In this document: positions 1 to 64,000 of the stretch, one piece after another
Position numbering within the stretch: the first letter of the stretch is position 1
How the letters are laid out: each line of letters begins with the position of its first letter
NCBI RefSeq assembly: GCF_030915465.1
Contig: NZ_CP133267.1
Span: forward strand, 186,001 to 250,000
Source of the DNA: Neobacillus sp. PS3-34
GTDB taxonomy: Bacteria > Bacillota > Bacilli > Bacillales > Cytobacillaceae
DNA length: 64,000 nucleotides
Direction of reading: 5' to 3'
Made by a program: the position numbers and the translations under genes
The notes under the pieces: generated by a model
The model's input: only the letters and a program-made list of their open reading frames with translations
Databases searched by the model: none
Told to the model about the DNA's origin: nothing

Positions 1-336
1 TGTATTCACCTTATAACCAAGACCTGCCGTCAGCATTAGCATATTGATTGCAAAAATCACCACTAATGTCAATATATTTATGATGGAATAACTTTTGGAA
101 AAATTTTTATAATTATTTTTTTTGGGATCCACCTTAGGAACCACGGACATCATGGCATAAATGAAAACCATGAGAGCAATTGACATCAACATTGCATTTG
201 ATTTGGTGGCATATCCATTGACATTACCATTTATGTCCCAGTGTATTGGCATTTCGCTTGGAAGCTGTTGATAAAATAGAAGCCAAATAATTACTGTTGC
301 ACCAATTAATATGATAGGAAATATATGTTTTTTCAT
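1..336 (-). CDS. SdpI-like (DUF1648) membrane protein, partial
   Basis: The gene is cut by the left window edge, leaving 112 N-terminal residues. They show a first membrane segment (about residues 4-22), then the motif PSEMPIHWDINGNVNGYA typical of the DUF1648/SdpI N-terminus, then two more hydrophobic segments. In Bacillus subtilis SdpI gives immunity to the SdpC toxin and sequesters the repressor SdpR at the membrane. The ATG lies one base after the stop of the upstream ArsR-type gene, with a GGAAGGGTGA ribosome site inside that gene, so the two are co-translated. This is the sdpR-sdpI arrangement. No sdpABC toxin genes are visible here. Family assignment is fairly sure, and the immunity role is inferred. 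Confidence 0.8.
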   Translation of the reverse strand, partial: MKKHIFPIILIGATVIIWLLFYQQLPSEMPIHWDINGNVNGYATKSNAMLMSIALMVFIYAMMSVVPKVDPKKNNYKNFSKSYSIINILTLVVIFAINMLMLTAGLGYKVNT

Positions 337-337
337 T

Positions 338-613
338 TCATTCACCCTTCCCCTCTTGATATTCAGCAAAATTCAAAGCCCAGCTAATAATTTCCTGAAA
401 GACCGTTGTATTAAGAGAATATATGACGTACTGGCCATTTTTTTCGTCTTGTACAAGGTCTGCGTGTTTTAAAATCTTTAAATGCTGCGAAATACTCGGC
501 TTTGTCATGTTAAAATGCTCGGATATTTCTCCCGCCGTTAAATCCCTTTCCTTTAAAAGATCCAGTATTTTTCGCCTTGTTGGATCAGATAAGGCTTTAA
601 AAGTATTGTTCAT
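338..613 (-). CDS. ArsR-family regulator, SdpR-like
   Basis: This 91-residue winged-helix protein begins MNNTFKALSDPTRRKILDLL, the classic ArsR/SmtB start, followed by the recognition-helix region MTKPSISQHLKILK (about residues 36-49) and a beta-hairpin wing. There are no cysteine or histidine metal-site motifs, which argues against a metal sensor and fits the SdpR/YvbA subgroup of autorepressors. It is the first gene of a two-gene unit with the SdpI-like gene. An AT-rich repeat just upstream (630-663) is a candidate operator. The start is the ATG preceded by a purine-rich GAGGGAG. Confidence 0.85.
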   Translation of the reverse strand: MNNTFKALSDPTRRKILDLLKERDLTAGEISEHFNMTKPSISQHLKILKHADLVQDEKNGQYVIYSLNTTVFQEIISWALNFAEYQEGKGE

Positions 614-629
614 TCGAACTCCCTCTTAT

Positions 630-663
630 ATTTAAGTATTTAAGCATTTAACTAAATATTAAA
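630..663. promoter_or_regulatory. candidate operator of the SdpR-like repressor
   Basis: About 20-50 bp upstream of the ArsR-type gene, TATTTAAG and ATTTAAGC/ATTTAACT steps repeat and are bounded by TATTTA and TAAATA in inverted orientation. ArsR-family dimers usually bind such AT-rich imperfect palindromes over their own promoter. This is an inference from position and symmetry only. Confidence 0.4.
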
Positions 664-756
664 TTATGAGTCTCTGTAAGTCAATATTTACCAATAATTT
701 TTGATACAAATAGGCAGTTGTTAAAATGCATACTAGTTTTGTACATTGTATACTTT

Positions 757-785
757 TAAAAAAAGAGGGCTGCCTAAAGCAGCCA
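757..785 (-). terminator. intrinsic terminator of the zinc-ribbon gene
   Basis: Read on the minus strand, GGCTGC-TTTA-GGCAGCC forms a hairpin followed by a run of seven T residues. It lies about 60 bp after the stop of the gene ending at 842. Confidence 0.75.
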
Positions 786-841
786 CCGATGTTCATACGA
801 TATTCTTAGAAAAACCTTTTATTTATGAGTATAAAAATTTT

Positions 842-1063
842 TTATGGAAGCGGCTTTTCGGGGCGGTTCGGGCAATATATACAATCAGGATCGTCACAGG
901 CTGCTTCAGTCCAAAGATTGCACTTTGGACAAAAATAAGCATCGAAATCTTCATAATAAACAAGGCTTGTTGAACACTTATTGCAACAGAGCTCTTTATC
1001 AATAAAGCCTTCAATTTCATATCCATCAATAATTACACTATCATCAGTTACTTTTAAATTCAT
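842..1063 (-). CDS. small zinc-ribbon protein of unknown function
   Basis: This 73-residue protein is best started at the ATG preceded by GAGGAGGGCAAT (MNLKVTDDSVII). An in-frame upstream ATG has no ribosome site. The C-terminal half carries cysteine pairs in the order CCNKC, CPKC and CDDPDCIYC, which look like two zinc knuckles, and a proline-rich end. No enzymatic motif is visible. It may be a nucleic-acid- or protein-binding zinc-ribbon adaptor, but no function can be assigned. Confidence 0.6.
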   Translation of the reverse strand: MNLKVTDDSVIIDGYEIEGFIDKELCCNKCSTSLVYYEDFDAYFCPKCNLWTEAACDDPDCIYCPNRPEKPLP

Positions 1064-1168
1064 ATTGCCCTCCTCATAAAGTGCTTGGATTATTTGCATA
1101 AATTAAACAGTATTTTAGTTTTATATTAAAACACAAAATTCCATCCTCATGTGAACGGGTTCATTATT

Positions 1169-1575
1169 AATGGGCAAAGCACAGGTTTTGTCCCTAATAG
1201 GAATTATAATGGACAGTTTCGTTGTTTTCCTGATTCGTTTTGTCCTCAAGAGAGCTTATTGAAGACAGTTTCGTTGTTTACCCGATTGGTTTTGTCCTCA
1301 AGAGAGCTTATTGAAGACAGTTTCGTTGTTTTCCTGAGTCATTTTGTCCTTCATAGTTCTTTTTAGAGACATTTCTCCGCTTAAGCTAATAGGTTTTGTC
1401 CTTCATACACCTTAAGAAAGGCATTGCCCAGCTTAACATAGTTGGTATTGTCCTTCATATGCCTTATGAAAAACATTTTCCCACTTAACCTGGAAAGTTT
1501 TGTCCTTCATATGCCCTATGTAAGACATTTTTCTGCTTATCCTGGAGTGTTTAGTCCTTTATAAGTCATATATTC
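1169..1575. repeat. tandem array of 52-bp units (left array)
   Basis: About 7.8 diverged units run without indels in an exact 52-bp phase, with unit starts at 1169, 1221, 1273, 1325, 1377, 1429, 1481 and 1533. The common part is TTTTGTCCTTCATA, a short spacer, CTTATGAAGGACA and TTTTC, an inverted repeat that could form a hairpin. The region contains no credible gene. A second array with the same period and consensus lies at 41628-41992. The region 1064-1692 otherwise holds only the palindrome at 1624. Confidence 0.85.
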
Positions 1576-1623
1576 TGTTCAAAACTAAAGTGCATCCAAA
1601 TTCCCAAATTTTATTCAATACGA

Positions 1624-1652
1624 AAATGACGTATGCCAGCCATACGTCATTT
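1624..1652. terminator. ACGTATG palindrome, likely terminator
   Basis: A perfect 12-bp stem (AAATGACGTATG and CATACGTCATTT) surrounds a 5-nt loop. It sits 40 bp beyond the stop of the glutaredoxin gene and about 50 bp after the 52-bp array. Related copies are at 22361-22390 and 42023-42057. Confidence 0.65.
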
Positions 1653-1692
1653 CAAGTGGTTATTTAATTATTTAGAATCTCAATATGGAGCC

Positions 1693-1944
1693 CTATAATC
1701 CGTTTTTATTGGAAGCTAATTCGATGATTTCTTTGAGTTCGTTGGTAAACCCTTTTACTGCCCGGTTCCTGAATACGGTAACTGGAACACCCAGATATCC
1801 CAGCTTCTCCACTTCCTTTTGGTATTGTGGATTGATGGCGACATTTCTCGACTCAAAGGGAATTCCTTCTTGCGTTAACACTTTTTTGACCATTTCGCAT
1901 TCGATGCAGTCGTTTGTCGTATAGACGATTACGTGTTGGTCCAT
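1693..1944 (-). CDS. glutaredoxin family protein
   Basis: This 83-residue thioredoxin-fold protein has the redox motif CIEC at residues 13-16 after VIVYTTNDC, the cis-proline loop GVPVTVF (about residues 53-59), and the terminal helix. This is the NrdH/glutaredoxin-like layout for thiol-disulfide exchange. The ribosome site is GGAGGCGAAG upstream of ATG. No ribonucleotide reductase genes adjoin it, so the electron acceptor is unknown. In this phylum the partner may be bacillithiol or thioredoxin reductase rather than glutathione. Confidence 0.8.
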   Translation of the reverse strand: MDQHVIVYTTNDCIECEMVKKVLTQEGIPFESRNVAINPQYQKEVEKLGYLGVPVTVFRNRAVKGFTNELKEIIELASNKNGL

Positions 1945-1995
1945 TCCACGCTTCGCCTCCTTGATCGATTTTCCATATAATGGTTGTCAGCGCTT

Positions 1996-2436
1996 TTACC
2001 ATAGTACCGGCTTTGCCACCATGAACCATAGCATCAGCATTAATAGCGCAATATAAGCCCAAACTGCCTGATTAAGTTTTCTAATTGCTTTCTCATGATC
2101 TTGTTTTGGATCAGCAAACTTCCGGATTGTCGGTGAGAATGCTCGGGCAATAAAGAATAATGAGCTGACCATGATTAGAATCGTCATCACAATCCATGAC
2201 GTTTTCCAGGACCATCCACTAATCATGACAAGGAGTATTCCTGTTACAACCAACACATGCCCAGCATGTTTCGTGAGCCTGACCGCAAATCTGAATGCAT
2301 CCAGGTAAGCGGATTGAACATCTGATTTTGGATGCCGAAGTTTTTTTACCATTGGCAGCAAAATAAAGAATGGCCCAATCGACAGAATCACGCTGGAAAT
2401 ATGTAAATAAAGAAGTATTTTATGAAGAATGATCAC
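1996..2436 (-). CDS. four-helix membrane protein, DUF2269-like
   Basis: This 146-residue protein has four hydrophobic segments (about residues 5-30, 55-75, 80-98 and 122-142) separated by basic loops, with a conserved-looking HISSVILSIGPFF first helix and RLTKHAGHVLVVTG in the second. Histidines near helix ends suggest a small cytochrome-b-like or DUF2269-type integral membrane protein, but heme binding is not shown. The start appears to be GTG. It lies just downstream of the ASCH gene on the same strand and may be co-transcribed with it. Confidence 0.5.
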   Translation of the reverse strand: MIILHKILLYLHISSVILSIGPFFILLPMVKKLRHPKSDVQSAYLDAFRFAVRLTKHAGHVLVVTGILLVMISGWSWKTSWIVMTILIMVSSLFFIARAFSPTIRKFADPKQDHEKAIRKLNQAVWAYIALLMLMLWFMVAKPVLW

Positions 2437-2448
2437 AATTCTTTACCA

Positions 2449-2799
2449 TTATTCTTGAACTGGGCGGAATTCATGAACCCATACTCTCATTTGAGGAACC
2501 CAAGGCATACCAGGGTGCATTGAGAGAATGGAATTTTTATAATCCTCCAGGCTCGCATAACCTTCCTGCTTTGCATTTTCTTCAGTCAACTCTCCTAGAG
2601 ACTGAGAATACACCTTCTCCACAACAAATCCACGGCCTTCAAGAGTCATGATTTCACCAACATCAGCATATCTTCCGTTTCGGCGTGTCGCTGTTTTTTC
2701 GCCGTTGAGAACCTTTGCAACGTCCTCTGGCAATGTTACTAAGCGTTCAATTGAACATGATTTTTCGGGCAGAGCATTATTTTCATTTTGATTTGTCAT
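2449..2799 (-). CDS. ASCH-domain protein
   Basis: This 116-residue protein starts at the ATG preceded by AAAGGGG. A longer in-frame start lacks a ribosome site. The core VLNGEKTATRRNGRYADVGE, followed by a strand-rich region and a glutamate-rich helix (LTEENAKQEGYASLEDYK), matches the ASCH fold, a PUA-related beta-barrel thought to bind RNA or to act on modified cytidines. The KxAT-R pattern in the basic loop is the usual family hallmark. The specific substrate is unknown. Confidence 0.65.
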   Translation of the reverse strand: MTNQNENNALPEKSCSIERLVTLPEDVAKVLNGEKTATRRNGRYADVGEIMTLEGRGFVVEKVYSQSLGELTEENAKQEGYASLEDYKNSILSMHPGMPWVPQMRVWVHEFRPVQE

Positions 2800-2875
2800 T
2801 GTTAATAACCCCTTTATCATATAAATAGAATTTAACTGTATCATATCGATTTTGCTAATGCACCTATTTATTACT

Positions 2876-4320
2876 CTATTTCCTGGCTGGATGGACCTTT
2901 AATAGCTTACCCTTTATGGTCGTATTTCTCATGGCTTGCAGCACAATCGGCCTTTGCCGTTTAGAATATCCACATAAGAAACACTGTCCTCTATTTTGAT
3001 GATCCCTATGTCCTCAGCTGTCACCCCATTGATTTTTGCAATGGTCCCGACGAAATCGACTGCTCTGATTTTCTTTTTCTTGCCGCCATTAAAGTACAGC
3101 TTCATAATGTGCTTATTTATTTCTGCGCTTTTTTCTCTTTTAAACTCAGGCTCTGTGTCCATTTTATCAAAAAAAGCTGCTTCGTTTCTGGAAACCTCAT
3201 CCTTAGTCGGCGGTTCCTTTTGTTTGATGTTAAAACCTATGAAGTCTTCAATTTCGGTCAGGAACTTATCTTCATATGGAGTGACAAAGGTGATGGCCTT
3301 TCCTGTTTTTCCGGCGCGTCCTGTTCTGCCGGTACGATGTACATAGCTCTCTTTTTCCATTGGCAGGTCATAGTTGATAACGAGTGAGATATTTTCAATA
3401 TCAATTCCGCGCGCCGCAACGTCTGTAGCAACTAAATAACGGAATTCTCCCCTTTTGAATTCATTCATCACATCAAAACGGTCTTCCTGAATCATGCCGC
3501 CATGAATTTTATCACACGTATAATCCAGTGCGTCCAGTTGTCGAAAAACGTTATCGACCCCTTCTTTAGTCCGGCAAAAAATAATACAGCTATCCGGATT
3601 TTCCATAATGGTAATATCACGGAGCAAATCAAATTTTTCTTCATCTCTTACAACATAAAGAGAATGGTCGATTTTGCCTGTTGTCTGACTCTCCGCTTGA
3701 ATTTCAATAGTAATAGGATTGTTCATATAACTGCGGCTTAGATTCTCGATATCCTCAGGCATTGTAGCTGAAAAAAGCATCGTTGTTCTATCTTTTGGAA
3801 GCTCGTGGATAATTGCTTCGACTTGTTCAATGAACCCCATATTAAGCATTTCATCCGCCTCATCGATCACAAGATACTGTATACGCTCCAACGATAGCGT
3901 TCCTTTTTCAATATGATCCAGCACCCGTCCGGGAGTTCCGACAACGACATGCGTTTTCTGCTTTAGCTCCTGCTTCTGTCTTTCAAAAGGAGATTTTCCA
4001 TAAACGGCAGCCGCTTTAATTCGTTTAAATCTCCCAATATTGGTGATATCCTCTTTAACCTGCACGGCAAGCTCGCGGGTAGGCGCAAGGATTAAAGCCT
4101 GCGGCTTGTTTTCTTCCCATTGTACTAGTTCGCAAATGGGTATTCCAAAGGAAGCCGTTTTGCCGCTCCCCGTTTGTGATTTTACAACTAGATCCTTCTT
4201 TTCCAGGGCGACTGGAATGACCTCGGCCTGGACTTGTGTAGGATTTTCATAATTCAAGCCGGCTAAAGACCTAATAATTTCTTCGCTCAATTGATAATCT
4301 GTAAAGCTTATTTTACTCAT
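2876..4320 (-). CDS. dbpA: DEAD-box RNA helicase DbpA/YxiN, C-terminal frameshift
   Basis: This is an ATP-dependent RNA helicase of the DbpA/YxiN type, which acts on 23S rRNA hairpin 92 during 50S assembly. Visible motifs are the Q motif near residue 28, SQTGSGKT (48-55), PTREL (80-84), DEAD (about 153), SAT (about 183) and HRTGRTGR (about 328), followed by the RNA-binding domain with [19 protein letters not shown]. As written the frame stops at 2929 after [11 protein letters not shown]. One added C in the GGCC at 2949-2952 restores [19 protein letters not shown] and a stop at 2876, the usual family ending. The defect removes about 22 residues of the rRNA-specificity domain. Helicase identity is certain; the frameshift is probably a sequence error. 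Confidence 0.92.
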
Positions 4321-4348
4321 GCAGCAACCTCATTTTGTGTTATATGTA

Positions 4349-4969
4349 TTAGTTACTCTCTTCTGCTTGTTCAGCAAGGTTGAAGACGAACCGGTAAATT
4401 AGCAGGAATGCATCTCCCAAGGTCATATTCTCATCGAAGCCTTCCACATTGTTCAGAGCAAAATTTAAATTCCATAAGCCGTCTTCATTGTTGAATAGCA
4501 AATCAAATTTTGTATCATCGCCCTGTAATTTGTCATTCAGAAGAGCCTTCAGGGTCTTGTCGTATTTCTTTTGGATCTTCAGTCCAAGCATAACATCATA
4601 TGTACCAAATACATCATCAACCTCGAAAGAAAAAGCATCCACACCGATTATTTCAAACCAGTCAGACTCCATGTAAATAAATTCATGCAAATGCTTCTTT
4701 AAATAATCGATCGGCTGGTTTAAAAATTCAAAGGATTCTTCTCCCAAAAACTTCTCCAGCTCTTTATCTGAACGCTCAATATAAGCTGAACCAAAGCGTG
4801 TAACAGGGGTTAGCTCATTCACCCGAATCCTCGGCTTAAATTCCTCGTTTATCAGCTGGTGCCTCTCAGCGTAATCAAATTCTTCTTTATAAACCTCAAT
4901 CTTCCCATCTGCGCCCGGCTGCATCTCCTTCAAGTCTGCAAAATACTGAGTAATTTGTTTTTTTAACAT
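4349..4969 (-). CDS. conserved hypothetical protein
   Basis: This 206-residue soluble acidic protein starts at an ATG with a strong AAAGGAGG site. It has no signal peptide or membrane segment. Features are the RIRVNELTPVTRFGSAYIERSD stretch in the first half and alternating helices and strands later. Similar Bacillus proteins are, as I recall, sometimes labelled branched-chain aminotransferase, but no pyridoxal-phosphate lysine motif or aminotransferase fold is visible, so that label is not supported. It lies 28 bp upstream of dbpA on the same strand. No function can be assigned. Confidence 0.55.
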   Translation of the reverse strand: MLKKQITQYFADLKEMQPGADGKIEVYKEEFDYAERHQLINEEFKPRIRVNELTPVTRFGSAYIERSDKELEKFLGEESFEFLNQPIDYLKKHLHEFIYMESDWFEIIGVDAFSFEVDDVFGTYDVMLGLKIQKKYDKTLKALLNDKLQGDDTKFDLLFNNEDGLWNLNFALNNVEGFDENMTLGDAFLLIYRFVFNLAEQAEESN

Positions 4970-5064
4970 CTATATATCCTCCTTTAAACATTACCAATAT
5001 CGATTGAACATCTATACCAGTATACACTAGTCGGCATATGCCAGGCACGCCACGAATTTCTTTC

Positions 5065-5112
5065 GGGTGACAGGCACTTTCCAGATTAAGCCAGGTGACA
5101 GGCACCTTCCAG
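5065..5112. repeat. GTGACAGGCAC dispersed repeat, two direct copies
   Basis: GGGTGACAGGCACTTTCCAG (5065-5084) and AGGTGACAGGCACCTTCCAG (5093-5112) lie side by side, and a diverged GCCAGGCACGCC lies just upstream. The same word forms an inverted pair at 23002-23043. Confidence 0.8.
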
Positions 5113-5123
5113 AAAATATCCAT

Positions 5124-5154
5124 AAAAAAAAGACAGACCTCTATATCAGTCTGC
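5124..5154 (-). terminator. intrinsic terminator of the SRPBCC gene
   Basis: On the minus strand CAGAC and GTCTG pair around a 10-nt loop and are followed by eight T residues, 50 bp after the stop at 5206. Confidence 0.6.
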
Positions 5155-5205
5155 CCATTTCTTAATATGTAAATGTGTTAATTCATCCATAAATTTCTTA
5201 GTTTT

Positions 5206-5661
5206 TTACAACCTCGTCGGCTTCAATTCCATCAGTTTGGCAGAAATGGCGGCTGTCATTTCTTCTCCCTTTTTCGGTACAGAGGTTTTTAAAACAGCGT
5301 TTATAATGCCAGCCAATGGCCCTTCTGCAGTCATTTCCAGGTATCCGGACATTTTTGTTTTATTTTTATCAAGAGCTTCTGCCAAAAAATAACCCTTGCC
5401 TGTCATGTTTTCGTTAATACCCTTCAAATCAAAGGTTACCTTTGTCGGCTCAATCCATTCCTTAATCGTGATCAGCATGGTGACTTTCTTTTTTAGAATT
5501 CCTACGTCTTCGCGGAACGTCCATTGGGATTGGCGTTCATTTACTTTCTCATGGCTGATATATCCTGGGACTAGGGGTGCCCAATTGTCCATTTCCTTTA
5601 CAAAATCCCAAATCACCGCGATTGGCTGATTGATGATTACTTCATTTTTTGCACTTGTCAT
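5206..5661 (-). CDS. SRPBCC / CoxG-like protein
   Basis: This 151-residue protein has the SRPBCC (START-like) pattern: an N-terminal strand with NQPIAVIWDFVKEMDNWAPL, a beta-grip middle and a long C-terminal helix (AAISAKLMELK). The EMDNWAPLVPGY segment resembles the CoxG branch, which is linked to carbon monoxide dehydrogenase maturation in some bacteria, but no cox genes are nearby. It more likely binds a hydrophobic ligand or lipid. An AAGGGAGGAAGC ribosome site precedes the ATG, and a terminator follows. Confidence 0.7.
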   Translation of the reverse strand: MTSAKNEVIINQPIAVIWDFVKEMDNWAPLVPGYISHEKVNERQSQWTFREDVGILKKKVTMLITIKEWIEPTKVTFDLKGINENMTGKGYFLAEALDKNKTKMSGYLEMTAEGPLAGIINAVLKTSVPKKGEEMTAAISAKLMELKPTRL

Positions 5662-5773
5662 GCTGCTTCCTCCCTTTTATCCAATCTAAAAAGACCTCCT
5701 GGTTCCGAAGATCTTTTTAGAAAAATATATGTGCATTTTGATTTTTTAGAAGGAAGCAATTTTTAAATCAACA

Positions 5774-6211
5774 CTACTTTTCCTTAAAAGGATCCTGCTC
5801 TTCCGCAATTTCCATTCCGTATGCAAGGTTATTGGCAGCAATTGGCCGAGTCAATTCAGCCTGCTCTTCTGAAAGTGTTCTAAACATATATCGGTGAATA
5901 AAAATTTCCCCTGCTGTTATGATTGTGGCAGAAATAATACTGCCCCAGGCAATTTGCCTATAGTTATCCAAAACCACTGAGCCAAAGATCCACACAAGTG
6001 TATATGAAAGCAAAAAGTCGATGATGATCGTATTTGATTTTCCGAGGCGCTTCAATAGTATCCTGTCCCCAACTAAATACGAAATAACTGTGACAAGCAC
6101 ACTAAAAGATACCACGTCGACTATTGATGCCTTAAAAAACAAATTCAGCCCTAATGCAAAAGCGACCAGACCAGTTGCAAATTTTATGATTAATACAATT
6201 GCCTTTTTCAT
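5774..6211 (-). CDS. DUF2512 (YndM-like) membrane protein
   Basis: This 145-residue protein starts at the ATG preceded by GAGGAGG; two upstream in-frame ATGs have no site. Four membrane helices (about residues 4-24, 28-47, 60-80 and 85-105) are followed by a soluble acidic tail ending EEQDPFKEK. The LxLNLFFKASIVDVVSFSVL and VGDRxxL elements match the DUF2512 family of Bacillaceae, whose role is unknown and which is often spore-associated by expression. Confidence 0.7.
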   Translation of the reverse strand: MKKAIVLIIKFATGLVAFALGLNLFFKASIVDVVSFSVLVTVISYLVGDRILLKRLGKSNTIIIDFLLSYTLVWIFGSVVLDNYRQIAWGSIISATIITAGEIFIHRYMFRTLSEEQAELTRPIAANNLAYGMEIAEEQDPFKEK

Positions 6212-6395
6212 AAAAAACCTCCTCATTTTCATTTTGGTCAATTTTTTATCATTCCATTCATATTGAATGCGACTTGTATTCCTTAGTCTTCAATAATATG
6301 GCCACGTTGATCACTTACTAAATGAAGCACCCACCCATTTTTTGCTTAATTAGCATACGATATTAAAACGCAAAGAATAGAGGGGGTGTTGAAAA

Positions 6396-7145
6396 ATGGG
6401 ATTATTCATTAACAAAGATTCACATCCGGATGTTTTTAAAAATACTGGAGATATTAGAGAACCGAATCAAGAGTTATTAAGGAAAGATTATTTATCAGAA
6501 ATAATCCAGGAACAACAGCATGCCAATACTTCGTTCATGAAGTCCTTTGATTCCTTGCAAAAGCAATATCTTGAACAAGAATATCTTCAAACAAGCCAAT
6601 GGAAAACAGTTAGCGACAAGCTGAGTGATTTAGGAAAAAGAAATATGGAGCATACCGAGTTTGAAAGCCAGATGATGGAATGGATAAAATCCTTGGAAGA
6701 AAAGAATTTGATGCTTGAAACCCTTTTAAAAAAGGAAGAGCAGTTTAAACAGGAAATTACTGAACAGCTAAACAACCAGATGCAATCCCATCAGGAAATG
6801 GCTGACCAATTGGAAAAATATGAAACAGTCCAAGATGCTATGAACGCGAAGATGAATGAGAATTTAACGCTTCAGAGGCATATTGCAGACCAGCTAACGA
6901 AGCAAGAGGAATTCCAAAACGGAGTATTAATCCGACTTGAGAAGCAAGAAGCGTTGAGTGAAAAAATTTCTCGGCAACTTACGAATATAAGGTCGATCCT
7001 CTTTGAAAGGACCCATTACCTGGCCGATAAAGTTCAAGAGGGTTATAAATTGACTTCATCCTATGTGCATAAATTAATGACAGGCTCAGAGCAGCCCTTC
7101 ACCATATTTTTAAGCAACAAAAAGAAAGAGGAAAATCATAAATAG
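6396..7145 (+). CDS. coiled-coil protein of unknown function
   Basis: This 249-residue hydrophilic protein is predicted to be almost entirely helical and coiled-coil between about residues 30 and 210, with repeated segments of the type ADQLxKYExxQDAMNxKM, ADQLTKQEEFQNG and RLEKQEALSEKIS. There is no signal peptide, membrane helix or enzymatic motif. The ATG follows AGAGGGGGTG. It is a single-gene unit ending in a hairpin at 7244-7275. A structural or scaffolding role is possible, but nothing more can be said. Confidence 0.6.
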   Translation: MGLFINKDSHPDVFKNTGDIREPNQELLRKDYLSEIIQEQQHANTSFMKSFDSLQKQYLEQEYLQTSQWKTVSDKLSDLGKRNMEHTEFESQMMEWIKSLEEKNLMLETLLKKEEQFKQEITEQLNNQMQSHQEMADQLEKYETVQDAMNAKMNENLTLQRHIADQLTKQEEFQNGVLIRLEKQEALSEKISRQLTNIRSILFERTHYLADKVQEGYKLTSSYVHKLMTGSEQPFTIFLSNKKKEENHK

Positions 7146-7243
7146 TTCAATTACAATCGATTGAATACATGGAAGAAAGGAACTGTCATATAAATATATT
7201 CTGTATATTCTGTTAATTTTCCTTTTAAAGTTTGTAATTCAAT

Positions 7244-7275
7244 AAAAAAAGCCGGCTTAGCCGGTACTTTTTAAT
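7244..7275. terminator. bidirectional intrinsic terminator
   Basis: AAAAAAAG, then CCGGC-TTA-GCCGG, then TACTTTTT. It lies between the convergent coiled-coil and STAS genes and can serve both. Confidence 0.8.
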
Positions 7276-7323
7276 TCAGGCTCTTTTCTTTGAAAAAACC
7301 TTGATTTAAACTTGGTTTTAATG

Positions 7324-7803
7324 TCATTTCACGCTTTGCAGTTCTAAGCCCTTCTCTTTCATTAAATATTGAAGTGCTTGCTTAAAGGATAAGAAGGTAT
7401 TTAAATCTTTTACTAACGTTAATCCCGAATTAATTAAATTCTGAGTGACAATCGGCGTAAACCCTACGTACATCGTTTGGACACCAATCAAGCTTAATGT
7501 ATTCGTCAGGTTTTGAATATAATGTCCGAAAACATCTATTTCCCCTATTTCATTTTTGGAAATGGAGGTAAAATCAAAGATTACTGTATTGATCTCATCA
7601 AAAGGAATCATGATAATTTTTGAAATAATCATTTCGAATCGTTCAGGAGATAACTTCCCTGAAATCGGTACCAGTATGGTCTCAGGAATTATCGAAGGAA
7701 TAATGGGTACAGAAATATCCATTATTAGCTGTTGACTATCTTTTAACTGTTCTTTTAGTGCTTTGATTTCTTCTCTCATAAGGTCTAACTCTGTTTTTTC
7801 CAT
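7324..7803 (-). CDS. STAS-domain protein, short RsbR relative
   Basis: This 159-residue protein starts at the ATG preceded by CTGGAGGG. A short N-terminal coiled coil (residues 2-28) replaces the globin-like sensor of true RsbR proteins. A STAS domain follows (about residues 40-150) with VIFDFTSI and the GVQTMYVGFTPIVTQNLINSG helix-strand typical of RsbR paralogues. The two phosphorylatable threonines of RsbR correspond here to Ser52 (GKLSPERF) and Val91 (EIDVFGH), so the second site is lost. It is one of three RsbR/STAS genes in the window. Stressosome membership is inferred. Confidence 0.75.
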   Translation of the reverse strand: MEKTELDLMREEIKALKEQLKDSQQLIMDISVPIIPSIIPETILVPISGKLSPERFEMIISKIIMIPFDEINTVIFDFTSISKNEIGEIDVFGHYIQNLTNTLSLIGVQTMYVGFTPIVTQNLINSGLTLVKDLNTFLSFKQALQYLMKEKGLELQSVK

Positions 7804-7905
7804 AAACCCTCCAGGACTAACTATAAATAGCAAATACATTATTGCATGATATGTTATTTTACCATTTAACCATCAAAAGTAGTAGTAATAGTCCCTTTTT
7901 GGCCG

Positions 7906-8388
7906 TCATAGAAAAATATGTAAAAGGACAAATCCAAAAAAGCTGAACGCCATCATATAATGAAACTTCCGTCTTCTTCCCGTTGCTTTCCATCTTCGCA
8001 ATAAGCCGCTGAATAAGAGGATACCGAGGATTATTATTGCCATGCACCCACTCATAGCTTTTACCTGCAAAAAATGCTTCCAGTTTGCATTAATCATAAT
8101 GAGTGTATGGCCAATAATCAGCAGGGTCGCTGTAACCGCAATAGGGATATGATATTTCATCATTTTCTTTGAAATCTTCGCAAGCGTAACTTTTACATCC
8201 CTTATTTTGCTTTTTCGGATGAGCAGAAACACGAAATACATATTCAGATTTATTAAAAACAAAATAAATGCAGCTTGGGACAGCATTTTTCCAACCAAAA
8301 TATCATTATTATCGTATCCTTGGTAATAGGTCCATAAAACAATTATGAATACAGTCAGTATATTGACAAAAAGCCACCTGGCAATCAC
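7906..8388 (-). CDS. five-helix membrane protein, possible cytochrome b-type fold
   Basis: This 160-residue protein has about five hydrophobic helices. Histidines occur at helix positions in KYHIPIAVTATLLIIGHTLIM, in RKFHYMMAF and in LLHIFL, spaced like the heme-ligand pairs of ferric-reductase or cytochrome b561-type domains. This is suggestive only; no flavin or NAD domain is fused or adjacent. The apparent GTG start follows AGGGGTGATG. It may belong to a YdhU/ferric-reductase-like membrane group. Confidence 0.5.
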   Translation of the reverse strand: MIARWLFVNILTVFIIVLWTYYQGYDNNDILVGKMLSQAAFILFLINLNMYFVFLLIRKSKIRDVKVTLAKISKKMMKYHIPIAVTATLLIIGHTLIMINANWKHFLQVKAMSGCMAIIILGILLFSGLLRRWKATGRRRKFHYMMAFSFFGFVLLHIFL

Positions 8389-8466
8389 ACCATCACCCCT
8401 GTTTTAAGATTATGGTAGCAAAGCCTTAAATATAATAGTGTATATTTTTTCACTTAAATACAAAAA

Positions 8467-8503
8467 ACCAGGAATTAAATCCTTCAAGATTTAACCCCTG
8501 GTT
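8467..8503 (-). terminator. intrinsic terminator-like hairpin
   Basis: ACCAGG-AATTAAATCC pairs with GATTTAACCCCTGGT around a short loop, directly after the stop of the secreted protein gene at 8517. Confidence 0.6.
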
Positions 8504-8516
8504 CACATACATTAAT

Positions 8517-9167
8517 TTATTTAAACTTTTTTGGAAATTGCTTTATGATTCCTTTTGATAGGGCTTCTGCCAGTTTAAGAATATGATTCTCTCCCACATC
8601 ATATGCTCTGATTTCAGCGTTCCAATCCTTCTTTATTCTTGCGACAACCTGATCAGTTAGCAATTTTAGATGGGTGTAAAGCAATTCTTTTAATTGGTTA
8701 TTCGGCCAATATGGATTTGCCTTGCTTAGAAACAGAGCGATATCATCAGCATTTTTGTACCATTCGGCAATGAATTTTTTCAGATTTTCCTGGTTTCCGC
8801 TTTTTGCTGCCTCCACCACTTTTCCAGCAATCAGGATGTGTTCTTTTAACAATCCTGCCAGCTTGTTTCCTGCTGCGTCACCATAATAGGGTTTGATTGC
8901 ATTTCCGATATCAACCTGATTTTGCAGCAATCTTTCCAGCACCTTATTCTGATCTTCCAATCCGGATAACGCACTGACAATATAACTTCTTGTCCAGATC
9001 GTATGGTCGATCCACAGCTTACTCATTGAACGTTGCAGCTTGACTTCCTTCGAGCTAATGCAATGTTTTTGTTGAGTTGCTTTCATTTCTGCCCTCGCAT
9101 CAACTGATGTAAACAAGAAAGCTATGGACATTAATAATAGCGAGAATTTTAGGATTTGCTTTTTCAA
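8517..9167 (-). CDS. secreted helical protein of unknown function
   Basis: The best start is a TTG preceded by AAAGGAGTGGG. It gives a 216-residue protein with a clear signal peptide (KKQILKFSLLLMSIAFLFTSVDARAE, cleaved after VDARA). An upstream ATG would add ten residues but has no ribosome site. The mature part is helical, with WIDHTIWTRSYIVSALSGL and two motifs containing WYKNADDIALFL and WPNNQLKELLYTHLKLL. Related Bacillus proteins are, as I recall, sometimes mislabelled as acetylglutamate kinase; no kinase motif is present. The function is unknown. Confidence 0.6.
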   Translation of the reverse strand: MKKQILKFSLLLMSIAFLFTSVDARAEMKATQQKHCISSKEVKLQRSMSKLWIDHTIWTRSYIVSALSGLEDQNKVLERLLQNQVDIGNAIKPYYGDAAGNKLAGLLKEHILIAGKVVEAAKSGNQENLKKFIAEWYKNADDIALFLSKANPYWPNNQLKELLYTHLKLLTDQVVARIKKDWNAEIRAYDVGENHILKLAEALSKGIIKQFPKKFK

Positions 9168-9315
9168 ATTAACCCACTCCTTTAAATTCAAATTCATCGC
9201 TTATTATTCGTCTTTTTAGCGTTTTTCACTCTTTATCTTTTTTATCCTGCAATATTTCACTTTACATCGATCTTCACAAAGGCTATGATGAAACCAATTA
9301 CATATTTAATTTTTA

Positions 9316-9409
9316 CTACTAGGGGTGCCCTGCGAGCGGGCTGAGAGAAAAACGTCCAGTTTTTTAACCCTTTGGACCTGATCTGGATTATGCCAGCGTA
9401 GGAAAGTAG
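9316..9409 (+). promoter_or_regulatory. TPP riboswitch (THI element)
   Basis: The conserved blocks are in order: GGGGTGCC, GGGCTGAGAG, ACCCTTTGGACCTGATCTGG and TATGCCAGCGTAGGAAAG, closed by CTACT (9316-9320) and AGTAG (9405-9409). It lies upstream of thiW, with a strong terminator at 9443-9481, so thiamine pyrophosphate is expected to stop transcription before thiW. Confidence 0.97.
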
Positions 9410-9442
9410 AGAAGAAGAGTCTTCCTTTCTTTTATTTACTTT

Positions 9443-9481
9443 AGCCAGGTCCATTTATTGGGTCTGGCTTTTATTTTTTTC
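9443..9481 (+). terminator. TPP riboswitch expression-platform terminator
   Basis: AGCCAGGTCC and GGGTCTGGCT pair (10 bp, two GU) around ATTTATT, followed by TTTTATTTTTTT. It lies between the THI element and thiW. Confidence 0.9.
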
Positions 9482-9542
9482 AATAAGCTTCTTCCTAGCA
9501 TGTCTCAATTAAATGTAACTTTCTTAAAAAAGGGGAATTATT

Positions 9543-10052
9543 ATGCGCAAAACACAAAAACTGACACTGACGGCGATGTTTATCGCTATCGGCACTTTAA
9601 CCAGCAATTTATTTTTCATTCCTGTAGGGTTTGCAAAGGTTTTTCCAATCCAGCATTTTATCAATGTTCTATCTGCCGTACTGCTTGGCCCATATTATGC
9701 AGTTGCACAGGCACTTTGTGTTTCTGTTCTTAGAAACCTGCTTGGTACCGGTTCGATTTTCGCCTTCCCGGGAAGTATGATAGGTGCTTTCTTAGCAGCG
9801 ATTTTGTTTAAGAAAACTGGCAAATTGCTAATGGCCTTTGCTGGTGAAGTATTGGGAACTGGCATTTTAGGTGCGATGACTTGTTATCCCATTTCCACGC
9901 TTCTGCTTGGTAAAGAAGCTACGTTATTCGGTTTCATTCCCGCGTTTATTTTCAGCTCTTTTGCGGGCGCAACGATTGGATATATCATCCTAAAGATTTT
10001 TATAAAAAGAACTTCAATTTTTCCGGCCTACGAAAAACAGGCGAATCACTAA
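9543..10052 (+). CDS. thiW: ThiW, S component of an ECF thiamine-precursor transporter
   Basis: This 169-residue membrane protein has about five or six helices and the family pattern KLTLTAMFIAIGTLTS at the N-terminus, FPIQHFINVLSAVLLGPYYA, and GSIFAFPGSMIGAF. ThiW is the substrate-binding S component for the thiazole precursor of thiamine and works with the shared EcfA-EcfA'-EcfT energizing module encoded elsewhere. The TPP riboswitch directly upstream strongly supports the role. The ribosome site is AAAGGGG before ATG. It is a single gene ending at a hairpin. Confidence 0.93.
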   Translation: MRKTQKLTLTAMFIAIGTLTSNLFFIPVGFAKVFPIQHFINVLSAVLLGPYYAVAQALCVSVLRNLLGTGSIFAFPGSMIGAFLAAILFKKTGKLLMAFAGEVLGTGILGAMTCYPISTLLLGKEATLFGFIPAFIFSSFAGATIGYIILKIFIKRTSIFPAYEKQANH

Positions 10053-10063
10053 ATACAATAATA

Positions 10064-10097
10064 GGCCTGCTCCAGTTAAGGCGCAGGCCCATTTTTT
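10064..10097. terminator. terminator after thiW
   Basis: GGCCTG and CAGGCC pair around a 14-nt loop and are followed by ATTTTTT. It separates the convergent thiW and the small membrane gene ending at 10102. Confidence 0.85.
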
Positions 10098-10101
10098 AAA
10101 A

Positions 10102-10373
10102 TTAAAGATGATAATCAAATTGCCCTTCTGATATTTGGACAAAATGGCCCAATATTCCTAGATGAGTGATTCCATGCTCGGTTGCCACAACGGGGGTATA
10201 AAGAGAAAAAAAGAGGAAATTAATTTTTTCAAGGCCACAGGAAGATCTGTTTTTGGCAGCTTACCATACTCCTTTTCGAAAAATGAAACAAAATCTTTTT
10301 TAGAAGGATTCGTAAAGGCAAGCAAACCTAATAGAACAATAAAAACAATTACACCCCAATTCCTCTTGAGCAC
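10102..10373 (-). pseudogene. small membrane protein, possibly DUF4359, frameshifted
   Basis: A GTG start preceded by GGGAGGGG gives MLKRNWGVIVFIVLLGLLAFTNPSKKDFVSFF, a single membrane anchor followed by a soluble part, resembling DUF4359 proteins. As written the frame ends at 10158 with an unlikely tail. Adding one base to the seven-A run at 10206-10212 gives SLYTPVVATEHGITHLGILGHFVQISEGQFDYHL and a stop at 10102, a coherent ending of about 90 residues. The indel lies in a homopolymer, so a sequence error is likely. It sits 13 bp after the lipoprotein gene on the same strand. The family name is tentative. Confidence 0.55.
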
Positions 10374-10386
10374 AGAACCCCTCCCA

Positions 10387-11550
10387 CTATTTTTTATAAG
10401 CGAACCTTTCTGAATCCAAAACCTTCTGGCTATCAAAGAAACGATCGACGATATGCCTTTGCTGCTCAAGTGCCATTCCATCGATATGGACCCGGTCCAT
10501 CATTGCATAGTCTGTGGCAACAGATAAATAAGCCTGAGGTCCAACAGAACAAAATATGTTAAAGCCGGCATCCTCTAAAAATTTGAATTTAGGATCATTT
10601 GGCAAAACACTACTGCCAAAAGGGTAAATATAAATATTTGTATCCCCGATTAATAGCTCGACTTCCTTCAGCCAGCGATCCGTGTCTCTTTCTAACGTAT
10701 TTAAACTAATCGTTCTAGTGTTTAAGTGACCATATCCATGGGAAGCGAACTCCCAGCCATCCTTTTTTAGTTCTATGATTACCTTCGATACTTCTTCTTT
10801 TTCGCTAGAATAGGAAGCAGAATTCAAATCATTTGTCCTGTAGCCCAAAATCCCCTCATATCCCGTCAGGGCCAAAATGCCTTTCGCGCCATTCAAAGAA
10901 AAGTCTGGGTGTTTCAGAACAAATTGGTTTAAAATCGGGACAATTTCATTTTCTTCTGAAATAACCTCTTTTCCTGCTGGATCCTTGGAATAGGTAGCTG
11001 TATTGCCCTTGGAATCGATAATCAATTTGTACGCGTTTCCATTTTCGTGCATATAAGAATAATAATTTATGTCATCCACTGATAGAATTAAAGGTTTCTT
11101 CCCTTCTGGAAGGGTTAATTGCTTTTTTATTAGCTGTTTTTTGCCGTTAATCTCAGTCGTTGCAAACAAATCACTCATTTTGATTAATAGATAATTCCGG
11201 TCATAAAGGGATTGAATTATACTATTAAACTCCTTAACGGTGACGAACCACTCATCATAACCCTTGGACATCCTGTCTCCATCAAACGCGAGCTTGGGGT
11301 AAATCACCAACGGATGAAAAAATATATGTTCAACCGGTCCCTTATAAATAACCATCTTTGTTTCTGGCTTGCTCTCTGCAGGAACACTATCCTTTTCTGC
11401 GTTGTCTTGTTTCGGTACCTCTTGTTTCTCCTCTTTTTTGGTTACTTTCTCTCTGTTTGAAGATACAATGGACGTCTTGTTGGAAGGGGTACAGCTGCAT
11501 AAGAGGGAAATAATCAAAATGAAAAATAAGATTAAAAGACTCTTTTTCAT
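10387..11550 (-). CDS. polysaccharide deacetylase-family lipoprotein
   Basis: This 387-residue exported lipoprotein begins with a lipoprotein signal peptide (KKSLLILFFILIISLLCSC) with a lipobox cysteine near residue 19, then a charged linker rich in K, E and P (about residues 25-65). The catalytic-type domain has LILSVDDINYYSYM (NodB motif 1-like, with the DD pair) and WEFASHGYGHLNTRT (motif 2-like, H-xxx-H). It probably acts on peptidoglycan or another surface polysaccharide outside the membrane. The middle of the domain has an insertion. Zinc-dependent de-N-acetylation is inferred from the family; some members are inactive. Confidence 0.8.
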   Translation of the reverse strand: MKKSLLILFFILIISLLCSCTPSNKTSIVSSNREKVTKKEEKQEVPKQDNAEKDSVPAESKPETKMVIYKGPVEHIFFHPLVIYPKLAFDGDRMSKGYDEWFVTVKEFNSIIQSLYDRNYLLIKMSDLFATTEINGKKQLIKKQLTLPEGKKPLILSVDDINYYSYMHENGNAYKLIIDSKGNTATYSKDPAGKEVISEENEIVPILNQFVLKHPDFSLNGAKGILALTGYEGILGYRTNDLNSASYSSEKEEVSKVIIELKKDGWEFASHGYGHLNTRTISLNTLERDTDRWLKEVELLIGDTNIYIYPFGSSVLPNDPKFKFLEDAGFNIFCSVGPQAYLSVATDYAMMDRVHIDGMALEQQRHIVDRFFDSQKVLDSERFAYKK

Positions 11551-11640
11551 CAAATCAGTCCTTTATTTTGATTCACTCCTTTATTATAGACTCCTTTAAG
11601 CCAATAAATGTTTCACAATTCAGAAAATTTTTTAAAACAC

Positions 11641-11672
11641 AAAAAAACAGGCCCAATTAAGAGCCTGTTTTA
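11641..11672 (-). terminator. intrinsic terminator of csp
   Basis: On the minus strand AAACAGGC, an 11-nt loop and GCCTGTTT are followed by TTTTT, 14 bp past the stop. Confidence 0.85.
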
Positions 11673-11685
11673 ATAGTAGCTTATA

Positions 11686-11885
11686 TTAAGCTTTACGAAC
11701 GTTAGCAGCTTGTGGTCCACGAGCTCCTTGCTCAACGTCGAAAGAAACTTCTTGGCCTTCTTCAAGTGACTTGAAGCCTTCGCTTTGGATAGCTGAGAAG
11801 TGTACGAATACGTCGTCTCCACCTTCGCGCTCGATGAATCCAAAACCTTTTTCTGCATTAAACCATTTTACTTTACCTTGTTCCA
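11686..11885 (-). CDS. cold-shock protein (CspA/B family)
   Basis: This 66-residue single cold-shock domain protein has RNP1 KGFGFIE (about residues 13-19) and RNP2 DVFVHF (about residues 25-30). It is an abundant RNA chaperone that melts structure in mRNA at low temperature. The start is the ATG after GAGGAGGAAACAC. A leader of about 100 nt contains the inverted repeat TGTGTGCAAAGCACACG just before the ribosome site, a possible cold-responsive structure. The closest names are CspB, CspC or CspD, which cannot be separated from sequence alone. Confidence 0.95.
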
Positions 11886-12049
11886 TTTGTGTTTCCTCCT
11901 CGTGTGCTTTGCACACATTGTGTTACTATCCTTGCTTAAATCTTCAAGTCAGAAAGCATTAACACTAACCCTTGCCGAACAAACAAAAATAATTCTTCTT
12001 AAGAATAGCAGATGAAAATTCATATTGCAAGAGCAGATTAAATTTTAAT

Positions 12050-12613
12050 TCATTGGGAATGCCCATTATAACAATGGCATGTAACAAGATGGTCATTTAC
12101 CATTCCAACTGCCTGCATAAATGCATAACAGATCGTCGAGCCTATAAATTTAAAGCCTCTTTTCTTTAAATCCTTGCTTAATTTATCACTGATGTCTGTT
12201 GTAGCTGGAACATCCTTTAAATTTTCAAAATGGTTTTGAATCGGTTTTCCATCAACAAAGGACCAGATATAGTTGCTGAATGAATCGAATTCATCCGCAA
12301 TTTTCAAATATGCCCTTGCGTTAGTAATGGCCGACTGTATTTTCAGCCTGTTGCGAACGATACCTTCATTAGAAAGAAGCTCTTCAATTTTCTTATCGTC
12401 ATAAAATGCAATTATTTCAGGTTCAAAATGGTCAAAGGCCACGCGGTAATTTTCTCTCTTTTTTAAAATGGTATACCAGCTAAGACCAGCCTGGGCGCCT
12501 TCCAAAATTAAGTATTCAAAAAGCAGTCGATCATCATGGACGGGTACTCCCCATTCTTGATCATGATAATCTATGTATAGTGGATCTTCATTTACCCAGC
12601 CGCAACGATTCAT
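12050..12613 (-). CDS. tag: DNA-3-methyladenine glycosylase I
   Basis: This 187-residue base-excision-repair enzyme removes 3-methyladenine from DNA. The start is the ATG after GGAGGAAG. The zinc-snap ligands of the Tag family are visible: Cys4 and His17 at the N-terminus (MNRCGWV and YHDQEWGVP) and the His/Cys pair in DHLVTCHC near the C-terminus. The catalytic glutamate lies in EYLILEGAQAGLSW. It is a single gene in its own unit. Confidence 0.93.
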   Translation of the reverse strand: MNRCGWVNEDPLYIDYHDQEWGVPVHDDRLLFEYLILEGAQAGLSWYTILKKRENYRVAFDHFEPEIIAFYDDKKIEELLSNEGIVRNRLKIQSAITNARAYLKIADEFDSFSNYIWSFVDGKPIQNHFENLKDVPATTDISDKLSKDLKKRGFKFIGSTICYAFMQAVGMVNDHLVTCHCYNGHSQ

Positions 12614-12698
12614 GCTTGTACTTCCTCCAATTAACAATATTTCACTCCTAATATTTTACCAGAATTACAAATCATACACACTTGATGTAAAGAAAAAA

Positions 12699-12730
12699 AC
12701 AAAAAGAACAACCCTGTATCAGGGTGTTCT
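12699..12730 (-). terminator. intrinsic terminator of the RsbR-like gene
   Basis: On the minus strand GAACACCCT, GATAC and AGGGTTGTTC are followed by TTTTTG and T runs, 20 bp after the stop at 12751. Confidence 0.8.
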
Positions 12731-12750
12731 GTAAGTTATTATTTAGTTTT

Positions 12751-13563
12751 TTAAATACTTTCAATTGCCTGCTTCACGTTTGCGTACACCTGAAATGACG
12801 AGAAATTTATACCTGAATTGATGACATTTTTAGCTAATTTAGGCCGGATACCAGTGAAAACTACTTTTATGCCGAGGAGCAATAAAACATCATAAATCAT
12901 AAAAATATGTCTTGCCACTTCCATGTCGATGTTCACGATTCCAGAAAAGTCAATGATCAGGCATTCGACCTGATAGCTAGGTATTTGAGGCACTACTTTA
13001 TTTAATAGATGCTCTGCCCTGAGTGAATCAATCGAACCAATTAAAGGCAGAACCGCCAAACCTTCATGGATTGGAACCACCGGTGATGCCAGTTCGATGA
13101 TTTCGTCCTGCGCACTCTTAATGATTTGGTCAGTATGGCGTTCAAAAGCAAATACTGTTTCATTGAGGCTTAAATCAAGCATATGGTTAACACGTTTAAT
13201 GATTAGTACAATTTCCTCAGTTGTCAGTTTGTAATCAAGTCCGATTTTCATCATATAATCAGCAAAAACTATCCGTGTATCAGGGTAACGCACAAGAATA
13301 TTGGAGACTTTGCCTTGCATAGCTGCAGCTCGTTCTCCATTTTCCTTGCTCCAGGCTACGAGACTTTCCGGGACAGATCCCTCAGTACAGGTTATTGACT
13401 CCGCTAAAAACCCCAGAAATTCAACATACATGCTCTTTGCCTGATTCGTTTCTGCTTTTGAAATTTGCACATCAAATTTACTAATAATTTCATCTACAAT
13501 GTCGTTAGATAGTTGGTTTGCATTATTATTAAGGTAGTCTACAAAAGTGGTTACCGCGGTCAT
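12751..13563 (-). CDS. RsbR-like stressosome protein (sensor plus STAS)
   Basis: This 270-residue protein has an all-helical globin-like sensor in the first 150 residues and a C-terminal STAS domain (about residues 162-268) with GLAVLPLIGSIDSLRA, CLIIDFSGI and KVVFTGIRPKLAKNVINSG. RsbR paralogues co-assemble with RsbS into the stressosome and release the kinase RsbT to switch on sigma-B. The first phosphorylation threonine of RsbR is Ser180 here (IDSLRAE), and the second is Met214 (IDMEVA), so this paralogue should respond differently to RsbT. RsbS and RsbT are not encoded nearby. Confidence 0.85.
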   Translation of the reverse strand: MTAVTTFVDYLNNNANQLSNDIVDEIISKFDVQISKAETNQAKSMYVEFLGFLAESITCTEGSVPESLVAWSKENGERAAAMQGKVSNILVRYPDTRIVFADYMMKIGLDYKLTTEEIVLIIKRVNHMLDLSLNETVFAFERHTDQIIKSAQDEIIELASPVVPIHEGLAVLPLIGSIDSLRAEHLLNKVVPQIPSYQVECLIIDFSGIVNIDMEVARHIFMIYDVLLLLGIKVVFTGIRPKLAKNVINSGINFSSFQVYANVKQAIESI

Positions 13564-13837
13564 TTCTCTCTCACGTCCTCATATTTGTAATCAATAGTTG
13601 GAGCGGTTCATTTAAATATATACTTAGCAGGCTAAAAAATCTAATAATAATACTCATGATTGTTAAACTTGTCTTTTTCAAGTATAACTGATTCTTCGAG
13701 GGATCAGCATATAAGTTTTTTTGACTCTATTCATAAGAGCCTTTTTATTTATTTTGTATGCATTTGTTCCGCTCCGTCAATCCTCTATAAGTATTACTTT
13801 TTTAAAAAGAATAGTGGGATTGACTTATTTTTATAAA
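13564..13837. other. intergenic region without a visible gene
   Basis: AT-rich sequence holding the upstream region of the RsbR-like gene and no supported open frame on either strand. A GTTTAA word occurs on the minus strand but lacks a matching GGGTAT, so no sigma-B promoter is claimed. Confidence 0.5.
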
Positions 13838-13873
13838 AATAAAAGAACTTCGCATTTGAAGTTCTTAAAAAAA
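13838..13873 (-). terminator. intrinsic terminator of the glutamate synthase-like gene
   Basis: AAGAACTTC and GAAGTTCTT form a 9-bp stem around GCATTT, with T-rich sequence on both sides. Confidence 0.85.
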
Positions 13874-13891
13874 TAGGAGTTCGGACTAACA

Positions 13892-15499
13892 TTATCCCTC
13901 TTTGTGCATTTGTGTTCTTTTAGCTGAGTCCAAAATGTCCTCCATTGGTGAAATTCTTCCAAATTTATCTTTATAGACGATATGCTTTCTTTCAAATTTT
14001 GTCGGTGAATCGAGCCCGGCAGCGGCTGCCATATTATAAAGTCCCTCCCGAAGCGAAACAACATAATTGCAGACCCGATAATATTTTTCCTCCACAATCA
14101 AAGCATCCTGCAGCTTTTTATCAGTTGTTGCGACACCAACCGGACATTTATTCGTATGGCAGACCTGGGCCATAATGCAGCCGACGTTTATCATAAACCC
14201 GCGGGCGATATTGACTAAATCGGCACCCATGGCCAATGCGATGGCAATTTTATCGGGGGTAATCAATTTACCTGACGCTATTAGCTTCACTCTGTCCCTG
14301 ACCTTATATTTTCTAAGCATTTCATCGACAACCAGGAGAGCCGATTTAATCGGCAGTCCGACGGTATCAGCTAATTCCTGAAAAGTTGCTCCCGTACCGC
14401 CTTCTCCGCCGTCGACAGTAATAAAATCGGGGCCAAACCCACTTTCCTTCATATAAGACACCATATTTTCGAGTGCATCCAAATCTCCTATAACGATTTT
14501 CATGCCAACCGGCTTTCCTCCAACGCTTCTCAATTCTTCAATAAAATTGAATAGCGACGGGGTATCAGCAAATTCATAAAAACGGTTCGGACTGTTTATC
14601 GTTTTTCCCACTTCCACAAGCCGGATTCTTGCGATCTCTTCCGTAACCTTTTCCCCTTCAACGTGGCCCCCACGTGTTTTCGCCCCTTGGGCAAGCTTTA
14701 ATTCAAAAGCCTTAATCTCAGGCATCTCACTTTTCTTTTTAAATTCTTCCCATGAAAACTCGCCACTCGGTTTTCGGACTCCAAACAAATCTGGACCAAT
14801 TTGCATTATAATATCAGGCTTTCCTGCTAAATGATGATCCGAAAGCCCGCCTTCACCTGTATTCATCCAGGTACCGCCTGCTAATGCCAGCCCTTTGGAC
14901 AACGCAGTAATCGCCCTGTCTCCGAGTGCCCCGTAACTCATCGCCGATTGTCCGACAAGCCCTTTCACCTTGAAAGGATGCCTGCACGTTTTCTCCCCTA
15001 ATATCACGGCGTCCTCATCTCGTAGATAATAAGGATCTACGAGCGCATCCTCGCTGTGTTCCTTTCTGGTAAATAGACTGTCCCCATCTATTTTATAAAC
15101 TTTCGTTTTTATTTTGTTCGACTGGTCTACCTTCATTTCATCTCTTAATTTAGGAAATAAGGTATTACGGATATAAATTCCCTCTGCTTCAAAGTCTCTT
15201 ACAGAACCGAAGCCTATTAATCTTTCTTTGTATTTTCCAGCCTTAACTACATCCTGGTACTCCTTTCTTGAGAATGGCTTACCCTCGTTATCATTATTAA
15301 ATAAGTATTGCCTTAGCTCGGGACCAATTTTTTCAGTAAAATACCGCACCTTACCGATCACAGGGAAATTCCTGAGAATAGAATGCTGCTTCTGCCTGTC
15401 ATCCTTCCGATATAAATAAAGAATTAACGCAAGCGGGATCGTGATAATCGCGGCTGTGAATACGAACAATATGATGACTAAATAATCCGTTAAACCCAT
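13892..15499 (-). CDS. FMN-binding glutamate synthase-like protein, YerD-like
   Basis: This 535-residue membrane-anchored protein starts at the ATG after GAGGAGG; a GTG three codons earlier is possible. A transmembrane helix (about residues 5-28) precedes a GltS alpha-subunit FMN domain. Visible elements are VGQSAMSYGALG, NTGEGGLSDHH, KLAQGAKTRGGH, TVDGGEGGTGATF and the cysteine cluster GCIMAQVCHTNKCPVGV that binds an iron-sulfur centre. There is no amidotransferase domain, so it is a stand-alone ferredoxin-type synthase homologue like B. subtilis YerD, whose substrate is not established. It overlaps the regulatory space of the SDR gene ending 13 bp upstream. Confidence 0.88.
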   Translation of the reverse strand: MGLTDYLVIILFVFTAAIITIPLALILYLYRKDDRQKQHSILRNFPVIGKVRYFTEKIGPELRQYLFNNDNEGKPFSRKEYQDVVKAGKYKERLIGFGSVRDFEAEGIYIRNTLFPKLRDEMKVDQSNKIKTKVYKIDGDSLFTRKEHSEDALVDPYYLRDEDAVILGEKTCRHPFKVKGLVGQSAMSYGALGDRAITALSKGLALAGGTWMNTGEGGLSDHHLAGKPDIIMQIGPDLFGVRKPSGEFSWEEFKKKSEMPEIKAFELKLAQGAKTRGGHVEGEKVTEEIARIRLVEVGKTINSPNRFYEFADTPSLFNFIEELRSVGGKPVGMKIVIGDLDALENMVSYMKESGFGPDFITVDGGEGGTGATFQELADTVGLPIKSALLVVDEMLRKYKVRDRVKLIASGKLITPDKIAIALAMGADLVNIARGFMINVGCIMAQVCHTNKCPVGVATTDKKLQDALIVEEKYYRVCNYVVSLREGLYNMAAAAGLDSPTKFERKHIVYKDKFGRISPMEDILDSAKRTQMHKEG

Positions 15500-15512
15500 T
15501 AGGGACACCTCC

Positions 15513-16150
15513 TCAAAATAGTTCTGATAATGCTTCTTTTATCGGCTTTTCTCCTGACGATACAGCAAATGTCCTATTATACGCTGCTTCGTTTTGGATT
15601 GATTCTACAAGGACAGCTGCTGCATCCACACGGGAAATTTCACTTGTGCTTTCCATATCCAGACCCCCTGCAGATATCGTTCCCAGGCTGGCTTATCCAC
15701 TAAGGTTGCGGGACGCACAATCGTAAACACAATGTCCGATTTTCTTAAAAGCTCATCTGGCATATCCTTTGCTCCAATCCCAGCTGTGGTGCTTGAATTG
15801 TCCATATGTTCCTCAGCCTTGACGGCACTTAGCATCACAAAACGTCTAATACCCTGCCGTTCCGCTGCCTGAACAGTATTGATCACGGCTGAGTGGTCAA
15901 CCAGTACGGTTTTATCTGTATGCGATTTGGGGCTTACATCCGACAAATAAATCACCGCTTCAGCTCCCATGAACAAGGAATCAATCGAATTTTCATCATA
16001 AATCATTACCTCATCCGCACCGCGATCCCTTACACCTTCAATCTGATTTTCGTTTCCCACTACAGCCAGAGATTGATAGTTTTGCAGTCTCAATTCCTGA
16101 ATCACATGCTCGCCCACACCTCCATGAGCGCCAATAACCACAACTTTCAT
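15513..16150 (-). pseudogene. NAD(P)-binding SDR (atypical, YhfK-like), frameshifted
   Basis: The N-terminus VVIGAHGGVGEHVIQEL carries the GxxGxxG nucleotide-binding loop, followed by the VRDRGADEVMIYD and FVMLSAVKAEE strands of the NmrA/YhfK-type atypical short-chain dehydrogenase family. As written the frame degenerates after IVRPATLVDKP and stops at 15605. One extra base near 15681-15692 restores LGTISAGGLDMESTSEISR and the conserved VDAAAVLVESI, with a stop at 15513, for about 212 residues. It is the upstream partner of the YerD-like gene, 13 bp apart. The substrate is unknown; it may be a redox sensor or reductase. Confidence 0.75.
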
Positions 16151-16308
16151 CTCGTTTCCCCTCCGTTTCCTTATTAGTCCTTTTCCTCTAGCACTTATTT
16201 TGAAACCAGGAATTGGTATACGACTGAAGCCTATTTTTTAGAATGATGAATAAGAATTGCCCATATATTTAAAAATGGTAGGAGGAGTATCGGAAGGGAG
16301 AAACGGCC

Positions 16309-16770
16309 ATGATTTGCTTTTGCGAAGAGCTGGATGAATCGAAATATGGTCAGTCTGGAAAAATTGCGGTGCTGGAAAACAAGACAGCGGTCTTAAAGGC
16401 ATTTGGGTTAAAAAGTGAACGCTGGATTACTTTGCTCGAAATCGACACCCGTTTGCTCACACTCTTTTATCAATCGCTGGATCCTGCCTTCGATTGGTTT
16501 GTCGTGGTTTATGATTACCAAGCTTTTTGTTCAGATCCTGAAATAAAGGAAGCCATTTTATGGCACGAACTGGGGCACATTCAACACCCAGTCCATGAAC
16601 ACCAACATAATTTGGAAAGTGAGATACAATGCGACCATTTAGCAGTGGTAAATGGTTATAAAAATGGCATAGGGAAAGTACTAGAACTCACATTAAAGAT
16701 GGCAAACCGCCTCAATAATGACCTTCTCGCAAAAATGACAAGTGAAAGACAAATGAAATTGCTTGGATGA
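16309..16770 (+). CDS. small putative zinc metallopeptidase (HExxH)
   Basis: This 153-residue cytoplasmic-looking protein has the zinc-peptidase signature WHELGHIQHP (HExxH at about residues 85-89) in a helix, and about 20 residues later LESEIQCDHLAV, which supplies the ExxxD-type third ligand of gluzincins. There is no signal peptide or pro-region. Similar small HELGH proteins in Bacillus are uncharacterised. The ATG follows a GAAGGGAGAAAC site. Activity is inferred from motif order only. Confidence 0.6.
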   Translation: MICFCEELDESKYGQSGKIAVLENKTAVLKAFGLKSERWITLLEIDTRLLTLFYQSLDPAFDWFVVVYDYQAFCSDPEIKEAILWHELGHIQHPVHEHQHNLESEIQCDHLAVVNGYKNGIGKVLELTLKMANRLNNDLLAKMTSERQMKLLG

Positions 16771-17033
16771 ACGGTATTCCTATTGTTCCTTTATTTATAT
16801 GCGAAGCATTGTGGGAACTGGTCTAATTAATGGATGAACTTTCAAATATGTAATTTTATCACTCTACTTTTAGAATTTTCCCTGCATTTTTTTATCTTTA
16901 GCTATAAATCATCAAACTGCATGACTGCTTTGGATGTTTACCCGTCTGATTCTTACATTTACCCGTATTTCAATGATTCTGGATGACTTAACTGGATAGT
17001 TACCCGGACAAAACTAGTAATTTACCTACCTAA

Positions 17034-17041
17034 TTATCAAA
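17034..17041. repeat. left target-site duplication of MITE copy 1
   Basis: TTATCAAA directly before the GGCTG end; the same eight bases follow the other end at 17257-17264. Confidence 0.85.
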
Positions 17042-17256
17042 GGCTGTTTTTAAAAGATTGTTGTTAATAGTAGTTAATTTCCGCTTCAAGATGCTCGCTT
17101 TCCGCGGGGTGGGCGGTGAGCCTCCTCGTCGCTGAAGCGACTGCGGGGTCTCACCGCCCACTGCTCCCGGAGGAGTCTCGCACCTTCCGCTCCAATCAAC
17201 TTCATTATCAACCATCTGATTCACTCTAAGTAGAAACAAAGTTTACGAAAACAGCC
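17042..17256. mobile_element. MITE copy 1 (215 bp) with terminal inverted repeats
   Basis: The left end GGCTGTTTTTAAAAGATTG and right end TTTACGAAAACAGCC are imperfect inverted repeats, flanked by a perfect 8-bp duplication TTATCAAA. The interior is a GC-rich, self-complementary core (about 17080-17205) with no gene; the frame across it on the minus strand is a by-product of high GC. A second copy with the same ends lies at 59582-59862. The rest of 16771-17414 holds no gene. Confidence 0.85.
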
Positions 17257-17414
17257 TTATCAAATTACCGAGACTGTTCACAAATCTTAATTCATTCCTA
17301 AATAGCCCCCCTCAAACTAAAAAAATTTTCACATTATTCAGTATCAATTTCTAGACAGGAATCTACGTGAGTAGTATGTTTGAAGTGAGATTGGTAAATT
17401 AAGGAGTGGACTGG

Positions 17415-18358
17415 ATGGAATATCGCCGTTTAGGAAAAACAGGATTAAAGGTAAGTGAAATTTCTCTTGGAAGCTGGCTTACATACGGGGGATACGTTGA
17501 GGAACAAAATGCGACTGCCTCGATTGATAAAGCCTTTGACCTGGGCATTAATTTTATTGATACAGCGAACGTATACATCCGCGGTGAAGCTGAAGTGGTT
17601 GTCGGTAAGGCTCTCCAGAAATATGCACGTGATTCATATGTACTTGCTACAAAGGTGTTTTGGCCGATGGGTGATGGCCGAATGACCGCTGCATTTCCCG
17701 CAAGCATGTGATTGAACAATGTAACGCCAGCCTGAAACGTCTTGGCACTGATTATGTTGATCTTTATTACTGCCACCGTTTCGATCCTGAAACCCCGCTG
17801 GATGAAACATTAAGAGCATTAGATGATCTTGTCCGACAAGGTAAAGTCCTTTATGTTGGGGTTAGTGAATGGACTGCCGAACAAATCTCGGAAGCTGTTC
17901 ATCTAGCTGATAAAAAACTCCTCGACCGCATTGTTGTCAACCAGCCGCACTACAGCATGCTGCACCGTTATATTGAAAAAGAAGTGATTCCGGTCAGCGA
18001 AAAGCACGGAATTGGGCAGGTTGTCTTCTCTCCGCTTGCACAGGGAGTATTGACAGGAAAATATCAAAAAGGTGCTGAGGCTCCTGCGGGCAGTCGTGCA
18101 ACACAGAAAAACCTTGGTTCACTATTTGGACTGCTGACGGATGAAAATCTGGACAGAGTTGAGAATTTAAAAGTAATAGCTGCTGATCATACTCTAAGTC
18201 TTGCCCAGCTTGCGCTCGCATGGATTCTTCGCCAAAGCAATGTGGCCAGTGCAATCGTTGGTGCAAGCCGTCCTGAACAGCTTGAAGAAAACGTCAAGGC
18301 ATCAGGCGTCAAGCTTCCGCAGGAAACAATTGATCGAATTGAAGAAGTATTAAGATGA
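17415..18358 (+). pseudogene. aldo/keto reductase (potassium-channel beta-like), frameshifted
   Basis: This NADPH-dependent oxidoreductase has an (alpha/beta)8 barrel. The first part (17415-17700) has MEYRRLGKTGLKVSEISLGS, DLGINFIDTANVY (catalytic Asp and Tyr) and YVLATKVFWPM. The second part (to 18358) has DYVDLYYCHRFDPETPLDET, FSPLAQGVLTGKY and AIVGASRPEQLEENVKA. They join in one protein of about 315 residues if one C is added to the GGCC at 17676-17679, giving MGDGPNDRCISRKHVIEQC. All catalytic residues are kept, so a sequence error is the better explanation. The closest relatives are YqkF/KCNAB-type reductases. A terminator follows. Confidence 0.88.
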
Positions 18359-18364
18359 AAAACC

Positions 18365-18402
18365 AAAACTGCCGCTGTCATCCCACCAGCGGCTGTTTTG
18401 TT
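18365..18402 (+). terminator. terminator of the aldo/keto reductase gene
   Basis: AAAACTGCCGCTG and CAGCGGCTGTTTTG pair around TCATCCCAC, just after the stop. Confidence 0.8.
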
Positions 18403-18431
18403 ATGGTTTTGACCTCTATTGAAATGGAGCC

Positions 18432-20069
18432 TTAATTATTTATCACAAAATCATCAAAATTGATTCGCTGTCCCGTTGTTCCTGTAACCACAATCCAGAA
18501 TCTGACAGGCACAGTTTGATTAATTGTAAAGCTTTTAACAGTTAGTGCTGATGTGCTTGTATTCGAGCTTCCCACATTTGACCAGATTGATCCTCCATTT
18601 GTTGACATCTGCAGCTGCCAAACAGCACCGCTGTCCGTACTGAAATTTGCATGGGAAACCTGGACACTTTTTGCACCATTCACATCAAAATTCATGGTAA
18701 GTCCACCATTGGAGCGTACCCTTGCTGATTGCACGCCGGATTTCTTATCTCCTGCCAAATTTCCAATGAGCGCATTGTCGAAATACCAGGAACCACTTGG
18801 AAGGGTCACGTTTCCTGATGAATAGGCTGTTTTTGTCCCTGACTCAAAATTCTCATTCAACACCACCGTCCCAACAGTCCCGCCAGAGCCATAACCGTAT
18901 GAACCTGCTTTGAATGTGGAAGGGTCATACCATTTATAGCCCGCAGCTGGTGCAGCCCATGGTTCAGCCTGGGGTTCAGTTGACGTTTGTGGATTCTCCA
19001 TTGAAAGTAACGCTGTTTGCTGGTCAAGCTGCAGTCCGCTAACCTGTGATAGTGCTGTATAGCTTTCCTGCTTCGAGAGCCAATCTACTATATTAACAAG
19101 TAAAGTACTATCATTTTGTTCTTTAAACCCATCATAAGTTGTTTTGTTTGCACCATTTTCCTCACGCAAATATTTAGGAGTCGCATCCTCTACTGGCGAG
19201 GAATCACCAATGAACGCCGCCTTGCCTAAACCCAGTTTGGACACTGCTGCGTAAGGCCCTTCTGCTCTCCCGCCGCCATTATAAACACCCTGGTCGACAG
19301 CGGAGCTCCATGCCGTTGTAGTTTGGGGAAGATATACAATCCCCTTTGCTTTGTTAGCATCTGTAATAGCTAATGTTGATCCTGCATGCATCGCAACTGT
19401 GGAAACACCAGTCGTAATTCCGAAAGCCTGACTTGGTGCTACGATATCATTGGCTGTCACATCACCAATCGCATTATAGCGGAATCTGATTCCGAAGTTG
19501 GCTGAAAGCCAGTCTGAACCAGTAACTCCCTGCATTGCCGCTGATGAAGCTTCCTCTGTTCCCATTCCTTTTGCTGGATTGGAATATGCTCCCCTGCGGT
19601 AGCCATTAAAAACCTCTGACGCATCCCAGCGGTTTTTGTTTCGATCTGCATTATAGTGATCCGCTATAAAAAAAATACTTCCTCCGTTTTGCACATATTG
19701 GAGTAGCGCATCCTGTTCAGATGTTTTGTAAGGAATATTTGCTTCCCCAATGACAAACACATTGTAGCCTTGTAAATCTTGGTACGTTATCGGAGTGTTT
19801 TTTCTTAATTCTTTTGCATAATACCCTTTATTGGCTAATGCATTTGCAAAATCGGAGAACCCTCCATCCAATACCCAGTCTGCTGCACCTGCTGTTTGGC
19901 CATGGGTATTGTCAAATAAGATCTTTTTCCCATTGGCTGTTCCAACCGGCTGAAGCTGCGGAGCCGGATCGAGTGCCCCTTCCGCAGAAACGATAGATGT
20001 TAAAGGGAAGATACAAGGGGCTACAAGCATTAAAACTAATGCAAAAACTGAAAACCTTTGACGAATCAT
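18432..20069 (-). CDS. large secreted protein with DUF4350/GATase-like and C-terminal beta domain
   Basis: This protein of about 545 residues starts at the ATG eight bases after AAGGAG. It has a signal peptide ending near VSAEG (about residue 30). Residues about 45-330 show a Rossmann-like fold with KILFDNTHGQTAGAADW, YNVFVIGEANIPY, YVQNGGSIFFIADHYN and LGKAAFIGDSSP, resembling DUF4350/IFT52-type GATase-like domains. After a P/E-rich linker comes a C-terminal beta-sandwich (about residues 410-545) with GSWYFDNALIG and RINFDDFVI, likely carbohydrate- or surface-binding. The protein is probably extracellular; its enzymatic role is unknown. Confidence 0.65.
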   Translation of the reverse strand: MIRQRFSVFALVLMLVAPCIFPLTSIVSAEGALDPAPQLQPVGTANGKKILFDNTHGQTAGAADWVLDGGFSDFANALANKGYYAKELRKNTPITYQDLQGYNVFVIGEANIPYKTSEQDALLQYVQNGGSIFFIADHYNADRNKNRWDASEVFNGYRRGAYSNPAKGMGTEEASSAAMQGVTGSDWLSANFGIRFRYNAIGDVTANDIVAPSQAFGITTGVSTVAMHAGSTLAITDANKAKGIVYLPQTTTAWSSAVDQGVYNGGGRAEGPYAAVSKLGLGKAAFIGDSSPVEDATPKYLREENGANKTTYDGFKEQNDSTLLVNIVDWLSKQESYTALSQVSGLQLDQQTALLSMENPQTSTEPQAEPWAAPAAGYKWYDPSTFKAGSYGYGSGGTVGTVVLNENFESGTKTAYSSGNVTLPSGSWYFDNALIGNLAGDKKSGVQSARVRSNGGLTMNFDVNGAKSVQVSHANFSTDSGAVWQLQMSTNGGSIWSNVGSSNTSTSALTVKSFTINQTVPVRFWIVVTGTTGQRINFDDFVINN

Positions 20070-20313
20070 TCTTTTCACTCCTTTTTATTGTATTCCACTA
20101 TAAATTAACAGATTGTTGTTAACTGAATGTTAAGAATTGTAAAAACCATTAAATTTACCTATAAATTACCTTTATTTCAAATAAATCAGGAGACTATAAT
20201 ACTGGGTAGAATGAACCTAAACAACATAAGGCCAGGTATCTTTTTACCTGTACCTAGTAGATTTTTTCAATCATTTTGTGTTACCATCTTAAACAGAATA
20301 GGAAGTGATTATT

Positions 20314-20688
20314 TTGATAAAAATTGAAATCCCTTCTCCAGATGTTGTCATTACAAAAAAGAGACAATTAGGGGAACCAGTTGAATCTGTTATTAGCAGC
20401 CACTACGGTTTTACAGATTACCACCGCATTCCAAGAGATAAAGGTGGAATAATATTATTTTTTAATGCGAACGATGATTTGATGTATGTAGGCAAGGCAA
20501 GAAAATTAAGACCGAGAGTGAAAAAGCATTTTGAAGATACCGTATCTCCGATAAAGTCGTATCGCGATGATGTGAATAGAATTGCGGTACTTGTCGTCGA
20601 AGATCCGATGGATAGAGAAATTTACGAAACGTATATCATTAATAAGCTTCAGGCTAAATACAATACCGACAAAGTGTTTTACAAATAA
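20314..20688 (+). CDS. GIY-YIG nuclease-domain protein
   Basis: The likely start is the TTG eight bases after AGGAAG, giving 124 residues; an in-frame GTG at 20305 has no ribosome site. The GIY-YIG domain elements are GGIILFFNANDDLMYVGKA (about residues 45-63), the arginine helix KLRPRVKKHF and the catalytic glutamate in DREIYETYIINKL. The length and order match stand-alone UvrC N-terminal-like proteins, which may cut or process DNA. The first half of the domain has I-I-L-F in place of GIY, as in several divergent members. It is a single gene with a strong terminator. Confidence 0.78.
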   Translation: MIKIEIPSPDVVITKKRQLGEPVESVISSHYGFTDYHRIPRDKGGIILFFNANDDLMYVGKARKLRPRVKKHFEDTVSPIKSYRDDVNRIAVLVVEDPMDREIYETYIINKLQAKYNTDKVFYK

Positions 20689-20702
20689 GACTACTTTAAA
20701 AG

Positions 20703-20738
20703 AAAAAAGCACGCTGGCTTGCTCAGCGTGCTTTTTTC
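20703..20738 (+). terminator. intrinsic terminator
   Basis: AAAAAAGCACGCTG and CAGCGTGCTTTTTT form a perfect stem around GCTTGCT. Confidence 0.92.
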
Positions 20739-20823
20739 TTTTATATGCTGCCTGAATCAATCTGTACATACCCTGTTCCTTCCAGAATTTTCGGCTCGAT
20801 AAAAGCAAACTTTTTTTTGATAA

Positions 20824-20837
20824 GTGATTTACATCAA
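20824..20837 (+). promoter_or_regulatory. FNR/CRP-type binding site candidate
   Basis: GTGATTTACATCAA matches TTGAT-N4-ATCAA at nine of ten positions. It is centred about 65 bp before the HMA gene start, with a weak TATGAG -10 element about 17 bp downstream of the site, an arrangement expected for an activator of the FNR/CRP family. Confidence 0.45.
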
Positions 20838-20894
20838 TTAAATTTTTGCCGATATGAGATAAGGTAGAAGTATGAACCGGAAAGGATGATTATT

Positions 20895-21104
20895 ATGGGA
20901 TTTGCCACACTTAAAATGGAGGATTTCGCATGTCCTTCTTGCATAAAAAAAGTGAAAAAAGGTGTAAAGAACCAATACGGTGTTGAAGAAGTAACCATTT
21001 TGTTTGATTACAGCAAGGTACAATTGAAGTTTGACGATAAAGTTATAGCACTAAAGGATATTCAAACGCGTATCAATCAATTAAAATTCCGGACTTTCGA
21101 TTAA
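20895..21104 (+). CDS. heavy-metal-associated (HMA) domain protein
   Basis: This 69-residue single ferredoxin-like domain protein is started at the second ATG (eight bases after AAAGGA). The metal motif is CPSC (FACPSCIKKV), followed by GVEEVTILFDYSKVQLKF and a basic C-terminal helix. Such copper-chaperone-like domains (CopZ type) carry Cu(I), but the usual MxCxxC is FACPSC here, with phenylalanine instead of the methionine. No copper ATPase adjoins it. The FNR-like site upstream suggests an anaerobic or redox link rather than copper efflux. Confidence 0.75.
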   Translation: MGFATLKMEDFACPSCIKKVKKGVKNQYGVEEVTILFDYSKVQLKFDDKVIALKDIQTRINQLKFRTFD

Positions 21105-21170
21105 TACTGCATGTCCATCAGGTTCAGCTAAAAATACAATTCAACTAAAGTTTTCTCAAATATAAATTTA

Positions 21171-21215
21171 AACACAAAAACTAGCACGAGTCCTCAGCGT
21201 GCTAGTTTTTGTGTT
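21171..21215. terminator. strong bidirectional terminator
   Basis: AACACAAAAACTAGCACG and CGTGCTAGTTTTTGTGTT are a perfect 18-bp inverted repeat around AGTCCTCAG, between convergent genes. Confidence 0.93.
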
Positions 21216-22254
21216 GAGTATTAAAGGTTTTTGTGAAGAATGATTTCCTTCTCCAGATGGCTGGCCGGATACCAAACTTGGGCGAAATAGGTTTAATTTT
21301 CTCCCCAAGCAAAATTTTAATAGCCAAGTAAGGAATATTGATACCCGAAAGGCAGCTGATGTGCATCCCTCCGCTCATACGTGGATTGATTTCAAGCAGT
21401 TTTGCTTCCCCATTATTATATTTCACTTGGATATTGAAAGCGTATGGCAGCGGGAATTCCTTATGAAAAGCATGCGCGAGCTGAATTAGCTCACGATGGT
21501 CAATAAGCTCCCTTACCCTTCCCTCTCCTTTCATCCGGGGAATCGCCGTAAGAAGGTTGTCTGAAGTGGCTAAACAATCGATACTATACTCCGTACCTTC
21601 AAGAAACTCCATCACCATTAATTCAGGAAACGACTCCTGCTGGCCAAGAATTTCGCAGGCATACTTATAAGGGATTCTAAACCCAATTCCTCCATAAAAA
21701 AGCTGATTGACGGACTCCATTTGTTCCTTTATTACTCTAAATCCATTTGCCCCCTCACCAACCGATGGCTTGAAGCAAACGTTATGCCCATTTTTCTTTA
21801 GGTTTCTATAGGCATTATTAAATTCTTCTACATTCTTGACTGTATAATATTCAGGAATCGTGAAGGTTTCCTTACCTTCTTGTTTCTTCTTTAAAATTGC
21901 GTCATATGCAGCTGCTTTATCATCCATTATTTCCATCAATTCAGCATTGGGACAAACAAGCACTTTAACGCCAATGGCCGTGAATTCAGCCAGCCTTTTG
22001 GAAATCAGGATGTTTTCCTTCCTTGGTATAAAAATATCTATTTGATGTACCTGACAAAAATCAAGGCAAAATTCGATATACTCATTGCCGGAATTGTCCG
22101 GTTCCACAAAGGCAAAATCGCAATACTGCAGGTAAAGAGCATCCTTATTTGGATGTGTTCCATAAATGCTAAATTTTCTATTGTCTGGGTTCTCCCTAAT
22201 CATCTCAATGTAATGGGATACGGTAGTAAACCAGCGATTAAACCAAAGCTTCAT
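21202..22254 (-). CDS. ATP-grasp ligase-like protein
   Basis: This 350-residue protein starts at the ATG after AAAGAGGAGACAG. It has the preATP-grasp Rossmann part (VLVCPNAELMEIMDDKAAAYD) and an ATP-grasp domain with NVCFKPSVGEGANGFRV (glycine-rich loop), MVMEFLEGTEYSIDCLA and KLLEINPRMSGGMHI (the metal-binding E and N). Carboxylate-amine ligases with this layout resemble the carbamoyl phosphate synthase L chain, but the protein is far too short to be CarB. Its substrates are unknown; it could modify an amino acid or peptide. Confidence 0.8.
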   Translation of the reverse strand: MKLWFNRWFTTVSHYIEMIRENPDNRKFSIYGTHPNKDALYLQYCDFAFVEPDNSGNEYIEFCLDFCQVHQIDIFIPRKENILISKRLAEFTAIGVKVLVCPNAELMEIMDDKAAAYDAILKKKQEGKETFTIPEYYTVKNVEEFNNAYRNLKKNGHNVCFKPSVGEGANGFRVIKEQMESVNQLFYGGIGFRIPYKYACEILGQQESFPELMVMEFLEGTEYSIDCLATSDNLLTAIPRMKGEGRVRELIDHRELIQLAHAFHKEFPLPYAFNIQVKYNNGEAKLLEINPRMSGGMHISCLSGINIPYLAIKILLGEKIKPISPKFGIRPAIWRRKSFFTKTFNTQHKN

Positions 22255-22360
22255 CTGTCTCCTCTTTCTTGTTGTAGTCACAGCTTCTCCATTATTTGCT
22301 ATTGTTTGCTATTTTATAATAATTTTTTAAAATTTCCTTCATTGGTCTTTTGAATCAACA

Positions 22361-22390
22361 AAATGACGTATGCTAATCCATACGCCATTT
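22361..22390. terminator. ACGTATG palindrome, third copy
   Basis: AAATGACGTATG and CATACGCCATTT pair with one GU around 6 nt. It lies between the stop of the bstA-like gene and the ATP-grasp start, on the minus transcript. Confidence 0.6.
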
Positions 22391-22451
22391 ATTATGTCAT
22401 TTAATTATGAGCACCTCGAAATGGAAAATAAATTCTTCTGATTAAATAATT

Positions 22452-22970
22452 TTACCAGCCTAATCGCCTTCGAAGCTCCGTGATATGGGCAATATGATGC
22501 CTGCCATGCCATGCATAGAGGCCAATATTCCAAGCAAGTTTAATTTCTCCGGATTCCGGATGTAAAAATGATCTGTTGAGTTCCTCCACACTAAGGCTGC
22601 GTAACAAACAGACCCATCTTTCGTGAAGTGCCTGTAATAGATCCAAGGAAACTTCAACCGGCAAACTTGAATCAGGAAGCTCCGCCCATTTATTTTCCAT
22701 ATAAGGCTTTATTTCAGGCTTGTTTTCAGTCAGTGCCAGCTTAAAACGGACATAGCTATTCAGGTGGCTGTCAGGAAGATGATGCACTACCTGCCTGACC
22801 GTCCATCCCCCCGGACGATATGGGGTATTTAATTGTTCTTCAGTAAGATGGCTTATTGCATCTCTTAATCTGGCGGGGGTAATCTCAATTTCATTGATCC
22901 AGGATTCAATCTGTTGTTGTGTAATCTCACCATCAAAAGAATACTGTCCCACTGGATACCTTAAATCCAT
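22452..22970 (-). CDS. bstA: DinB/YfiT-family bacillithiol transferase
   Basis: This 172-residue protein starts at the ATG after AGGGAGAG, with no need for the longer in-frame extension. It has the four-helix DinB fold with the three metal-ligand histidines in [14 protein letters not shown] and [23 protein letters not shown] at the N-terminus and [11 protein letters not shown] are close to B. subtilis YfiT (BstA), a metal-dependent bacillithiol S-transferase used in detoxification. Identity is likely but not proved from sequence alone. Confidence 0.8.
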
Positions 22971-23001
22971 TTTCCCACTCTCCCTGTTTATCGGCATTAT
23001 T

Positions 23002-23043
23002 AGTGACAGGCACCTCCCAAAAATCTGGAAGGTGCCTGTCACT
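23002..23043. repeat. GTGACAGGCACC inverted pair (hairpin)
   Basis: AGTGACAGGCACCT and AGGTGCCTGTCACT form a 14-bp perfect stem with inner TCC/GGA pairing, just beyond the ppc stop (23048). The same word occurs twice directly at 5065-5112. It may terminate ppc. Confidence 0.85.
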
Positions 23044-23047
23044 TTTT

Positions 23048-25809
23048 TCAGCCTGTGTTCCTTAGTCCGGCAGCTATGCCGCTTATGGTTAGAAGGACTT
23101 GTGTTAATAACTCATCGTCTGGCTGTTCTGATTTCCGAAGTTCTTTAATCAGTTCAACCTGGATAAAGTTTAATGGGTCAACGTATGGATTTCTGCGATA
23201 GACGGAATCCTGGATGTTCGGTGTATGATCAAGCAGTTCATCGTCTTTTGTTATTTTTAAGAGTACGTCTTTCGTGCGGTTATATTCATCGACAATATTG
23301 TTAAAAATTCGTTCAGCTATCCCTTTATCATCAACCAACGCAGAGTATTCCCTCGCTGTTGTAATGTCTGCTTTCATTAATGCCATTTGCAGATTATCGA
23401 TGGTCGAACGGAAAAATGGCCATTGTTCATACATTTGCTGCAACAGCCGCAAATTACCCTCACTCTTGGATGCAAAACCCTCTAAGCCAGTTCCTGCTGC
23501 ATACCAGGCTGGGAACAACTGGCGGCTTTGTGTCCATGCGAACACCCATGGTATCGCCCTGAGATTTTCAAATTTATTGCTGTTTTTCCGGCTCATCGGG
23601 CGGGAGCCAATGTTCAGCTCTGCCAATTCTCTTAACGGTGTAGCTTGATTGAAATACGTTAGGAAATCCGGATCTGCAAAAACGAGTGACTGATATTTTA
23701 TCAAAGAAAGATCAGAAATTTCTTCGATCGCTTTTACCCACTCTTCTTCACGAATACGACCCTGCTCGGATTCCTTCGAAACCCGGGCTGCAGCAAGCAT
23801 AAGGGTAGATGTTGCCTGTTCAAGGCTTCGATAAGCGATATCCTCCAGAAGGTAACGTGATGAGAGCACCTCGCCCTGCTCGGTAATTTTCACGCCGTCA
23901 CCAAGCGTTTCTGCAGGCTGAGATAATAGGCTCCTGTGCAAAGTACCGCCACCACGGCCAAGGGAACCGCCACGGCCGTGGAAAAATTTCAGGCTTATGT
24001 CATACTTCTTTGACATCTCATGAATTTCAAGCTGGGCTTTGTATAATTTCCAGTTCGCCGTCAATGTACCACCATCCTTGCTGCCGTCTGAATAGCCAAG
24101 CATGATTTCCTGGTGGTCACCCAATTTGCGTAATTGATTGCGGTAAACCGGCATCTGGAAAAGGGTCTCCATAATTTTAGGCGTGCAGTCAGATCATCAA
24201 TGGTTTCAAGCAAAGGAGCCACATTTAAGTCACTTTCGACCGTCCCATTGGCATGAAGACGGTAAATACCCGCTTCTTTTGCCAGTAAAAGAACCTCCAG
24301 TAGGTCGCTTGCAGATTGAGTCATACTGATCAGATAAACTGAAATCGACCTTTTTCCAAATTCCTTATGGGCGTTTTTGATTAATTGGAATACCTCGATT
24401 ATTTGCCGTGTTTCATCTGAATAATCTTCATTCTGAAGCAAAAGAGGCCTAGGGTTTTCCAACAAGCTTTGCAATAAAGAGACCTTTTCATTTTCTGCTA
24501 GCGATTCATAATTTTCGGAAATCCGCACTTTACGGAGAATTTCTGCGATAGCTGCCTCATGTTCGCCACTATGATTGCGTATGTCTAGGGTGGCAAGATG
24601 GAACCCGAATAATTTTACCTGACGAATCAGTTTATGAAGCATCTTCAATTCATAGCCTGCGGGGTGGTGACCGAGAATGCTCCTTTGAATCATTAATAAA
24701 TCAGCCAATAGCTCATCTGAATTGTGATAGCCTATCTCAGATTTCCCCACTTGTTTAAGACGTTCTATCATAACTGCGATTTTTCGGCGGTATACCTCTG
24801 CTTCAATAGTCCAGCGTTTATCTTCAGATAAATACAGCTCCTCATCCAAACGAACAGATTCCTGCAGTTCATCACTAACCGCAGCTCTTGTTGTGGAGTG
24901 GCTGAAGCGCTTCATCAATTCAACAAGGACCGTTTTATATTTTTTAAGCACCAGCCTGCGCTGCCTGTTTAATGTCTCCCATGTGACCTCAGGTGTAACA
25001 TTAGGATTTCCATCCCTGTCTCCACCGATCCACGATCCAAAGCGAAGAAATTGCGGAACACTCCACTCTTTTTCAGGGTAATGGGCTTTCAGGCTTTCCT
25101 CCACTTCCTGGTGGATATCAGGCAGTACGTCAAATAGTGTTTGATCGAAATAATATAATCCGTTCCGGACTTCATCAATTACGGTTGGCTTATTGTGACG
25201 CAGCTCATCTGTCTGCCATAAAACGGTTACTTCATTAAAAAGGCTCTCCTCTACCTTCTTACGTTCTTTGCTGGATAACAAAGGATTGTCCAGGCTTTTC
25301 AAAATGGTGGCAATTCGTTTTTGGATTTCAAGAATCGACCGCTTGGTAGCTTCGGTCGGGTGCGCTGTAATGATAAGTTCCAGCGATAGCCTGTTAATTA
25401 CATCATCAATAATTTCTGTCGAAATATGATTTTCCTTTAATGAAAGAATGGCACTTTCGATAGAACCAGGCTGGACGTTAATATCCGATTGCAGCTGATA
25501 TTCGCGGCGCCTGCGAATGCGGTGGTTTTGTTCCGCGACATTGATCAAATGAAAGTATGCTGAAAAAGCTCGGGTAACCTGTGTGCGTATTTTCGGATCG
25601 AGTGAGGAAATTTCTTGTTTTAATATGTTATACGTTTCTTTATCATTCTGATTCCGAACCGTTTTGCACATTGCCCGGATCTTTTCAACTTTTTCAAATA
25701 ATTCTGTGCCGCCGTGATAAACAAGAATTTCCCCAAGGATATTACCTAGCATTTTCACATCCCTGCGGAGCGGCTGACTGCTGTCATTTCCAGTTAATGC
25801 CGTTTTCAT
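23048..25809 (-). pseudogene. ppc: phosphoenolpyruvate carboxylase, frameshifted
   Basis: This anaplerotic enzyme converts phosphoenolpyruvate plus bicarbonate to oxaloacetate. The start is the ATG after AAGGGTGAAAGG. The first part (to about 24180) contains the catalytic His region TAHPTEATKRS (148-158) and FGSWIGGDRDGNPNVTP. The second part (from 24172) has MLGYSDGSKDGG, FHGRGGSLGRGGG and the C-terminal RNTG ending of the family. One base near 24178-24192 is missing; adding G to give GCACGGCCT joins them into about 919 residues. All active-site motifs are present. B. subtilis itself lacks ppc and uses pyruvate carboxylase. Confidence 0.93.
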
Positions 25810-26077
25810 CCTTTCACCCTTCCTAAAACCCATTACAAGAATTTTTTAAATATTAATATATCATACTTTTTAAAAAATTGTTCTAAGCAAGCTTGAGAAT
25901 TAACTTTTATCATTATTTATATACCCCGATATTTTTTCGATATAACTTTTTCGGTCAAACTTTTTTCTCCATAAGACCTAATTTAATTTCTTCAATTTTT
26001 TCATCAGCTTAAATTCTTTCATTTTCAAATGATTCCATACTATAATAAGAATTATCCTTGATAGTAGGAGGAATAGA

Positions 26078-26930
26078 ATGAAAGAAGAACTTAAATATAT
26101 CGGAAATAAAATTGTTGAAAATCACGTGAAATTAGCTGAAAAGCTTGAGGATATGATAGACCCCTTCTATATGCGCGACTTGAGGAACTCTGGTATGCTC
26201 CTAAACGAGTTAAGAGAATACAGAGCCGAATTAATTCGCTGCTTTGGGGAGGCCTTTTCAAAGATACAGATGTTGTAATGAAAGAAGTCATCAAATGGGG
26301 GAAAAAGCAGCCAGCTTTGCCATCCGCTATAACATTTCTTTAAGCGGGGCATTAAGAGCAGTGTCATCCTATCGAAATGTCATTTGGGAAGCCTTTACAG
26401 AAGAACTCGAACAACGACAATTTGCAGCTATTACCATGCTGAATGTGTCAAAAAAGGTCGATCCTTTATTAGATAAAGTCTGTAATGTTATTGGTGAAAT
26501 GTATGAAAAGCATAACGAAGAATTAATGAAGGACGCCTATAATGCCCTTGAAGAGCTATCTGTTCCTGTTGTTCCTCTTGCAGAGGGAATCGCAATTATC
26601 CCGATTGTAGGCGATATCGATACTCATCGGGCGAAATTAATTATGGAAATTTCACTAAATGCCGCTGCTGACTTGAATCTGGAGGATATCATTTTTGATG
26701 TTTCCGCCGTTCCGATTATTGATACGATGGTGGCCAACCAACTATTTAAAATAGTGAACGCTCTCCAACTTACAGGAGTTGAAACCATCTTAACGGGAAT
26801 TCGACCGGAAATCGCACAAACCATTGTGAATCTTGGCGTTAATTTTGGGGAAATAAAAACCCGTGCCAGTATGCAGCAAGCTTTAAAGGAATTGGGATTT
26901 AAAAAAATAGAAGATGACGTGAAAAAGTAG
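26078..26930 (+). pseudogene. RsbR-like stressosome protein, frameshifted
   Basis: The first 60 residues (from 26078) and the rest (from about 26250) are in different frames. One C added to GGCC at 26251-26254 joins them as GEALFKDTDVVMKEVIKWGKK, giving about 284 residues with a helical sensor and a STAS domain. Unlike the other two STAS proteins here, both RsbT-target threonines are kept (GDIDTHRAK and PIIDTMVAN), as in canonical RsbRA-like proteins. A terminator hairpin follows. It is therefore the best candidate for a fully phosphorylatable stressosome subunit. Confidence 0.82.
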
Positions 26931-26955
26931 GAGACTGATGAAAATCAGTCTTTCA

Positions 26956-26997
26956 GACTGTAGACAAACTCTTTCGAGTTTGCCTGCAGTCTTTTTT
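26956..26997 (+). terminator. terminator after the RsbR-like gene
   Basis: GACTGTAGACAAACTC, TTTC, then GAGTTTGCCTGCAGTC and a T run. A smaller hairpin GACTGAT/ATCAGTC lies just before it. Confidence 0.88.
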
Positions 26998-27027
26998 CTC
27001 TTTAAAATGAAATAAAGTAAAAGACTC

Positions 27028-27156
27028 GTTGATTTCCGCTGCGGGTGGACGCTTTCCGCGGGGCGGGCGGTGAGCCTCCTCGCCGCTAAAAGCGGCTGTG
27101 GGGTCTCACCTGTCCCGCTAATCCCGCAGGAGTCGCCACCCTCCGCTCCAATCAAC
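27028..27156. repeat. GC-rich core repeat, left of the IS1182 remnant
   Basis: Begins GTTGATTTCCGC and ends CGCTCCAATCAAC. It shares most of its interior with the MITE cores at 17080-17205 and 59627-59800. It is inverted relative to the copy at 27726-27850. Confidence 0.85.
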
Positions 27157-27201
27157 TGGGTTTCAGGTACTTTTTTTAAAACGACTATGAGTTGAACTAC
27201 G

Positions 27202-27680
27202 ATGATGACCAAGAACCCACCTAACGAACGTGATCAAATAGAGAGGCTGACGATTGATCAACTGGTCCCTGAAGACCATCTGGTCCGCAAGCTCGATCCG
27301 GCCATTGACTTCTCTTTTATTTACCTATTGGTGGAGCACAGGAAACAGCCCTTCCCTCCCCAGAAATTCAAGAAGGTAGAATGGAAGGAAATCAAGGAGA
27401 ACACGACAGACCCTGATCGCGGCTAATATGTAAAGGATGAACGCACTAAACAGTTTGCCTATTCCTTTCACGCTGCCAGGGATGAAAAGTGGTTTGTATT
27501 GAGCATCGTGGTGACACCGGGGAATGTCCATGACAGCCATCTCCTGCAGGCGTTTGTTGAGAAGATTATAGAAATGATTGGGAAGCCCGCTCGCTGCCGC
27601 AGGCGATGCTTACGTTTGCTGCCATGAATCTGAAGAAACTGGCCAACTGGACATGGCAGGTGACTAAAAAGGCGCACTAA
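27202..27680 (+). pseudogene. IS1182-family transposase remnant
   Basis: The N-terminus (ERDQIERLTIDQLVPEDHLVRKLDPAIDFSFIY) is that of IS1182-family DDE transposases. After an internal deletion and a stop, the segments KDERTKQFAYSFHAARDEKW, VVTPGNVHDSHLLQAF and finally LTFAAMNLKKLANWTW (the family C-terminus) appear in shifting frames. Only about a third of the usual length of about 450 codons remains, and the catalytic core is gone. The element is dead and is bracketed by inverted GC-rich repeats. Confidence 0.85.
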
Positions 27681-27725
27681 AGCACCAATGATCTGGTTTA
27701 TCTTCTGATGGTAACGGTACTAGTA

Positions 27726-27850
27726 GATTGGAGCGGAAGGTGCTTGACTCCTGGGGGATCAGCGTTCCAGGCGAGACCCCGCAGGCGCTCTCTAGCGCTG
27801 AGGAGGCTCGACGAACGCCCCCGGAAAGCAAGCACCTGGAGCGCAAATCA
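27726..27850. repeat. GC-rich core repeat, right of the IS1182 remnant (inverted)
   Basis: Begins GATTGGAGCGGAAGG and ends GGAGCGCAAATCAC, the reverse complement of the left copy with divergence. Hairpins at 27880-27909 and 27924-27952 follow it. Confidence 0.8.
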
Positions 27851-27879
27851 CACCTTCCAAATGAATTTTTCTAAAAATC

Positions 27880-27909
27880 AAAGGCAGCGAGAGTTGTCTC
27901 GCTGCCTTT
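27880..27909 (+). terminator. hairpin right of the IS remnant
   Basis: AAAGGCAGCGAGA and TCTCGCTGCCTTT form a perfect 13-bp stem around GTTG. Confidence 0.75.
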
Positions 27910-28051
27910 GTCGAAAATCTGGGAGACTGATGAAAATCAGTCTTTTTTTATTCCCCCTTTGCACACTTGAATTTTTAAAAAAAATTACCAATTATGATAT
28001 AATAGGAAAAAAGAATGACAAAAAATCGCCCCATTAGGATTGATATTGCGA

Positions 28052-29119
28052 ATGAATGACCAGTTTTTCTATGAAAACAATCGATTTACCATACTTAAAA
28101 AACGTATTTATACAATTTTGCTGCCCGTTTTTTTCTTTAGCTTTTGTTTTATTTTTTACCTCGTTGCAAAGGAAAGAGCACTCGATTTAGTTAACAAAAT
28201 CACCTTTATCTCTTTATGTGCTGGGCTTGCAATCTCTTATTTGTTCCTTATCTTCAAAAAAAATTCTTTCCGCAATGTGGAATTGGCGGTTTGCTTTATT
28301 GGGATTTCGGTCTTTCTTCTGAGAATTTATGATTCCATCTTGTTTGTTTTAGGGAAAGATAATTTTGTTCATATCGGAACCGTATCTTATTGGTTCTCTT
28401 TAGTCTACATACTTCTATTTTTCACTTTTCGGGGCAAAAAGGCATTAGCTATTTCCCTCATCATTTATTTATTAACGTTATTGCCAGGCACCTATCATAT
28501 TTTCTTCAGCTCACAATTTAGTATAGATTCATTAGATACACTCGTTCAATTTTATATTGCAAATATCGGGAATATCGTTGCCCTTTATTTTTTCCAAAAA
28601 ATAATTGAAGTTTTTCTGCAGGCTGAAGTCGCCCAGCAAAGTGCCAATACTGATTATTTAACCGGACTGCCTAACCGGAGGAAAATGGACAAACTGCTTC
28701 ATGAGCAAATCTGTGATGCAGTAAATGGTGGCTTTCCCATTTCTATTTCTTTATTTGATGTCGATTATTTTAAGAAAGTCAATGATACATATGGACATGA
28801 CATTGGTGATTCGGTATTGATCGAGCTGGCTAACCTTTTGCAAAAAAATGTGGGGCCAGCCGATTTCATTGGCAGATGGGGCGGAGAAGAGTTCCTCCTT
28901 ATTAGCAGTAATCGGAACCTATCAAACATGGGCGAATTAGCAGAGTCACTCAGAATACTGATATCATGCCATTCTTTTGAGAAGGTAGGATCTCTCACCT
29001 GCAGCTTCGGCTCCGCTGAATTGAAAAAAAATGAAATGGCAAAGGATTTGCTAAGGCGTGCTGACGAAGGTCTCTACGTGGCAAAAGAAAACGGCCGCAA
29101 TAGGGTTATCGGAAAATAA
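28052..29119 (+). CDS. membrane GGDEF diguanylate cyclase
   Basis: This 355-residue protein has six hydrophobic segments in the first 190 residues and a C-terminal GGDEF domain (about residues 200-355). Active-site features are DYLTGLPNRR, SLFDVDYFKKVNDTYGH (metal-binding Asp) and the signature GGEEF in RWGGEEFLLI. It should make cyclic di-GMP from two GTP. No RxxD inhibitory site is clear before the signature. The start could be this ATG or a TTG 6-12 bases upstream, closer to the weak AGGA site. A perfect terminator follows. Confidence 0.85.
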   Translation: MNDQFFYENNRFTILKKRIYTILLPVFFFSFCFIFYLVAKERALDLVNKITFISLCAGLAISYLFLIFKKNSFRNVELAVCFIGISVFLLRIYDSILFVLGKDNFVHIGTVSYWFSLVYILLFFTFRGKKALAISLIIYLLTLLPGTYHIFFSSQFSIDSLDTLVQFYIANIGNIVALYFFQKIIEVFLQAEVAQQSANTDYLTGLPNRRKMDKLLHEQICDAVNGGFPISISLFDVDYFKKVNDTYGHDIGDSVLIELANLLQKNVGPADFIGRWGGEEFLLISSNRNLSNMGELAESLRILISCHSFEKVGSLTCSFGSAELKKNEMAKDLLRRADEGLYVAKENGRNRVIGK

Positions 29120-29121
29120 AG

Positions 29122-29163
29122 AAAGAACAAAAGAGCCTGGAATCCAGGCTCTTTTGTTCTTTC
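29122..29163. terminator. strong bidirectional terminator
   Basis: AAAGAACAAAAGAGCCTGG and CCAGGCTCTTTTGTTCTTT form a 19-bp perfect stem around AAT, between convergent genes. Confidence 0.93.
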
Positions 29164-29187
29164 TTATTGTCAATTTTGCGCTCTCTA

Positions 29188-29664
29188 TTATTCTGAGATT
29201 TCTATTTCGATGACCCTCGTAACTACGCCGAACACCTTTTTCTCGATGTAGTTTGGTTTGTATTGAAAAAAGTGGCTAAGACGCAAATTTTCAAAACCCT
29301 CAAGTTCATCAATTGTTCGTTCGATCATTTTGATTTGATGTTCAGACGAAGTCCCAACCGTTTCCTTATCAGGGAGATTGATGACAAGCTTTCCTTTTTC
29401 CAATACCTCTTTTGGTATTCCCTTCACTGCCAGCCTGTTTAGCTTGCGGTTTATCTTCCATAGTGGAATACCATCGATTTTTTGGTATGTATGTAAGGTT
29501 TCTTCCAACCGTGCCTGATACGATTGTTTAAGCAGAATCCATTGCTGGACCTTTTTCTCTTTTAGTTTTTTCATATTCATAATGATTTGGCTATCCTGCA
29601 GATTTAACTCCTCTGCTTTAGCCTGCCATTTTTTTGTAAGAGTTTCTTTTTTCTCTAGTAACAT
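29188..29664 (-). CDS. hypothetical protein with N-terminal coiled coil
   Basis: This 158-residue basic, soluble protein starts at the ATG after GGGGGCAGCG. The first 65 residues look coiled-coil (KKLKEKKVQQWILLKQ). The middle contains RKLNRLAVKGIPKEVLEKGK, and the C-terminus has a YIEKKVFGVVTRVIEIEISE strand pair. I recognise no family and see no catalytic or nucleic-acid motif. Confidence 0.5.
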   Translation of the reverse strand: MLLEKKETLTKKWQAKAEELNLQDSQIIMNMKKLKEKKVQQWILLKQSYQARLEETLHTYQKIDGIPLWKINRKLNRLAVKGIPKEVLEKGKLVINLPDKETVGTSSEHQIKMIERTIDELEGFENLRLSHFFQYKPNYIEKKVFGVVTRVIEIEISE

Positions 29665-29787
29665 CTCGCTGCCCCCAATCCTTAAACAAAAAATAATACG
29701 TTTGAAGGCAGCGTTTTATGGGTACATACTTGAACATTTTTTATGGAAATTATACACATTTCTCAAATGTGATATTTATCAATATCA

Positions 29788-30158
29788 TTATGCACGGCTG
29801 AAACTCCTGCTCTTCATCCGCTCTTTTAAGGTAGAAATGGCAAAGGAGCTTCCCAGCCATAATACCAGCCTGAAAAAATGCTTAACACCCAGTTTCCGCT
29901 CACCTGCAAAACCAAAAGAACGGAAGTAACACAAATGATGCCGCCAATCATTCCGTAAACAGATCCGTTGGCAATATTTGCAGCCTTTTTAGAACCAGAA
30001 GAAATCCCCATCATTAATACCGCTGTGAGCATAACAGCTGGGAATGCGGCGAATATTCCGCCGAGTATTTTCCACGGGGAGATGATTGTGACAATATAAC
30101 TCAGCATAACTGCTGTACCCCCAAGCAGGAATCTGATCAATAAATCTTGTTTTTTCAT
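29788..30158 (-). pseudogene. DUF3147-type membrane protein, frameshifted
   Basis: The N-terminus (KKQDLLIRFLLGGTAVMLSYIV) and GGIFAAFPAVMLTAVLMMGI are typical of DUF3147. As written the frame ends at 29826 with a poor tail. Adding one base to the A6 run at 29873-29878 gives FFRLVLWLGSSFAIS and a stop at 29788, for about 122 residues with four helices. It is the downstream member of a tandem pair with 30177-30536, to which it is clearly related (GGIFAAFPAV in both). A paired heteromeric small membrane complex is plausible. Confidence 0.65.
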
Positions 30159-30176
30159 GGTATTCACCTGTTCCTT

Positions 30177-30536
30177 CTAATTGGATGTTATCATTACAAC
30201 AACCATTGATACGATAAACCAGCATGCCATTGCCTGCAGCAATCCGCGTTTCCAGCCTTGCCTTGGGAGGAGGTAGCCTGCAATAATTGCTACAAGAATA
30301 TTGATTGCCATTCCAAAAATGGCTCCTTTTGAAAGTAAAATAGAATGGGAGATAAGGGAATGGCCATTAAAATCAAGCCCGATTGTCAGCAATGCCGCTA
30401 AATAAACTGCAGGGAATGCGGCAAAAATCCCGCCTGCCTTCTCCCCTAGTTTCCTTGCAATCACGGTTGAGGCGAGAACAGCTGATCCTCCTAATATGAA
30501 TCGGATGATTAACGCACTCAAAGATAGTCCACTCAT
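30177..30536 (-). CDS. DUF3147-type membrane protein
   Basis: This 119-residue protein has four helices and the motifs LIIRFILGGSAVLASTV and GGIFAAFPAVYLAALLTIGL. The ATG at 30536 lies nine bases after GAGAGAGG; an ATG two codons earlier is also possible. It is a paralogue of the next gene downstream, 18 bp away, so they form an operon. Function unknown; pairs of such small proteins in other bacteria resemble transport or efflux auxiliaries. Confidence 0.65.
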   Translation of the reverse strand: MSGLSLSALIIRFILGGSAVLASTVIARKLGEKAGGIFAAFPAVYLAALLTIGLDFNGHSLISHSILLSKGAIFGMAINILVAIIAGYLLPRQGWKRGLLQAMACWFIVSMVVVMITSN

Positions 30537-30680
30537 TTTCATTCGCCTCTCTCTAAAATTCTCTACCAATTTTTCATTGTGTATGTGATTATTTTCACAA
30601 TATCCTCCGCATTTCTATTTTACTGCAAAATAGCTGTAATCCCTGTGAACATTTTATTACTATTTTTGAAGCGCTTACAG

Positions 30681-30706
30681 GTTTTGGTTTCTGAAATAAA
30701 GGGTAA
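30681..30706 (+). promoter_or_regulatory. candidate sigma-B promoter upstream of the rsbY-like gene
   Basis: GTTTTG, a 14-bp gap, then GGGTAA, compared with the consensus GTTTAA-N12-15-GGGTAT. It lies about 210 bp before the rsbY-like start. The rest of 30537-30916 shows no gene. Autoregulation by sigma-B would fit, but the match is partial. Confidence 0.4.
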
Positions 30707-30916
30707 TTAGATGCGATTGCAATATATTTTTCTATAATAACGATGTGATGGTGGAGAAATTTTGAATCTTTAAAACTGGCATTTCAAAAATTTTTCATTT
30801 TACTTATCAAAAGCTATAATGAAATAAAGGAATTTTATTTTCTATATTTTTCCTTTTTGTAAATTAGCTGCTTAAATCTATAAAATATATACATATATTG
30901 AAGGAGTTACTAAAGT

Positions 30917-32056
30917 ATGTCGATTGTAATTGTAGACGACAATCATGTAAACCTGTACCTAATTGAAAAAATACTTAGCCGGGCAGGCTATCAGGATTTC
31001 ATTTCCCTGACCTCGGCACAGGAATTATTTGATTATCTTCAGATAGACAGCAAATATCCTGAATCGGTACCAGTGGATGTCATCCTGATGGATATCATGA
31101 TGCCCGAGATTGACGGAATTGAAGCCTGCAGAAGACTGCAGGAAATACCCCATTTAAAAGATATCCCTGTCCTCTTTGTCACAGCACTCGAAGACACCAA
31201 TAAAGTCGTGGAGGCACTGGATGTTGGCGGTATTGACTACATAATGAAACCGATCAATAAAGTAGAGCTGCTAGCCAGAATCAGGGTAGCTTTACGCCTG
31301 AAATATGAAAAAGACTGGCACAAGGAGCAGGAAGAGAAAATCAGGACAGAATTGGATTTATCGATGCAAATCCAATCAAGCCTATTGAGTGAACCCATCC
31401 TGTTGGATGAATTAATTATCAAAGCATCCCATTTGCCTGCAAATAAATTAGCCGGGGATATGTACTACTGGTATAAAATAGACGAAAATCGCTATGGAAT
31501 CATCCTTTTAGATATGATGGGCCATGGAATTTCGGCGTCGCTTGTCTGTATGTTCATTAATTCCGTCCTGCGGGATGCCATCAGGCTGCATGGGGATCCC
31601 GAAGCAGTCATACAGGAACTGAATAGATGGATGGCGCAAATTAATAAGAAGGATACTTCCATGAATTATTACTTTACGGCCATCTACCTTGTGATCGACA
31701 ATAAAGCCAAGACAGTTGAATATGTAAATGCTGGACATCCTCCAGGCTACGCTTTAATCGATCATAACCATGTTGTTCCTTTGGCAAAAGGCTCATGTGC
31801 AGTCGGATTTTTCCCACAAATGAAGGTAGAAAAATCCGTTATCCACTTTCAAGACCATATTCAGCTCCTTCTCTATACAGATGGGGTCATGGAAGCACTC
31901 GACCATATTGGGGAAGATGGTTTACAGCTTCTTGAAGAAGCTGCCTCGTCAAAATGGCTGGAATTAAAAACTGGAAATCCGATCGATTATGTTTTACCGA
32001 AGACACTGCACCATAATCAGCCAGATGATATGTGTGTTCTCACGGTACAAGTATAA
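30917..32056 (+). CDS. rsbY: RsbY-like response regulator with PP2C phosphatase domain
   Basis: This 379-residue protein has an N-terminal receiver (residues 1-125) with the acidic pair VDD, phospho-Asp in VILMDIMMP, VTAL and the conserved KP lysine in IMKPINK. A short linker leads to a SpoIIE/RsbU-type PP2C phosphatase (about residues 165-378) with LAGDMYYW, LLDMMGHGISASL, YVNAGHPPG, LLYTDGVMEA and DDMCVLTV. It matches RsbY of the Bacillus cereus group, which dephosphorylates the anti-anti-sigma factor RsbV after phosphorylation by RsbK, freeing sigma-B. The rsbM- and rsbK-like genes follow on the other strand. Confidence 0.88.
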   Translation: MSIVIVDDNHVNLYLIEKILSRAGYQDFISLTSAQELFDYLQIDSKYPESVPVDVILMDIMMPEIDGIEACRRLQEIPHLKDIPVLFVTALEDTNKVVEALDVGGIDYIMKPINKVELLARIRVALRLKYEKDWHKEQEEKIRTELDLSMQIQSSLLSEPILLDELIIKASHLPANKLAGDMYYWYKIDENRYGIILLDMMGHGISASLVCMFINSVLRDAIRLHGDPEAVIQELNRWMAQINKKDTSMNYYFTAIYLVIDNKAKTVEYVNAGHPPGYALIDHNHVVPLAKGSCAVGFFPQMKVEKSVIHFQDHIQLLLYTDGVMEALDHIGEDGLQLLEEAASSKWLELKTGNPIDYVLPKTLHHNQPDDMCVLTVQV

Positions 32057-32110
32057 AAAAGCAGATTTGCCTAACCCCCTTAAGGGCACAGGCAATTCTG
32101 CTTATTTTTT
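32056..32110. terminator. terminator between rsbY- and rsbM-like genes
   Basis: GCAGATTTGCCTAACCCCC, TTAAG, then GGGCACAGGCAATTCTGC and TTATTTTTTT; the A run on the other side allows use in both directions. Confidence 0.8.
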
Positions 32111-32935
32111 TAAATATATTCGTTGTGCACTTTCAAAATCTTCATAGTGGTCGGCAAGCTGGTAGGTGCGAAGTGTTTCTTTATTCCCAAGCCCTAAAAA
32201 ACCGCCATGACAGAGGCTTTCGTAAAAAAGTCCATTTACCTGTGCCTGGAGCTCGGAATTAAAATAAATCATGACATTCCTGCAAATGATGACATGGAAC
32301 TCATTAAACGAACCGTCTGTAACGAGATTATGCTGGGCAAACACGATATTTTCAAGAAGGCTGCTTTTCAGATGGGCATTTTCAAAGTCTGTTGTATAAT
32401 ACTCTGAAAATGCCTTTTGCCCCCCTGCTTGGAGATAATTTTTCGTGTAGTTTTGCATTCTTTTAAGCTCTATAATCCCTTTTTCCGCTCTCTTTAAGAC
32501 TGTTTCATTCATATCAGTGGCATAAATTTTTACTTTTTCATATAGTCCCTCTTCTTCAAGCAAAATGGCCATCGAAAAGGCTTCCTCTCCCGTAGAACAG
32601 CCGGCGTGCCAAATTCTGATTTCAGGAAGCCCCTTCAGAAGAGGCACAACCTTTTCACGGAAGGCAAGGAAAAAAGAAGGATCTCGAAACATCTCTGTTA
32701 CATTAATAGAGAAGTCCTCAAGAATCTTATTCAGATAGCCATCTTCATGTAAAACCTTATCCAACAGGCCGCTAATGGATCCAATCCTGTCCAGACGCAT
32801 GCGGTTGTGTATTCTTCTAATAATGGAGGAACGCATATAGTTCCGGAAATCAAAGCCTGATATCCGATAAATTGCCTGCAGCAATAGGTCCGTTTCTAAC
32901 TCTTCTTTTTCCTCTTCATTAAGTAAATGTACCAT
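32102..32935 (-). CDS. rsbM: CheR-type methyltransferase, RsbM-like
   Basis: This 277-residue protein methylates glutamate side chains using S-adenosylmethionine. It has the CheR N-terminal helical domain (RISGFDFRNYMRSSIIRRI), NVTEMFRDPSFF, the SAM-binding IWHAGCSTGEEAFSMAI, YATDMNE and ICRNVMIYF. No chemotaxis genes are near; it lies 25 bp downstream of the hybrid kinase on the same strand. That is the RsbM-RsbK arrangement of B. cereus, where RsbM methylates RsbK and damps sigma-B activation. The ribosome site is AAAGGAGTTAC, almost the same as that of the rsbY-like gene. Confidence 0.87.
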   Translation of the reverse strand: MVHLLNEEEKEELETDLLLQAIYRISGFDFRNYMRSSIIRRIHNRMRLDRIGSISGLLDKVLHEDGYLNKILEDFSINVTEMFRDPSFFLAFREKVVPLLKGLPEIRIWHAGCSTGEEAFSMAILLEEEGLYEKVKIYATDMNETVLKRAEKGIIELKRMQNYTKNYLQAGGQKAFSEYYTTDFENAHLKSSLLENIVFAQHNLVTDGSFNEFHVIICRNVMIYFNSELQAQVNGLFYESLCHGGFLGLGNKETLRTYQLADHYEDFESAQRIYLKK

Positions 32936-32960
32936 GGAGTGTAGTAACTCCTTTCGCTGC

Positions 32961-35770
32961 TTAGTTAGTAGAAGGATTTGAAAGCCAGACTCTCAAAACA
33001 CTGAGTAGCTGATCCAGTTTTAGCGGCTTGCTGATATAATCAGACGCTCCGGCTTCCAGACATTTTTCGCGGTCACCCTTCATGGCTTTCGCCGTCAGGG
33101 CAACTATCGGTAAAGAATCATATTTCTGATTTGACCTTATTCTTCTCATTGTTTCATATCCATCCATACCAGGCATCATGATATCCATCAGAACAATATC
33201 GATATCTTCAGTAGCTTTAAGTGTTTCCAGACATTCCAGGCCATTTTGGGCTGTGACGATATCCATGCCTTCATGGGCAAGTGCGTTCTTCAATGCAAAA
33301 ATATTTCGATTGTCATCATCGACGACTAATACTTTCTTATTGCGCAGGAGATTCAATGGAAGATCTTCAGAAATCAGCACTTCATTTTCCGCAATGATTT
33401 CAATGGAATCTGCCACGAACTCATTCTCATCCTGGCCAAGCCCGCCAGCAACTTCCTCCGTTGCAATCACGGTAGCTTCTTGTTTGACAAGTCCGGAGGG
33501 CAGGCTTGGCAAATAAAGCGTGAATACACTTCCTTTTCCTTCTTCACTTTCTACTGTAATACTTCCTCCCAGTAAGCCTGCAAATTCCTTACAAATAGAA
33601 AGCCCTAAACCTGTTCCGCCATATTTTCTCATCGTTGCACCATCCACCTGCTGGAAGGCGTCAAATATGAGAGTTTGTTTATCCTTTGGAATTCCGATAC
33701 CTGAATCAGTAACCTTAATTTCCAGCCAGTCAGAGTCTGTATAACGAAGGTTTTCATTCGCGATCTTTTCGCTGGAAGGTACGCCAATACTCACTGATAC
33801 ATTGCCGTTTTCAGTAAATTTAAACGCATTGGAAAGCAAATTTTTCATTATTTGCTGAAAACGCTGTTCATCTGTGTAGAAAATTCCTGGTGCGTTTTCA
33901 TCCTTTAGGATAGAAAATTCAATGCCTTTATTTTTGGCAATATGAGAAAAGTTTCTTTCCAATATTCCCGGCAGCTCACTAAGGTTCATTTCACCAAAGA
34001 CCATGTCGAGCTTGCCGACTTCCACCTTCGATAAATCAAGAATATCATTTATCAGTGACAGCAGATCTTGTCCCGAGCTGTTGATAACACGCGCAAATTC
34101 CTGCTGCTCTTCTGATAGCGATTCTTCATTGCTATCAGATAGCATCTCTGAAAGGATTAAAATGCTGTTTAACGGTGTTCTAAGCTCATGGGACATATTC
34201 GCAAGGAACTCGGATTTATATCTTGAACTCAATTTTAGCTGCTCGGCTTGTTTCTCAAGATTCACCTTAACTTTTTCAAGTTCTCTTGTTTTCTGCTCCG
34301 CTTCCAGATTTCTTTCTCCCAATTGTTCGTTTATCATGCGGAGCTCTTCTGATTGGGATTGCATCTCTTCTGCCTGTGCAATTCCTCAGATTGTGTTTGA
34401 AGCTCCTCTGATTGCATTTGCAGTTCTTCGGTTTGTGCCTGGGATTCTTTTAATAAGCGTTCAATTTCCATTCTTCCCTTAACACTGTTTATTGTGAGGC
34501 CAAGTGTATCAAGTGCCTGCACGAGGAACTTTCTTTTTACCTCCTGGATGTTTTCCAGGCTGGCCAGTTCAACCATCGCCACTACTTCGTCCTCGAAAAG
34601 CACAGGAACAATCATAATGCTTTTCGGAAATACCTCGCCAAGACCGGATGTTATAAAGGTATAGCCTTCAGGGATTTCTTCAAGAATATGGGCACGTTTC
34701 TCCAACGCTGCCTGGCCTATTAAACCTTCACCAGGCAAAAATTCCATTCTGCCCGCATTTTGCCCCTCGCCGGCAAACGATGCCAGCTTTCGATAACGTG
34801 CATTTTTCCCTTCACCCACTCTTGCATAAAAAACGGCATAAGAAGCGTCCATCATCGGTGCAAGTTTTGACAAAAACCTTGCTGCCAGCATATCAAGGTC
34901 TTCAATTCGCTGGTACATGGTAGCCATTTCCGCCAAACCAGTCTGTACCCAATTTTGCTCTTCTATTTTTGAAGTGAATTCCTTTTCCTTACGACTGGAC
35001 TCTTCCAATGAGTAGGCCATCTCATTAAACGCAACAGCAATGTCTCCAATTTCATCTTTTGTTCCTACAGTGATTCTCGGAAGCGTACTCATGTCGGTGA
35101 AATCGATCGTCTTCATGACATCGGAAATATTTTTAAGATTATTTGTCGTGCTTTTAATGACCCAATAAGCAACCATCGCTGTTGCAGCCAGTGCTAATAA
35201 AGCGCCAAGTATTAGCGTATACAGACCCTTTTGATATGTACTTTTTGCCGATTTTAAGGTGGACTTCATCAATGATTCCTGATAAGCCTTAAAATCGTTC
35301 ATATTTCTTATAACCAAGGTACGATTAACTTTCTGTTCGGTTAAAAGCGGTTGAATCTCATTTAATTTGCCATCTCTTACTTTCTCTGTGATTTTATTTT
35401 CAATATTAATATACGCTTTGTAATTTTCTTCAATTTCATTTAAATAGATATATGATTGTTTATGATTAAGAATGCCAGAGAGTGTGTACAGGTCCTTTTG
35501 AATAAGGTCATGATTTTGCTTCAATTGTTCCAGGCTGTCATTTACTTGTGTTTTATCCTTCTCGTAAACACTATTAAGCAATTCACGGTCAGACTGGAAA
35601 AATAATTGCCTCATTTCCGTAACGAGATTGACCTTATAATACCGGTCCTCCACAATTTCCAGCATATTGTTTTTCATATTATTAATCATAAAAAATATAC
35701 CTGTTATCAAAACGATCATTAATAATAAAATGATGCCGAAACCCGTTAATTGCTTTTTCTTAAAGCTCAT
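32961..35770 (-). pseudogene. rsbK: hybrid sensor histidine kinase, RsbK-like, frameshifted
   Basis: The start is the ATG after GAAGGAAGAG. The first part has a membrane helix (about residues 9-30), an extracytoplasmic helical sensor of the CHASE3/4HB kind, a second helix (about 190-212), HAMP, a GAF domain (about 285-440) and a heptad coiled coil. The second part has HisKA (FLANMSHELRTPLNS, phospho-His), the ATPase boxes (LSNAFKFTENG, DSGIGIP, KYGGTGLGLSI) and a receiver (VLVVDDDNRN, LMDIMMPGMDGYE, TAKAMKG, SKP). The break near 34371-34385 falls in the coiled coil; the frame shifts by one. It is 25 bp upstream of rsbM, as in the B. cereus RsbK-RsbM system. The total would be about 935 residues. 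Confidence 0.85.
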
Positions 35771-36108
35771 TTTCTCTTCCTTCTTCCCCAAAATCCTTCA
35801 TTATCTATTTTTTTCCCTTATTAAAAAATTCGAGCTCGCCAAAATGAAGATTTCTTTTTTTCAAAATAGCAAACTGATTTTTCCCTTTAATTATCTATTT
35901 ATACCACAACTAACTCACTTGCTCTACTAATTTACTTTCCAGCTAATGATATGCATTTTCACTTTTTACTTGGACTATTTATTTGATTCATATGATTTGT
36001 TTTTCCTTTGCAACTGAAAAGAAAAAAAACTATGAATGAAACAAAACAAAAAGGGTAAATTATCTTAGCTTATTATTTAGTGAAATAAAGGATGGAGGAA
36101 AACCATTT
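35771..36108. other. intergenic region between rsbK-like and flavohemoglobin
   Basis: A 338-bp AT-rich divergent region. No gene, hairpin or clear NsrR, ResD or Fnr site could be recognised, although flavohemoglobin genes are usually nitric-oxide induced. Confidence 0.4.
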
Positions 36109-37398
36109 ATGGAAAACCAAAACGCAGAATCACGCAAATATGTCTGGGAAGATGTTGTTAAGATGGTTAAGAAACTGGATCCGAAAAAACTTGAGATCGT
36201 AAAAGCCACGCTTCCTATTGTACAGGAGCATGGCGAGGCGATCACAAAACGGTTTTACCAGCGACTTTTTGAAAACCATCCCGAACTCAAGAATATTTTT
36301 AATATGACCCACCAAAAAACCGGGCATCAACCAAAGGCGCTTGCAAATGCGGTATATGGTGCGGCTGCAAATATTGAAGATATGAGTGCGATTATGCCTG
36401 TTTTGGAACGGATTGGCCAAAAGCACAGAAGCCTGCAAATAAAACCAGAGCAATATCCTATCGTTGGGGAAAATTTGCTTGGAGCGATTAAGGAGACGCT
36501 TGAAGATGCTGCAACGGATGAAATACTCGATGCGTGGGCGGATGCTTATTCTATTATTTCCGATGTCTTTATCAGGATGGAAGACAAGCTGTACAAGGTG
36601 GCAGCAAGCGAGCCTGGAGGATGGGCTGGTTTCAAGGACTTTGTGGTTTCTAATAAAATACCTGAAAGCGATGTTATCACTTCTTTCTATTTAAAACCGA
36701 AAGATGGCAGCAGTCTGCCTCGATTTATTCCCGGCCAGTATATAACTATAAAACTTGATATTGAGGAAGAAGAATTTACGCATCTCCGCCAGTATAGTTT
36801 GTCTGACAAGCCAGGCAATGATTATTACCGTATTAGCGTGAAACGTGAAGATGCTTTGGAGGAAGGTTATCCGCCTGGCGTGGTATCCACCGATCTGCAC
36901 AAGCTTCTAAATGAAGGTGACACTCTGCCGATTACCTCACCGGCTGGAGACTTTTACCTGGACATGGAAAGTACACGTCCAGTCGTTTTATTAAGCGGAG
37001 GCGTCGGCCTGACACCCATGCTGAGTATGTTAAATACAATTGCCGCGGAACAGCCCGATCGGCAGGTTGTCTTCATCCATGCATCCATGAACGGCAAGGT
37101 ACATGCATTCAAGGAACATGTCCGCGAGTTGGCCGACCAGCATAAAAATGTGAAATCCTATGTCATATATCAGCAGCCTACTGAGGAAGACAAAGCCGCT
37201 AAAAATTATGATAAAGATGGCTATATAACATTGGACTGGCTTCAGCAAACAATTCAATCAAATAACGCCCAATTTTATTTCTGTGGTCCGGAGCCGTTTA
37301 TGAAAGCAGTTAATAAATTTTTAATAGAATGGGGAGTCCCGGCGGAGGATATTCATTACGAATTCTTCGGTTCCTTTGGTGATTTGGATTCTGATTAA
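36109..37398 (+). CDS. hmp: flavohemoglobin (nitric oxide dioxygenase)
   Basis: This 429-residue protein converts nitric oxide and O2 to nitrate. The globin domain covers about residues 25-165 (VQEHGEAITKRFYQRLF, proximal heme His in IGQKHRSLQIKPEQYPIVGENLL), the FAD domain about 175-285 (RQYSLSD, the FAD-binding RxYS motif) and the NAD domain about 290-425 (VLLSGGVGLTPMLSML, YFCGPEPFM). It has about 24 extra residues before the usual globin start. An internal ATG (MVKKLD) lacks a good site, while GGAGG precedes the first ATG, so the extension looks real. A hairpin follows. Confidence 0.95.
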   Translation: MENQNAESRKYVWEDVVKMVKKLDPKKLEIVKATLPIVQEHGEAITKRFYQRLFENHPELKNIFNMTHQKTGHQPKALANAVYGAAANIEDMSAIMPVLERIGQKHRSLQIKPEQYPIVGENLLGAIKETLEDAATDEILDAWADAYSIISDVFIRMEDKLYKVAASEPGGWAGFKDFVVSNKIPESDVITSFYLKPKDGSSLPRFIPGQYITIKLDIEEEEFTHLRQYSLSDKPGNDYYRISVKREDALEEGYPPGVVSTDLHKLLNEGDTLPITSPAGDFYLDMESTRPVVLLSGGVGLTPMLSMLNTIAAEQPDRQVVFIHASMNGKVHAFKEHVRELADQHKNVKSYVIYQQPTEEDKAAKNYDKDGYITLDWLQQTIQSNNAQFYFCGPEPFMKAVNKFLIEWGVPAEDIHYEFFGSFGDLDSD

Positions 37399-37408
37399 TT
37401 CAGTCAAA

Positions 37409-37438
37409 GGGTGACTCTAAGTATTCATCGAGTCACCC
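37409..37438 (+). terminator. hairpin after hmp
   Basis: GGGTGACTC and GAGTCACCC pair around 12 nt; the T run is weak. Confidence 0.6.
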
Positions 37439-37500
37439 AATTTGTCCTATCAGAATGATCGCACTTTATGTAAGAAGGGGAAATTTTCCCAATATTTTAA

Positions 37501-37546
37501 TAGTGTAAAGTCCCCTTCTAGTAAACCAGATATGTTACACTAGAAG
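37501..37546 (+). promoter_or_regulatory. alternative hairpins in the cREC gene leader
   Basis: TAGTGTAA (37501-37508) can pair with TTACACTA (37535-37542), and CTTCTAGT (37515-37522) with ACTAGAAG (37539-37546). The two right arms overlap by four bases, so the pairings exclude each other. It lies 30 bp before the start codon. Confidence 0.4.
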
Positions 37547-37574
37547 TACGTCATCCCAACGAGAAGGGGGTAAT

Positions 37575-37907
37575 ATGAAAATATCTGTATTTATGGACGA
37601 TTTTCGCACCTGCCCAATTGGCTATGTATTAGCTGAAGATATAGATGAATGTATCCATCTGTTAAGAAATTTCTCCATTGATCACCTCTCATTGGATCAT
37701 GATCTTGTGAGCAAAACTCGGAATGGCTTATTACTTGTCCACATGATGGTGGAACAACAGCTGTTTGCAGACCGTATTACCATTCATTCCGCAAACTCTG
37801 GTGCCGGTAAAGCTATGTACATGTTTTTAAAGCAAGCACAGGAGGATTTTAAAATGCCTCCAATGATCAAAATTATCCATCGCCCTCTGCCCTTATTCAC
37901 TTCTTGA
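37575..37907 (+). CDS. cREC (cyclic-phosphate processing receiver-like) protein
   Basis: This 110-residue protein has MKISVFMDDFRTCPIGYVLA at the start, SLDHDLVS in the middle (the aspartate-histidine of the family) and ITIHSANSGAGKAMYMFL near the end. This order matches the cREC domain, a receiver-like fold proposed to process cyclic phosphate ends or nucleotides. It stands alone with a possible structured leader. The ATG follows GAGAAGGGGG. Molecular function is untested as far as I know. Confidence 0.72.
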   Translation: MKISVFMDDFRTCPIGYVLAEDIDECIHLLRNFSIDHLSLDHDLVSKTRNGLLLVHMMVEQQLFADRITIHSANSGAGKAMYMFLKQAQEDFKMPPMIKIIHRPLPLFTS

Positions 37908-38033
37908 GCTCCTTATTGCTCATTTTCATATATTATTTATCGATTTTTAAAACAGCCTTTAATGGGTTGTATTTTTTTTGCCATTATATTAGGATGATAA
38001 ATTGAGAATTAGTTTAGAAAGGGATTTTTGCAA

Positions 38034-38855
38034 ATGACTTATAAAATGGTCGTACTAGACCTGGACGATACACTTCTTCAAGATGACCAAACCATCTCCG
38101 CTAAAACAAAATTAACGTTATTCGCTGCACAGGAATCCGGCGTTAAAGTGGTGCTTGCCTCTGGCAGCCCTACTTTTGGAATGCAGGATATCGCAAAGGA
38201 ATTGCGTCTAAAAGAATTTGGAAGTTTTATATTATCTTTTAACGGGGCGAAAATCATCGATTGCAGTACTGATGAAGAAATATTCAGCAGCACTCTGGCT
38301 CCTAGGACTGTACATGAATTATATGACCTCAGCAGCCGTGAAGAAGTTTTAATCCACACCTATATCGGGAGTGAAATCATTGCTGAAACAGCAAATCCTT
38401 TCACTGACATCGAAGGCGAGCTGACAGGTATGGAGATCAAGCTTGTTGACAGCTTTAAAGAAGCAGTTACAGAACCGGTTGTAAAAGCATTAATGCTTGC
38501 CGAGCCAGGAAAATTAGCTGAAGTGGAAAAAAAGCTGCAGAAAGAATTAGAGGGTGAATTAAGTGTGATGCGCTCAAAGCCCTTCTTTCTTGAATTTACA
38601 AATGACGGTGTCACTAAGGCAACAAGCCTTGACCATTTAATCCGCCAGCTTGGGATTAAGCGCGAGGAAGTCATTGCCATCGGTGACAGCTATAACGATT
38701 TGGCTATGATTGAGTTTGCAGGCCTTGGCGTCGCTATGGGTAATGCCCCTGCTGATATTAAGGCAAAAGCGGACTATATAACCGATACGAATATGAATGA
38801 CGGCGTTGCCAAAGTCGTCGAACAATTTGTGTTAAGGGAAAAAGTACTTTCATAA
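38034..38855 (+). CDS. Cof-type HAD phosphatase
   Basis: This 273-residue HAD hydrolase starts at the ATG ten bases after AAAGGG. Motif I is VLDLDDTLL, motif II VVLASGSP, and motifs III-IV are K at VTKATSL and IGDSYNDLAMIEFAG. The Cof/IIB cap lies between about residues 85 and 195. It is likely a phosphatase for sugar phosphates or FMN-like phosphometabolites; the substrate cannot be read from sequence. A terminator follows. Confidence 0.88.
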   Translation: MTYKMVVLDLDDTLLQDDQTISAKTKLTLFAAQESGVKVVLASGSPTFGMQDIAKELRLKEFGSFILSFNGAKIIDCSTDEEIFSSTLAPRTVHELYDLSSREEVLIHTYIGSEIIAETANPFTDIEGELTGMEIKLVDSFKEAVTEPVVKALMLAEPGKLAEVEKKLQKELEGELSVMRSKPFFLEFTNDGVTKATSLDHLIRQLGIKREEVIAIGDSYNDLAMIEFAGLGVAMGNAPADIKAKADYITDTNMNDGVAKVVEQFVLREKVLS

Positions 38856-38895
38856 AAAACAGAGAGCATCGGACAATATGCCGACGCTCTTTGTT
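38855..38895. terminator. terminator after the HAD gene
   Basis: AGAGCATCGG and CCGACGCTCT pair around ACAATATG, with A-rich and T-rich flanks. Confidence 0.8.
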
Positions 38896-38904
38896 TCTTT
38901 TCGA

Positions 38905-39171
38905 TTATTGGGGTTCATCGTACTTTAAAGCCCGAGCACTGTCACTTAAACCTTTTGTCGTAGGATCCTGGACTATTCCAAACATGGACATCAATACTAA
39001 CACTGCGTTTGCAAAGGACAGTACCCATTCCTTCACCGCATCTGTTAATTGAAAATGTATAACACCTAAAGTATGCAATGCCGTCAGCGCAAGCTGCAAA
39101 ACAATCATGAGCTGAGACAGAAATGCCAGAACCCATCCCCCATTGCGGAAACGCACTCTCCAGTTAATCAT
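38905..39171 (-). CDS. phi LC3-family phage holin, orphan
   Basis: This 88-residue protein starts at the ATG after AAAGGGTG. It begins MINWRVRFRNGGWVLAFLSQ, has two membrane helices and ends with GIVQDPTTKGLSDSARALKY, the diagnostic ending of phi LC3 holins. No endolysin, tail or other phage genes surround it. It is probably a domesticated or leftover phage gene; pore formation would be its ancestral role. It diverges from the PBP gene. Confidence 0.85.
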   Translation of the reverse strand: MINWRVRFRNGGWVLAFLSQLMIVLQLALTALHTLGVIHFQLTDAVKEWVLSFANAVLVLMSMFGIVQDPTTKGLSDSARALKYDEPQ

Positions 39172-39400
39172 CTTAATCACCCTTTGCTAAATAATTCCCT
39201 TTTTACTAGCATATGCTCGTTAATCGTGTGATTGTCCGCCTTTGTCCTATCAGAGAATATTTTTTCGCACTATTTTACAATGTAAATACACACCTTCACC
39301 GTTCCATTGTCTTTTTTTCATAAAAATCCTTATAATATAACGCAATAACACTTTTTTAAAACTGCCGCTCCTCACATGCGGCAAAAGTAAGGGGATTTAC

Positions 39401-41508
39401 ATGGAAAAATTAAAGCCAATACGCGATGCCATTATTCGATTTTGGAAGAGAAGGCATCTCACTCAAATATTACTGCTGCTATTACTTACGGTTATTTTAT
39501 TGACGATTCTTTATTTTACGTGGCTGGCGAGCAGGACAAATGTCCAGTCACTTAAGGAGGGCTTAGGTCAATCCACAGTTATATATGATAAGGATGGCGA
39601 AACCGCCAGCGAACTGCAGCCGAACCGTTTAAAGGGGGTTTCGCTCAGTGACGTTCCCAAATATGTGCCGAATGCGGTTGTATCCATTGAGGATGAACGA
39701 TTCTACCAGCATCATGGATTTGATATTAAGGGCATTGCCCGGGCCTTTTTGGCAATATTTTTGCCGGCAGGGTTACAGGCGGCGGTAGTACGCTAACACA
39801 GCAGCTGACTAAAAACGCCCTCCTCTCTCCACAGCGGACGTATAAACGGAAGGCAGAGGAGCTCTTCCTTGCCGTTAAAATCGAAAAGGTATATTCAAAA
39901 GAAGAAATTTTACAAATGTATTTAAACCAGGTGTATTTCGGAAGCGGAGCCTGGGGTATCGGGCAGGCATCCCAAAAGTATTTTGCAAAAAATATTAAGG
40001 ATGTATCAATCAGTGAAGCAGCCCTTCTGGCAGGCCTTGTCCAGGCACCTACCGCGCTTGATCCCTACAACTATTACGACCGGGCAATTAAACGGCGCAA
40101 CGTAGTTTTAGGAAAAATGAAAGAACTAGGTTATATTACTGCTTCACAGTATAAGGAAGCGAAACACGAAAAGATCCGCCTGCGTGACGGCGGCGGAACA
40201 AGAGCAGAAAGGCATTATCCATATTATGTGGACGCGGTGCTTGATGAGGCCATTTCACGCTACGGCTTGACACAGGAGGAAATCTTCACACGTGGTTACC
40301 GTATCTATACTGAAATGGACCAGAACCTCCAGTCAGGACTTGAAAAGGTTTATAAAAAGAATTGGATATTCCCGCATGGTCCGAATGGGTCACTGGTACA
40401 AAGCGGATCAGTTTTAATGGACCCTGCATCCGGAGGCGTCCGCGCTTTGGTGGGCGGTCGTGGTGAGCATGTTTTCAGAGGTTTTAACAGGGCAACGCAT
40501 CTGAAGGCACAGCCTGGTTCGACGATGAAGCCGCTTGCCGTTTACACACCTGCACTTGAGGAAGGCTATGACGCTACCTCCGATCTTGTCGACAAGCCGA
40601 TTTCTTTTGGAAATTATAAACCTGAAAATTTCTCAAGAACGACCCAGGGCGAGGTTCCCATGTATGAAGCAGTGGAAAAGTCCTTGAACATCCCTGCGGT
40701 CTGGCTGCTTAATAAAATTGGAATTGATAAAGGACTCGAATCTCTTAAGAAATTTGGTATACCTGTTGAAAAAGAAGACCGAAACCTTGCGATTGCATTG
40801 GGCGGTATGCATACCGGCATCTCCCCTCTTCAATTGGCTGATGCATTCACCACCTTCCCGAACGGCGGAGAACGCAACGACAGCCACTTAATTACAAAGA
40901 TTGTCGGCCCGACTGGAGATACGATTGCCGAACATGAGCAGGAAACAACAAAGGTAACCTCGAAAGCAGTGGCAAATGAAATGACATCAATGCTTTTGAA
41001 TGTTGTGGAGAGCGGTACCGGTAGAAGGGCTCATATTAAAGGCTATGAGATAGCGGGTAAAACAGGGTCCACTCAGCTTCCATATACGGATATCAATGGA
41101 ACGAAGGATCAGTGGATGGTCGGCTATACCCCAAATCTGGTCGGAGCCATCTGGATTGGTTTTGACCAAACTGACCGTGAGCATTACCTGCCGAATAACA
41201 GTTCAGGAAATGTCGTTCCTATATTCAGGGCCATCATGGAGGAATCATTACCAAATTTGAAAAAGGAACATTTTGAAGTGGATTCTGTGAATACCCAGTT
41301 AGCCAATAAAGGGAAAACCACAGAAGAAGCAAAAAAAGCCATTCGCGAACAAGCGGAAAAATTAAGAAAAGAATTTAATGATAATGCCAGAGTAATCGGC
41401 AAAAAGCTGAAGGAAGAAGCTCCAAAATGGAAAAAGGACTTAAATAAAGGCATGCAGGACCTCGGAAAAACGATCGACGGTGTCGTAAAGAAAATACGAG
41501 GGCAGTAA
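39401..41508 (+). pseudogene. class A penicillin-binding protein (PbpF-like), frameshifted
   Basis: This bifunctional peptidoglycan synthase has a short cytoplasmic tail, a membrane helix (about residues 22-43), glycosyltransferase motifs (VVSIEDERFYQHHGFD with catalytic Glu, then GGGSTLTQQLTKN and LNQVYFGSGAWGI) and a transpeptidase with QPGSTMKPLAVY (active Ser), SLNIPA and AGKTGST. The break is in GGGCC-TTTTT at 39741-39750: adding one base (GGGCCC) restores ALFGNIFAGRVTGGG. Without repair the glycosyltransferase is cut in half. The C-terminal tail is lysine-rich and helical. About 703 residues, resembling B. subtilis PbpF. Confidence 0.9.
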
Positions 41509-41627
41509 AGGGCAATGGCCTGCTTGCTTAGCGCAGTTGGAATGGGGTCGCTCTTAGTACAGCGACTCCTAGCCCTCTAAGGGAAAACGGGTCACTTTGT
41601 ATTATGCTGAATGCGTTGTTGGATTTT

Positions 41628-41992
41628 TCTCTTTAACCAGGGGACTTTTCCCTTTATGGCTCTTATGAAGGACATTTTCTTCGGTAACCTGGGGTGGTTT
41701 GGTCCTCATAGCTCTTATGAAGACCAGTTCCAACGGTAATCTAGGGAGGCTTGGTCTTCATAGCTCTTATGAAGACCACTTTCATCGGTAACCCGGGGTG
41801 GTTTGGTCTTCATAGCTCTTATGAAGACCATTTCCACCGGTAGCCCAGGGTGGTTTGGTCTTCATAGCTCTTATTGAAGACCGTTTTTTCCTTTCCCTGG
41901 CCAGCTTTTGTCCACAAGAAGGCTTATGAATGACATTTTCCTGATTAGCAAGGGAGATTTTGTCCTAAATAGGTCAATGATGAAAAATGCAA
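41628..41992. repeat. tandem array of 52-bp units (right array)
   Basis: Seven units start at about 41628, 41680, 41732, 41784, 41836, 41889 and 41941. Only one unit is 53 bp. The central units are close to identical and contain TGGTCTTCATA-GCTCT-TATGAAGACCA, an 11-bp perfect inverted repeat. The period and consensus match the array at 1169-1575. No gene is present between 41509 and 42072. Confidence 0.88.
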
Positions 41993-42022
41993 CCACAAGA
42001 ACTTAACACCAAATATCCAAAT

Positions 42023-42057
42023 AAAATGACGTATGCTCAGCATACGTCATTTTTTTT
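42023..42057. terminator. ACGTATG palindrome after the right array
   Basis: AAAATGACGTATGC and GCATACGTCATTTT form a 14-bp stem around TCA, followed by T5. It ends the symporter transcript and sits about 30 bp after the array. Confidence 0.8.
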
Positions 42058-42072
42058 AACACCATTTTTGCC

Positions 42073-43547
42073 TTATGCAATATTCTCAGTAGTATCTCTT
42101 TTAACAGCAACAGACTTTGTTGCGAGGCTGACACCAAAAGTGACTACTACATTAATGATTAAAGCGATTACCCCTACATTCAGATCCTTAACGGATTGTG
42201 GCAATGAAGGAAATAAAACACCGATAGTCGTCTGATTAATGGTAATATATGCAACTGTTAGTACACCGGCCAAGATACCTGCAAACGCTCCGTATTTCGT
42301 AACGATATTGTTTTTGAATAAACTTGAAACAAGTGCCGGAAACAGCTGCGTCACGAGACTATATCCCATTAGTAGCAGTGTTACGATTGTGTTACCTCCC
42401 TGGAATGTGAAAAATAAGGCAGCAAGAGCAACAACTGGAACGAGGTTCTTTGCGAGCCTAGAAACCTGTTGGTCCGTTGATTTTGGAACAAATACTTTAT
42501 AAATATTCTTTGCCATCAGCGTTGCGGCAGCCATTAGAATCATGGAACCTGGGACAATCGCAGTTAACAGCCCAGCTGCACCGATCAGGCCAACAAGCCA
42601 TGGATCAAAGGTCTGAATAGATAAGCGCAATAATGCAAGGTCACCAGCCGGACCTTCCAGCCCTTTTACTTGTAAAATCGCGGCGAACCCTACAAAGAAA
42701 ACAAACAGCAGTACGAGCTGGTACAATGGCATAATTATCGTATTTTTTCGGAAGACCTTTGCATTCTGTGCGGAATAAATTGAGCCGAATGTATGAGGCG
42801 ACATATAAAATCCAAGTGCAGTCAACAGCACGGTTGAAACGAACCATGAAACACTAATGCCGCTGTCCGGCAGTGTAACGAAGCCCGGCTTTGCCTGGTC
42901 AATCGCTTCAAACATTGGCTGAAATCCTCCATAGTAATGGAATGGAAGGTAAATACCAAGAAACAGCACAATACCTAAAATCATAATGTCTTTTATAACG
43001 GCAGTCCAGGCAGAGCCGTGGATGCCTGAAATCATCACATAAACAGTAACTGAAATGGCACCAATCCATACCGCTACGGATGGAGAAATTGTTCCATAGG
43101 AAGCCTCGGAAACAATAATGCCCAAGCCCTTCAATTGCAGGACAAGATAGGGAATCAATGCAATTACACCTACTACAGAAACTAAAACACCAAGATAAGG
43201 GCTTTTATATTTGCTGACAAAAAAATCTGATTGTGACAGTAATTTGTTTTCTTTTGAATACTTCCAAATAGCGGGAAGCAGCCAGTAGGACATTATATAG
43301 GCTAGACAGCCGTAAGCAAGGATGTAAAAGGTAGGCCGCCTTTTCCATAAGCCCATCCGCTTCCCCCCAGGAAAGTGAAAGTCGTATAAATTTCTCCAGC
43401 CATCAGTAGGAATACAAAAATGGTTCCAAATCCGCTGCTGCCGACAGTCCATTGTTCAAGGTCCATGTCTTTGCCTTTTCTTGCACGAATTCCAAGGAAA
43501 ATCGATAATATTAAAAATCCGAAAATGATTAAAAGTGCTGAATTCAT
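42073..43547 (-). pseudogene. sodium:solute symporter (SSS family), frameshifted
   Basis: This Na+-coupled transporter has about 12-13 helices. The N-terminal part (from 43547) reads LIIFGFLILSIFLGIRARKGKD, with GEIYTTFTFLGGSGWAYGKGG. The rest (from about 43335) contains YIMSYWLLPAIWKYSKENKLLSQSDFF and GSAWTAVIKDIMILG, typical of the SSS core. One C added to GGCC at 43334-43337 gives GGPTFYILAYG and joins them in about 490 residues. A DUF3311 gene overlaps its start by four bases, the common SSS partner. Two amidohydrolases follow upstream, so an amino-acid derivative is a likely substrate. Confidence 0.87.
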
Positions 43548-43744
43548 TCGATTCCCTCCTCACGGTTTGCCGGGTCCATTTTGTAAATGGCCAACATAAT
43601 AAATGATGTTAAAACCACCCATAATACAATGTAAAATAGGATAAATGGCATTCCTGCCACATATGGGGTCACCTTATTGGCAAACTGGATTCCCCCCAGA
43701 AGACCTATAAACGGGATTAATGCGAGAAAATACTGTAATTTCAT
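43544..43744 (-). CDS. DUF3311 small membrane protein
   Basis: This 66-residue protein has two helices (about residues 4-22 and 33-56), a short acidic tail and the GMPFILFYIVLWVVLTSFIML motif of DUF3311. It overlaps the symporter start by ATGA, so the two are translationally coupled. DUF3311 proteins accompany SSS transporters and are thought to help their assembly, which remains unproved. Confidence 0.8.
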   Translation of the reverse strand: MKLQYFLALIPFIGLLGGIQFANKVTPYVAGMPFILFYIVLWVVLTSFIMLAIYKMDPANREEGIE

Positions 43745-43767
43745 GTCACTTGCCTCCTTTAATTTTT

Positions 43768-44955
43768 TTATTTTAAAATTTTAAATGAAGCATGGAGAAA
43801 TAATTTTACCCCGATATCGAGGGCGCGTTCATCAATCGCAAAATGAGAATGGTGGTGTGGATAGGTGATTCCCTCCTCTACGTTTCCTGCTCCGACATTG
43901 AAGAAAACACCTGGCGAAACTTGCTGATAAGCTGAGAAATCCTCGCCTCCCATAGTTGGCCTCATCAATTGAAGCGCATCTTCCCCGTAAACCTCCCTTA
44001 CTGTTTCCTCAATGACCTTTGTTACTTCATGGTCATTTATGACCTGCCGGTAGCCAAACTCATATCTAAATTCATAGGAAGCATCATGTGCATCGGTAAT
44101 CCCTTTAATAATCCTTTCCATTTTTCCTGGCATGGACTGACGAAGGCTTGGATCAAAGCTTCTAACTGTTCCGCAAAGCTCGACTGAACCTGGAATAATA
44201 TTATGAGCCGTCCCCCCTGCAAATTGTGTAACGGAAACAACCAGATTATCAATGGGATCGGTATTTCTCGAAACAATATGCTGCAAATTGGTCACTACCT
44301 GAGCTGCAATAGCAATCGAATCGACAGTCTGATGGGGATATGCTGCATGGCCGCCTTTTCCTTTAACGGTAATATGGAATGTATCAGGCGATGCCATCAT
44401 TGGCCCATAGGCAACTCCCACCTTCCCTACCTCCAGATGGGACAATAAATGGATTCCAATCACATTATCGACTCCGTCCATCACACCGGCTTCGACAAGC
44501 TCTTGTGCCCCTCCTGGAAATAATTCCTCAGCATGCTGAAAGATAAAACGGACTTCGCCTTTAATTTCTTCCTTTAAGCCTGACAGAACCTTGGCTGTTC
44601 CTAAAAGCATTGCCGTATGTCCATCATGCCCGCAGGCATGCATCACTCCTGGATTGGCTGAAGCAAATTCGTACGAGGTTTCTTCCTGGATTGGAAGTGC
44701 ATCCATATCAGCACGTATGGCAAGCACCCTTCCTTCGTTGGGGCCAATCAGCCGAGCAAGCACGCTTGTTTTAGTCGGCCTGGAAATTTCCATATTGCCA
44801 AAGGATACCAATGTCTCGTATACATATTGAGCGGTTTTTTCTTCCTGAAATGATAATTCAGGATGTTGATGCAGATGTCTTCTCCAAGCAATGACATCAC
44901 TTTTCACTTCGTTTGCCAGGTGATCCAGATTGAATGTTGGATTGTTAACTGCCAT
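43768..44955 (-). CDS. M20-family amidohydrolase (N-acyl amino acid type)
   Basis: This 395-residue metallopeptidase-family hydrolase starts at the ATG after GGAGGTGGGGAAG. It has RRHLHQHPELSFQEEKTA, RADMDALPIQEE, MHACGHDGHTAMLLG (metal ligands), FQHAEELFPGGAQEL (catalytic Glu) and GGEDFSAYQ near the C-terminus, as in N-acyl-L-amino acid amidohydrolases and hippurate hydrolases. The lid domain lies about residues 185-295. It is in one run with the symporter genes and the carbamoylase-like gene, which points to use of N-acylated or N-carbamoyl amino acids. Confidence 0.88.
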   Translation of the reverse strand: MAVNNPTFNLDHLANEVKSDVIAWRRHLHQHPELSFQEEKTAQYVYETLVSFGNMEISRPTKTSVLARLIGPNEGRVLAIRADMDALPIQEETSYEFASANPGVMHACGHDGHTAMLLGTAKVLSGLKEEIKGEVRFIFQHAEELFPGGAQELVEAGVMDGVDNVIGIHLLSHLEVGKVGVAYGPMMASPDTFHITVKGKGGHAAYPHQTVDSIAIAAQVVTNLQHIVSRNTDPIDNLVVSVTQFAGGTAHNIIPGSVELCGTVRSFDPSLRQSMPGKMERIIKGITDAHDASYEFRYEFGYRQVINDHEVTKVIEETVREVYGEDALQLMRPTMGGEDFSAYQQVSPGVFFNVGAGNVEEGITYPHHHSHFAIDERALDIGVKLFLHASFKILK

Positions 44956-44975
44956 CTTCCCCACCTCCATTTGTA

Positions 44976-46220
44976 TTAGTTTGGTACATCCACTTTTTGT
45001 ACAGCTAGTGATAACACCGTATGACAGAGAACATTCGCACCGTCAGCACAGTCCTCCTTGGAGCTCCATTCTGCAGGATCATGGCTGACGCCGTCCTTCG
45101 AGCGGACGAACAGCATTCCTATTGGACATAAATCGCTAAATTGCATGCCATCATGCCCAGCCCCGCTAGAAAGAGAGAATGCTTGTACACCGGATTTCCT
45201 GCAAGCCTCCCCTGCTGCATCCTGAATCATTTGGGCGCATGGTACTGGCGCGATTCTCTGCAGCTCTTCAATCGTAAGTATTACATTCTGGTTCTCGCAT
45301 ATTTCCTCCGCTCTTTCACGAATGTACTGTTCTACTTGATTACGGACATGTTCATCGATATCCCTTAAATCCAGTGAAAACTCCACACGGCCAGGGATAA
45401 TATTGATCCCACCAGGAAAAAGTTTCAATTGGCCGACGGTTCCGACGGTCGTTCCTGTTTTCGCTGCTTCCTCCTCAATCGCAACCATGATTCTTGCAGC
45501 CGCTGTAAGGGAATCTCGTCGAATCCTCATAGGTGTTGTTCCAGCGTGTCCAGCCTCACCTTCGACAATAAACTTAAGCCAAAGGGGACCTGCCATTCCT
45601 GTAACAATCCCAACGGACAGGTTTTCCTGCTCCAGTATTTTTCCTTGTTCAATATGTAATTCTATATATGCTTTGATGTCTTTAGGTTTACGTGCAGCTT
45701 TTCCGATTTCATCAGGCTTCAAGCCTTGGGCGGCCATTGCTTCTGCGATAGTTACTCCATTGCTGTCCTTGTTTTTTAATTCCTCCTGGGTGACAGTTCC
45801 TGCGAGAGCACGGCTGCCGATCATCCCAAAACTGAATCTCGCCCCTTCTTCATCGGTAAAGGCTATTGCTTCAATTGGATGCTCTGTTTGAATGTCTTGC
45901 TCGTTTAAGGTCTGCAGTACTTCAACCGCTGCAAGCACGCCCAAAGGTCCGTCAAAATTGCCACCATTAAAGACGGAATCCACGTGGGAACCCATCAAGA
46001 CTACCGGGGCATCAAGATTCGTTCCTTCTTTTCTGCCAATCAGGTTGCCCGCTTCATCCTCCCTTACCGAAAGGCCTGCTTCTTCCATAAAGGCTGAAAC
46101 CAGATTTTTAGCTTTTCTTTCTTCTTCTGAAAAAGATAGACGTGTGATTCCCCCCTCCGCTGTCGTCCCTATTTTGCTTAAAAGCTGAAGCCTTTCCCAT
46201 AATCTGTTTTGATTGATCAT
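44976..46220 (-). CDS. M20-family N-carbamoyl-L-amino acid hydrolase / allantoate amidohydrolase
   Basis: This 414-residue zinc hydrolase starts at the ATG after AAAGGTGATGAA. It has [54 protein letters not shown] and [13 protein letters not shown], the signatures of the HyuC/AllC branch rather than aminoacylases. It cleaves N-carbamoyl or ureido bonds and releases ammonia and CO2. Allantoate amidohydrolase is the main alternative; no allantoinase or hydantoinase gene is in the window. It is divergent from the PucR-type regulator. Confidence 0.85.
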
Positions 46221-46445
46221 TTCATCACCTTTTTTAATTTTTGGAATTTTTTTATAATTATAAAAATAAATCAACCTATTTACTATGTATTTTTAGACAA
46301 AATTTCATTGAAACAATTTGTGAAAAACCACAAAAAGAGACAATATCTATTGATGATTTTAGCAAAAATTAGGAGTTATCCATAAAAACAAAAATTTTTG
46401 TTATAATAGATTACAATAGTCGTATTTAAGGAGGAATTGGAAGGA

Positions 46446-48299
46446 ATGAAGGAAGCACTTAGCCATCGGCAATTACAATCTTTAATACAGGTATCAAATG
46501 TCCTAAATTCTTCCCTCGACATTGACACAATCATTCATTCGATCATGGTCCAAACGGTATCAGTAATCGATGCGGCACATGGAGGGGTATTGTTTCTTTA
46601 TGATTCCAAACAGGATTGCCTTGTCGCAAGATCAGATAACAATTTTAAAACGGACGTCCTCTCCACCGTCCGGCTCAAAGCGGGAGAGTCGATGACAGGC
46701 CTTGCCTTTGAAGCGAGAAAATGCCTGATTTTCCCTAACCGAACAGAGGTTAAAAAAGCAACAGCCACCCTTTCTGAAGAAAATTTGCGCCTGATGCTTG
46801 AATCCATCCCCACACTGCCATTCTCCTCGATCTGCGCGCCTATTTTTTTGAAAGAAGAATGCATCGGAGTCATCACGCTTGATTCCTTTAATCCTGATCT
46901 TCAGTTTTTCCCTGAAGATATTAATCTCTTGATGGCAATCTCTGATCAGGCGGCCGTTGCCCTGGAAAAAGCAAGTTTGTATAAGGAGAAAGATGAATCT
47001 ATTCGTCAGCTTGAGCTTTTGAATAAAACGATTTCCAAGCAAAATGAAATGCTTTCTCGTTCCGTTGATATCCATAACAGCCTTGCTGAATTGGTACTGA
47101 ACGGTGAGGGTCTAGACTCCATTATTCAATATATCCATAAAAGCATTAGCCAGCAGGTCCTCCTTTTTGATGATCTCGGTGAGCTTGTGTCATCTGTCTT
47201 CCATACACCCGTCCAGGAAAGCGAACTAAATATTCTTCGAATTTATGCCCTTGAAATTTTAGAGAAAAAAGAAATATATCGTTCCAGGGCAGAAGTGCAC
47301 ATCGGCGGCTCAAAATTCCGTCTGGCAGCTCTTCCAGTTGGGACAAAGCCTCAGTTTTTAGGTGTGCTGCTTATCGTTTCAGATGGTGAAATGAGTGACG
47401 TCGATATGGGGGCTCTTGAGCATGCCTGTTCGGTCATTTCTCTTGAGATTGTAAAGGAACGTGCGATTTATGAATCACATGAACGGATGAACGCAGATCT
47501 AATTGAATCTCTGTATTCTGGCAATATGGACGAAACGATTATCCAACAGGCGAAGCATTTGCAATTTAGTTCAGAGGGATACTACATGGCACTCATTTTA
47601 CAACTGGATGAGGCTGATAATATACCAAACAAAAATAGTATCATCCGCCACCTTGTTCAGATGGGAAATCGTGTTTTTCTCAAACATCATGTCCTTGGAG
47701 TCGCTATACAACATCACGAACAAATTATTGTGCTGTTATCATTTCAGCAGAAGGTGTCAACTAAGTTTGTAGAGACACAAGTTAAGGAACTGGTTTCCAA
47801 TTTCCAGGAAGAAGTCCACCGAAAAAGCTGGGGCACGACAGTTTCTATCGGCATAGGCCGGATTCAATCTGGATTAACCCACATCAGCAAATCGTTTCAT
47901 GAAGCGGTTAAGTGCCTTCAGTTTATTCAGGGGTTTGGACAAAAAAATAAGCTTGTCAGCTATAAGGATCTGGGTGTACAGCGGCTTTTATTGCAAAACT
48001 CTGAGGAGGAGCTGATTGATTTTATCCTTGATGTTCTTGGTCCAGTTATGGAATACGATGTTTCACGCAAAGGGGAACTTCTCCCCTCTTTGTTTGCTTA
48101 TCTCGAGCATAACCAAAATGCGAAGGAAGCAGCAGAAGCAATCCATGTCCATACCAATACATTGACATATCGGCTAAAACGAATAGAAGAACTGCTTTCG
48201 AACGACTTGAATTCGAGCAGCAGCTTTTTGAATATTCACCTTGCCGCAAGCCTCTATCCATTTTTTAAAAATAAGCTCATCTTTACAAAAAAGGCTTAA
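46446..48299 (+). CDS. PucR-type transcriptional regulator with N-terminal GAF
   Basis: This 617-residue protein starts at the ATG about ten bases after AAGGAGG. A GAF domain (about residues 15-175) is followed by a helical linker, a central PucR/CdaR domain and a C-terminal helix-turn-helix (EHNQNAKEAAEAIHVHTNTLTYRLKRIEELL). PucR-like proteins respond to a metabolite and usually control nearby catabolic genes. It faces the amidohydrolase/symporter set across a 225-bp divergent region, so it is the likely activator of that set. The terminator stem begins within the last codons. Confidence 0.83.
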   Translation: MKEALSHRQLQSLIQVSNVLNSSLDIDTIIHSIMVQTVSVIDAAHGGVLFLYDSKQDCLVARSDNNFKTDVLSTVRLKAGESMTGLAFEARKCLIFPNRTEVKKATATLSEENLRLMLESIPTLPFSSICAPIFLKEECIGVITLDSFNPDLQFFPEDINLLMAISDQAAVALEKASLYKEKDESIRQLELLNKTISKQNEMLSRSVDIHNSLAELVLNGEGLDSIIQYIHKSISQQVLLFDDLGELVSSVFHTPVQESELNILRIYALEILEKKEIYRSRAEVHIGGSKFRLAALPVGTKPQFLGVLLIVSDGEMSDVDMGALEHACSVISLEIVKERAIYESHERMNADLIESLYSGNMDETIIQQAKHLQFSSEGYYMALILQLDEADNIPNKNSIIRHLVQMGNRVFLKHHVLGVAIQHHEQIIVLLSFQQKVSTKFVETQVKELVSNFQEEVHRKSWGTTVSIGIGRIQSGLTHISKSFHEAVKCLQFIQGFGQKNKLVSYKDLGVQRLLLQNSEEELIDFILDVLGPVMEYDVSRKGELLPSLFAYLEHNQNAKEAAEAIHVHTNTLTYRLKRIEELLSNDLNSSSSFLNIHLAASLYPFFKNKLIFTKKA

Positions 48300-48326
48300 T
48301 CTCTTTCTGAGATTAAGCCTTTTCTT
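48287..48326. terminator. strong bidirectional terminator
   Basis: AAAAGGCTTAATCTC and GAGATTAAGCCTTTT form a perfect stem around TTTCT, and it overlaps the stop of the regulator gene. Confidence 0.9.
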
Positions 48327-49157
48327 ACGATATCGTAAAAATGATGCCTGCAATTGTAATAAAACAAGCTGCCAGCTTTGCCATCGTGATTTTCTCCTTA
48401 AAATAAATCCAGGCAAGAAAAATAGCAAAGAGTGGTGATGTGTATGCCAGTGAAACAACAAGAGTTCCATCCGCAAATTTTAGTGCGGTAAAAAGGCAGA
48501 GCCATTGAATGATGACGGTAATTCCCCTCATTCCCTGATGGAAATGCAGCTTTGGAAACCAAATCTTGGCCGGTATAGGATATAGGTAATGATGGCAATT
48601 CCACAAGACCGGAAAAAATATAGTGTGACAGGATTCGCCCAACCATGAAGCAGGATTTGCTGGGTCGGAACCATACTTACACCATAAACAACGGCCGTGG
48701 CAATCCCCAACAAATTTCCAGGCTTCCGCAATTCCATAAATGGTGTCAGCGGGTTTCTTCCTTTTAAATTTAAAAAATACACCCCAGTTACAATAAATAA
48801 AACAGAAAACAATACGAGTGGATGAAAACCATAAATGATTGAATTAGGGATAAAGGTAAACAGCGGCGTTAAAGCAAGATAAACAGCGAGCACTGACACC
48901 TCAATTCTTTCCATCGCCTTAAAGAATAGTACGTTTGCCAGTGTATCCAAAAGGATGACAAGCACTACCAAACTGATGGATGCCAATGAGACATGAAAAG
49001 AGAATAGCCAAGGAAGAGTGAGCCCAAGGAAAATAGCTATGTAAATAAAAGAAGTAACAATGAAACTATTATTATCCTTCATTTCGGTCACAATTTTTTT
49101 GGCATAAAGTGCGTTAACTGCATTAAAGAATGAACTGATCAGTGATAAAACAAGCAT
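48325..49157 (-). pseudogene. EamA/DMT-family transporter, frameshifted
   Basis: This ten-helix drug/metabolite transporter of about 277 residues has two EamA repeats. The first part (MLVLSLISSFFNAVNALYAKK to FRSCGIAIITYILYRP) and the second (KIWFPKLHF to FLAWIYFKEKITMAKL) are in different frames. One C added to GGCC at 48568-48571 gives LYRPKIWFPK and joins them. The two EamA motifs are intact. The start is the ATG preceded by GAGGCGG; an ATG seven codons earlier is possible. Substrate unknown; such proteins export or import metabolites. Confidence 0.82.
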
Positions 49158-49289
49158 GCAACCGCCTCTTCTCCTCATAATTTCGTTTTACTAAATATTT
49201 ATAAGATTACAACAATTATTTTCAAAATCAAAGAGTTTTTTTGACTAATATTGTTTGTGTTTACATAATATGATTATTATTCTTTAAAA

Positions 49290-49332
49290 AAAGAGGCTGC
49301 CCCATGGTCGATCTTTATGGGGCAGCCTCTTT
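49290..49332 (-). terminator. terminator of the trehalose operon
   Basis: AAAGAGGCTGCCCCAT and ATGGGGCAGCCTCTTT form a 16-bp perfect stem around an 11-nt loop, 12 bp after treR. Confidence 0.92.
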
Positions 49333-49343
49333 AAAATATTAAC

Positions 49344-50071
49344 TTAATATGTGGTCCGCCTTCTGGCAAAGTCGACAAAGCGGAACTTATCCGGCCTATG
49401 CCTTGATTCAGTGTACTGAAACAGTGACGCATCCTCGAGATGCACCTGGCTGCGGATCACGACGACATTATGGAAGCCTTCGATATCAAGGTAAAGACGG
49501 TCCTCTTCTGTTGGCTCTTCGATCAGGATTTCTTTTTTTGCAAAGCTTATTTGCAGGCCAAGCGTATTTTCAATATATGAATAGATCGAATCCTCGCAAA
49601 CTTCCTTGGTCAGCTGGGGCACGATGTTTTTTACGAGATAATCTTTATCAAGGATTACCTTTTCACCGCCGATTTCCCTTGTCCGGACCACCTTCCAAAC
49701 CAAGTCCTTGGCATGGAGGTTCAATTGTGAGGTTAACATTCTGTCTGGTTCCATCAATGAAAGCTCGTGGACTGTCGTTTTTGAGTCCCTGCCATTTTTT
49801 CAGCAAGTTCTTTAAAACTGACGAGACCTGAAACAGGCAAATTCATTTTGGTAATATCGATGACGACAGAGCCTTTGCCTCTTACCTTTTGAATATAGCC
49901 ATTTTGCGAGAGAAGATTTAAAGCCTTGCGAATCGTTTCCCTCGATGTTTGAAAAATATCCTTTAAGTCATGTTCAGATGGAAGAAGAGTCGAAGGCGCA
50001 AAATCCCCCGACTCAATTTTTTCGACCATTTGGTTGTATATCGTAATATATTTATTCGTCACGGCAGCCAC
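49344..50071 (-). pseudogene. treR: GntR-family trehalose repressor TreR, frameshifted
   Basis: This repressor of the tre operon binds TTGTATATACAA-type boxes unless trehalose-6-phosphate is present. The N-terminal GntR winged helix reads YITIYNQMVEKIESGDFAPSTLLPSEHDL and SRETIRKALNLLSQNGYI. The C-terminal effector domain has VWKVVRTREIGGEKVILDKDYL, VPQLTKEVCEDSIYSYIE and FQYTESRHRPDKFRFVDFARR, all close to B. subtilis TreR. The parts are joined by one extra base near 49785-49794 (giving KMGRDSKTTVHEL or KMARDSK). A GTG start, with a second GTG three codons later, is likely. It overlaps the end of treA. Confidence 0.9.
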
Positions 50072-50083
50072 ATCCGTTAATTA

Positions 50084-51777
<1,694 letters not shown>

Positions 51778-51830
51778 CTAGAACAATAGCAACCAGTAAA
51801 TCTACATGGCTGCTAGAGTTCTTAGTATAT

Positions 51831-53234
51831 TTATTTACGTTTTCTAAGTGCGATTAAGTATGTTGAAACAAAAGGCACCACTAGTACGATTGCCATTCCG
51901 ATAAAGAAGACGCCCCATTTATTCGGGAAGATCGACAGAAATCCTGGCAGGCCGCCAACACCAATCGAGGTAGCACGAACATGGTTGATTGTGATGAATA
52001 AGCCCGCGATAGCGGATCCCACTAATGCCGAAATAAATGGGTATCTGAATCTCAGGTTGACCCCGAACATTGCCGGTTCTGTAATCCCAAGCCATGCTGA
52101 AATTGCAGAGGTCATAGATAAACCTTTTAGCTTTTCATCCTTCGATGCAAACATCATCGCAAACGCAGCTGAACCCTGAGCGATATTCGATAATGCCAGC
52201 ATTGGCCATAGGAACGTGCTTCCTGTGCTGCCGATCAGCTGAATATCGACAGCAAGGAAGGTGTGGTGCATGCCTGTTACAACAAGCAGACCGTATAATC
52301 CACCGTAAATTAAACCGCCAAGCGCTGGGAATGTATCAAAAATAGAAGTTAAACCGCTTGTAAGTGCATTTCCGATTGCAAACGTAATCGGTCCAATAAC
52401 GATAAAAGATAAAAAGCCAGTAACTAAAAGTGCAATTGGTGCTACAAGCAATAACTGGAATGCATCAGGTATTTTTTTACGCAAGAAAATTTCAATCTTT
52501 GATAAAACATAAGAAGCAAGTAATACTGGCAATACCTGGCCTTGGTAACCTATTTTTTGTATTTGCAGTCCAAAGATATTCCAATGTGGAATCTTTCCTG
52601 CTTTTAAGGCCTCACCATAACCCCATGCATTCAGAAGATCTGGATGAACGAGCATTAATCCGAGTACGATACCAAGCAGCGGATTCCCGCCGAACTTTTT
52701 AACTGCTGACCAGCCAATCAAACCAGGCAGGAACACAAACGCAGTGTTCGCAATCAGGTTGATCATGCCCGCAAAATCAGCCCAAGAAGGATGTACTTCA
52801 ATAAATGGCTGTTTATAAAAAATCCCTGGCCCTGTCAGAATATTGTTGATTCCCATAAGCAGACCAGCCGTAACAATTGCCGGCAGGATAGGGAAAAAGA
52901 TGTCTGCTAATGTTTTAATCGCACGCTGCAAAGGATTTAGTTTTTCCTCAGAAGCTGTTTTGACATCATCCTTCGTCGCATGCCCAAGGCCTGCGATATC
53001 CGTCAATTCGTTATATACCTTGTCCACCGTTCCCTGTCCAATTACCACCTGATATTGTCCATTTGTGGAAAATGAGCCCTTTACAACGTCTATATTCTCC
53101 AGTTGTTCTGTGTTGACTTTCTCTTCATCCTTTAAAGCAAACCGCAGCCGAGTTACACAATGTGTGGCAGCCGAGATGTTTTCCTTGCCGCCAATTGCTT
53201 CAAGAATTTGTCCTGCCTGTTGACGCAAATCCAT
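51831..53234 (-). CDS. treP: PTS trehalose transporter EIIBC
   Basis: This 467-residue permease takes up trehalose and phosphorylates it. The IIB domain (residues 1-90) has GGKENISAATHCVTRLRFAL with the phosphorylatable Cys26. The IIC domain follows with about ten helices and GITEPAMFGVNLRF, the sugar-channel motif of the glucose/sucrose-trehalose family. There is no fused IIA, so EIIA-Glc from elsewhere is needed. It is first in the tre operon, with a promoter bearing two TreR boxes. The ribosome site is GGGGG upstream of ATG. Confidence 0.94.
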   Translation of the reverse strand: MDLRQQAGQILEAIGGKENISAATHCVTRLRFALKDEEKVNTEQLENIDVVKGSFSTNGQYQVVIGQGTVDKVYNELTDIAGLGHATKDDVKTASEEKLNPLQRAIKTLADIFFPILPAIVTAGLLMGINNILTGPGIFYKQPFIEVHPSWADFAGMINLIANTAFVFLPGLIGWSAVKKFGGNPLLGIVLGLMLVHPDLLNAWGYGEALKAGKIPHWNIFGLQIQKIGYQGQVLPVLLASYVLSKIEIFLRKKIPDAFQLLLVAPIALLVTGFLSFIVIGPITFAIGNALTSGLTSIFDTFPALGGLIYGGLYGLLVVTGMHHTFLAVDIQLIGSTGSTFLWPMLALSNIAQGSAAFAMMFASKDEKLKGLSMTSAISAWLGITEPAMFGVNLRFRYPFISALVGSAIAGLFITINHVRATSIGVGGLPGFLSIFPNKWGVFFIGMAIVLVVPFVSTYLIALRKRK

Positions 53235-53396
53235 TTTACAAACCCCCTTGGAATTAAAAGCCTTCGCAGCCTAAAAGTGAACAATTATATGAAAGAAATA
53301 ACTTTCATTTACGTTTACCCTTGGATGCCCTTCGTAAGCTTGGGAAAGAAAAGGTTTTCATTTATTTTCAAAAAATTTTCTCTCTTAAGCTTTCAA

Positions 53397-53410
53397 AAAT
53401 AACGCTTTCA
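53397..53410 (-). promoter_or_regulatory. candidate cre (CcpA) site
   Basis: On the minus strand TGAAAGCGTTATTT matches TGWAANCGNTNWCA at 12 of 14 positions, and it lies downstream of the tre promoter where CcpA repression would work. Confidence 0.55.
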
Positions 53411-53417
53411 TTTTTAT

Positions 53418-53470
53418 CATGTATATACAAGTTATAGTGATATAATAACTTGTATATACATGTAGGTCAA
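53418..53470 (-). promoter_or_regulatory. treP promoter with two TreR operators
   Basis: On the minus strand TTGACC (53470-53465), a 17-bp gap and TATTAT (53447-53442) make a good sigma-A promoter. CTTGTATATACATG (53449-53462) lies in the gap and CATGTATATACAAG (53418-53431) just downstream of the -10. The two 14-mers are exact reverse complements and match the TreR box core TTGTATATACAA. Confidence 0.85.
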
Positions 53471-53501
53471 TAAAAAGTTTTATAAAATGAACTTGAAATT
53501 G

Positions 53502-53531
53502 AAAAAGCCCTTCATTTACATGAAGAGCATC
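53502..53531 (-). terminator. terminator of the HAD gene
   Basis: None of this lies inside a gene. On the minus strand GCTCTTCAT-GTAA-ATGAAGGGC is followed by TTTTT. Located just left of the HAD stop at 53537. Confidence 0.8.
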
Positions 53532-53536
53532 GATTT

Positions 53537-54295
53537 TTATTCTTCCTTTAACACTAATTTTTTGATTGCATGTGCAACACCATTTTCATTATTTGTAGCA
53601 GTTACCCAGTTTGCTGCGTCCTTGACGGTCTGCTGTGCATTGCCCATTGCAACTCCAAGCCCTGCCTCTGTGATCATGGCGATATCGTTCAGACTGTCAC
53701 CAACTGCCATGACATTCTTTAATTCAATTCCAAGTTTCTCGCATACAGTCTTTAGTCCTTTTGCTTTATTAATTCCAAGTGCATTGACTTCAATATTAAT
53801 AGGGCTGGAATTGCTGATTTCAAACTCGCTTCTTTCTTGAAGCTCCTTTAATATCTCTTCCCTTATCCTATCGTCTTCAGCAACAAATCCAAATTTAAGC
53901 CACTCAGTTGAGAGGATATCTTCCGGCATCTTTTCATCCCAGACATTATCAATAGCAGTTGCCCAAAACTTAGTGCCGTGCTTTTGTGACAGCTCCCACA
54001 TCCACTTTACCGAATCCGATTTCACAATATTTCTTTCAACTAATTCACCCTTCGCGTCCCAAATTTCACTTCCATTAACTGTGACTAAAAAAGAAGAAAG
54101 CTGTAGAGATTCTGCATGCTCACGGGAGGTAGCAATCGATCTTCCCGTACTTAATACGACATAAATTCCTCTTTGCTGCGCTTCCGCTATCGCCTTGCGG
54201 TTCTCCTCTGAAATTTCCCCTTTTTCATTCAAAAGCGTCCCGTCCATATCCAGTGCAATCAATTTTATATCCAAATCGTTCAAGTAATTTTCCAA
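53537..54295 (-). CDS. Cof-type HAD phosphatase
   Basis: This HAD-IIB phosphatase has motif I LIALDMDGTLL, motif II VVLSTGRS and motif III/IV KAKGLKTV with VGDSLNDIAMI. A TTG start eight bases after AAAGGGG is preferred; an ATG at 54358 would add 21 residues not typical of the family and has no ribosome site. The ending GNAQQTVKDAANWVTATNNENGVAHAI is standard for Cof proteins. It probably dephosphorylates a sugar phosphate or nucleotide. It is on the same strand as treP but beyond the tre promoter, so it is separately transcribed. Confidence 0.85.
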   Translation of the reverse strand: MENYLNDLDIKLIALDMDGTLLNEKGEISEENRKAIAEAQQRGIYVVLSTGRSIATSREHAESLQLSSFLVTVNGSEIWDAKGELVERNIVKSDSVKWMWELSQKHGTKFWATAIDNVWDEKMPEDILSTEWLKFGFVAEDDRIREEILKELQERSEFEISNSSPINIEVNALGINKAKGLKTVCEKLGIELKNVMAVGDSLNDIAMITEAGLGVAMGNAQQTVKDAANWVTATNNENGVAHAIKKLVLKEE

Positions 54296-54397
54296 TTTTG
54301 TAATCCCCTTTTGTGTTAAGTCATCGTTGTAATAAAGCAGGAGTTTTTCCTTAGACATAGAATTATTATTTTAAATGCATAGAAAGGAAATGTGAAA

Positions 54398-54913
54398 ATG
54401 TCTTATTTTCTTCTTTCAGCAGGCCTTGTTTGTTGTGCTGTTCTGTTTCTAACAAAAAAGAACCTGCACCAGCACGCTAATGTAAATGAGATTAATGAAA
54501 AGCACAGACTTGATAACATTCTAAAATTCGCACGGCTCGCACCATTTATCGCTGTTATCATCATTACTATACTGATCACAACTTATTTGAAGACCAAGTT
54601 TTATATCCGGCTCTCACATGCCTGGCTGGCAGCTGTATTATGGGCTATGAGCGCCATTTATTACTACACCTTTTCTCTTTCACGAAAGGTGAAAAAATCC
54701 TTGATTGCATTGCCTGCTATCGGGCTTTTAGCTTCAATCTCTCTTGCTGCATACATAACCCCAATTAACCATTATGAACAAATTTTTCACCGCTTAAATC
54801 TTACTATACCGAATCTTGCTGGGATGGTATTCCTTCTTGTCTTATATGTAATTACAGGATCTTACTTAAAAAAAGACCATTCATCTTATAGTGGCCGGCA
54901 GATTAAATTGTAA
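54398..54913 (+). CDS. membrane protein of unknown function
   Basis: This 171-residue protein starts at the ATG after AAAGGAAATG. It has five hydrophobic segments: an N-terminal one (SYFLLSAGLVCCAVLFL), then about residues 48-66, 76-94, 103-122 and 143-160. There are no charged catalytic residues inside the helices and no known domain. The YITPINHYEQIFHRLNL loop is the only hydrophilic conserved-looking part. It has a terminator and its own promoter. Function unknown. Confidence 0.5.
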   Translation: MSYFLLSAGLVCCAVLFLTKKNLHQHANVNEINEKHRLDNILKFARLAPFIAVIIITILITTYLKTKFYIRLSHAWLAAVLWAMSAIYYYTFSLSRKVKKSLIALPAIGLLASISLAAYITPINHYEQIFHRLNLTIPNLAGMVFLLVLYVITGSYLKKDHSSYSGRQIKL

Positions 54914-54917
54914 GGTA

Positions 54918-54947
54918 GACTGAGACTGAGAGCTTAGTCTTTTTTTC
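54918..54947 (+). terminator. terminator of the membrane protein gene
   Basis: GACTGAG, ACTGAGAG, CTTAGTC (one GU) then seven T residues. Confidence 0.7.
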
Positions 54948-55002
54948 TTTATTAAAATAACCATTAAGTGTAATCGTAAACATCCATTTCGTAATTACAT
55001 AT

Positions 55003-55031
55003 GAAAAGCCGGAAACTTTCCGGCTCTTTTT
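55003..55031 (-). terminator. terminator of the HesB-like gene
   Basis: AGCCGG, AAACTTT, CCGGCT with T/A-rich flanks, directly next to the stop at 55030. Confidence 0.8.
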
Positions 55032-55335
55032 AATGACGATGTGTATGTGCCTTTGAAGGGTTAGTTATGACAAACTCTTCGCGAGGGACGTAAAAATACT
55101 GAAGCCAGACCCCATCCAAAAACTCTTCACGTTTATCGAGAAGGATATCAATGCCCTTATCTGTCTTGACGACTTCATCATGCTCTTTTGGAGTATCTAA
55201 TTTAACTTCATAATGAGCATGGTCTCCGTGCATATGGGTTATGATTACACGGACCATCTTTCCTTCCGCTTCTGGCTTAGACAGCATCTCTTTTAAAACC
55301 TTGGCAGCATTGCGGTTAATTTTACATTTCATCAT
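55030..55335 (-). CDS. HesB/YneR-like protein
   Basis: This 101-residue protein has a HesB/IscA-type beta-rich core: INRNAAKVLKEMLSKPEAEGKMVRVI, then a His-rich HMHGDHAHYEV strand, GIDILLDKREEFLDGVWLQYF and a His-rich end AHTHRH. The Cys residues used by IscA/SufA for cluster transfer are missing (only one Cys near the start), as in B. subtilis YneR and YqkB, which are not classical A-type carriers. A metal-binding role is possible through the histidines. The ribosome site is GGAGG before ATG. Confidence 0.6.
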   Translation of the reverse strand: MMKCKINRNAAKVLKEMLSKPEAEGKMVRVIITHMHGDHAHYEVKLDTPKEHDEVVKTDKGIDILLDKREEFLDGVWLQYFYVPREEFVITNPSKAHTHRH

Positions 55336-55596
55336 GTAAACCTCCTATCTTGTTTTTAGTCTACCTTCATTATGTCATATTTTGTATAGAAAAACGAAAG
55401 TCATGCTTGCCCAAAATGTTTTTGTGAAAGAACATTTCAAATAATTTTGTCAAGAAAAAAGACTTCATTTTCCATTGTAACTACTTAAAAGGATGAAATA
55501 TCCTTACTAAATTTGTCACATTTATATTCAAGATTTCATGTTATCATCATACACGTAGTGTTAACCTCGATTGTTGGTCCACTAATCCGATTTCGA

Positions 55597-55614
55597 TTGT
55601 GAACACTTTCACAA
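55597..55614 (+). promoter_or_regulatory. Rex operator upstream of qoxA
   Basis: TTGTGAACACTTTCACAA is an 18-bp perfect-armed inverted repeat matching the Rex consensus TTGTGAWWWWWTTCACAA. It lies 51 bp before the qoxA start. A weaker similar repeat (TTTGTGAAAGAACATTTCAAA) begins at 55421. Confidence 0.8.
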
Positions 55615-55664
55615 CTATTTTAGAATAATCATATAATTCTTTATTTTTGAGAGGAGCTGAAGGA

Positions 55665-56675
55665 ATGAAATCGAAGAAAGGATTTTGGATTTCGTTCATG
55701 GCGCTGGTACCTATGCTATTGTTGAGCGGCTGTGATACAAATATGGTCGTTTTCGAGCCTCAGGGACCTGCCGCAAGAGAAATTCTTGGTTTAATTAACT
55801 GGTCGCTTGTTTTAATGGCGCTAGTTGTTGTCGTTGTATTCGGCCTTTTTGGTTACATTGTCTGGAAATACCGGGAAAGACCAGAAAACAAGGACTATGA
55901 GCCGCCAGAAGAACATGGCAGCACTGCACTTGAAATTATTTGGACTGTTATCCCTATTATCATCGTTATTGCACTGACTATTCCTACCGTCAAATCGATT
56001 TATAATCTTGAAAAAGTGCCTAAGGGCTACGAAAATAAAAAACCAATTACGATTAATGTTACCTCTGCAGACTGGAAATGGATTTTCAGCTACCCTGAAC
56101 AAGGAATTGAAACAGTCAATTATGTTAACATTCCTGCAGGCACCCCTGTTAAGTTCAAGCTGACATCTGCCGGAACGATGCAATCCTTCTGGGTTCCTGC
56201 CTTAGGCGGACAGAAATACACGATGAGTAAAATGGAAACACAACTTTATCTGGTTGCTGACAAACCAGGCTCATACTTAGGAAGAAATACAAACTTTAAC
56301 GGTAAGGGCTATGCCGATATGGAGTTTGAAGTAGAATCAAAATCTCCTCAAGCCTTTGAAAAATGGGTTAAAGATGTGAAGAGAACGGCTCCTAAGCTGA
56401 CAGAAAAGAAATACATTAACTTGCTTAAACCAACACATCTTGGAAGATTGACATTTAACGGCGATCATCTTGTCTGGATTAATCATGCAGATATGAACTC
56501 CAAGACTTATACATTCCCTGAAATGTACAAAGTGCATGGATACCAGGGACATATTTTCAAATATAAAGAAAAAGACCAAAGCCATGATTCAATGAAGATG
56601 GACGATTCCATGAAGATGGATGATTCTATGAATATGGATGGCAATAAAGATGGAGGTGGGCACGATGGGCATTAA
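55665..56675 (+). CDS. qoxA: cytochrome aa3-600 menaquinol oxidase subunit II
   Basis: This 336-residue lipoprotein begins with a signal peptide and lipobox LLLSGC (Cys near residue 23), followed by two membrane helices (about residues 42-66 and 88-110) and a periplasmic cupredoxin-like domain. The CuA ligand pattern C-x3-C of cytochrome c oxidases is absent ([18 protein letters not shown] at that place), so it is a quinol oxidase. The end is a Met/His-rich tail with three [12 protein letters not shown] repeats and GGGHDGH. The ATG follows GAGAGGAGCTGAAGGA. First gene of qoxABCD with a Rex box upstream. Confidence 0.93.
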
Positions 56676-58640
56676 ATGGAATGAAATTTTAATTGGCGGT
56701 GACCCGTTAATCATCGGTTCACAAATCGCCATTTCCCTTACAATGCTCGGAATTGTCGCAGGGTTATCCTATTTCAAAAAATGGACCTGGCTGTGGCGTG
56801 AATGGCTGACAACGGTTGACCATAAGCGAATTGGGATAATGTATATCCTTGCCGGTGTCCTAATGTTTTTCCGTGGCGGCATGGACGGTATCCTCATGAA
56901 GGTGCAGACACTAACACCTGAAGAGAAATTTTTAAATGCACAGCACTATAATGAGATTTTCACCACTCACGGTGTCATCATGATTCTTTTCATGGCAATG
57001 CCATTCCTGATTGGTTTAATGAACGTCGTCATTCCGCTTCAAATTGGTGCACGTGACGTTGCGTTTCCACAGCTGAATGCACTCAGCTTCTGGCTGTTCT
57101 TCGTAGGTGCGATGCTGTTTAATATTTCGTTTGTTATCGGCGGTTCGCCTGATGCGGGCTGGACAGCTTACTTCCCTCTTGCCGGGAAAGAATTCAGCCC
57201 GGGCATCGGAAACAACTATTACGCTGTTGCGATTCAGATTGCCGGTATCGGTACCTTAATGACCGGGATTAACTTTATCGTTACGGTTTTAAAAATGCGC
57301 GCAAAAGGTATGACACTAATGAAAATGCCAATGTTCACTTGGACTTCGTTAATTACATCTGTCATCATCGTTGCGGCATTCCCAATCTTTACGGTAGCAC
57401 TTGCACTGATGACATTTGACCGTATCTTCGGAACGCACTTCTTTACGTTAAGTGGCGGCGGTATGGATATGATGTGGGTAAACTTGTTCTGGCTATGGGG
57501 ACATCCTGAGGTATATATCGTTGTTCTTCCTGCTTTCGGTATGTTCTCAGAGGTTATTGCTACCTTCTCAAGAAAATCACTATTTGGTTATAAGTCAATG
57601 GTCGGTTCCATTGTAGGTATTGCGATTCTTAGTATGCTTGTTTGGGTCCACCATTTCTTTACAATGGGTGCAGGACCGGCAGTCAATTCCATCTTCTCGA
57701 TTACAACAATGATGATTGCGATTCCAACAGGTGTTAAAATGTTTAACTGGCTGTTTACGATGCGTAAAGGACGCATTCAATTTACAACTGCCATGCTTTG
57801 GGCACTTGCCTTTGTACCGAATTTTGTTATCGGTGGTGTTACAGGTGTTATGCTTGCAATGGGCGCAGCTGATTACCAGTACCATAACACTCTTTTCCTA
57901 GTAGCCCACTTCCACTATGTATTGATTCCTGGTGTTGTTTTCGCGGTATTCGCAGGACTTTATTACTGGTGGCCAAAAATGTTGGCCATATGCTGAACGA
58001 GAAAATTGGTAAGATCCATTTCTGGTTCTTTGTGATCGGATTTAACTTAACCTTTATGCCGATGTTCTTCCTTGGCTTAAAAGGTGCGGTTAGACGTTCT
58101 TACACTTATTCAGCTGAATCAGGCTTCTCTCCATTATTCCTGGTTTCTGGAATCGGTGCGTTTATTTTGGCGATCGGCTTCGGTGCCCTTTGCTATAACA
58201 TTTACTGGAGTGCACGATATGCAGAAAGAAATATTGGAAACGATCCTTGGAACGCAAGAACACTTGAGTGGATGACTGCATCGCCAGTTCAGCATTACAA
58301 TTTTGCTAAAATACCAGAGGTTAAATCACTTGATCCTTTCTGGCACATGAAGAAAAATAAAGAAAGCCTTGATTTGAACGAAGATGAACTTGAAGAAATC
58401 CACATGCCTAGCAACTCCGGCCAGCCAATCATAATGGCATCCGTGATAGGTGTTGCCGGCTTCTTCCTTGTTTTCGAATGGAAATTGGCTGCCCTTATTG
58501 CTGCAGTCGGTATTCTAGCTGGATTGATCTACCGCTCATTTGATTATAATGACGGCTACCATGTTCACATCGATGAAATTAAGAAAACAGAAAGCACTTG
58601 GCGTAAAATTAAAAAAGGGGTGAATAATCATGTCGGCTAA
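56665..58640 (+). pseudogene. qoxB: menaquinol oxidase subunit I, frameshifted
   Basis: This catalytic subunit reduces O2 to water and pumps protons. It carries heme a, heme a3 and CuB; the ligands are [19 protein letters not shown] with the Tyr crosslink, WVHHFFTMG and VAHFHYVL. The start is the ATG after GGAGGTGGGCACG, overlapping qoxA by 11 bp. The frame breaks after YYWWPKML at the GGCC at 57984-57987. One G added (GGGCC) gives [19 protein letters not shown], the family sequence, and the protein runs to 58640, about 658 residues. A frame break in an essential oxidase argues for a sequence error. Confidence 0.93.
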
Positions 58641-59235
58641 TGTGAATACTTCCTTGCCGCTCGAATACCAAACCGAGCAGAACCGTATGAACATCCTGGG
58701 ATTTTGGATTTTCCTTGGCGCTGAAATCGTCCTGTTCGCTACCCTTTTTGCAACGTATTCTGTACTGAAAGCCCGTTATGCTGGAGGTCCTACTCCACAT
58801 GATTTATTTGAAATAAAAGGGATTATGGTCGAAACCCTTCTACTATTGACATCAAGCTTTACCTGTGGCCTTGCGATCCATGAAATGCGCCGCCACAGCC
58901 GTAATGGTTTGTTAACATGGTTAATCATTACCCTTCTGCTTGGCGCAGGCTTTGTAGGAATGGAGATTAATGAGTTTATCCATTATGTACATGAAGGTGC
59001 TACCATGCAGACGAGTGCGTTTTTATCCAGCTTCTTCGTTCTGCTCGGTACCCACGGACTTCACGTAAGTATGGGTATTGGCTGGGCTACAATGGTCATT
59101 ATTCAGATTTTCAGAAGAGGATTAACTCCTGTTACGGCACGTAAGACGTTCATCATCGGGCTGTACTGGCACTTCCTTGACGTTGTCTGGATCTTTATCT
59201 TCACATTCGTATATTTAGCAAGGATGGTGGGCTAA
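58630..59235 (+). CDS. qoxC: menaquinol oxidase subunit III
   Basis: This 201-residue protein has five helices. It begins MSANVNTSLPLEYQTEQNRMNILGFWIFLGAE and has HGLHVSMGIGW and LYWHFLDVVWIFIFTFVYL, the subunit III signatures. It stabilises subunit I and proton pumping. It overlaps the qoxB end by 11 bp (ATG within GTGAATAATCATGTCGG). It is followed one base later by qoxD. Confidence 0.95.
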   Translation: MSANVNTSLPLEYQTEQNRMNILGFWIFLGAEIVLFATLFATYSVLKARYAGGPTPHDLFEIKGIMVETLLLLTSSFTCGLAIHEMRRHSRNGLLTWLIITLLLGAGFVGMEINEFIHYVHEGATMQTSAFLSSFFVLLGTHGLHVSMGIGWATMVIIQIFRRGLTPVTARKTFIIGLYWHFLDVVWIFIFTFVYLARMVG

Positions 59236-59236
59236 A

Positions 59237-59533
59237 ATGGAAAAACAACATTCAAAAGGCTTTCCACTAAGCCACGTCCTCGGCTTCCTACTATCACTTG
59301 TACTAACTTTTGCAGCAGTAGGAGTTGCATTGAAAACTGATTTACCTGTAAAAACAATTGTCTGGATCATCGGCTCGCTTGCCATCGTCCAGGCAGCTCT
59401 TCAGCTTTATATGTTCATGCATATGAATGAAGGCGAAGACAAAAAATCAAATACCGTCAATATCCTTTTTGCCTTCTTTATTGCAATAGTTACAGTTGCA
59501 GGATCCATCTGGGTCATGTCATTTGGGATGTAG
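59237..59533 (+). CDS. qoxD: menaquinol oxidase subunit IV
   Basis: This 98-residue protein has three helices (about residues 12-30, 40-58 and 75-95), with FPLSHVLGFLLSLVLTFAAV, AALQLYMFMHMNEGED and a last helix ending SIWVMSFGM. It is the small subunit IV (CyoD-like) of the quinol oxidase. It starts directly after qoxC and ends the operon at a strong terminator. Confidence 0.93.
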   Translation: MEKQHSKGFPLSHVLGFLLSLVLTFAAVGVALKTDLPVKTIVWIIGSLAIVQAALQLYMFMHMNEGEDKKSNTVNILFAFFIAIVTVAGSIWVMSFGM

Positions 59534-59543
59534 TAATAGATTG

Positions 59544-59577
59544 GAACAGCCCGCTCATCGGTGAGCGGGCTGTTTTT
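59544..59577 (+). terminator. terminator of qoxABCD
   Basis: AACAGCCCGCTCA, TCGG, TGAGCGGGCTGTT then T5. Confidence 0.92.
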
Positions 59578-59581
59578 AATT

Positions 59582-59862
59582 GGCTGTTTTCTAAAAGATT
59601 GTTGTTTTTAGTAGTAGTTGATTTCCGCTTCAGGATGCTCGCTTTCCGCGGGGTGGGCGGTGAGCCTCCTCGTCGCTGAAGCGACTGCGGGGTCTCACCT
59701 GTCCCACTGATCCCGCAGGACGTTGAATTAGCTTCCTAGAATCTACACCGCACGAAGGAAATGCGATAGCCTTTTCGAGGATCTCGCACCTTCCGCTCCA
59801 ATCAACTTCTTTATCAACCATCTGATTCACTCTAAATAGCAACAAAATTTACGAAAACAGCC
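59582..59862. mobile_element. MITE copy 2 (281 bp) with insertion
   Basis: Ends GGCTGTTTTCTAAAAGATTG and TTTACGAAAACAGCC, flanked by TTTTAATT on both sides (59574-59581 and 59863-59870), a perfect 8-bp target duplication. Compared with copy 1 it has about 60 extra bp (about 59720-59780) inside the GC-rich core. It overlaps the qox terminator tail by its duplication. The minus frame across it is not a gene. The following 59863-60130 shows nothing else. Confidence 0.87.
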
Positions 59863-60130
59863 TTTTAATTTGATAAAACCATTTCAACATTCTCACCTTA
59901 AAACCTTTTCCTGCATGTTCTCCTCTATTCGTCCTGGCTTTTAATTCTACCTGCAAATCTAGATTTTCATGATGTTCAAAATAGAGTATAGTTGAACCCA
60001 TATACAACGAATCGGCTTAACGGATAAGGTGTACGACTTGAAAGATATTATCTACATGAAATAAAATGCAAAGGTTATATATCCTTTACATTTTTCCTTT
60101 ATAAATATATTTCTTTAACCTTTATACCCT

Positions 60131-60571
60131 TTATTTCAATAATTGCATTACAACTTGGTCTAATTTAAGTTCAAGTTCTTCTTCTATTTCATCTGCAAAT
60201 TTGTCATTCAATTCTTCTATAAAATCATTGAAATCATCATTTTGTTCATCTAAGTCAGCAAAAATATCACTAATTTCATCTCCATCTTTAAGAAGAGTCC
60301 CTGTAGGTAATTTTTCATTTACATGTTTCAACAATTCAATAACATTGTTCGCATTCAGTTTTTCTAAGTCTTCAAATGTATCATCCATATTTTCAAACCA
60401 TTTATTTACATAGTAGCTTGATATTCCACCACTATTTATTGCATCTATTACACTTCTAACGTTAAACCATAATCTTTCATCAGGAGTTAAATTTTTATAA
60501 CCTTCTCGTTCTAATTTCTCATATAAGTCATTCCACTTTTGTTCCCAGTCTTCATACTCTAATCTTCTCAT
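60131..60571 (-). CDS. DUF4375 (DMP19-like) protein
   Basis: This 146-residue acidic protein starts at the ATG after GAGGAGGAC. NVRSVIDAINSGGISSYYVNKWFENM is the DUF4375 core, after a short N-terminal helix and with a long Glu/Asp-rich C-terminal half that is largely helical. Codons are more AT-rich than those of neighbouring genes, which may mean recent gain. Such proteins are often found beside toxins or in mobile clusters. No partner is seen, only the nearby MITE. Confidence 0.72.
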   Translation of the reverse strand: MRRLEYEDWEQKWNDLYEKLEREGYKNLTPDERLWFNVRSVIDAINSGGISSYYVNKWFENMDDTFEDLEKLNANNVIELLKHVNEKLPTGTLLKDGDEISDIFADLDEQNDDFNDFIEELNDKFADEIEEELELKLDQVVMQLLK

Positions 60572-60659
60572 GTAAGTCCTCCTCAATATAGTTATAAAAC
60601 CTCCGTTTTATATTCGATATTGAAAATATTAATCCCTTTTTTTGTAAATTCAAGTATAA

Positions 60660-60702
60660 AAAAGCCTGAAGATTAAAAGTGCTAATCTCCATGCTTTTTA
60701 TG
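60660..60702 (-). terminator. terminator of the SPFH gene
   Basis: None of this is coding. On the minus strand AGCATGGAGATTA pairs with TAATCTTCAGGCT around a loop and is followed by TTTTTT. Confidence 0.7.
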
Positions 60703-60780
60703 TTGCTATTAACTATGAAATTCACCATTTTCTACTCGAATAGAGAACGTCTTCCTAAAGGTGGGGAACCTCAAAGAAAT

Positions 60781-61752
60781 TTACTTTTTCGTATCCTGTT
60801 TAAACAAATCTGCCGGCATCTGAATAATTGAATTAGAACCGCCGTTCACATACGGTTGGGCACCATTCCATTTTTTAATCCAGTTATCCTGAATGATCGC
60901 GGGTGTCATTGATTTTGTCAGCAGCTCGTTAGCTTTAGCCTGAGCCTCGGCCCTGATTCTTGTCTGCTCGGCGTCCGCTTCGGCATTTACGATTGCTACT
61001 TTCTTTTTACCCTCGGCCTCGATCTTCGCGTTGATTGCTTCCTGTTCCTTGTTCTTCTGCTCCCGCTTTAAAAATTCCTGCTTATTTTGGGCATCCGCAA
61101 TGGCCTGAAGTGATTTTAAGGTTTGCTTATCGGGGCGCACATCAGATAAGGAAAAGTTCTCAATGATAATGCCGTCGACTTTAAGACGATCTGTAAGAAG
61201 ACGCTGCATTTCTTTAGTTATTTCATCGCGTTTTTCGGCATAAACACCCAGTACAGAGTAATTAGTCGAAACTTCTTGCATCACCGTCTTTATTTGTGTT
61301 TTTAAGTAACTAGCCTGTATTTGTTCATGGGTCTGCCGGCGAAATTTCGTAAAGATATGGGGAAGCTTACTGGATTCCATTTTATAAGAATAAACGACGT
61401 CGACATTCACTGATTTTCCGTCATACGTATTTATATTAAAAGAGTCATCTCCTGGAGATCCTTCGGTGTGAGCTTTAGTTAAATAAACCGTTTCAGTCGA
61501 AACCGGATATTGAGTCACTTCCTCCCAAGGCCAAATGAACTGTAAGCCCTGCCCTAACACCTTATCCTTCAAGCCGCCATTTAAGCTGTAAACAACACCC
61601 TTATATCCGGGCTCAATCTTTTCTGTAAGCGTAAAAAATCCAATCACAAGTATTAAAATAGCAATAAAAGAAGCCACCAGACTAAAAATCTGCCTTTTTC
61701 TAGTTAAGAAAGGTGATGGTCTTCCGCCTGTTCCTCCAATGTCTGTATTCAT
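60781..61752 (-). CDS. SPFH/prohibitin-family membrane protein
   Basis: This 323-residue protein has an N-terminal helix (about residues 24-44), an SPFH domain (about residues 45-225) with EKIEPGYKGVVYSLNGGLKDKVLGQGLQFI and VDGIIIENFSLSDVRPDKQTLK, and a long basic coiled-coil (KEQEAINAKIEAEGKKKVAIVNAEADAEQTR). It resembles prohibitin or HflK-type scaffold proteins that organise membrane proteases. No partner such as YdaJ/HflC or FtsH is nearby. A partner or role cannot be named. Confidence 0.85.
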   Translation of the reverse strand: MNTDIGGTGGRPSPFLTRKRQIFSLVASFIAILILVIGFFTLTEKIEPGYKGVVYSLNGGLKDKVLGQGLQFIWPWEEVTQYPVSTETVYLTKAHTEGSPGDDSFNINTYDGKSVNVDVVYSYKMESSKLPHIFTKFRRQTHEQIQASYLKTQIKTVMQEVSTNYSVLGVYAEKRDEITKEMQRLLTDRLKVDGIIIENFSLSDVRPDKQTLKSLQAIADAQNKQEFLKREQKNKEQEAINAKIEAEGKKKVAIVNAEADAEQTRIRAEAQAKANELLTKSMTPAIIQDNWIKKWNGAQPYVNGGSNSIIQMPADLFKQDTKK

Positions 61753-61877
61753 ATTCCTCTTCCCCCTGGTTGTAATTTATATTTGTGCCCATATGCTTAT
61801 TACGATTATCGCATCCTAAAGTTTCAATCGCTATGTAAAAATTTCGACTTAAACACACAATCCTTCAATAAGGTTTT

Positions 61878-62648
61878 TTAGAAAAACTCATAAAGACCTT
61901 CATCAAAATATTGAAACTCTTCAATAGACACCGTATAAAGTTGATAACCCTCGTAAAAGGATTTTTTGTATTCATCATTTTTAACAAAACTGCGAATCGC
62001 TAAGGATATATCATACCTAGGGTCTCCAACTGTGATGCCAGCAACATCAATGAAAAGACTTACTTCCCCATCCATCACAAGAACATTGTCAGTCGTACAA
62101 TCACCATGAATAAGCGTTTGCTGTACTGGCAGAGGTTTAGCTGACTTTAATTTCTCTAAAAGTTGTAAACTGCCTTCAGCTTGTCCATTTTTAACATAGC
62201 CCTCCGCCCTAACCAACTGCTCCTCTAGCCAATCATTTTCATGTTTTAATGATTCAATTATTGTTGTTTCATGTAGCTGATACAGAAACTTTCCAAAGCT
62301 TGTTATTAACTTTCTCTTTTCCTTCTGTGTCTTCGCTTTCCTTAAAGCAGAAGTTAACGTGATTCCTTTCTCAAATGACATGATGATATGACTACTATTG
62401 TTTCCCTCAATGAAACCATAGTATTTAGGAACTGGAATCAGATTTTTGCCATTAAGCTTTTCTAAAACCAAAGCCTCCGCCTTTAACCACTTTCGATATT
62501 TTTCCTTAAACGAACTTTTAAGAAAATAGGAACCTCCATCTGTATGAATTTGAAGTACTTCAGATGTACACCCTTGTTCATCCAATACCTTTACCTTTCT
62601 GATTTCACCTATTATTTCCTCAACCTTCTCACGTAATTGTCTATTCAT
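61878..62648 (-). CDS. aminoglycoside phosphotransferase-like kinase
   Basis: This 256-residue protein has an APH/choline-kinase-like fold with the VPKYYGF hinge, QTLIHGDCTTDNVLV (Brenner motif, catalytic Asp) and LFIDVAGITVGDPRYDIS (metal Asp). The ATG at 62648 is preceded by AAAGGGTGG; a GTG three codons earlier is possible. The family phosphorylates small molecules including aminoglycosides, choline and thiamine. Nothing marks it as a resistance enzyme. Confidence 0.8.
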   Translation of the reverse strand: MNRQLREKVEEIIGEIRKVKVLDEQGCTSEVLQIHTDGGSYFLKSSFKEKYRKWLKAEALVLEKLNGKNLIPVPKYYGFIEGNNSSHIIMSFEKGITLTSALRKAKTQKEKRKLITSFGKFLYQLHETTIIESLKHENDWLEEQLVRAEGYVKNGQAEGSLQLLEKLKSAKPLPVQQTLIHGDCTTDNVLVMDGEVSLFIDVAGITVGDPRYDISLAIRSFVKNDEYKKSFYEGYQLYTVSIEEFQYFDEGLYEFF

Positions 62649-62751
62649 AGTTTCCACACCACCCTTTCACTTATATTACTTCAATAAGAAAAGCCACCAA
62701 GAATGGCAGCTGGATTATTAACGCTTATTTTTTCGGAAGGGTATCATAGCA

Positions 62752-63492
62752 TTATTCAATTTCGTTGCCACTTAATACCCTTATAAAATCAATATCAATA
62801 TTGCCATTACCATAGCTGCCGCCGTTGACTGTATACCCCGGAAATGCCTCTTTATGACTTTTGTTATATGGTGTCCAGCCCAAAACTAAGCCAGATTGAG
62901 GCACTAGATTACTAAATATTGAATTGGTTTGCTTTGCGGACTCTACTTTATTGATAGTAGTCATAAGGGTTACCCATTCACGTGGAAGTTTTATTGCTCC
63001 ATAAGAGTTCTTTCCAATTGGAACCTTTTTCTCCATTTGTACTTTTGGAAAGTAGTTTTCTACTCCGTCTGTTACATGATAGTTTCTTTCTCCATCTAAA
63101 TAAAACGTTATATTGCTTATTCGGTCATCAGGATGGATGTTCCAGACAATCGTGTAAGTTGAAGGGTCATTACTATCAATTTTCCAAACTCGTGGTTCTC
63201 CACTTGTTTCAATTAGAAGGACCTTCCACTTATGTTTTTGCCATGCCCAATAACTTAATCCGTATCGATTTTCCTTTGAGATAAAAGGTACGGCAATATG
63301 CTGTTCATCCACGCGAATCGTATCCTGAATCACATTTACAGCAGCTGTTGGAAAAATATTATTTATCTCACTGATCATTTGTTCATTTTTAAGAAAAGCA
63401 CCAGGCGTTGAAAAATAGAACCAATAGATCGTTATCGCTGCCATTATAACCACAACTAACCCTGCGATACCAACCAATTTTCGTTTCACCAT
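62752..63492 (-). CDS. membrane-anchored extracellular protein of unknown function
   Basis: This 246-residue protein has an N-terminal anchor (about residues 5-27, KLVGIAGLVVVIMAAITIYWF) and a soluble, strand-rich part with VWKIDSNDPSTYTIVWNIHPDDR, NYFPKVQMEKKVPIGKNSYGAIKLPREWV and GYTVNGGSYGNGNIDIDFIRVL. No family could be named. It overlaps the upstream gene by one base (TAATG), so it forms an operon with the partial membrane protein. Confidence 0.55.
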   Translation of the reverse strand: MVKRKLVGIAGLVVVIMAAITIYWFYFSTPGAFLKNEQMISEINNIFPTAAVNVIQDTIRVDEQHIAVPFISKENRYGLSYWAWQKHKWKVLLIETSGEPRVWKIDSNDPSTYTIVWNIHPDDRISNITFYLDGERNYHVTDGVENYFPKVQMEKKVPIGKNSYGAIKLPREWVTLMTTINKVESAKQTNSIFSNLVPQSGLVLGWTPYNKSHKEAFPGYTVNGGSYGNGNIDIDFIRVLSGNEIE

Positions 63493-64000
63493 TAAGGATT
63501 CGCCCCTTTCAGCAGCGTATCCTTGGAGCGAAAATAGAGCTGCTTTTGCGGTGTCAATATTAATAAACCTTTACCATCCCTCTCAACGTAAATTACAGTA
63601 TGGATGCCACTGCCAAATCTAGGTGTGGTTCCTGAAAGCAGGAAAGGAAACCTTTCACTTCTATTTTTGCTTTCTACATTCATAACTGTTTCACGGTACC
63701 ACTCTTCGCTAAAAATGGCTTTTTTCTTCATATTCGGGAGCTGATCAATTAGATTTTCTCTATTAAGGGAGCGGTTTATTGCTGAGGGATGAATCTTAAT
63801 TACGGAAGCATGGTCCACACCAGAAATATAGGATGAAAGATTTTCTTCGGGATATATGATACCCTTCAGCGGAATTGTTATTAAATTTGTTGCTAAAAAA
63901 ATATAATTTGCAAAAAAGCCGAACCAGGCAAAGGATCGGTAATACTGCCAACGTTCCTTTCTCCCTTTAATTAAAAATAATAACCAGACACCCAGCGGTA
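63492..64000 (-). CDS. membrane protein of unknown function, partial
   Basis: The frame is open to the right edge of the window. The visible part (about 169 residues) contains a helix-loop-helix membrane pair (GVWLLFLIKGRKERWQYYRS and WFGFFANYIFLATNLITIPL), a loop with IYPEENLSSYISGVDHASVIKI, and a C-terminal soluble domain (TTPRFGSGIHTVIYVERDGK) with LTPQKQLYFRS. It is not recognised. It is translationally coupled to the next gene downstream. A shorter start such as GTG at 63818 is not needed because the frame continues. Confidence 0.6.
   Translation of the reverse strand, partial: PLGVWLLFLIKGRKERWQYYRSFAWFGFFANYIFLATNLITIPLKGIIYPEENLSSYISGVDHASVIKIHPSAINRSLNRENLIDQLPNMKKKAIFSEEWYRETVMNVESKNRSERFPFLLSGTTPRFGSGIHTVIYVERDGKGLLILTPQKQLYFRSKDTLLKGANP

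Follow-up and report, generated by a model that had tools for sequence, protein, structure and literature searches.

Frame breaks in the finished genome of Neobacillus sp. PS3-34 as probable consensus errors at methylated GGCC

In this report, we found that genes of Neobacillus sp. PS3-34 are interrupted by one-base losses that are enriched at GGCC, both within the 64,000-nucleotide stretch analysed (“the window”) and outside it. Such losses also occur in rRNA copies and in an essential gene, and the genome carries a gene for a cytosine-5 methyltransferase. The frame breaks are very probably consensus errors of the assembly at methylated GGCC rather than mutations of the organism, as an earlier note on this DNA had proposed and as the checks described below support. 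The methylated site is probably GGm5CC, and the assembly is probably an unpolished long-read product, most plausibly from a nanopore instrument. In the mechanism that we envisage, a HaeIII-like cytosine-5 methyltransferase, predicted by homology, would methylate GGCC, and native reads would carry the modified base. A basecaller untrained on GGm5CC, most likely a nanopore one, would then shorten or misread the site, especially by a third C or G, and an error that recurs among reads would be kept in the consensus.

The window comprises bases 186001-250000 of a genome of 4,899,526 bases in a single contig. Its 467-aa protein identifies Neobacillus terrae C11 as the closest named relative (88% identity), whose matches are the same as those of a same-genus relative, G003; for comparison we used G003 and a second relative, G001. 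With open frames from G001, from G003 and from some additional loci as queries, tblastn against PS3-34 yielded neighbouring matches that differ in frame, and a frame-aware alignment then located each break. The earlier note had claimed fourteen frameshifts in the window. Homology recovered eleven of them, each as a one-base loss at a site where the relatives are in frame; for dbpA, the DUF4359-like gene and the symporter, the sequences compared offered no usable relative, and these three candidate breaks lie outside the homology count. Nine of the eleven belong to the well-placed set described below; the RsbR-like break could be narrowed only to an interval of 46 bases, and the SDR break scored just under the cut.

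The claim that eight of these breaks lie at GGCC also stands: GGCC occurs within the surrounding 19 bases at 8 of the 14 coordinates. Because only about 2.8% of window positions are equally near a GGCC, this number is far above chance. On the forward strand, GGCC accompanies the breaks in the aldo/keto reductase (17676..17685), the RsbR-like gene (26242..26304, a rough homology placement, with GGCC at the coordinate first reported), the PBP (39733..39751) and qoxB (57975..57993); on the reverse strand, it is found at EamA (48559..48577) and treA (51072..51090) and adjoins the breaks named in dbpA (2940..2958) and the symporter (43325..43343). The six others are all on the reverse strand. A runs adjoin the break named in the DUF4359-like gene (10197..10215) and that in DUF3147 (29864..29882), neither having GGCC, and a partial motif without GGCC is present at the SDR (15676..15694, GGC; below the score cut for the main count), ppc (24176..24194, GGCG) and treR (49781..49799, GCC). 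The 19 bases about the rsbK-like break (34366..34385) have no GGCC, GGC or GCC except a CTGCC-type context. The same method made further calls in the window, namely gains at 30580 and 39346 and a doubtful loss at 11899. The last was counted, yet we distrust it because identity in its first segment reaches only 44% and the site falls under a cspA Rfam match.

Beyond the window, we sampled 40 stretches of 20 kb, for a total of 864 kb of PS3-34 sequence with the window included, or about a fifth of the genome; the relatives cover 315 kb of it. As a reverse control, we examined 790 kb from G001 and G003, with coverage of 305 kb. Frame changes numbered 108 in PS3-34 and 25 in the relatives, from which 10 and 9, respectively, were dropped as broadly placed or low-scoring. 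The well-placed calls were thus 98 versus 16, and the one-base losses among them, which form our main count, 84 versus 5. Fourteen well-placed gain-type calls in PS3-34 were kept out of this count; eight of them have GGCC. The reverse control is imperfect: the well-placed calls in the relatives comprise 5 losses (GGCC at one) and 11 gains, and these gains may mirror losses in PS3-34. Well-placed losses in PS3-34 amount to about 27 per 100 kb covered and occur in 22 of the 41 pieces, window included, a tally that is not a density map because the relatives' coverage is uneven.

The losses in the sampled genome are concentrated at one motif. GGCC lies in the break interval or the 4 bases beside it at 50 of the 84 losses, with 5 of the 10 losses inside the window and 45 of the 74 beyond it, so the enrichment that the earlier note wished to see checked beyond the window is present there. 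In 1000 draws of length-matched random stretches of the covered sequence, the number with GGCC averaged 1.86 and never exceeded 8. The next most frequent 4-mers at the breaks (GCCA, GCCC, CGGC) overlap GGCC, which alone stands out. The 34 losses without a nearby GGCC count against the main reading. Sixteen of them have CGCC or GGCG, versus 1.5 expected, and these may represent either GGCC that was miscalled, for which the rRNA copies speak, or a second motif. In all, 75 of the 84 losses have GGCC, GGC or GCC, compared with a mean of 19.4 in random draws. As a guide to the original bases at the 84 breaks, we also consulted the DNA of the relatives, which did not settle them: the relatives have GGCC at 11 of the 50 GGCC breaks, 2 of the 16 CGCC/GGCG breaks and 3 of the 18 others. 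The first of these figures likewise speaks against the main reading.

The rRNA genes allow copies within the one genome to be compared. Besides partial matches, PS3-34 has complete 16S and 23S genes in five copies each. The five 16S copies differ in 10 columns, 3 of them with indels; GGCC places hold all three indel columns and five of the ten variable ones. At a conserved GGGCC in 16S, a base is missing from four of five copies and is kept by the fifth and by the Rfam consensus. At another rRNA site, four of six copies are one base shorter than the remaining two, which match the Rfam consensus. Altered forms occur as well: GACC stands in one copy opposite GGCC in the other five, and elsewhere CGCC is found in two of six copies and GCGCC in one. 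At certain GGCCC-type places, all copies are intact, in keeping with the earlier remark that the loss is not universal; the error is therefore context-dependent, and this observation, too, weighs against the main reading. In 23S, there are 29 variable columns, 6 with indels, of which 5 are at GGCC places. Because real operon differences are mixed into the 23S variation, our argument rests on 16S.

A search for a GGCC-specific cytosine methyltransferase, also suggested earlier, yielded one PF00145 C5 methyltransferase at 4.779 Mb (235 bits), the C5 domain being evident. Its best matches of solved structure are two M.HaeIII sequences (PDB 1dct and 3ubt; E 4.3e-61 and 1e-59). Residues 136-422 align with 25-318 of 1dct, beyond the catalytic half and as far as the C-terminus, but for M.HhaI and others the alignment is confined to the first part; the similarity to M.HaeIII thus runs through the target-recognition part. 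Taken with the motif of the errors, this homology suggests that the enzyme methylates GGCC. A non-exhaustive search for other methyltransferases of PS3-34 found no PF01555 member and two matches to PF02384.

The methyltransferase gene lies side by side with a divergent gene for a 573-aa homologue of a type II restriction enzyme (8855-10189 and 7083-8804 of locus L180, respectively). The latter protein matches the PADLOC type II restriction-enzyme model PDLC03444 over positions 1-572 of 576. It has 192 scored relatives, and among the best 120 of these almost every one with a name is a hypothetical protein. A vsr-like piece that looks broken lies beyond the restriction-enzyme homologue, and DruE- and DruK-like genes flank the methyltransferase on its other side. 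The pairing of methyltransferase and restriction enzyme is not proven because the best PADLOC model for the former is DruM rather than a type II methyltransferase, a point that counts against the main reading as well. The methyltransferase may be the partner of the restriction enzyme, part of a Druantia-like system or both.

The composition of the genome is consistent with a shortage of the affected site. Compared with both relatives, no 5-mer is more depleted than GGCCC, which stands at 0.57 of its Markov expectation versus 0.82 and 0.90 (z of -4.6; the next most depleted has -2.5 and the most enriched +3.2). Over 960 kb of PS3-34, the ratio is 0.60 for GGCCC and 1.06 for AGCCC. Among 4-mers, AACT (-3.2), GGCC (-3.2) and AGTG (+4.0) are alike in size, so that GGCC is not singled out, and the 6-mer comparison with the relatives has no outlier; both results tell against the main reading. 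The k-mer composition alone is modest evidence. The methyltransferase is found at E up to 1e-60 in 11 of 193 family genomes searched, PS3-34 included, and we sampled five of the other ten carriers (64-84% identity; 14-120 kb each), in which GGCC is presumably methylated also. In these five pooled, the depletion of GGCCC was not seen, the ratio being 0.86 versus 0.60 in PS3-34 (individually 0.80, 1.03, 0.85, 0.84 and 0.98, all with large uncertainty). If 0.86 is the natural ratio, the sequence should contain about 460 GGCCC sites, and it has 322; roughly 30% of the sites would therefore be short by a base.

These data also bear on the possibility that the long-read consensus erred at short runs of G or C through a weakness of the basecaller or low coverage, with methylation playing no part. 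Nine of the 84 losses have neither GGC nor GCC nearby, four of these nine being at runs of five or more bases; the GGCC-associated weakness is strongest beside GGCCC, and errors at G/C runs would likewise spare Illumina-like genomes. However, AGCCC has an equal run of C and is not depleted, no other 4-mer is outstanding at the breaks, and the GACC and CGCC readings in the rRNA copies are misreadings of GGCC that has no third C or G. Given also the gene for a GGCC-type methyltransferase, we regard this explanation as improbable.

Whether the losses might be real is answered by the genes in which they occur. Names could be taken from the relatives' proteins for 20 of the 30 broken genes listed. 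Those broken at GGCC include pyruvate dehydrogenase E1 alpha (pdhA), PtsI, SpoVD, IF-2 and a Clp ATPase; PurL, PNPase and MutL are broken at listed points without GGCC. IF-2 is essential. The only full-length IF-2 locus of PS3-34, at about 810.1 kb, is split at GGCC into two frames; the gene is unbroken in G003 and forms one match, with one TAA noted, in G001. Errors are thus present in sequence that cannot vary, and, given the 16S copies and IF-2, the base losses cannot well be biology. A real mutational bias, in which one-base deletions arise in vivo at GGCC that is methylated or cut by the cell's own enzyme (for example, through faulty repair of restriction breaks), would draw on the strong tie of the losses to GGCC, on the restriction-enzyme homologue and methyltransferase, and on the broken appearance of the adjoining vsr-like gene. 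Yet a living cell could hardly have four of five 16S copies and its only IF-2 gene broken, and the pooled GGCCC ratio of the five carriers, from small samples whose methylation is presumed, does not share the depletion of PS3-34. We therefore consider such a bias very unlikely. Least credible of all is ordinary decay, the accumulation of pseudogenes in a degenerating strain: the broken genes are many, as the density of losses given above attests, but the breaks are single-base and tied to a motif, core genes are struck (IF-2, pdhA, ptsI, purL, pnp, mutL), and both halves usually stay well conserved.

If the breaks are indeed consensus errors at methylated GGCC, a finished assembly can hold what amounts to a fossil methylome; we think it likely that indels alone can reveal the methylated motif and the activity of a methyltransferase at the time that the DNA was sampled. 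Indels in many single-contig public assemblies could then assign specificities to uncharacterised methyltransferases. For PS3-34 itself, the annotation would list many false pseudogenes, essential genes among them, along with altered 16S copies, and, if the losses are evenly spread, extrapolation to 4.9 Mb would give breaks numbering on the order of a thousand. The GGCC error pattern could also pass for a mutational bias. The combination of a break motif, a k-mer depletion, a comparison of rRNA copies and a matching methyltransferase can flag similar assemblies. The phenomenon is an artefact, ordinary in kind, that offers both a useful warning and a way to read methylation from finished sequence.

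The putative modification system of PS3-34 resembles characterised ones in part. Compared with M.HaeIII, the methyltransferase is longer, at 444 aa in the reading that we adopted, and has an N-terminal extension. In the BsuRI system, R.BsuRI has a size of about 576 aa and the genes lie on one strand. The PS3-34 restriction-enzyme homologue, of 573 aa, adjoins the methyltransferase, a likeness that was judged against the PADLOC model; unlike the BsuRI genes, however, the PS3-34 pair is divergent. M.HaeIII-type enzymes make GGm5CC (PMC7559349), and BsuRI cuts between the GG and the CC of its site (PMC4081073).

Methylation-linked consensus error in long-read data is a known class. In K. pneumoniae, Dcm sites accounted for about 70% of the consensus errors from the nanopore basecallers then current (PMC6591954), modifications absent from training led to motif-bound errors in Listeria (PMC10687267), and 74.76% of erroneous indels in Neisseria were at or beside methylated sites (PMC12506013); the accessible part of PMC12007338 does not mention methylation. 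The nearest case in motif is that of two isolates of P. aeruginosa, in which nearly all discrepancies were at GGCC and the methylation call was not consistent (PMC12345217). Most of those discrepancies were substitutions, whereas PS3-34 has mainly one-base losses at GGCC; this feature and the inconsistent methylation call both sit against the main reading. PS3-34 differs from these precedents further in that a HaeIII-like methyltransferase was identified from sequence, and it is the methylation and the platform that we infer. With the nanopore cases PS3-34 shares errors that recur at a strain-specific motif, survive into the consensus and break or alter genes.

Among the 34 well-placed one-base losses that lack GGCC in the sampled stretches of the PS3-34 genome, 16 lie at CGCC/GGCG, against 1.5 expected. 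Either these are GGCC sites that were misread as CGCC or left one base short, or a second motif is modified in this organism.

The genome also holds shortened or partial rRNA matches in addition to complete copies, at contig positions 2194966-2196368, 2262506-2263727 and 3271756-3276390. One is a shortened 16S of 1403 bases whose sequence is partly N; the two further loci have fragments of 16S, or of 16S and 23S. Operon decay, masking of the sequence or an error in the assembly may account for these incomplete matches. Within the window, two RNA elements matched Rfam above the gathering score, namely a TPP riboswitch (9311-9421, plus strand) and a cspA thermoregulator (11641-12010, minus strand).

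A vsr-like gene that looks broken lies near the restriction-enzyme homologue, at 6300-6811 of L180, the stretch that carries this homologue and the methyltransferase (about 4.776 Mb in the genome). Its open frame covers the Vsr model solely at positions 37-68 of 74, and a second, stop-containing frame shows, as judged by eye, a Vsr-like start. GGCC is absent from the 600 bases inspected there.

The methyltransferase is flanked on one side by genes for a DruE-like helicase of 1866 aa (PADLOC DruE4 match, 1719 bits) and a DruK-like PD-(D/E)XK nuclease of 368 aa (L180 11196-17918, about 4.781-4.788 Mb). The top-scoring PADLOC model for the methyltransferase itself is DruM. Judged by these matches, the three genes perhaps constitute a Druantia-like defense island.
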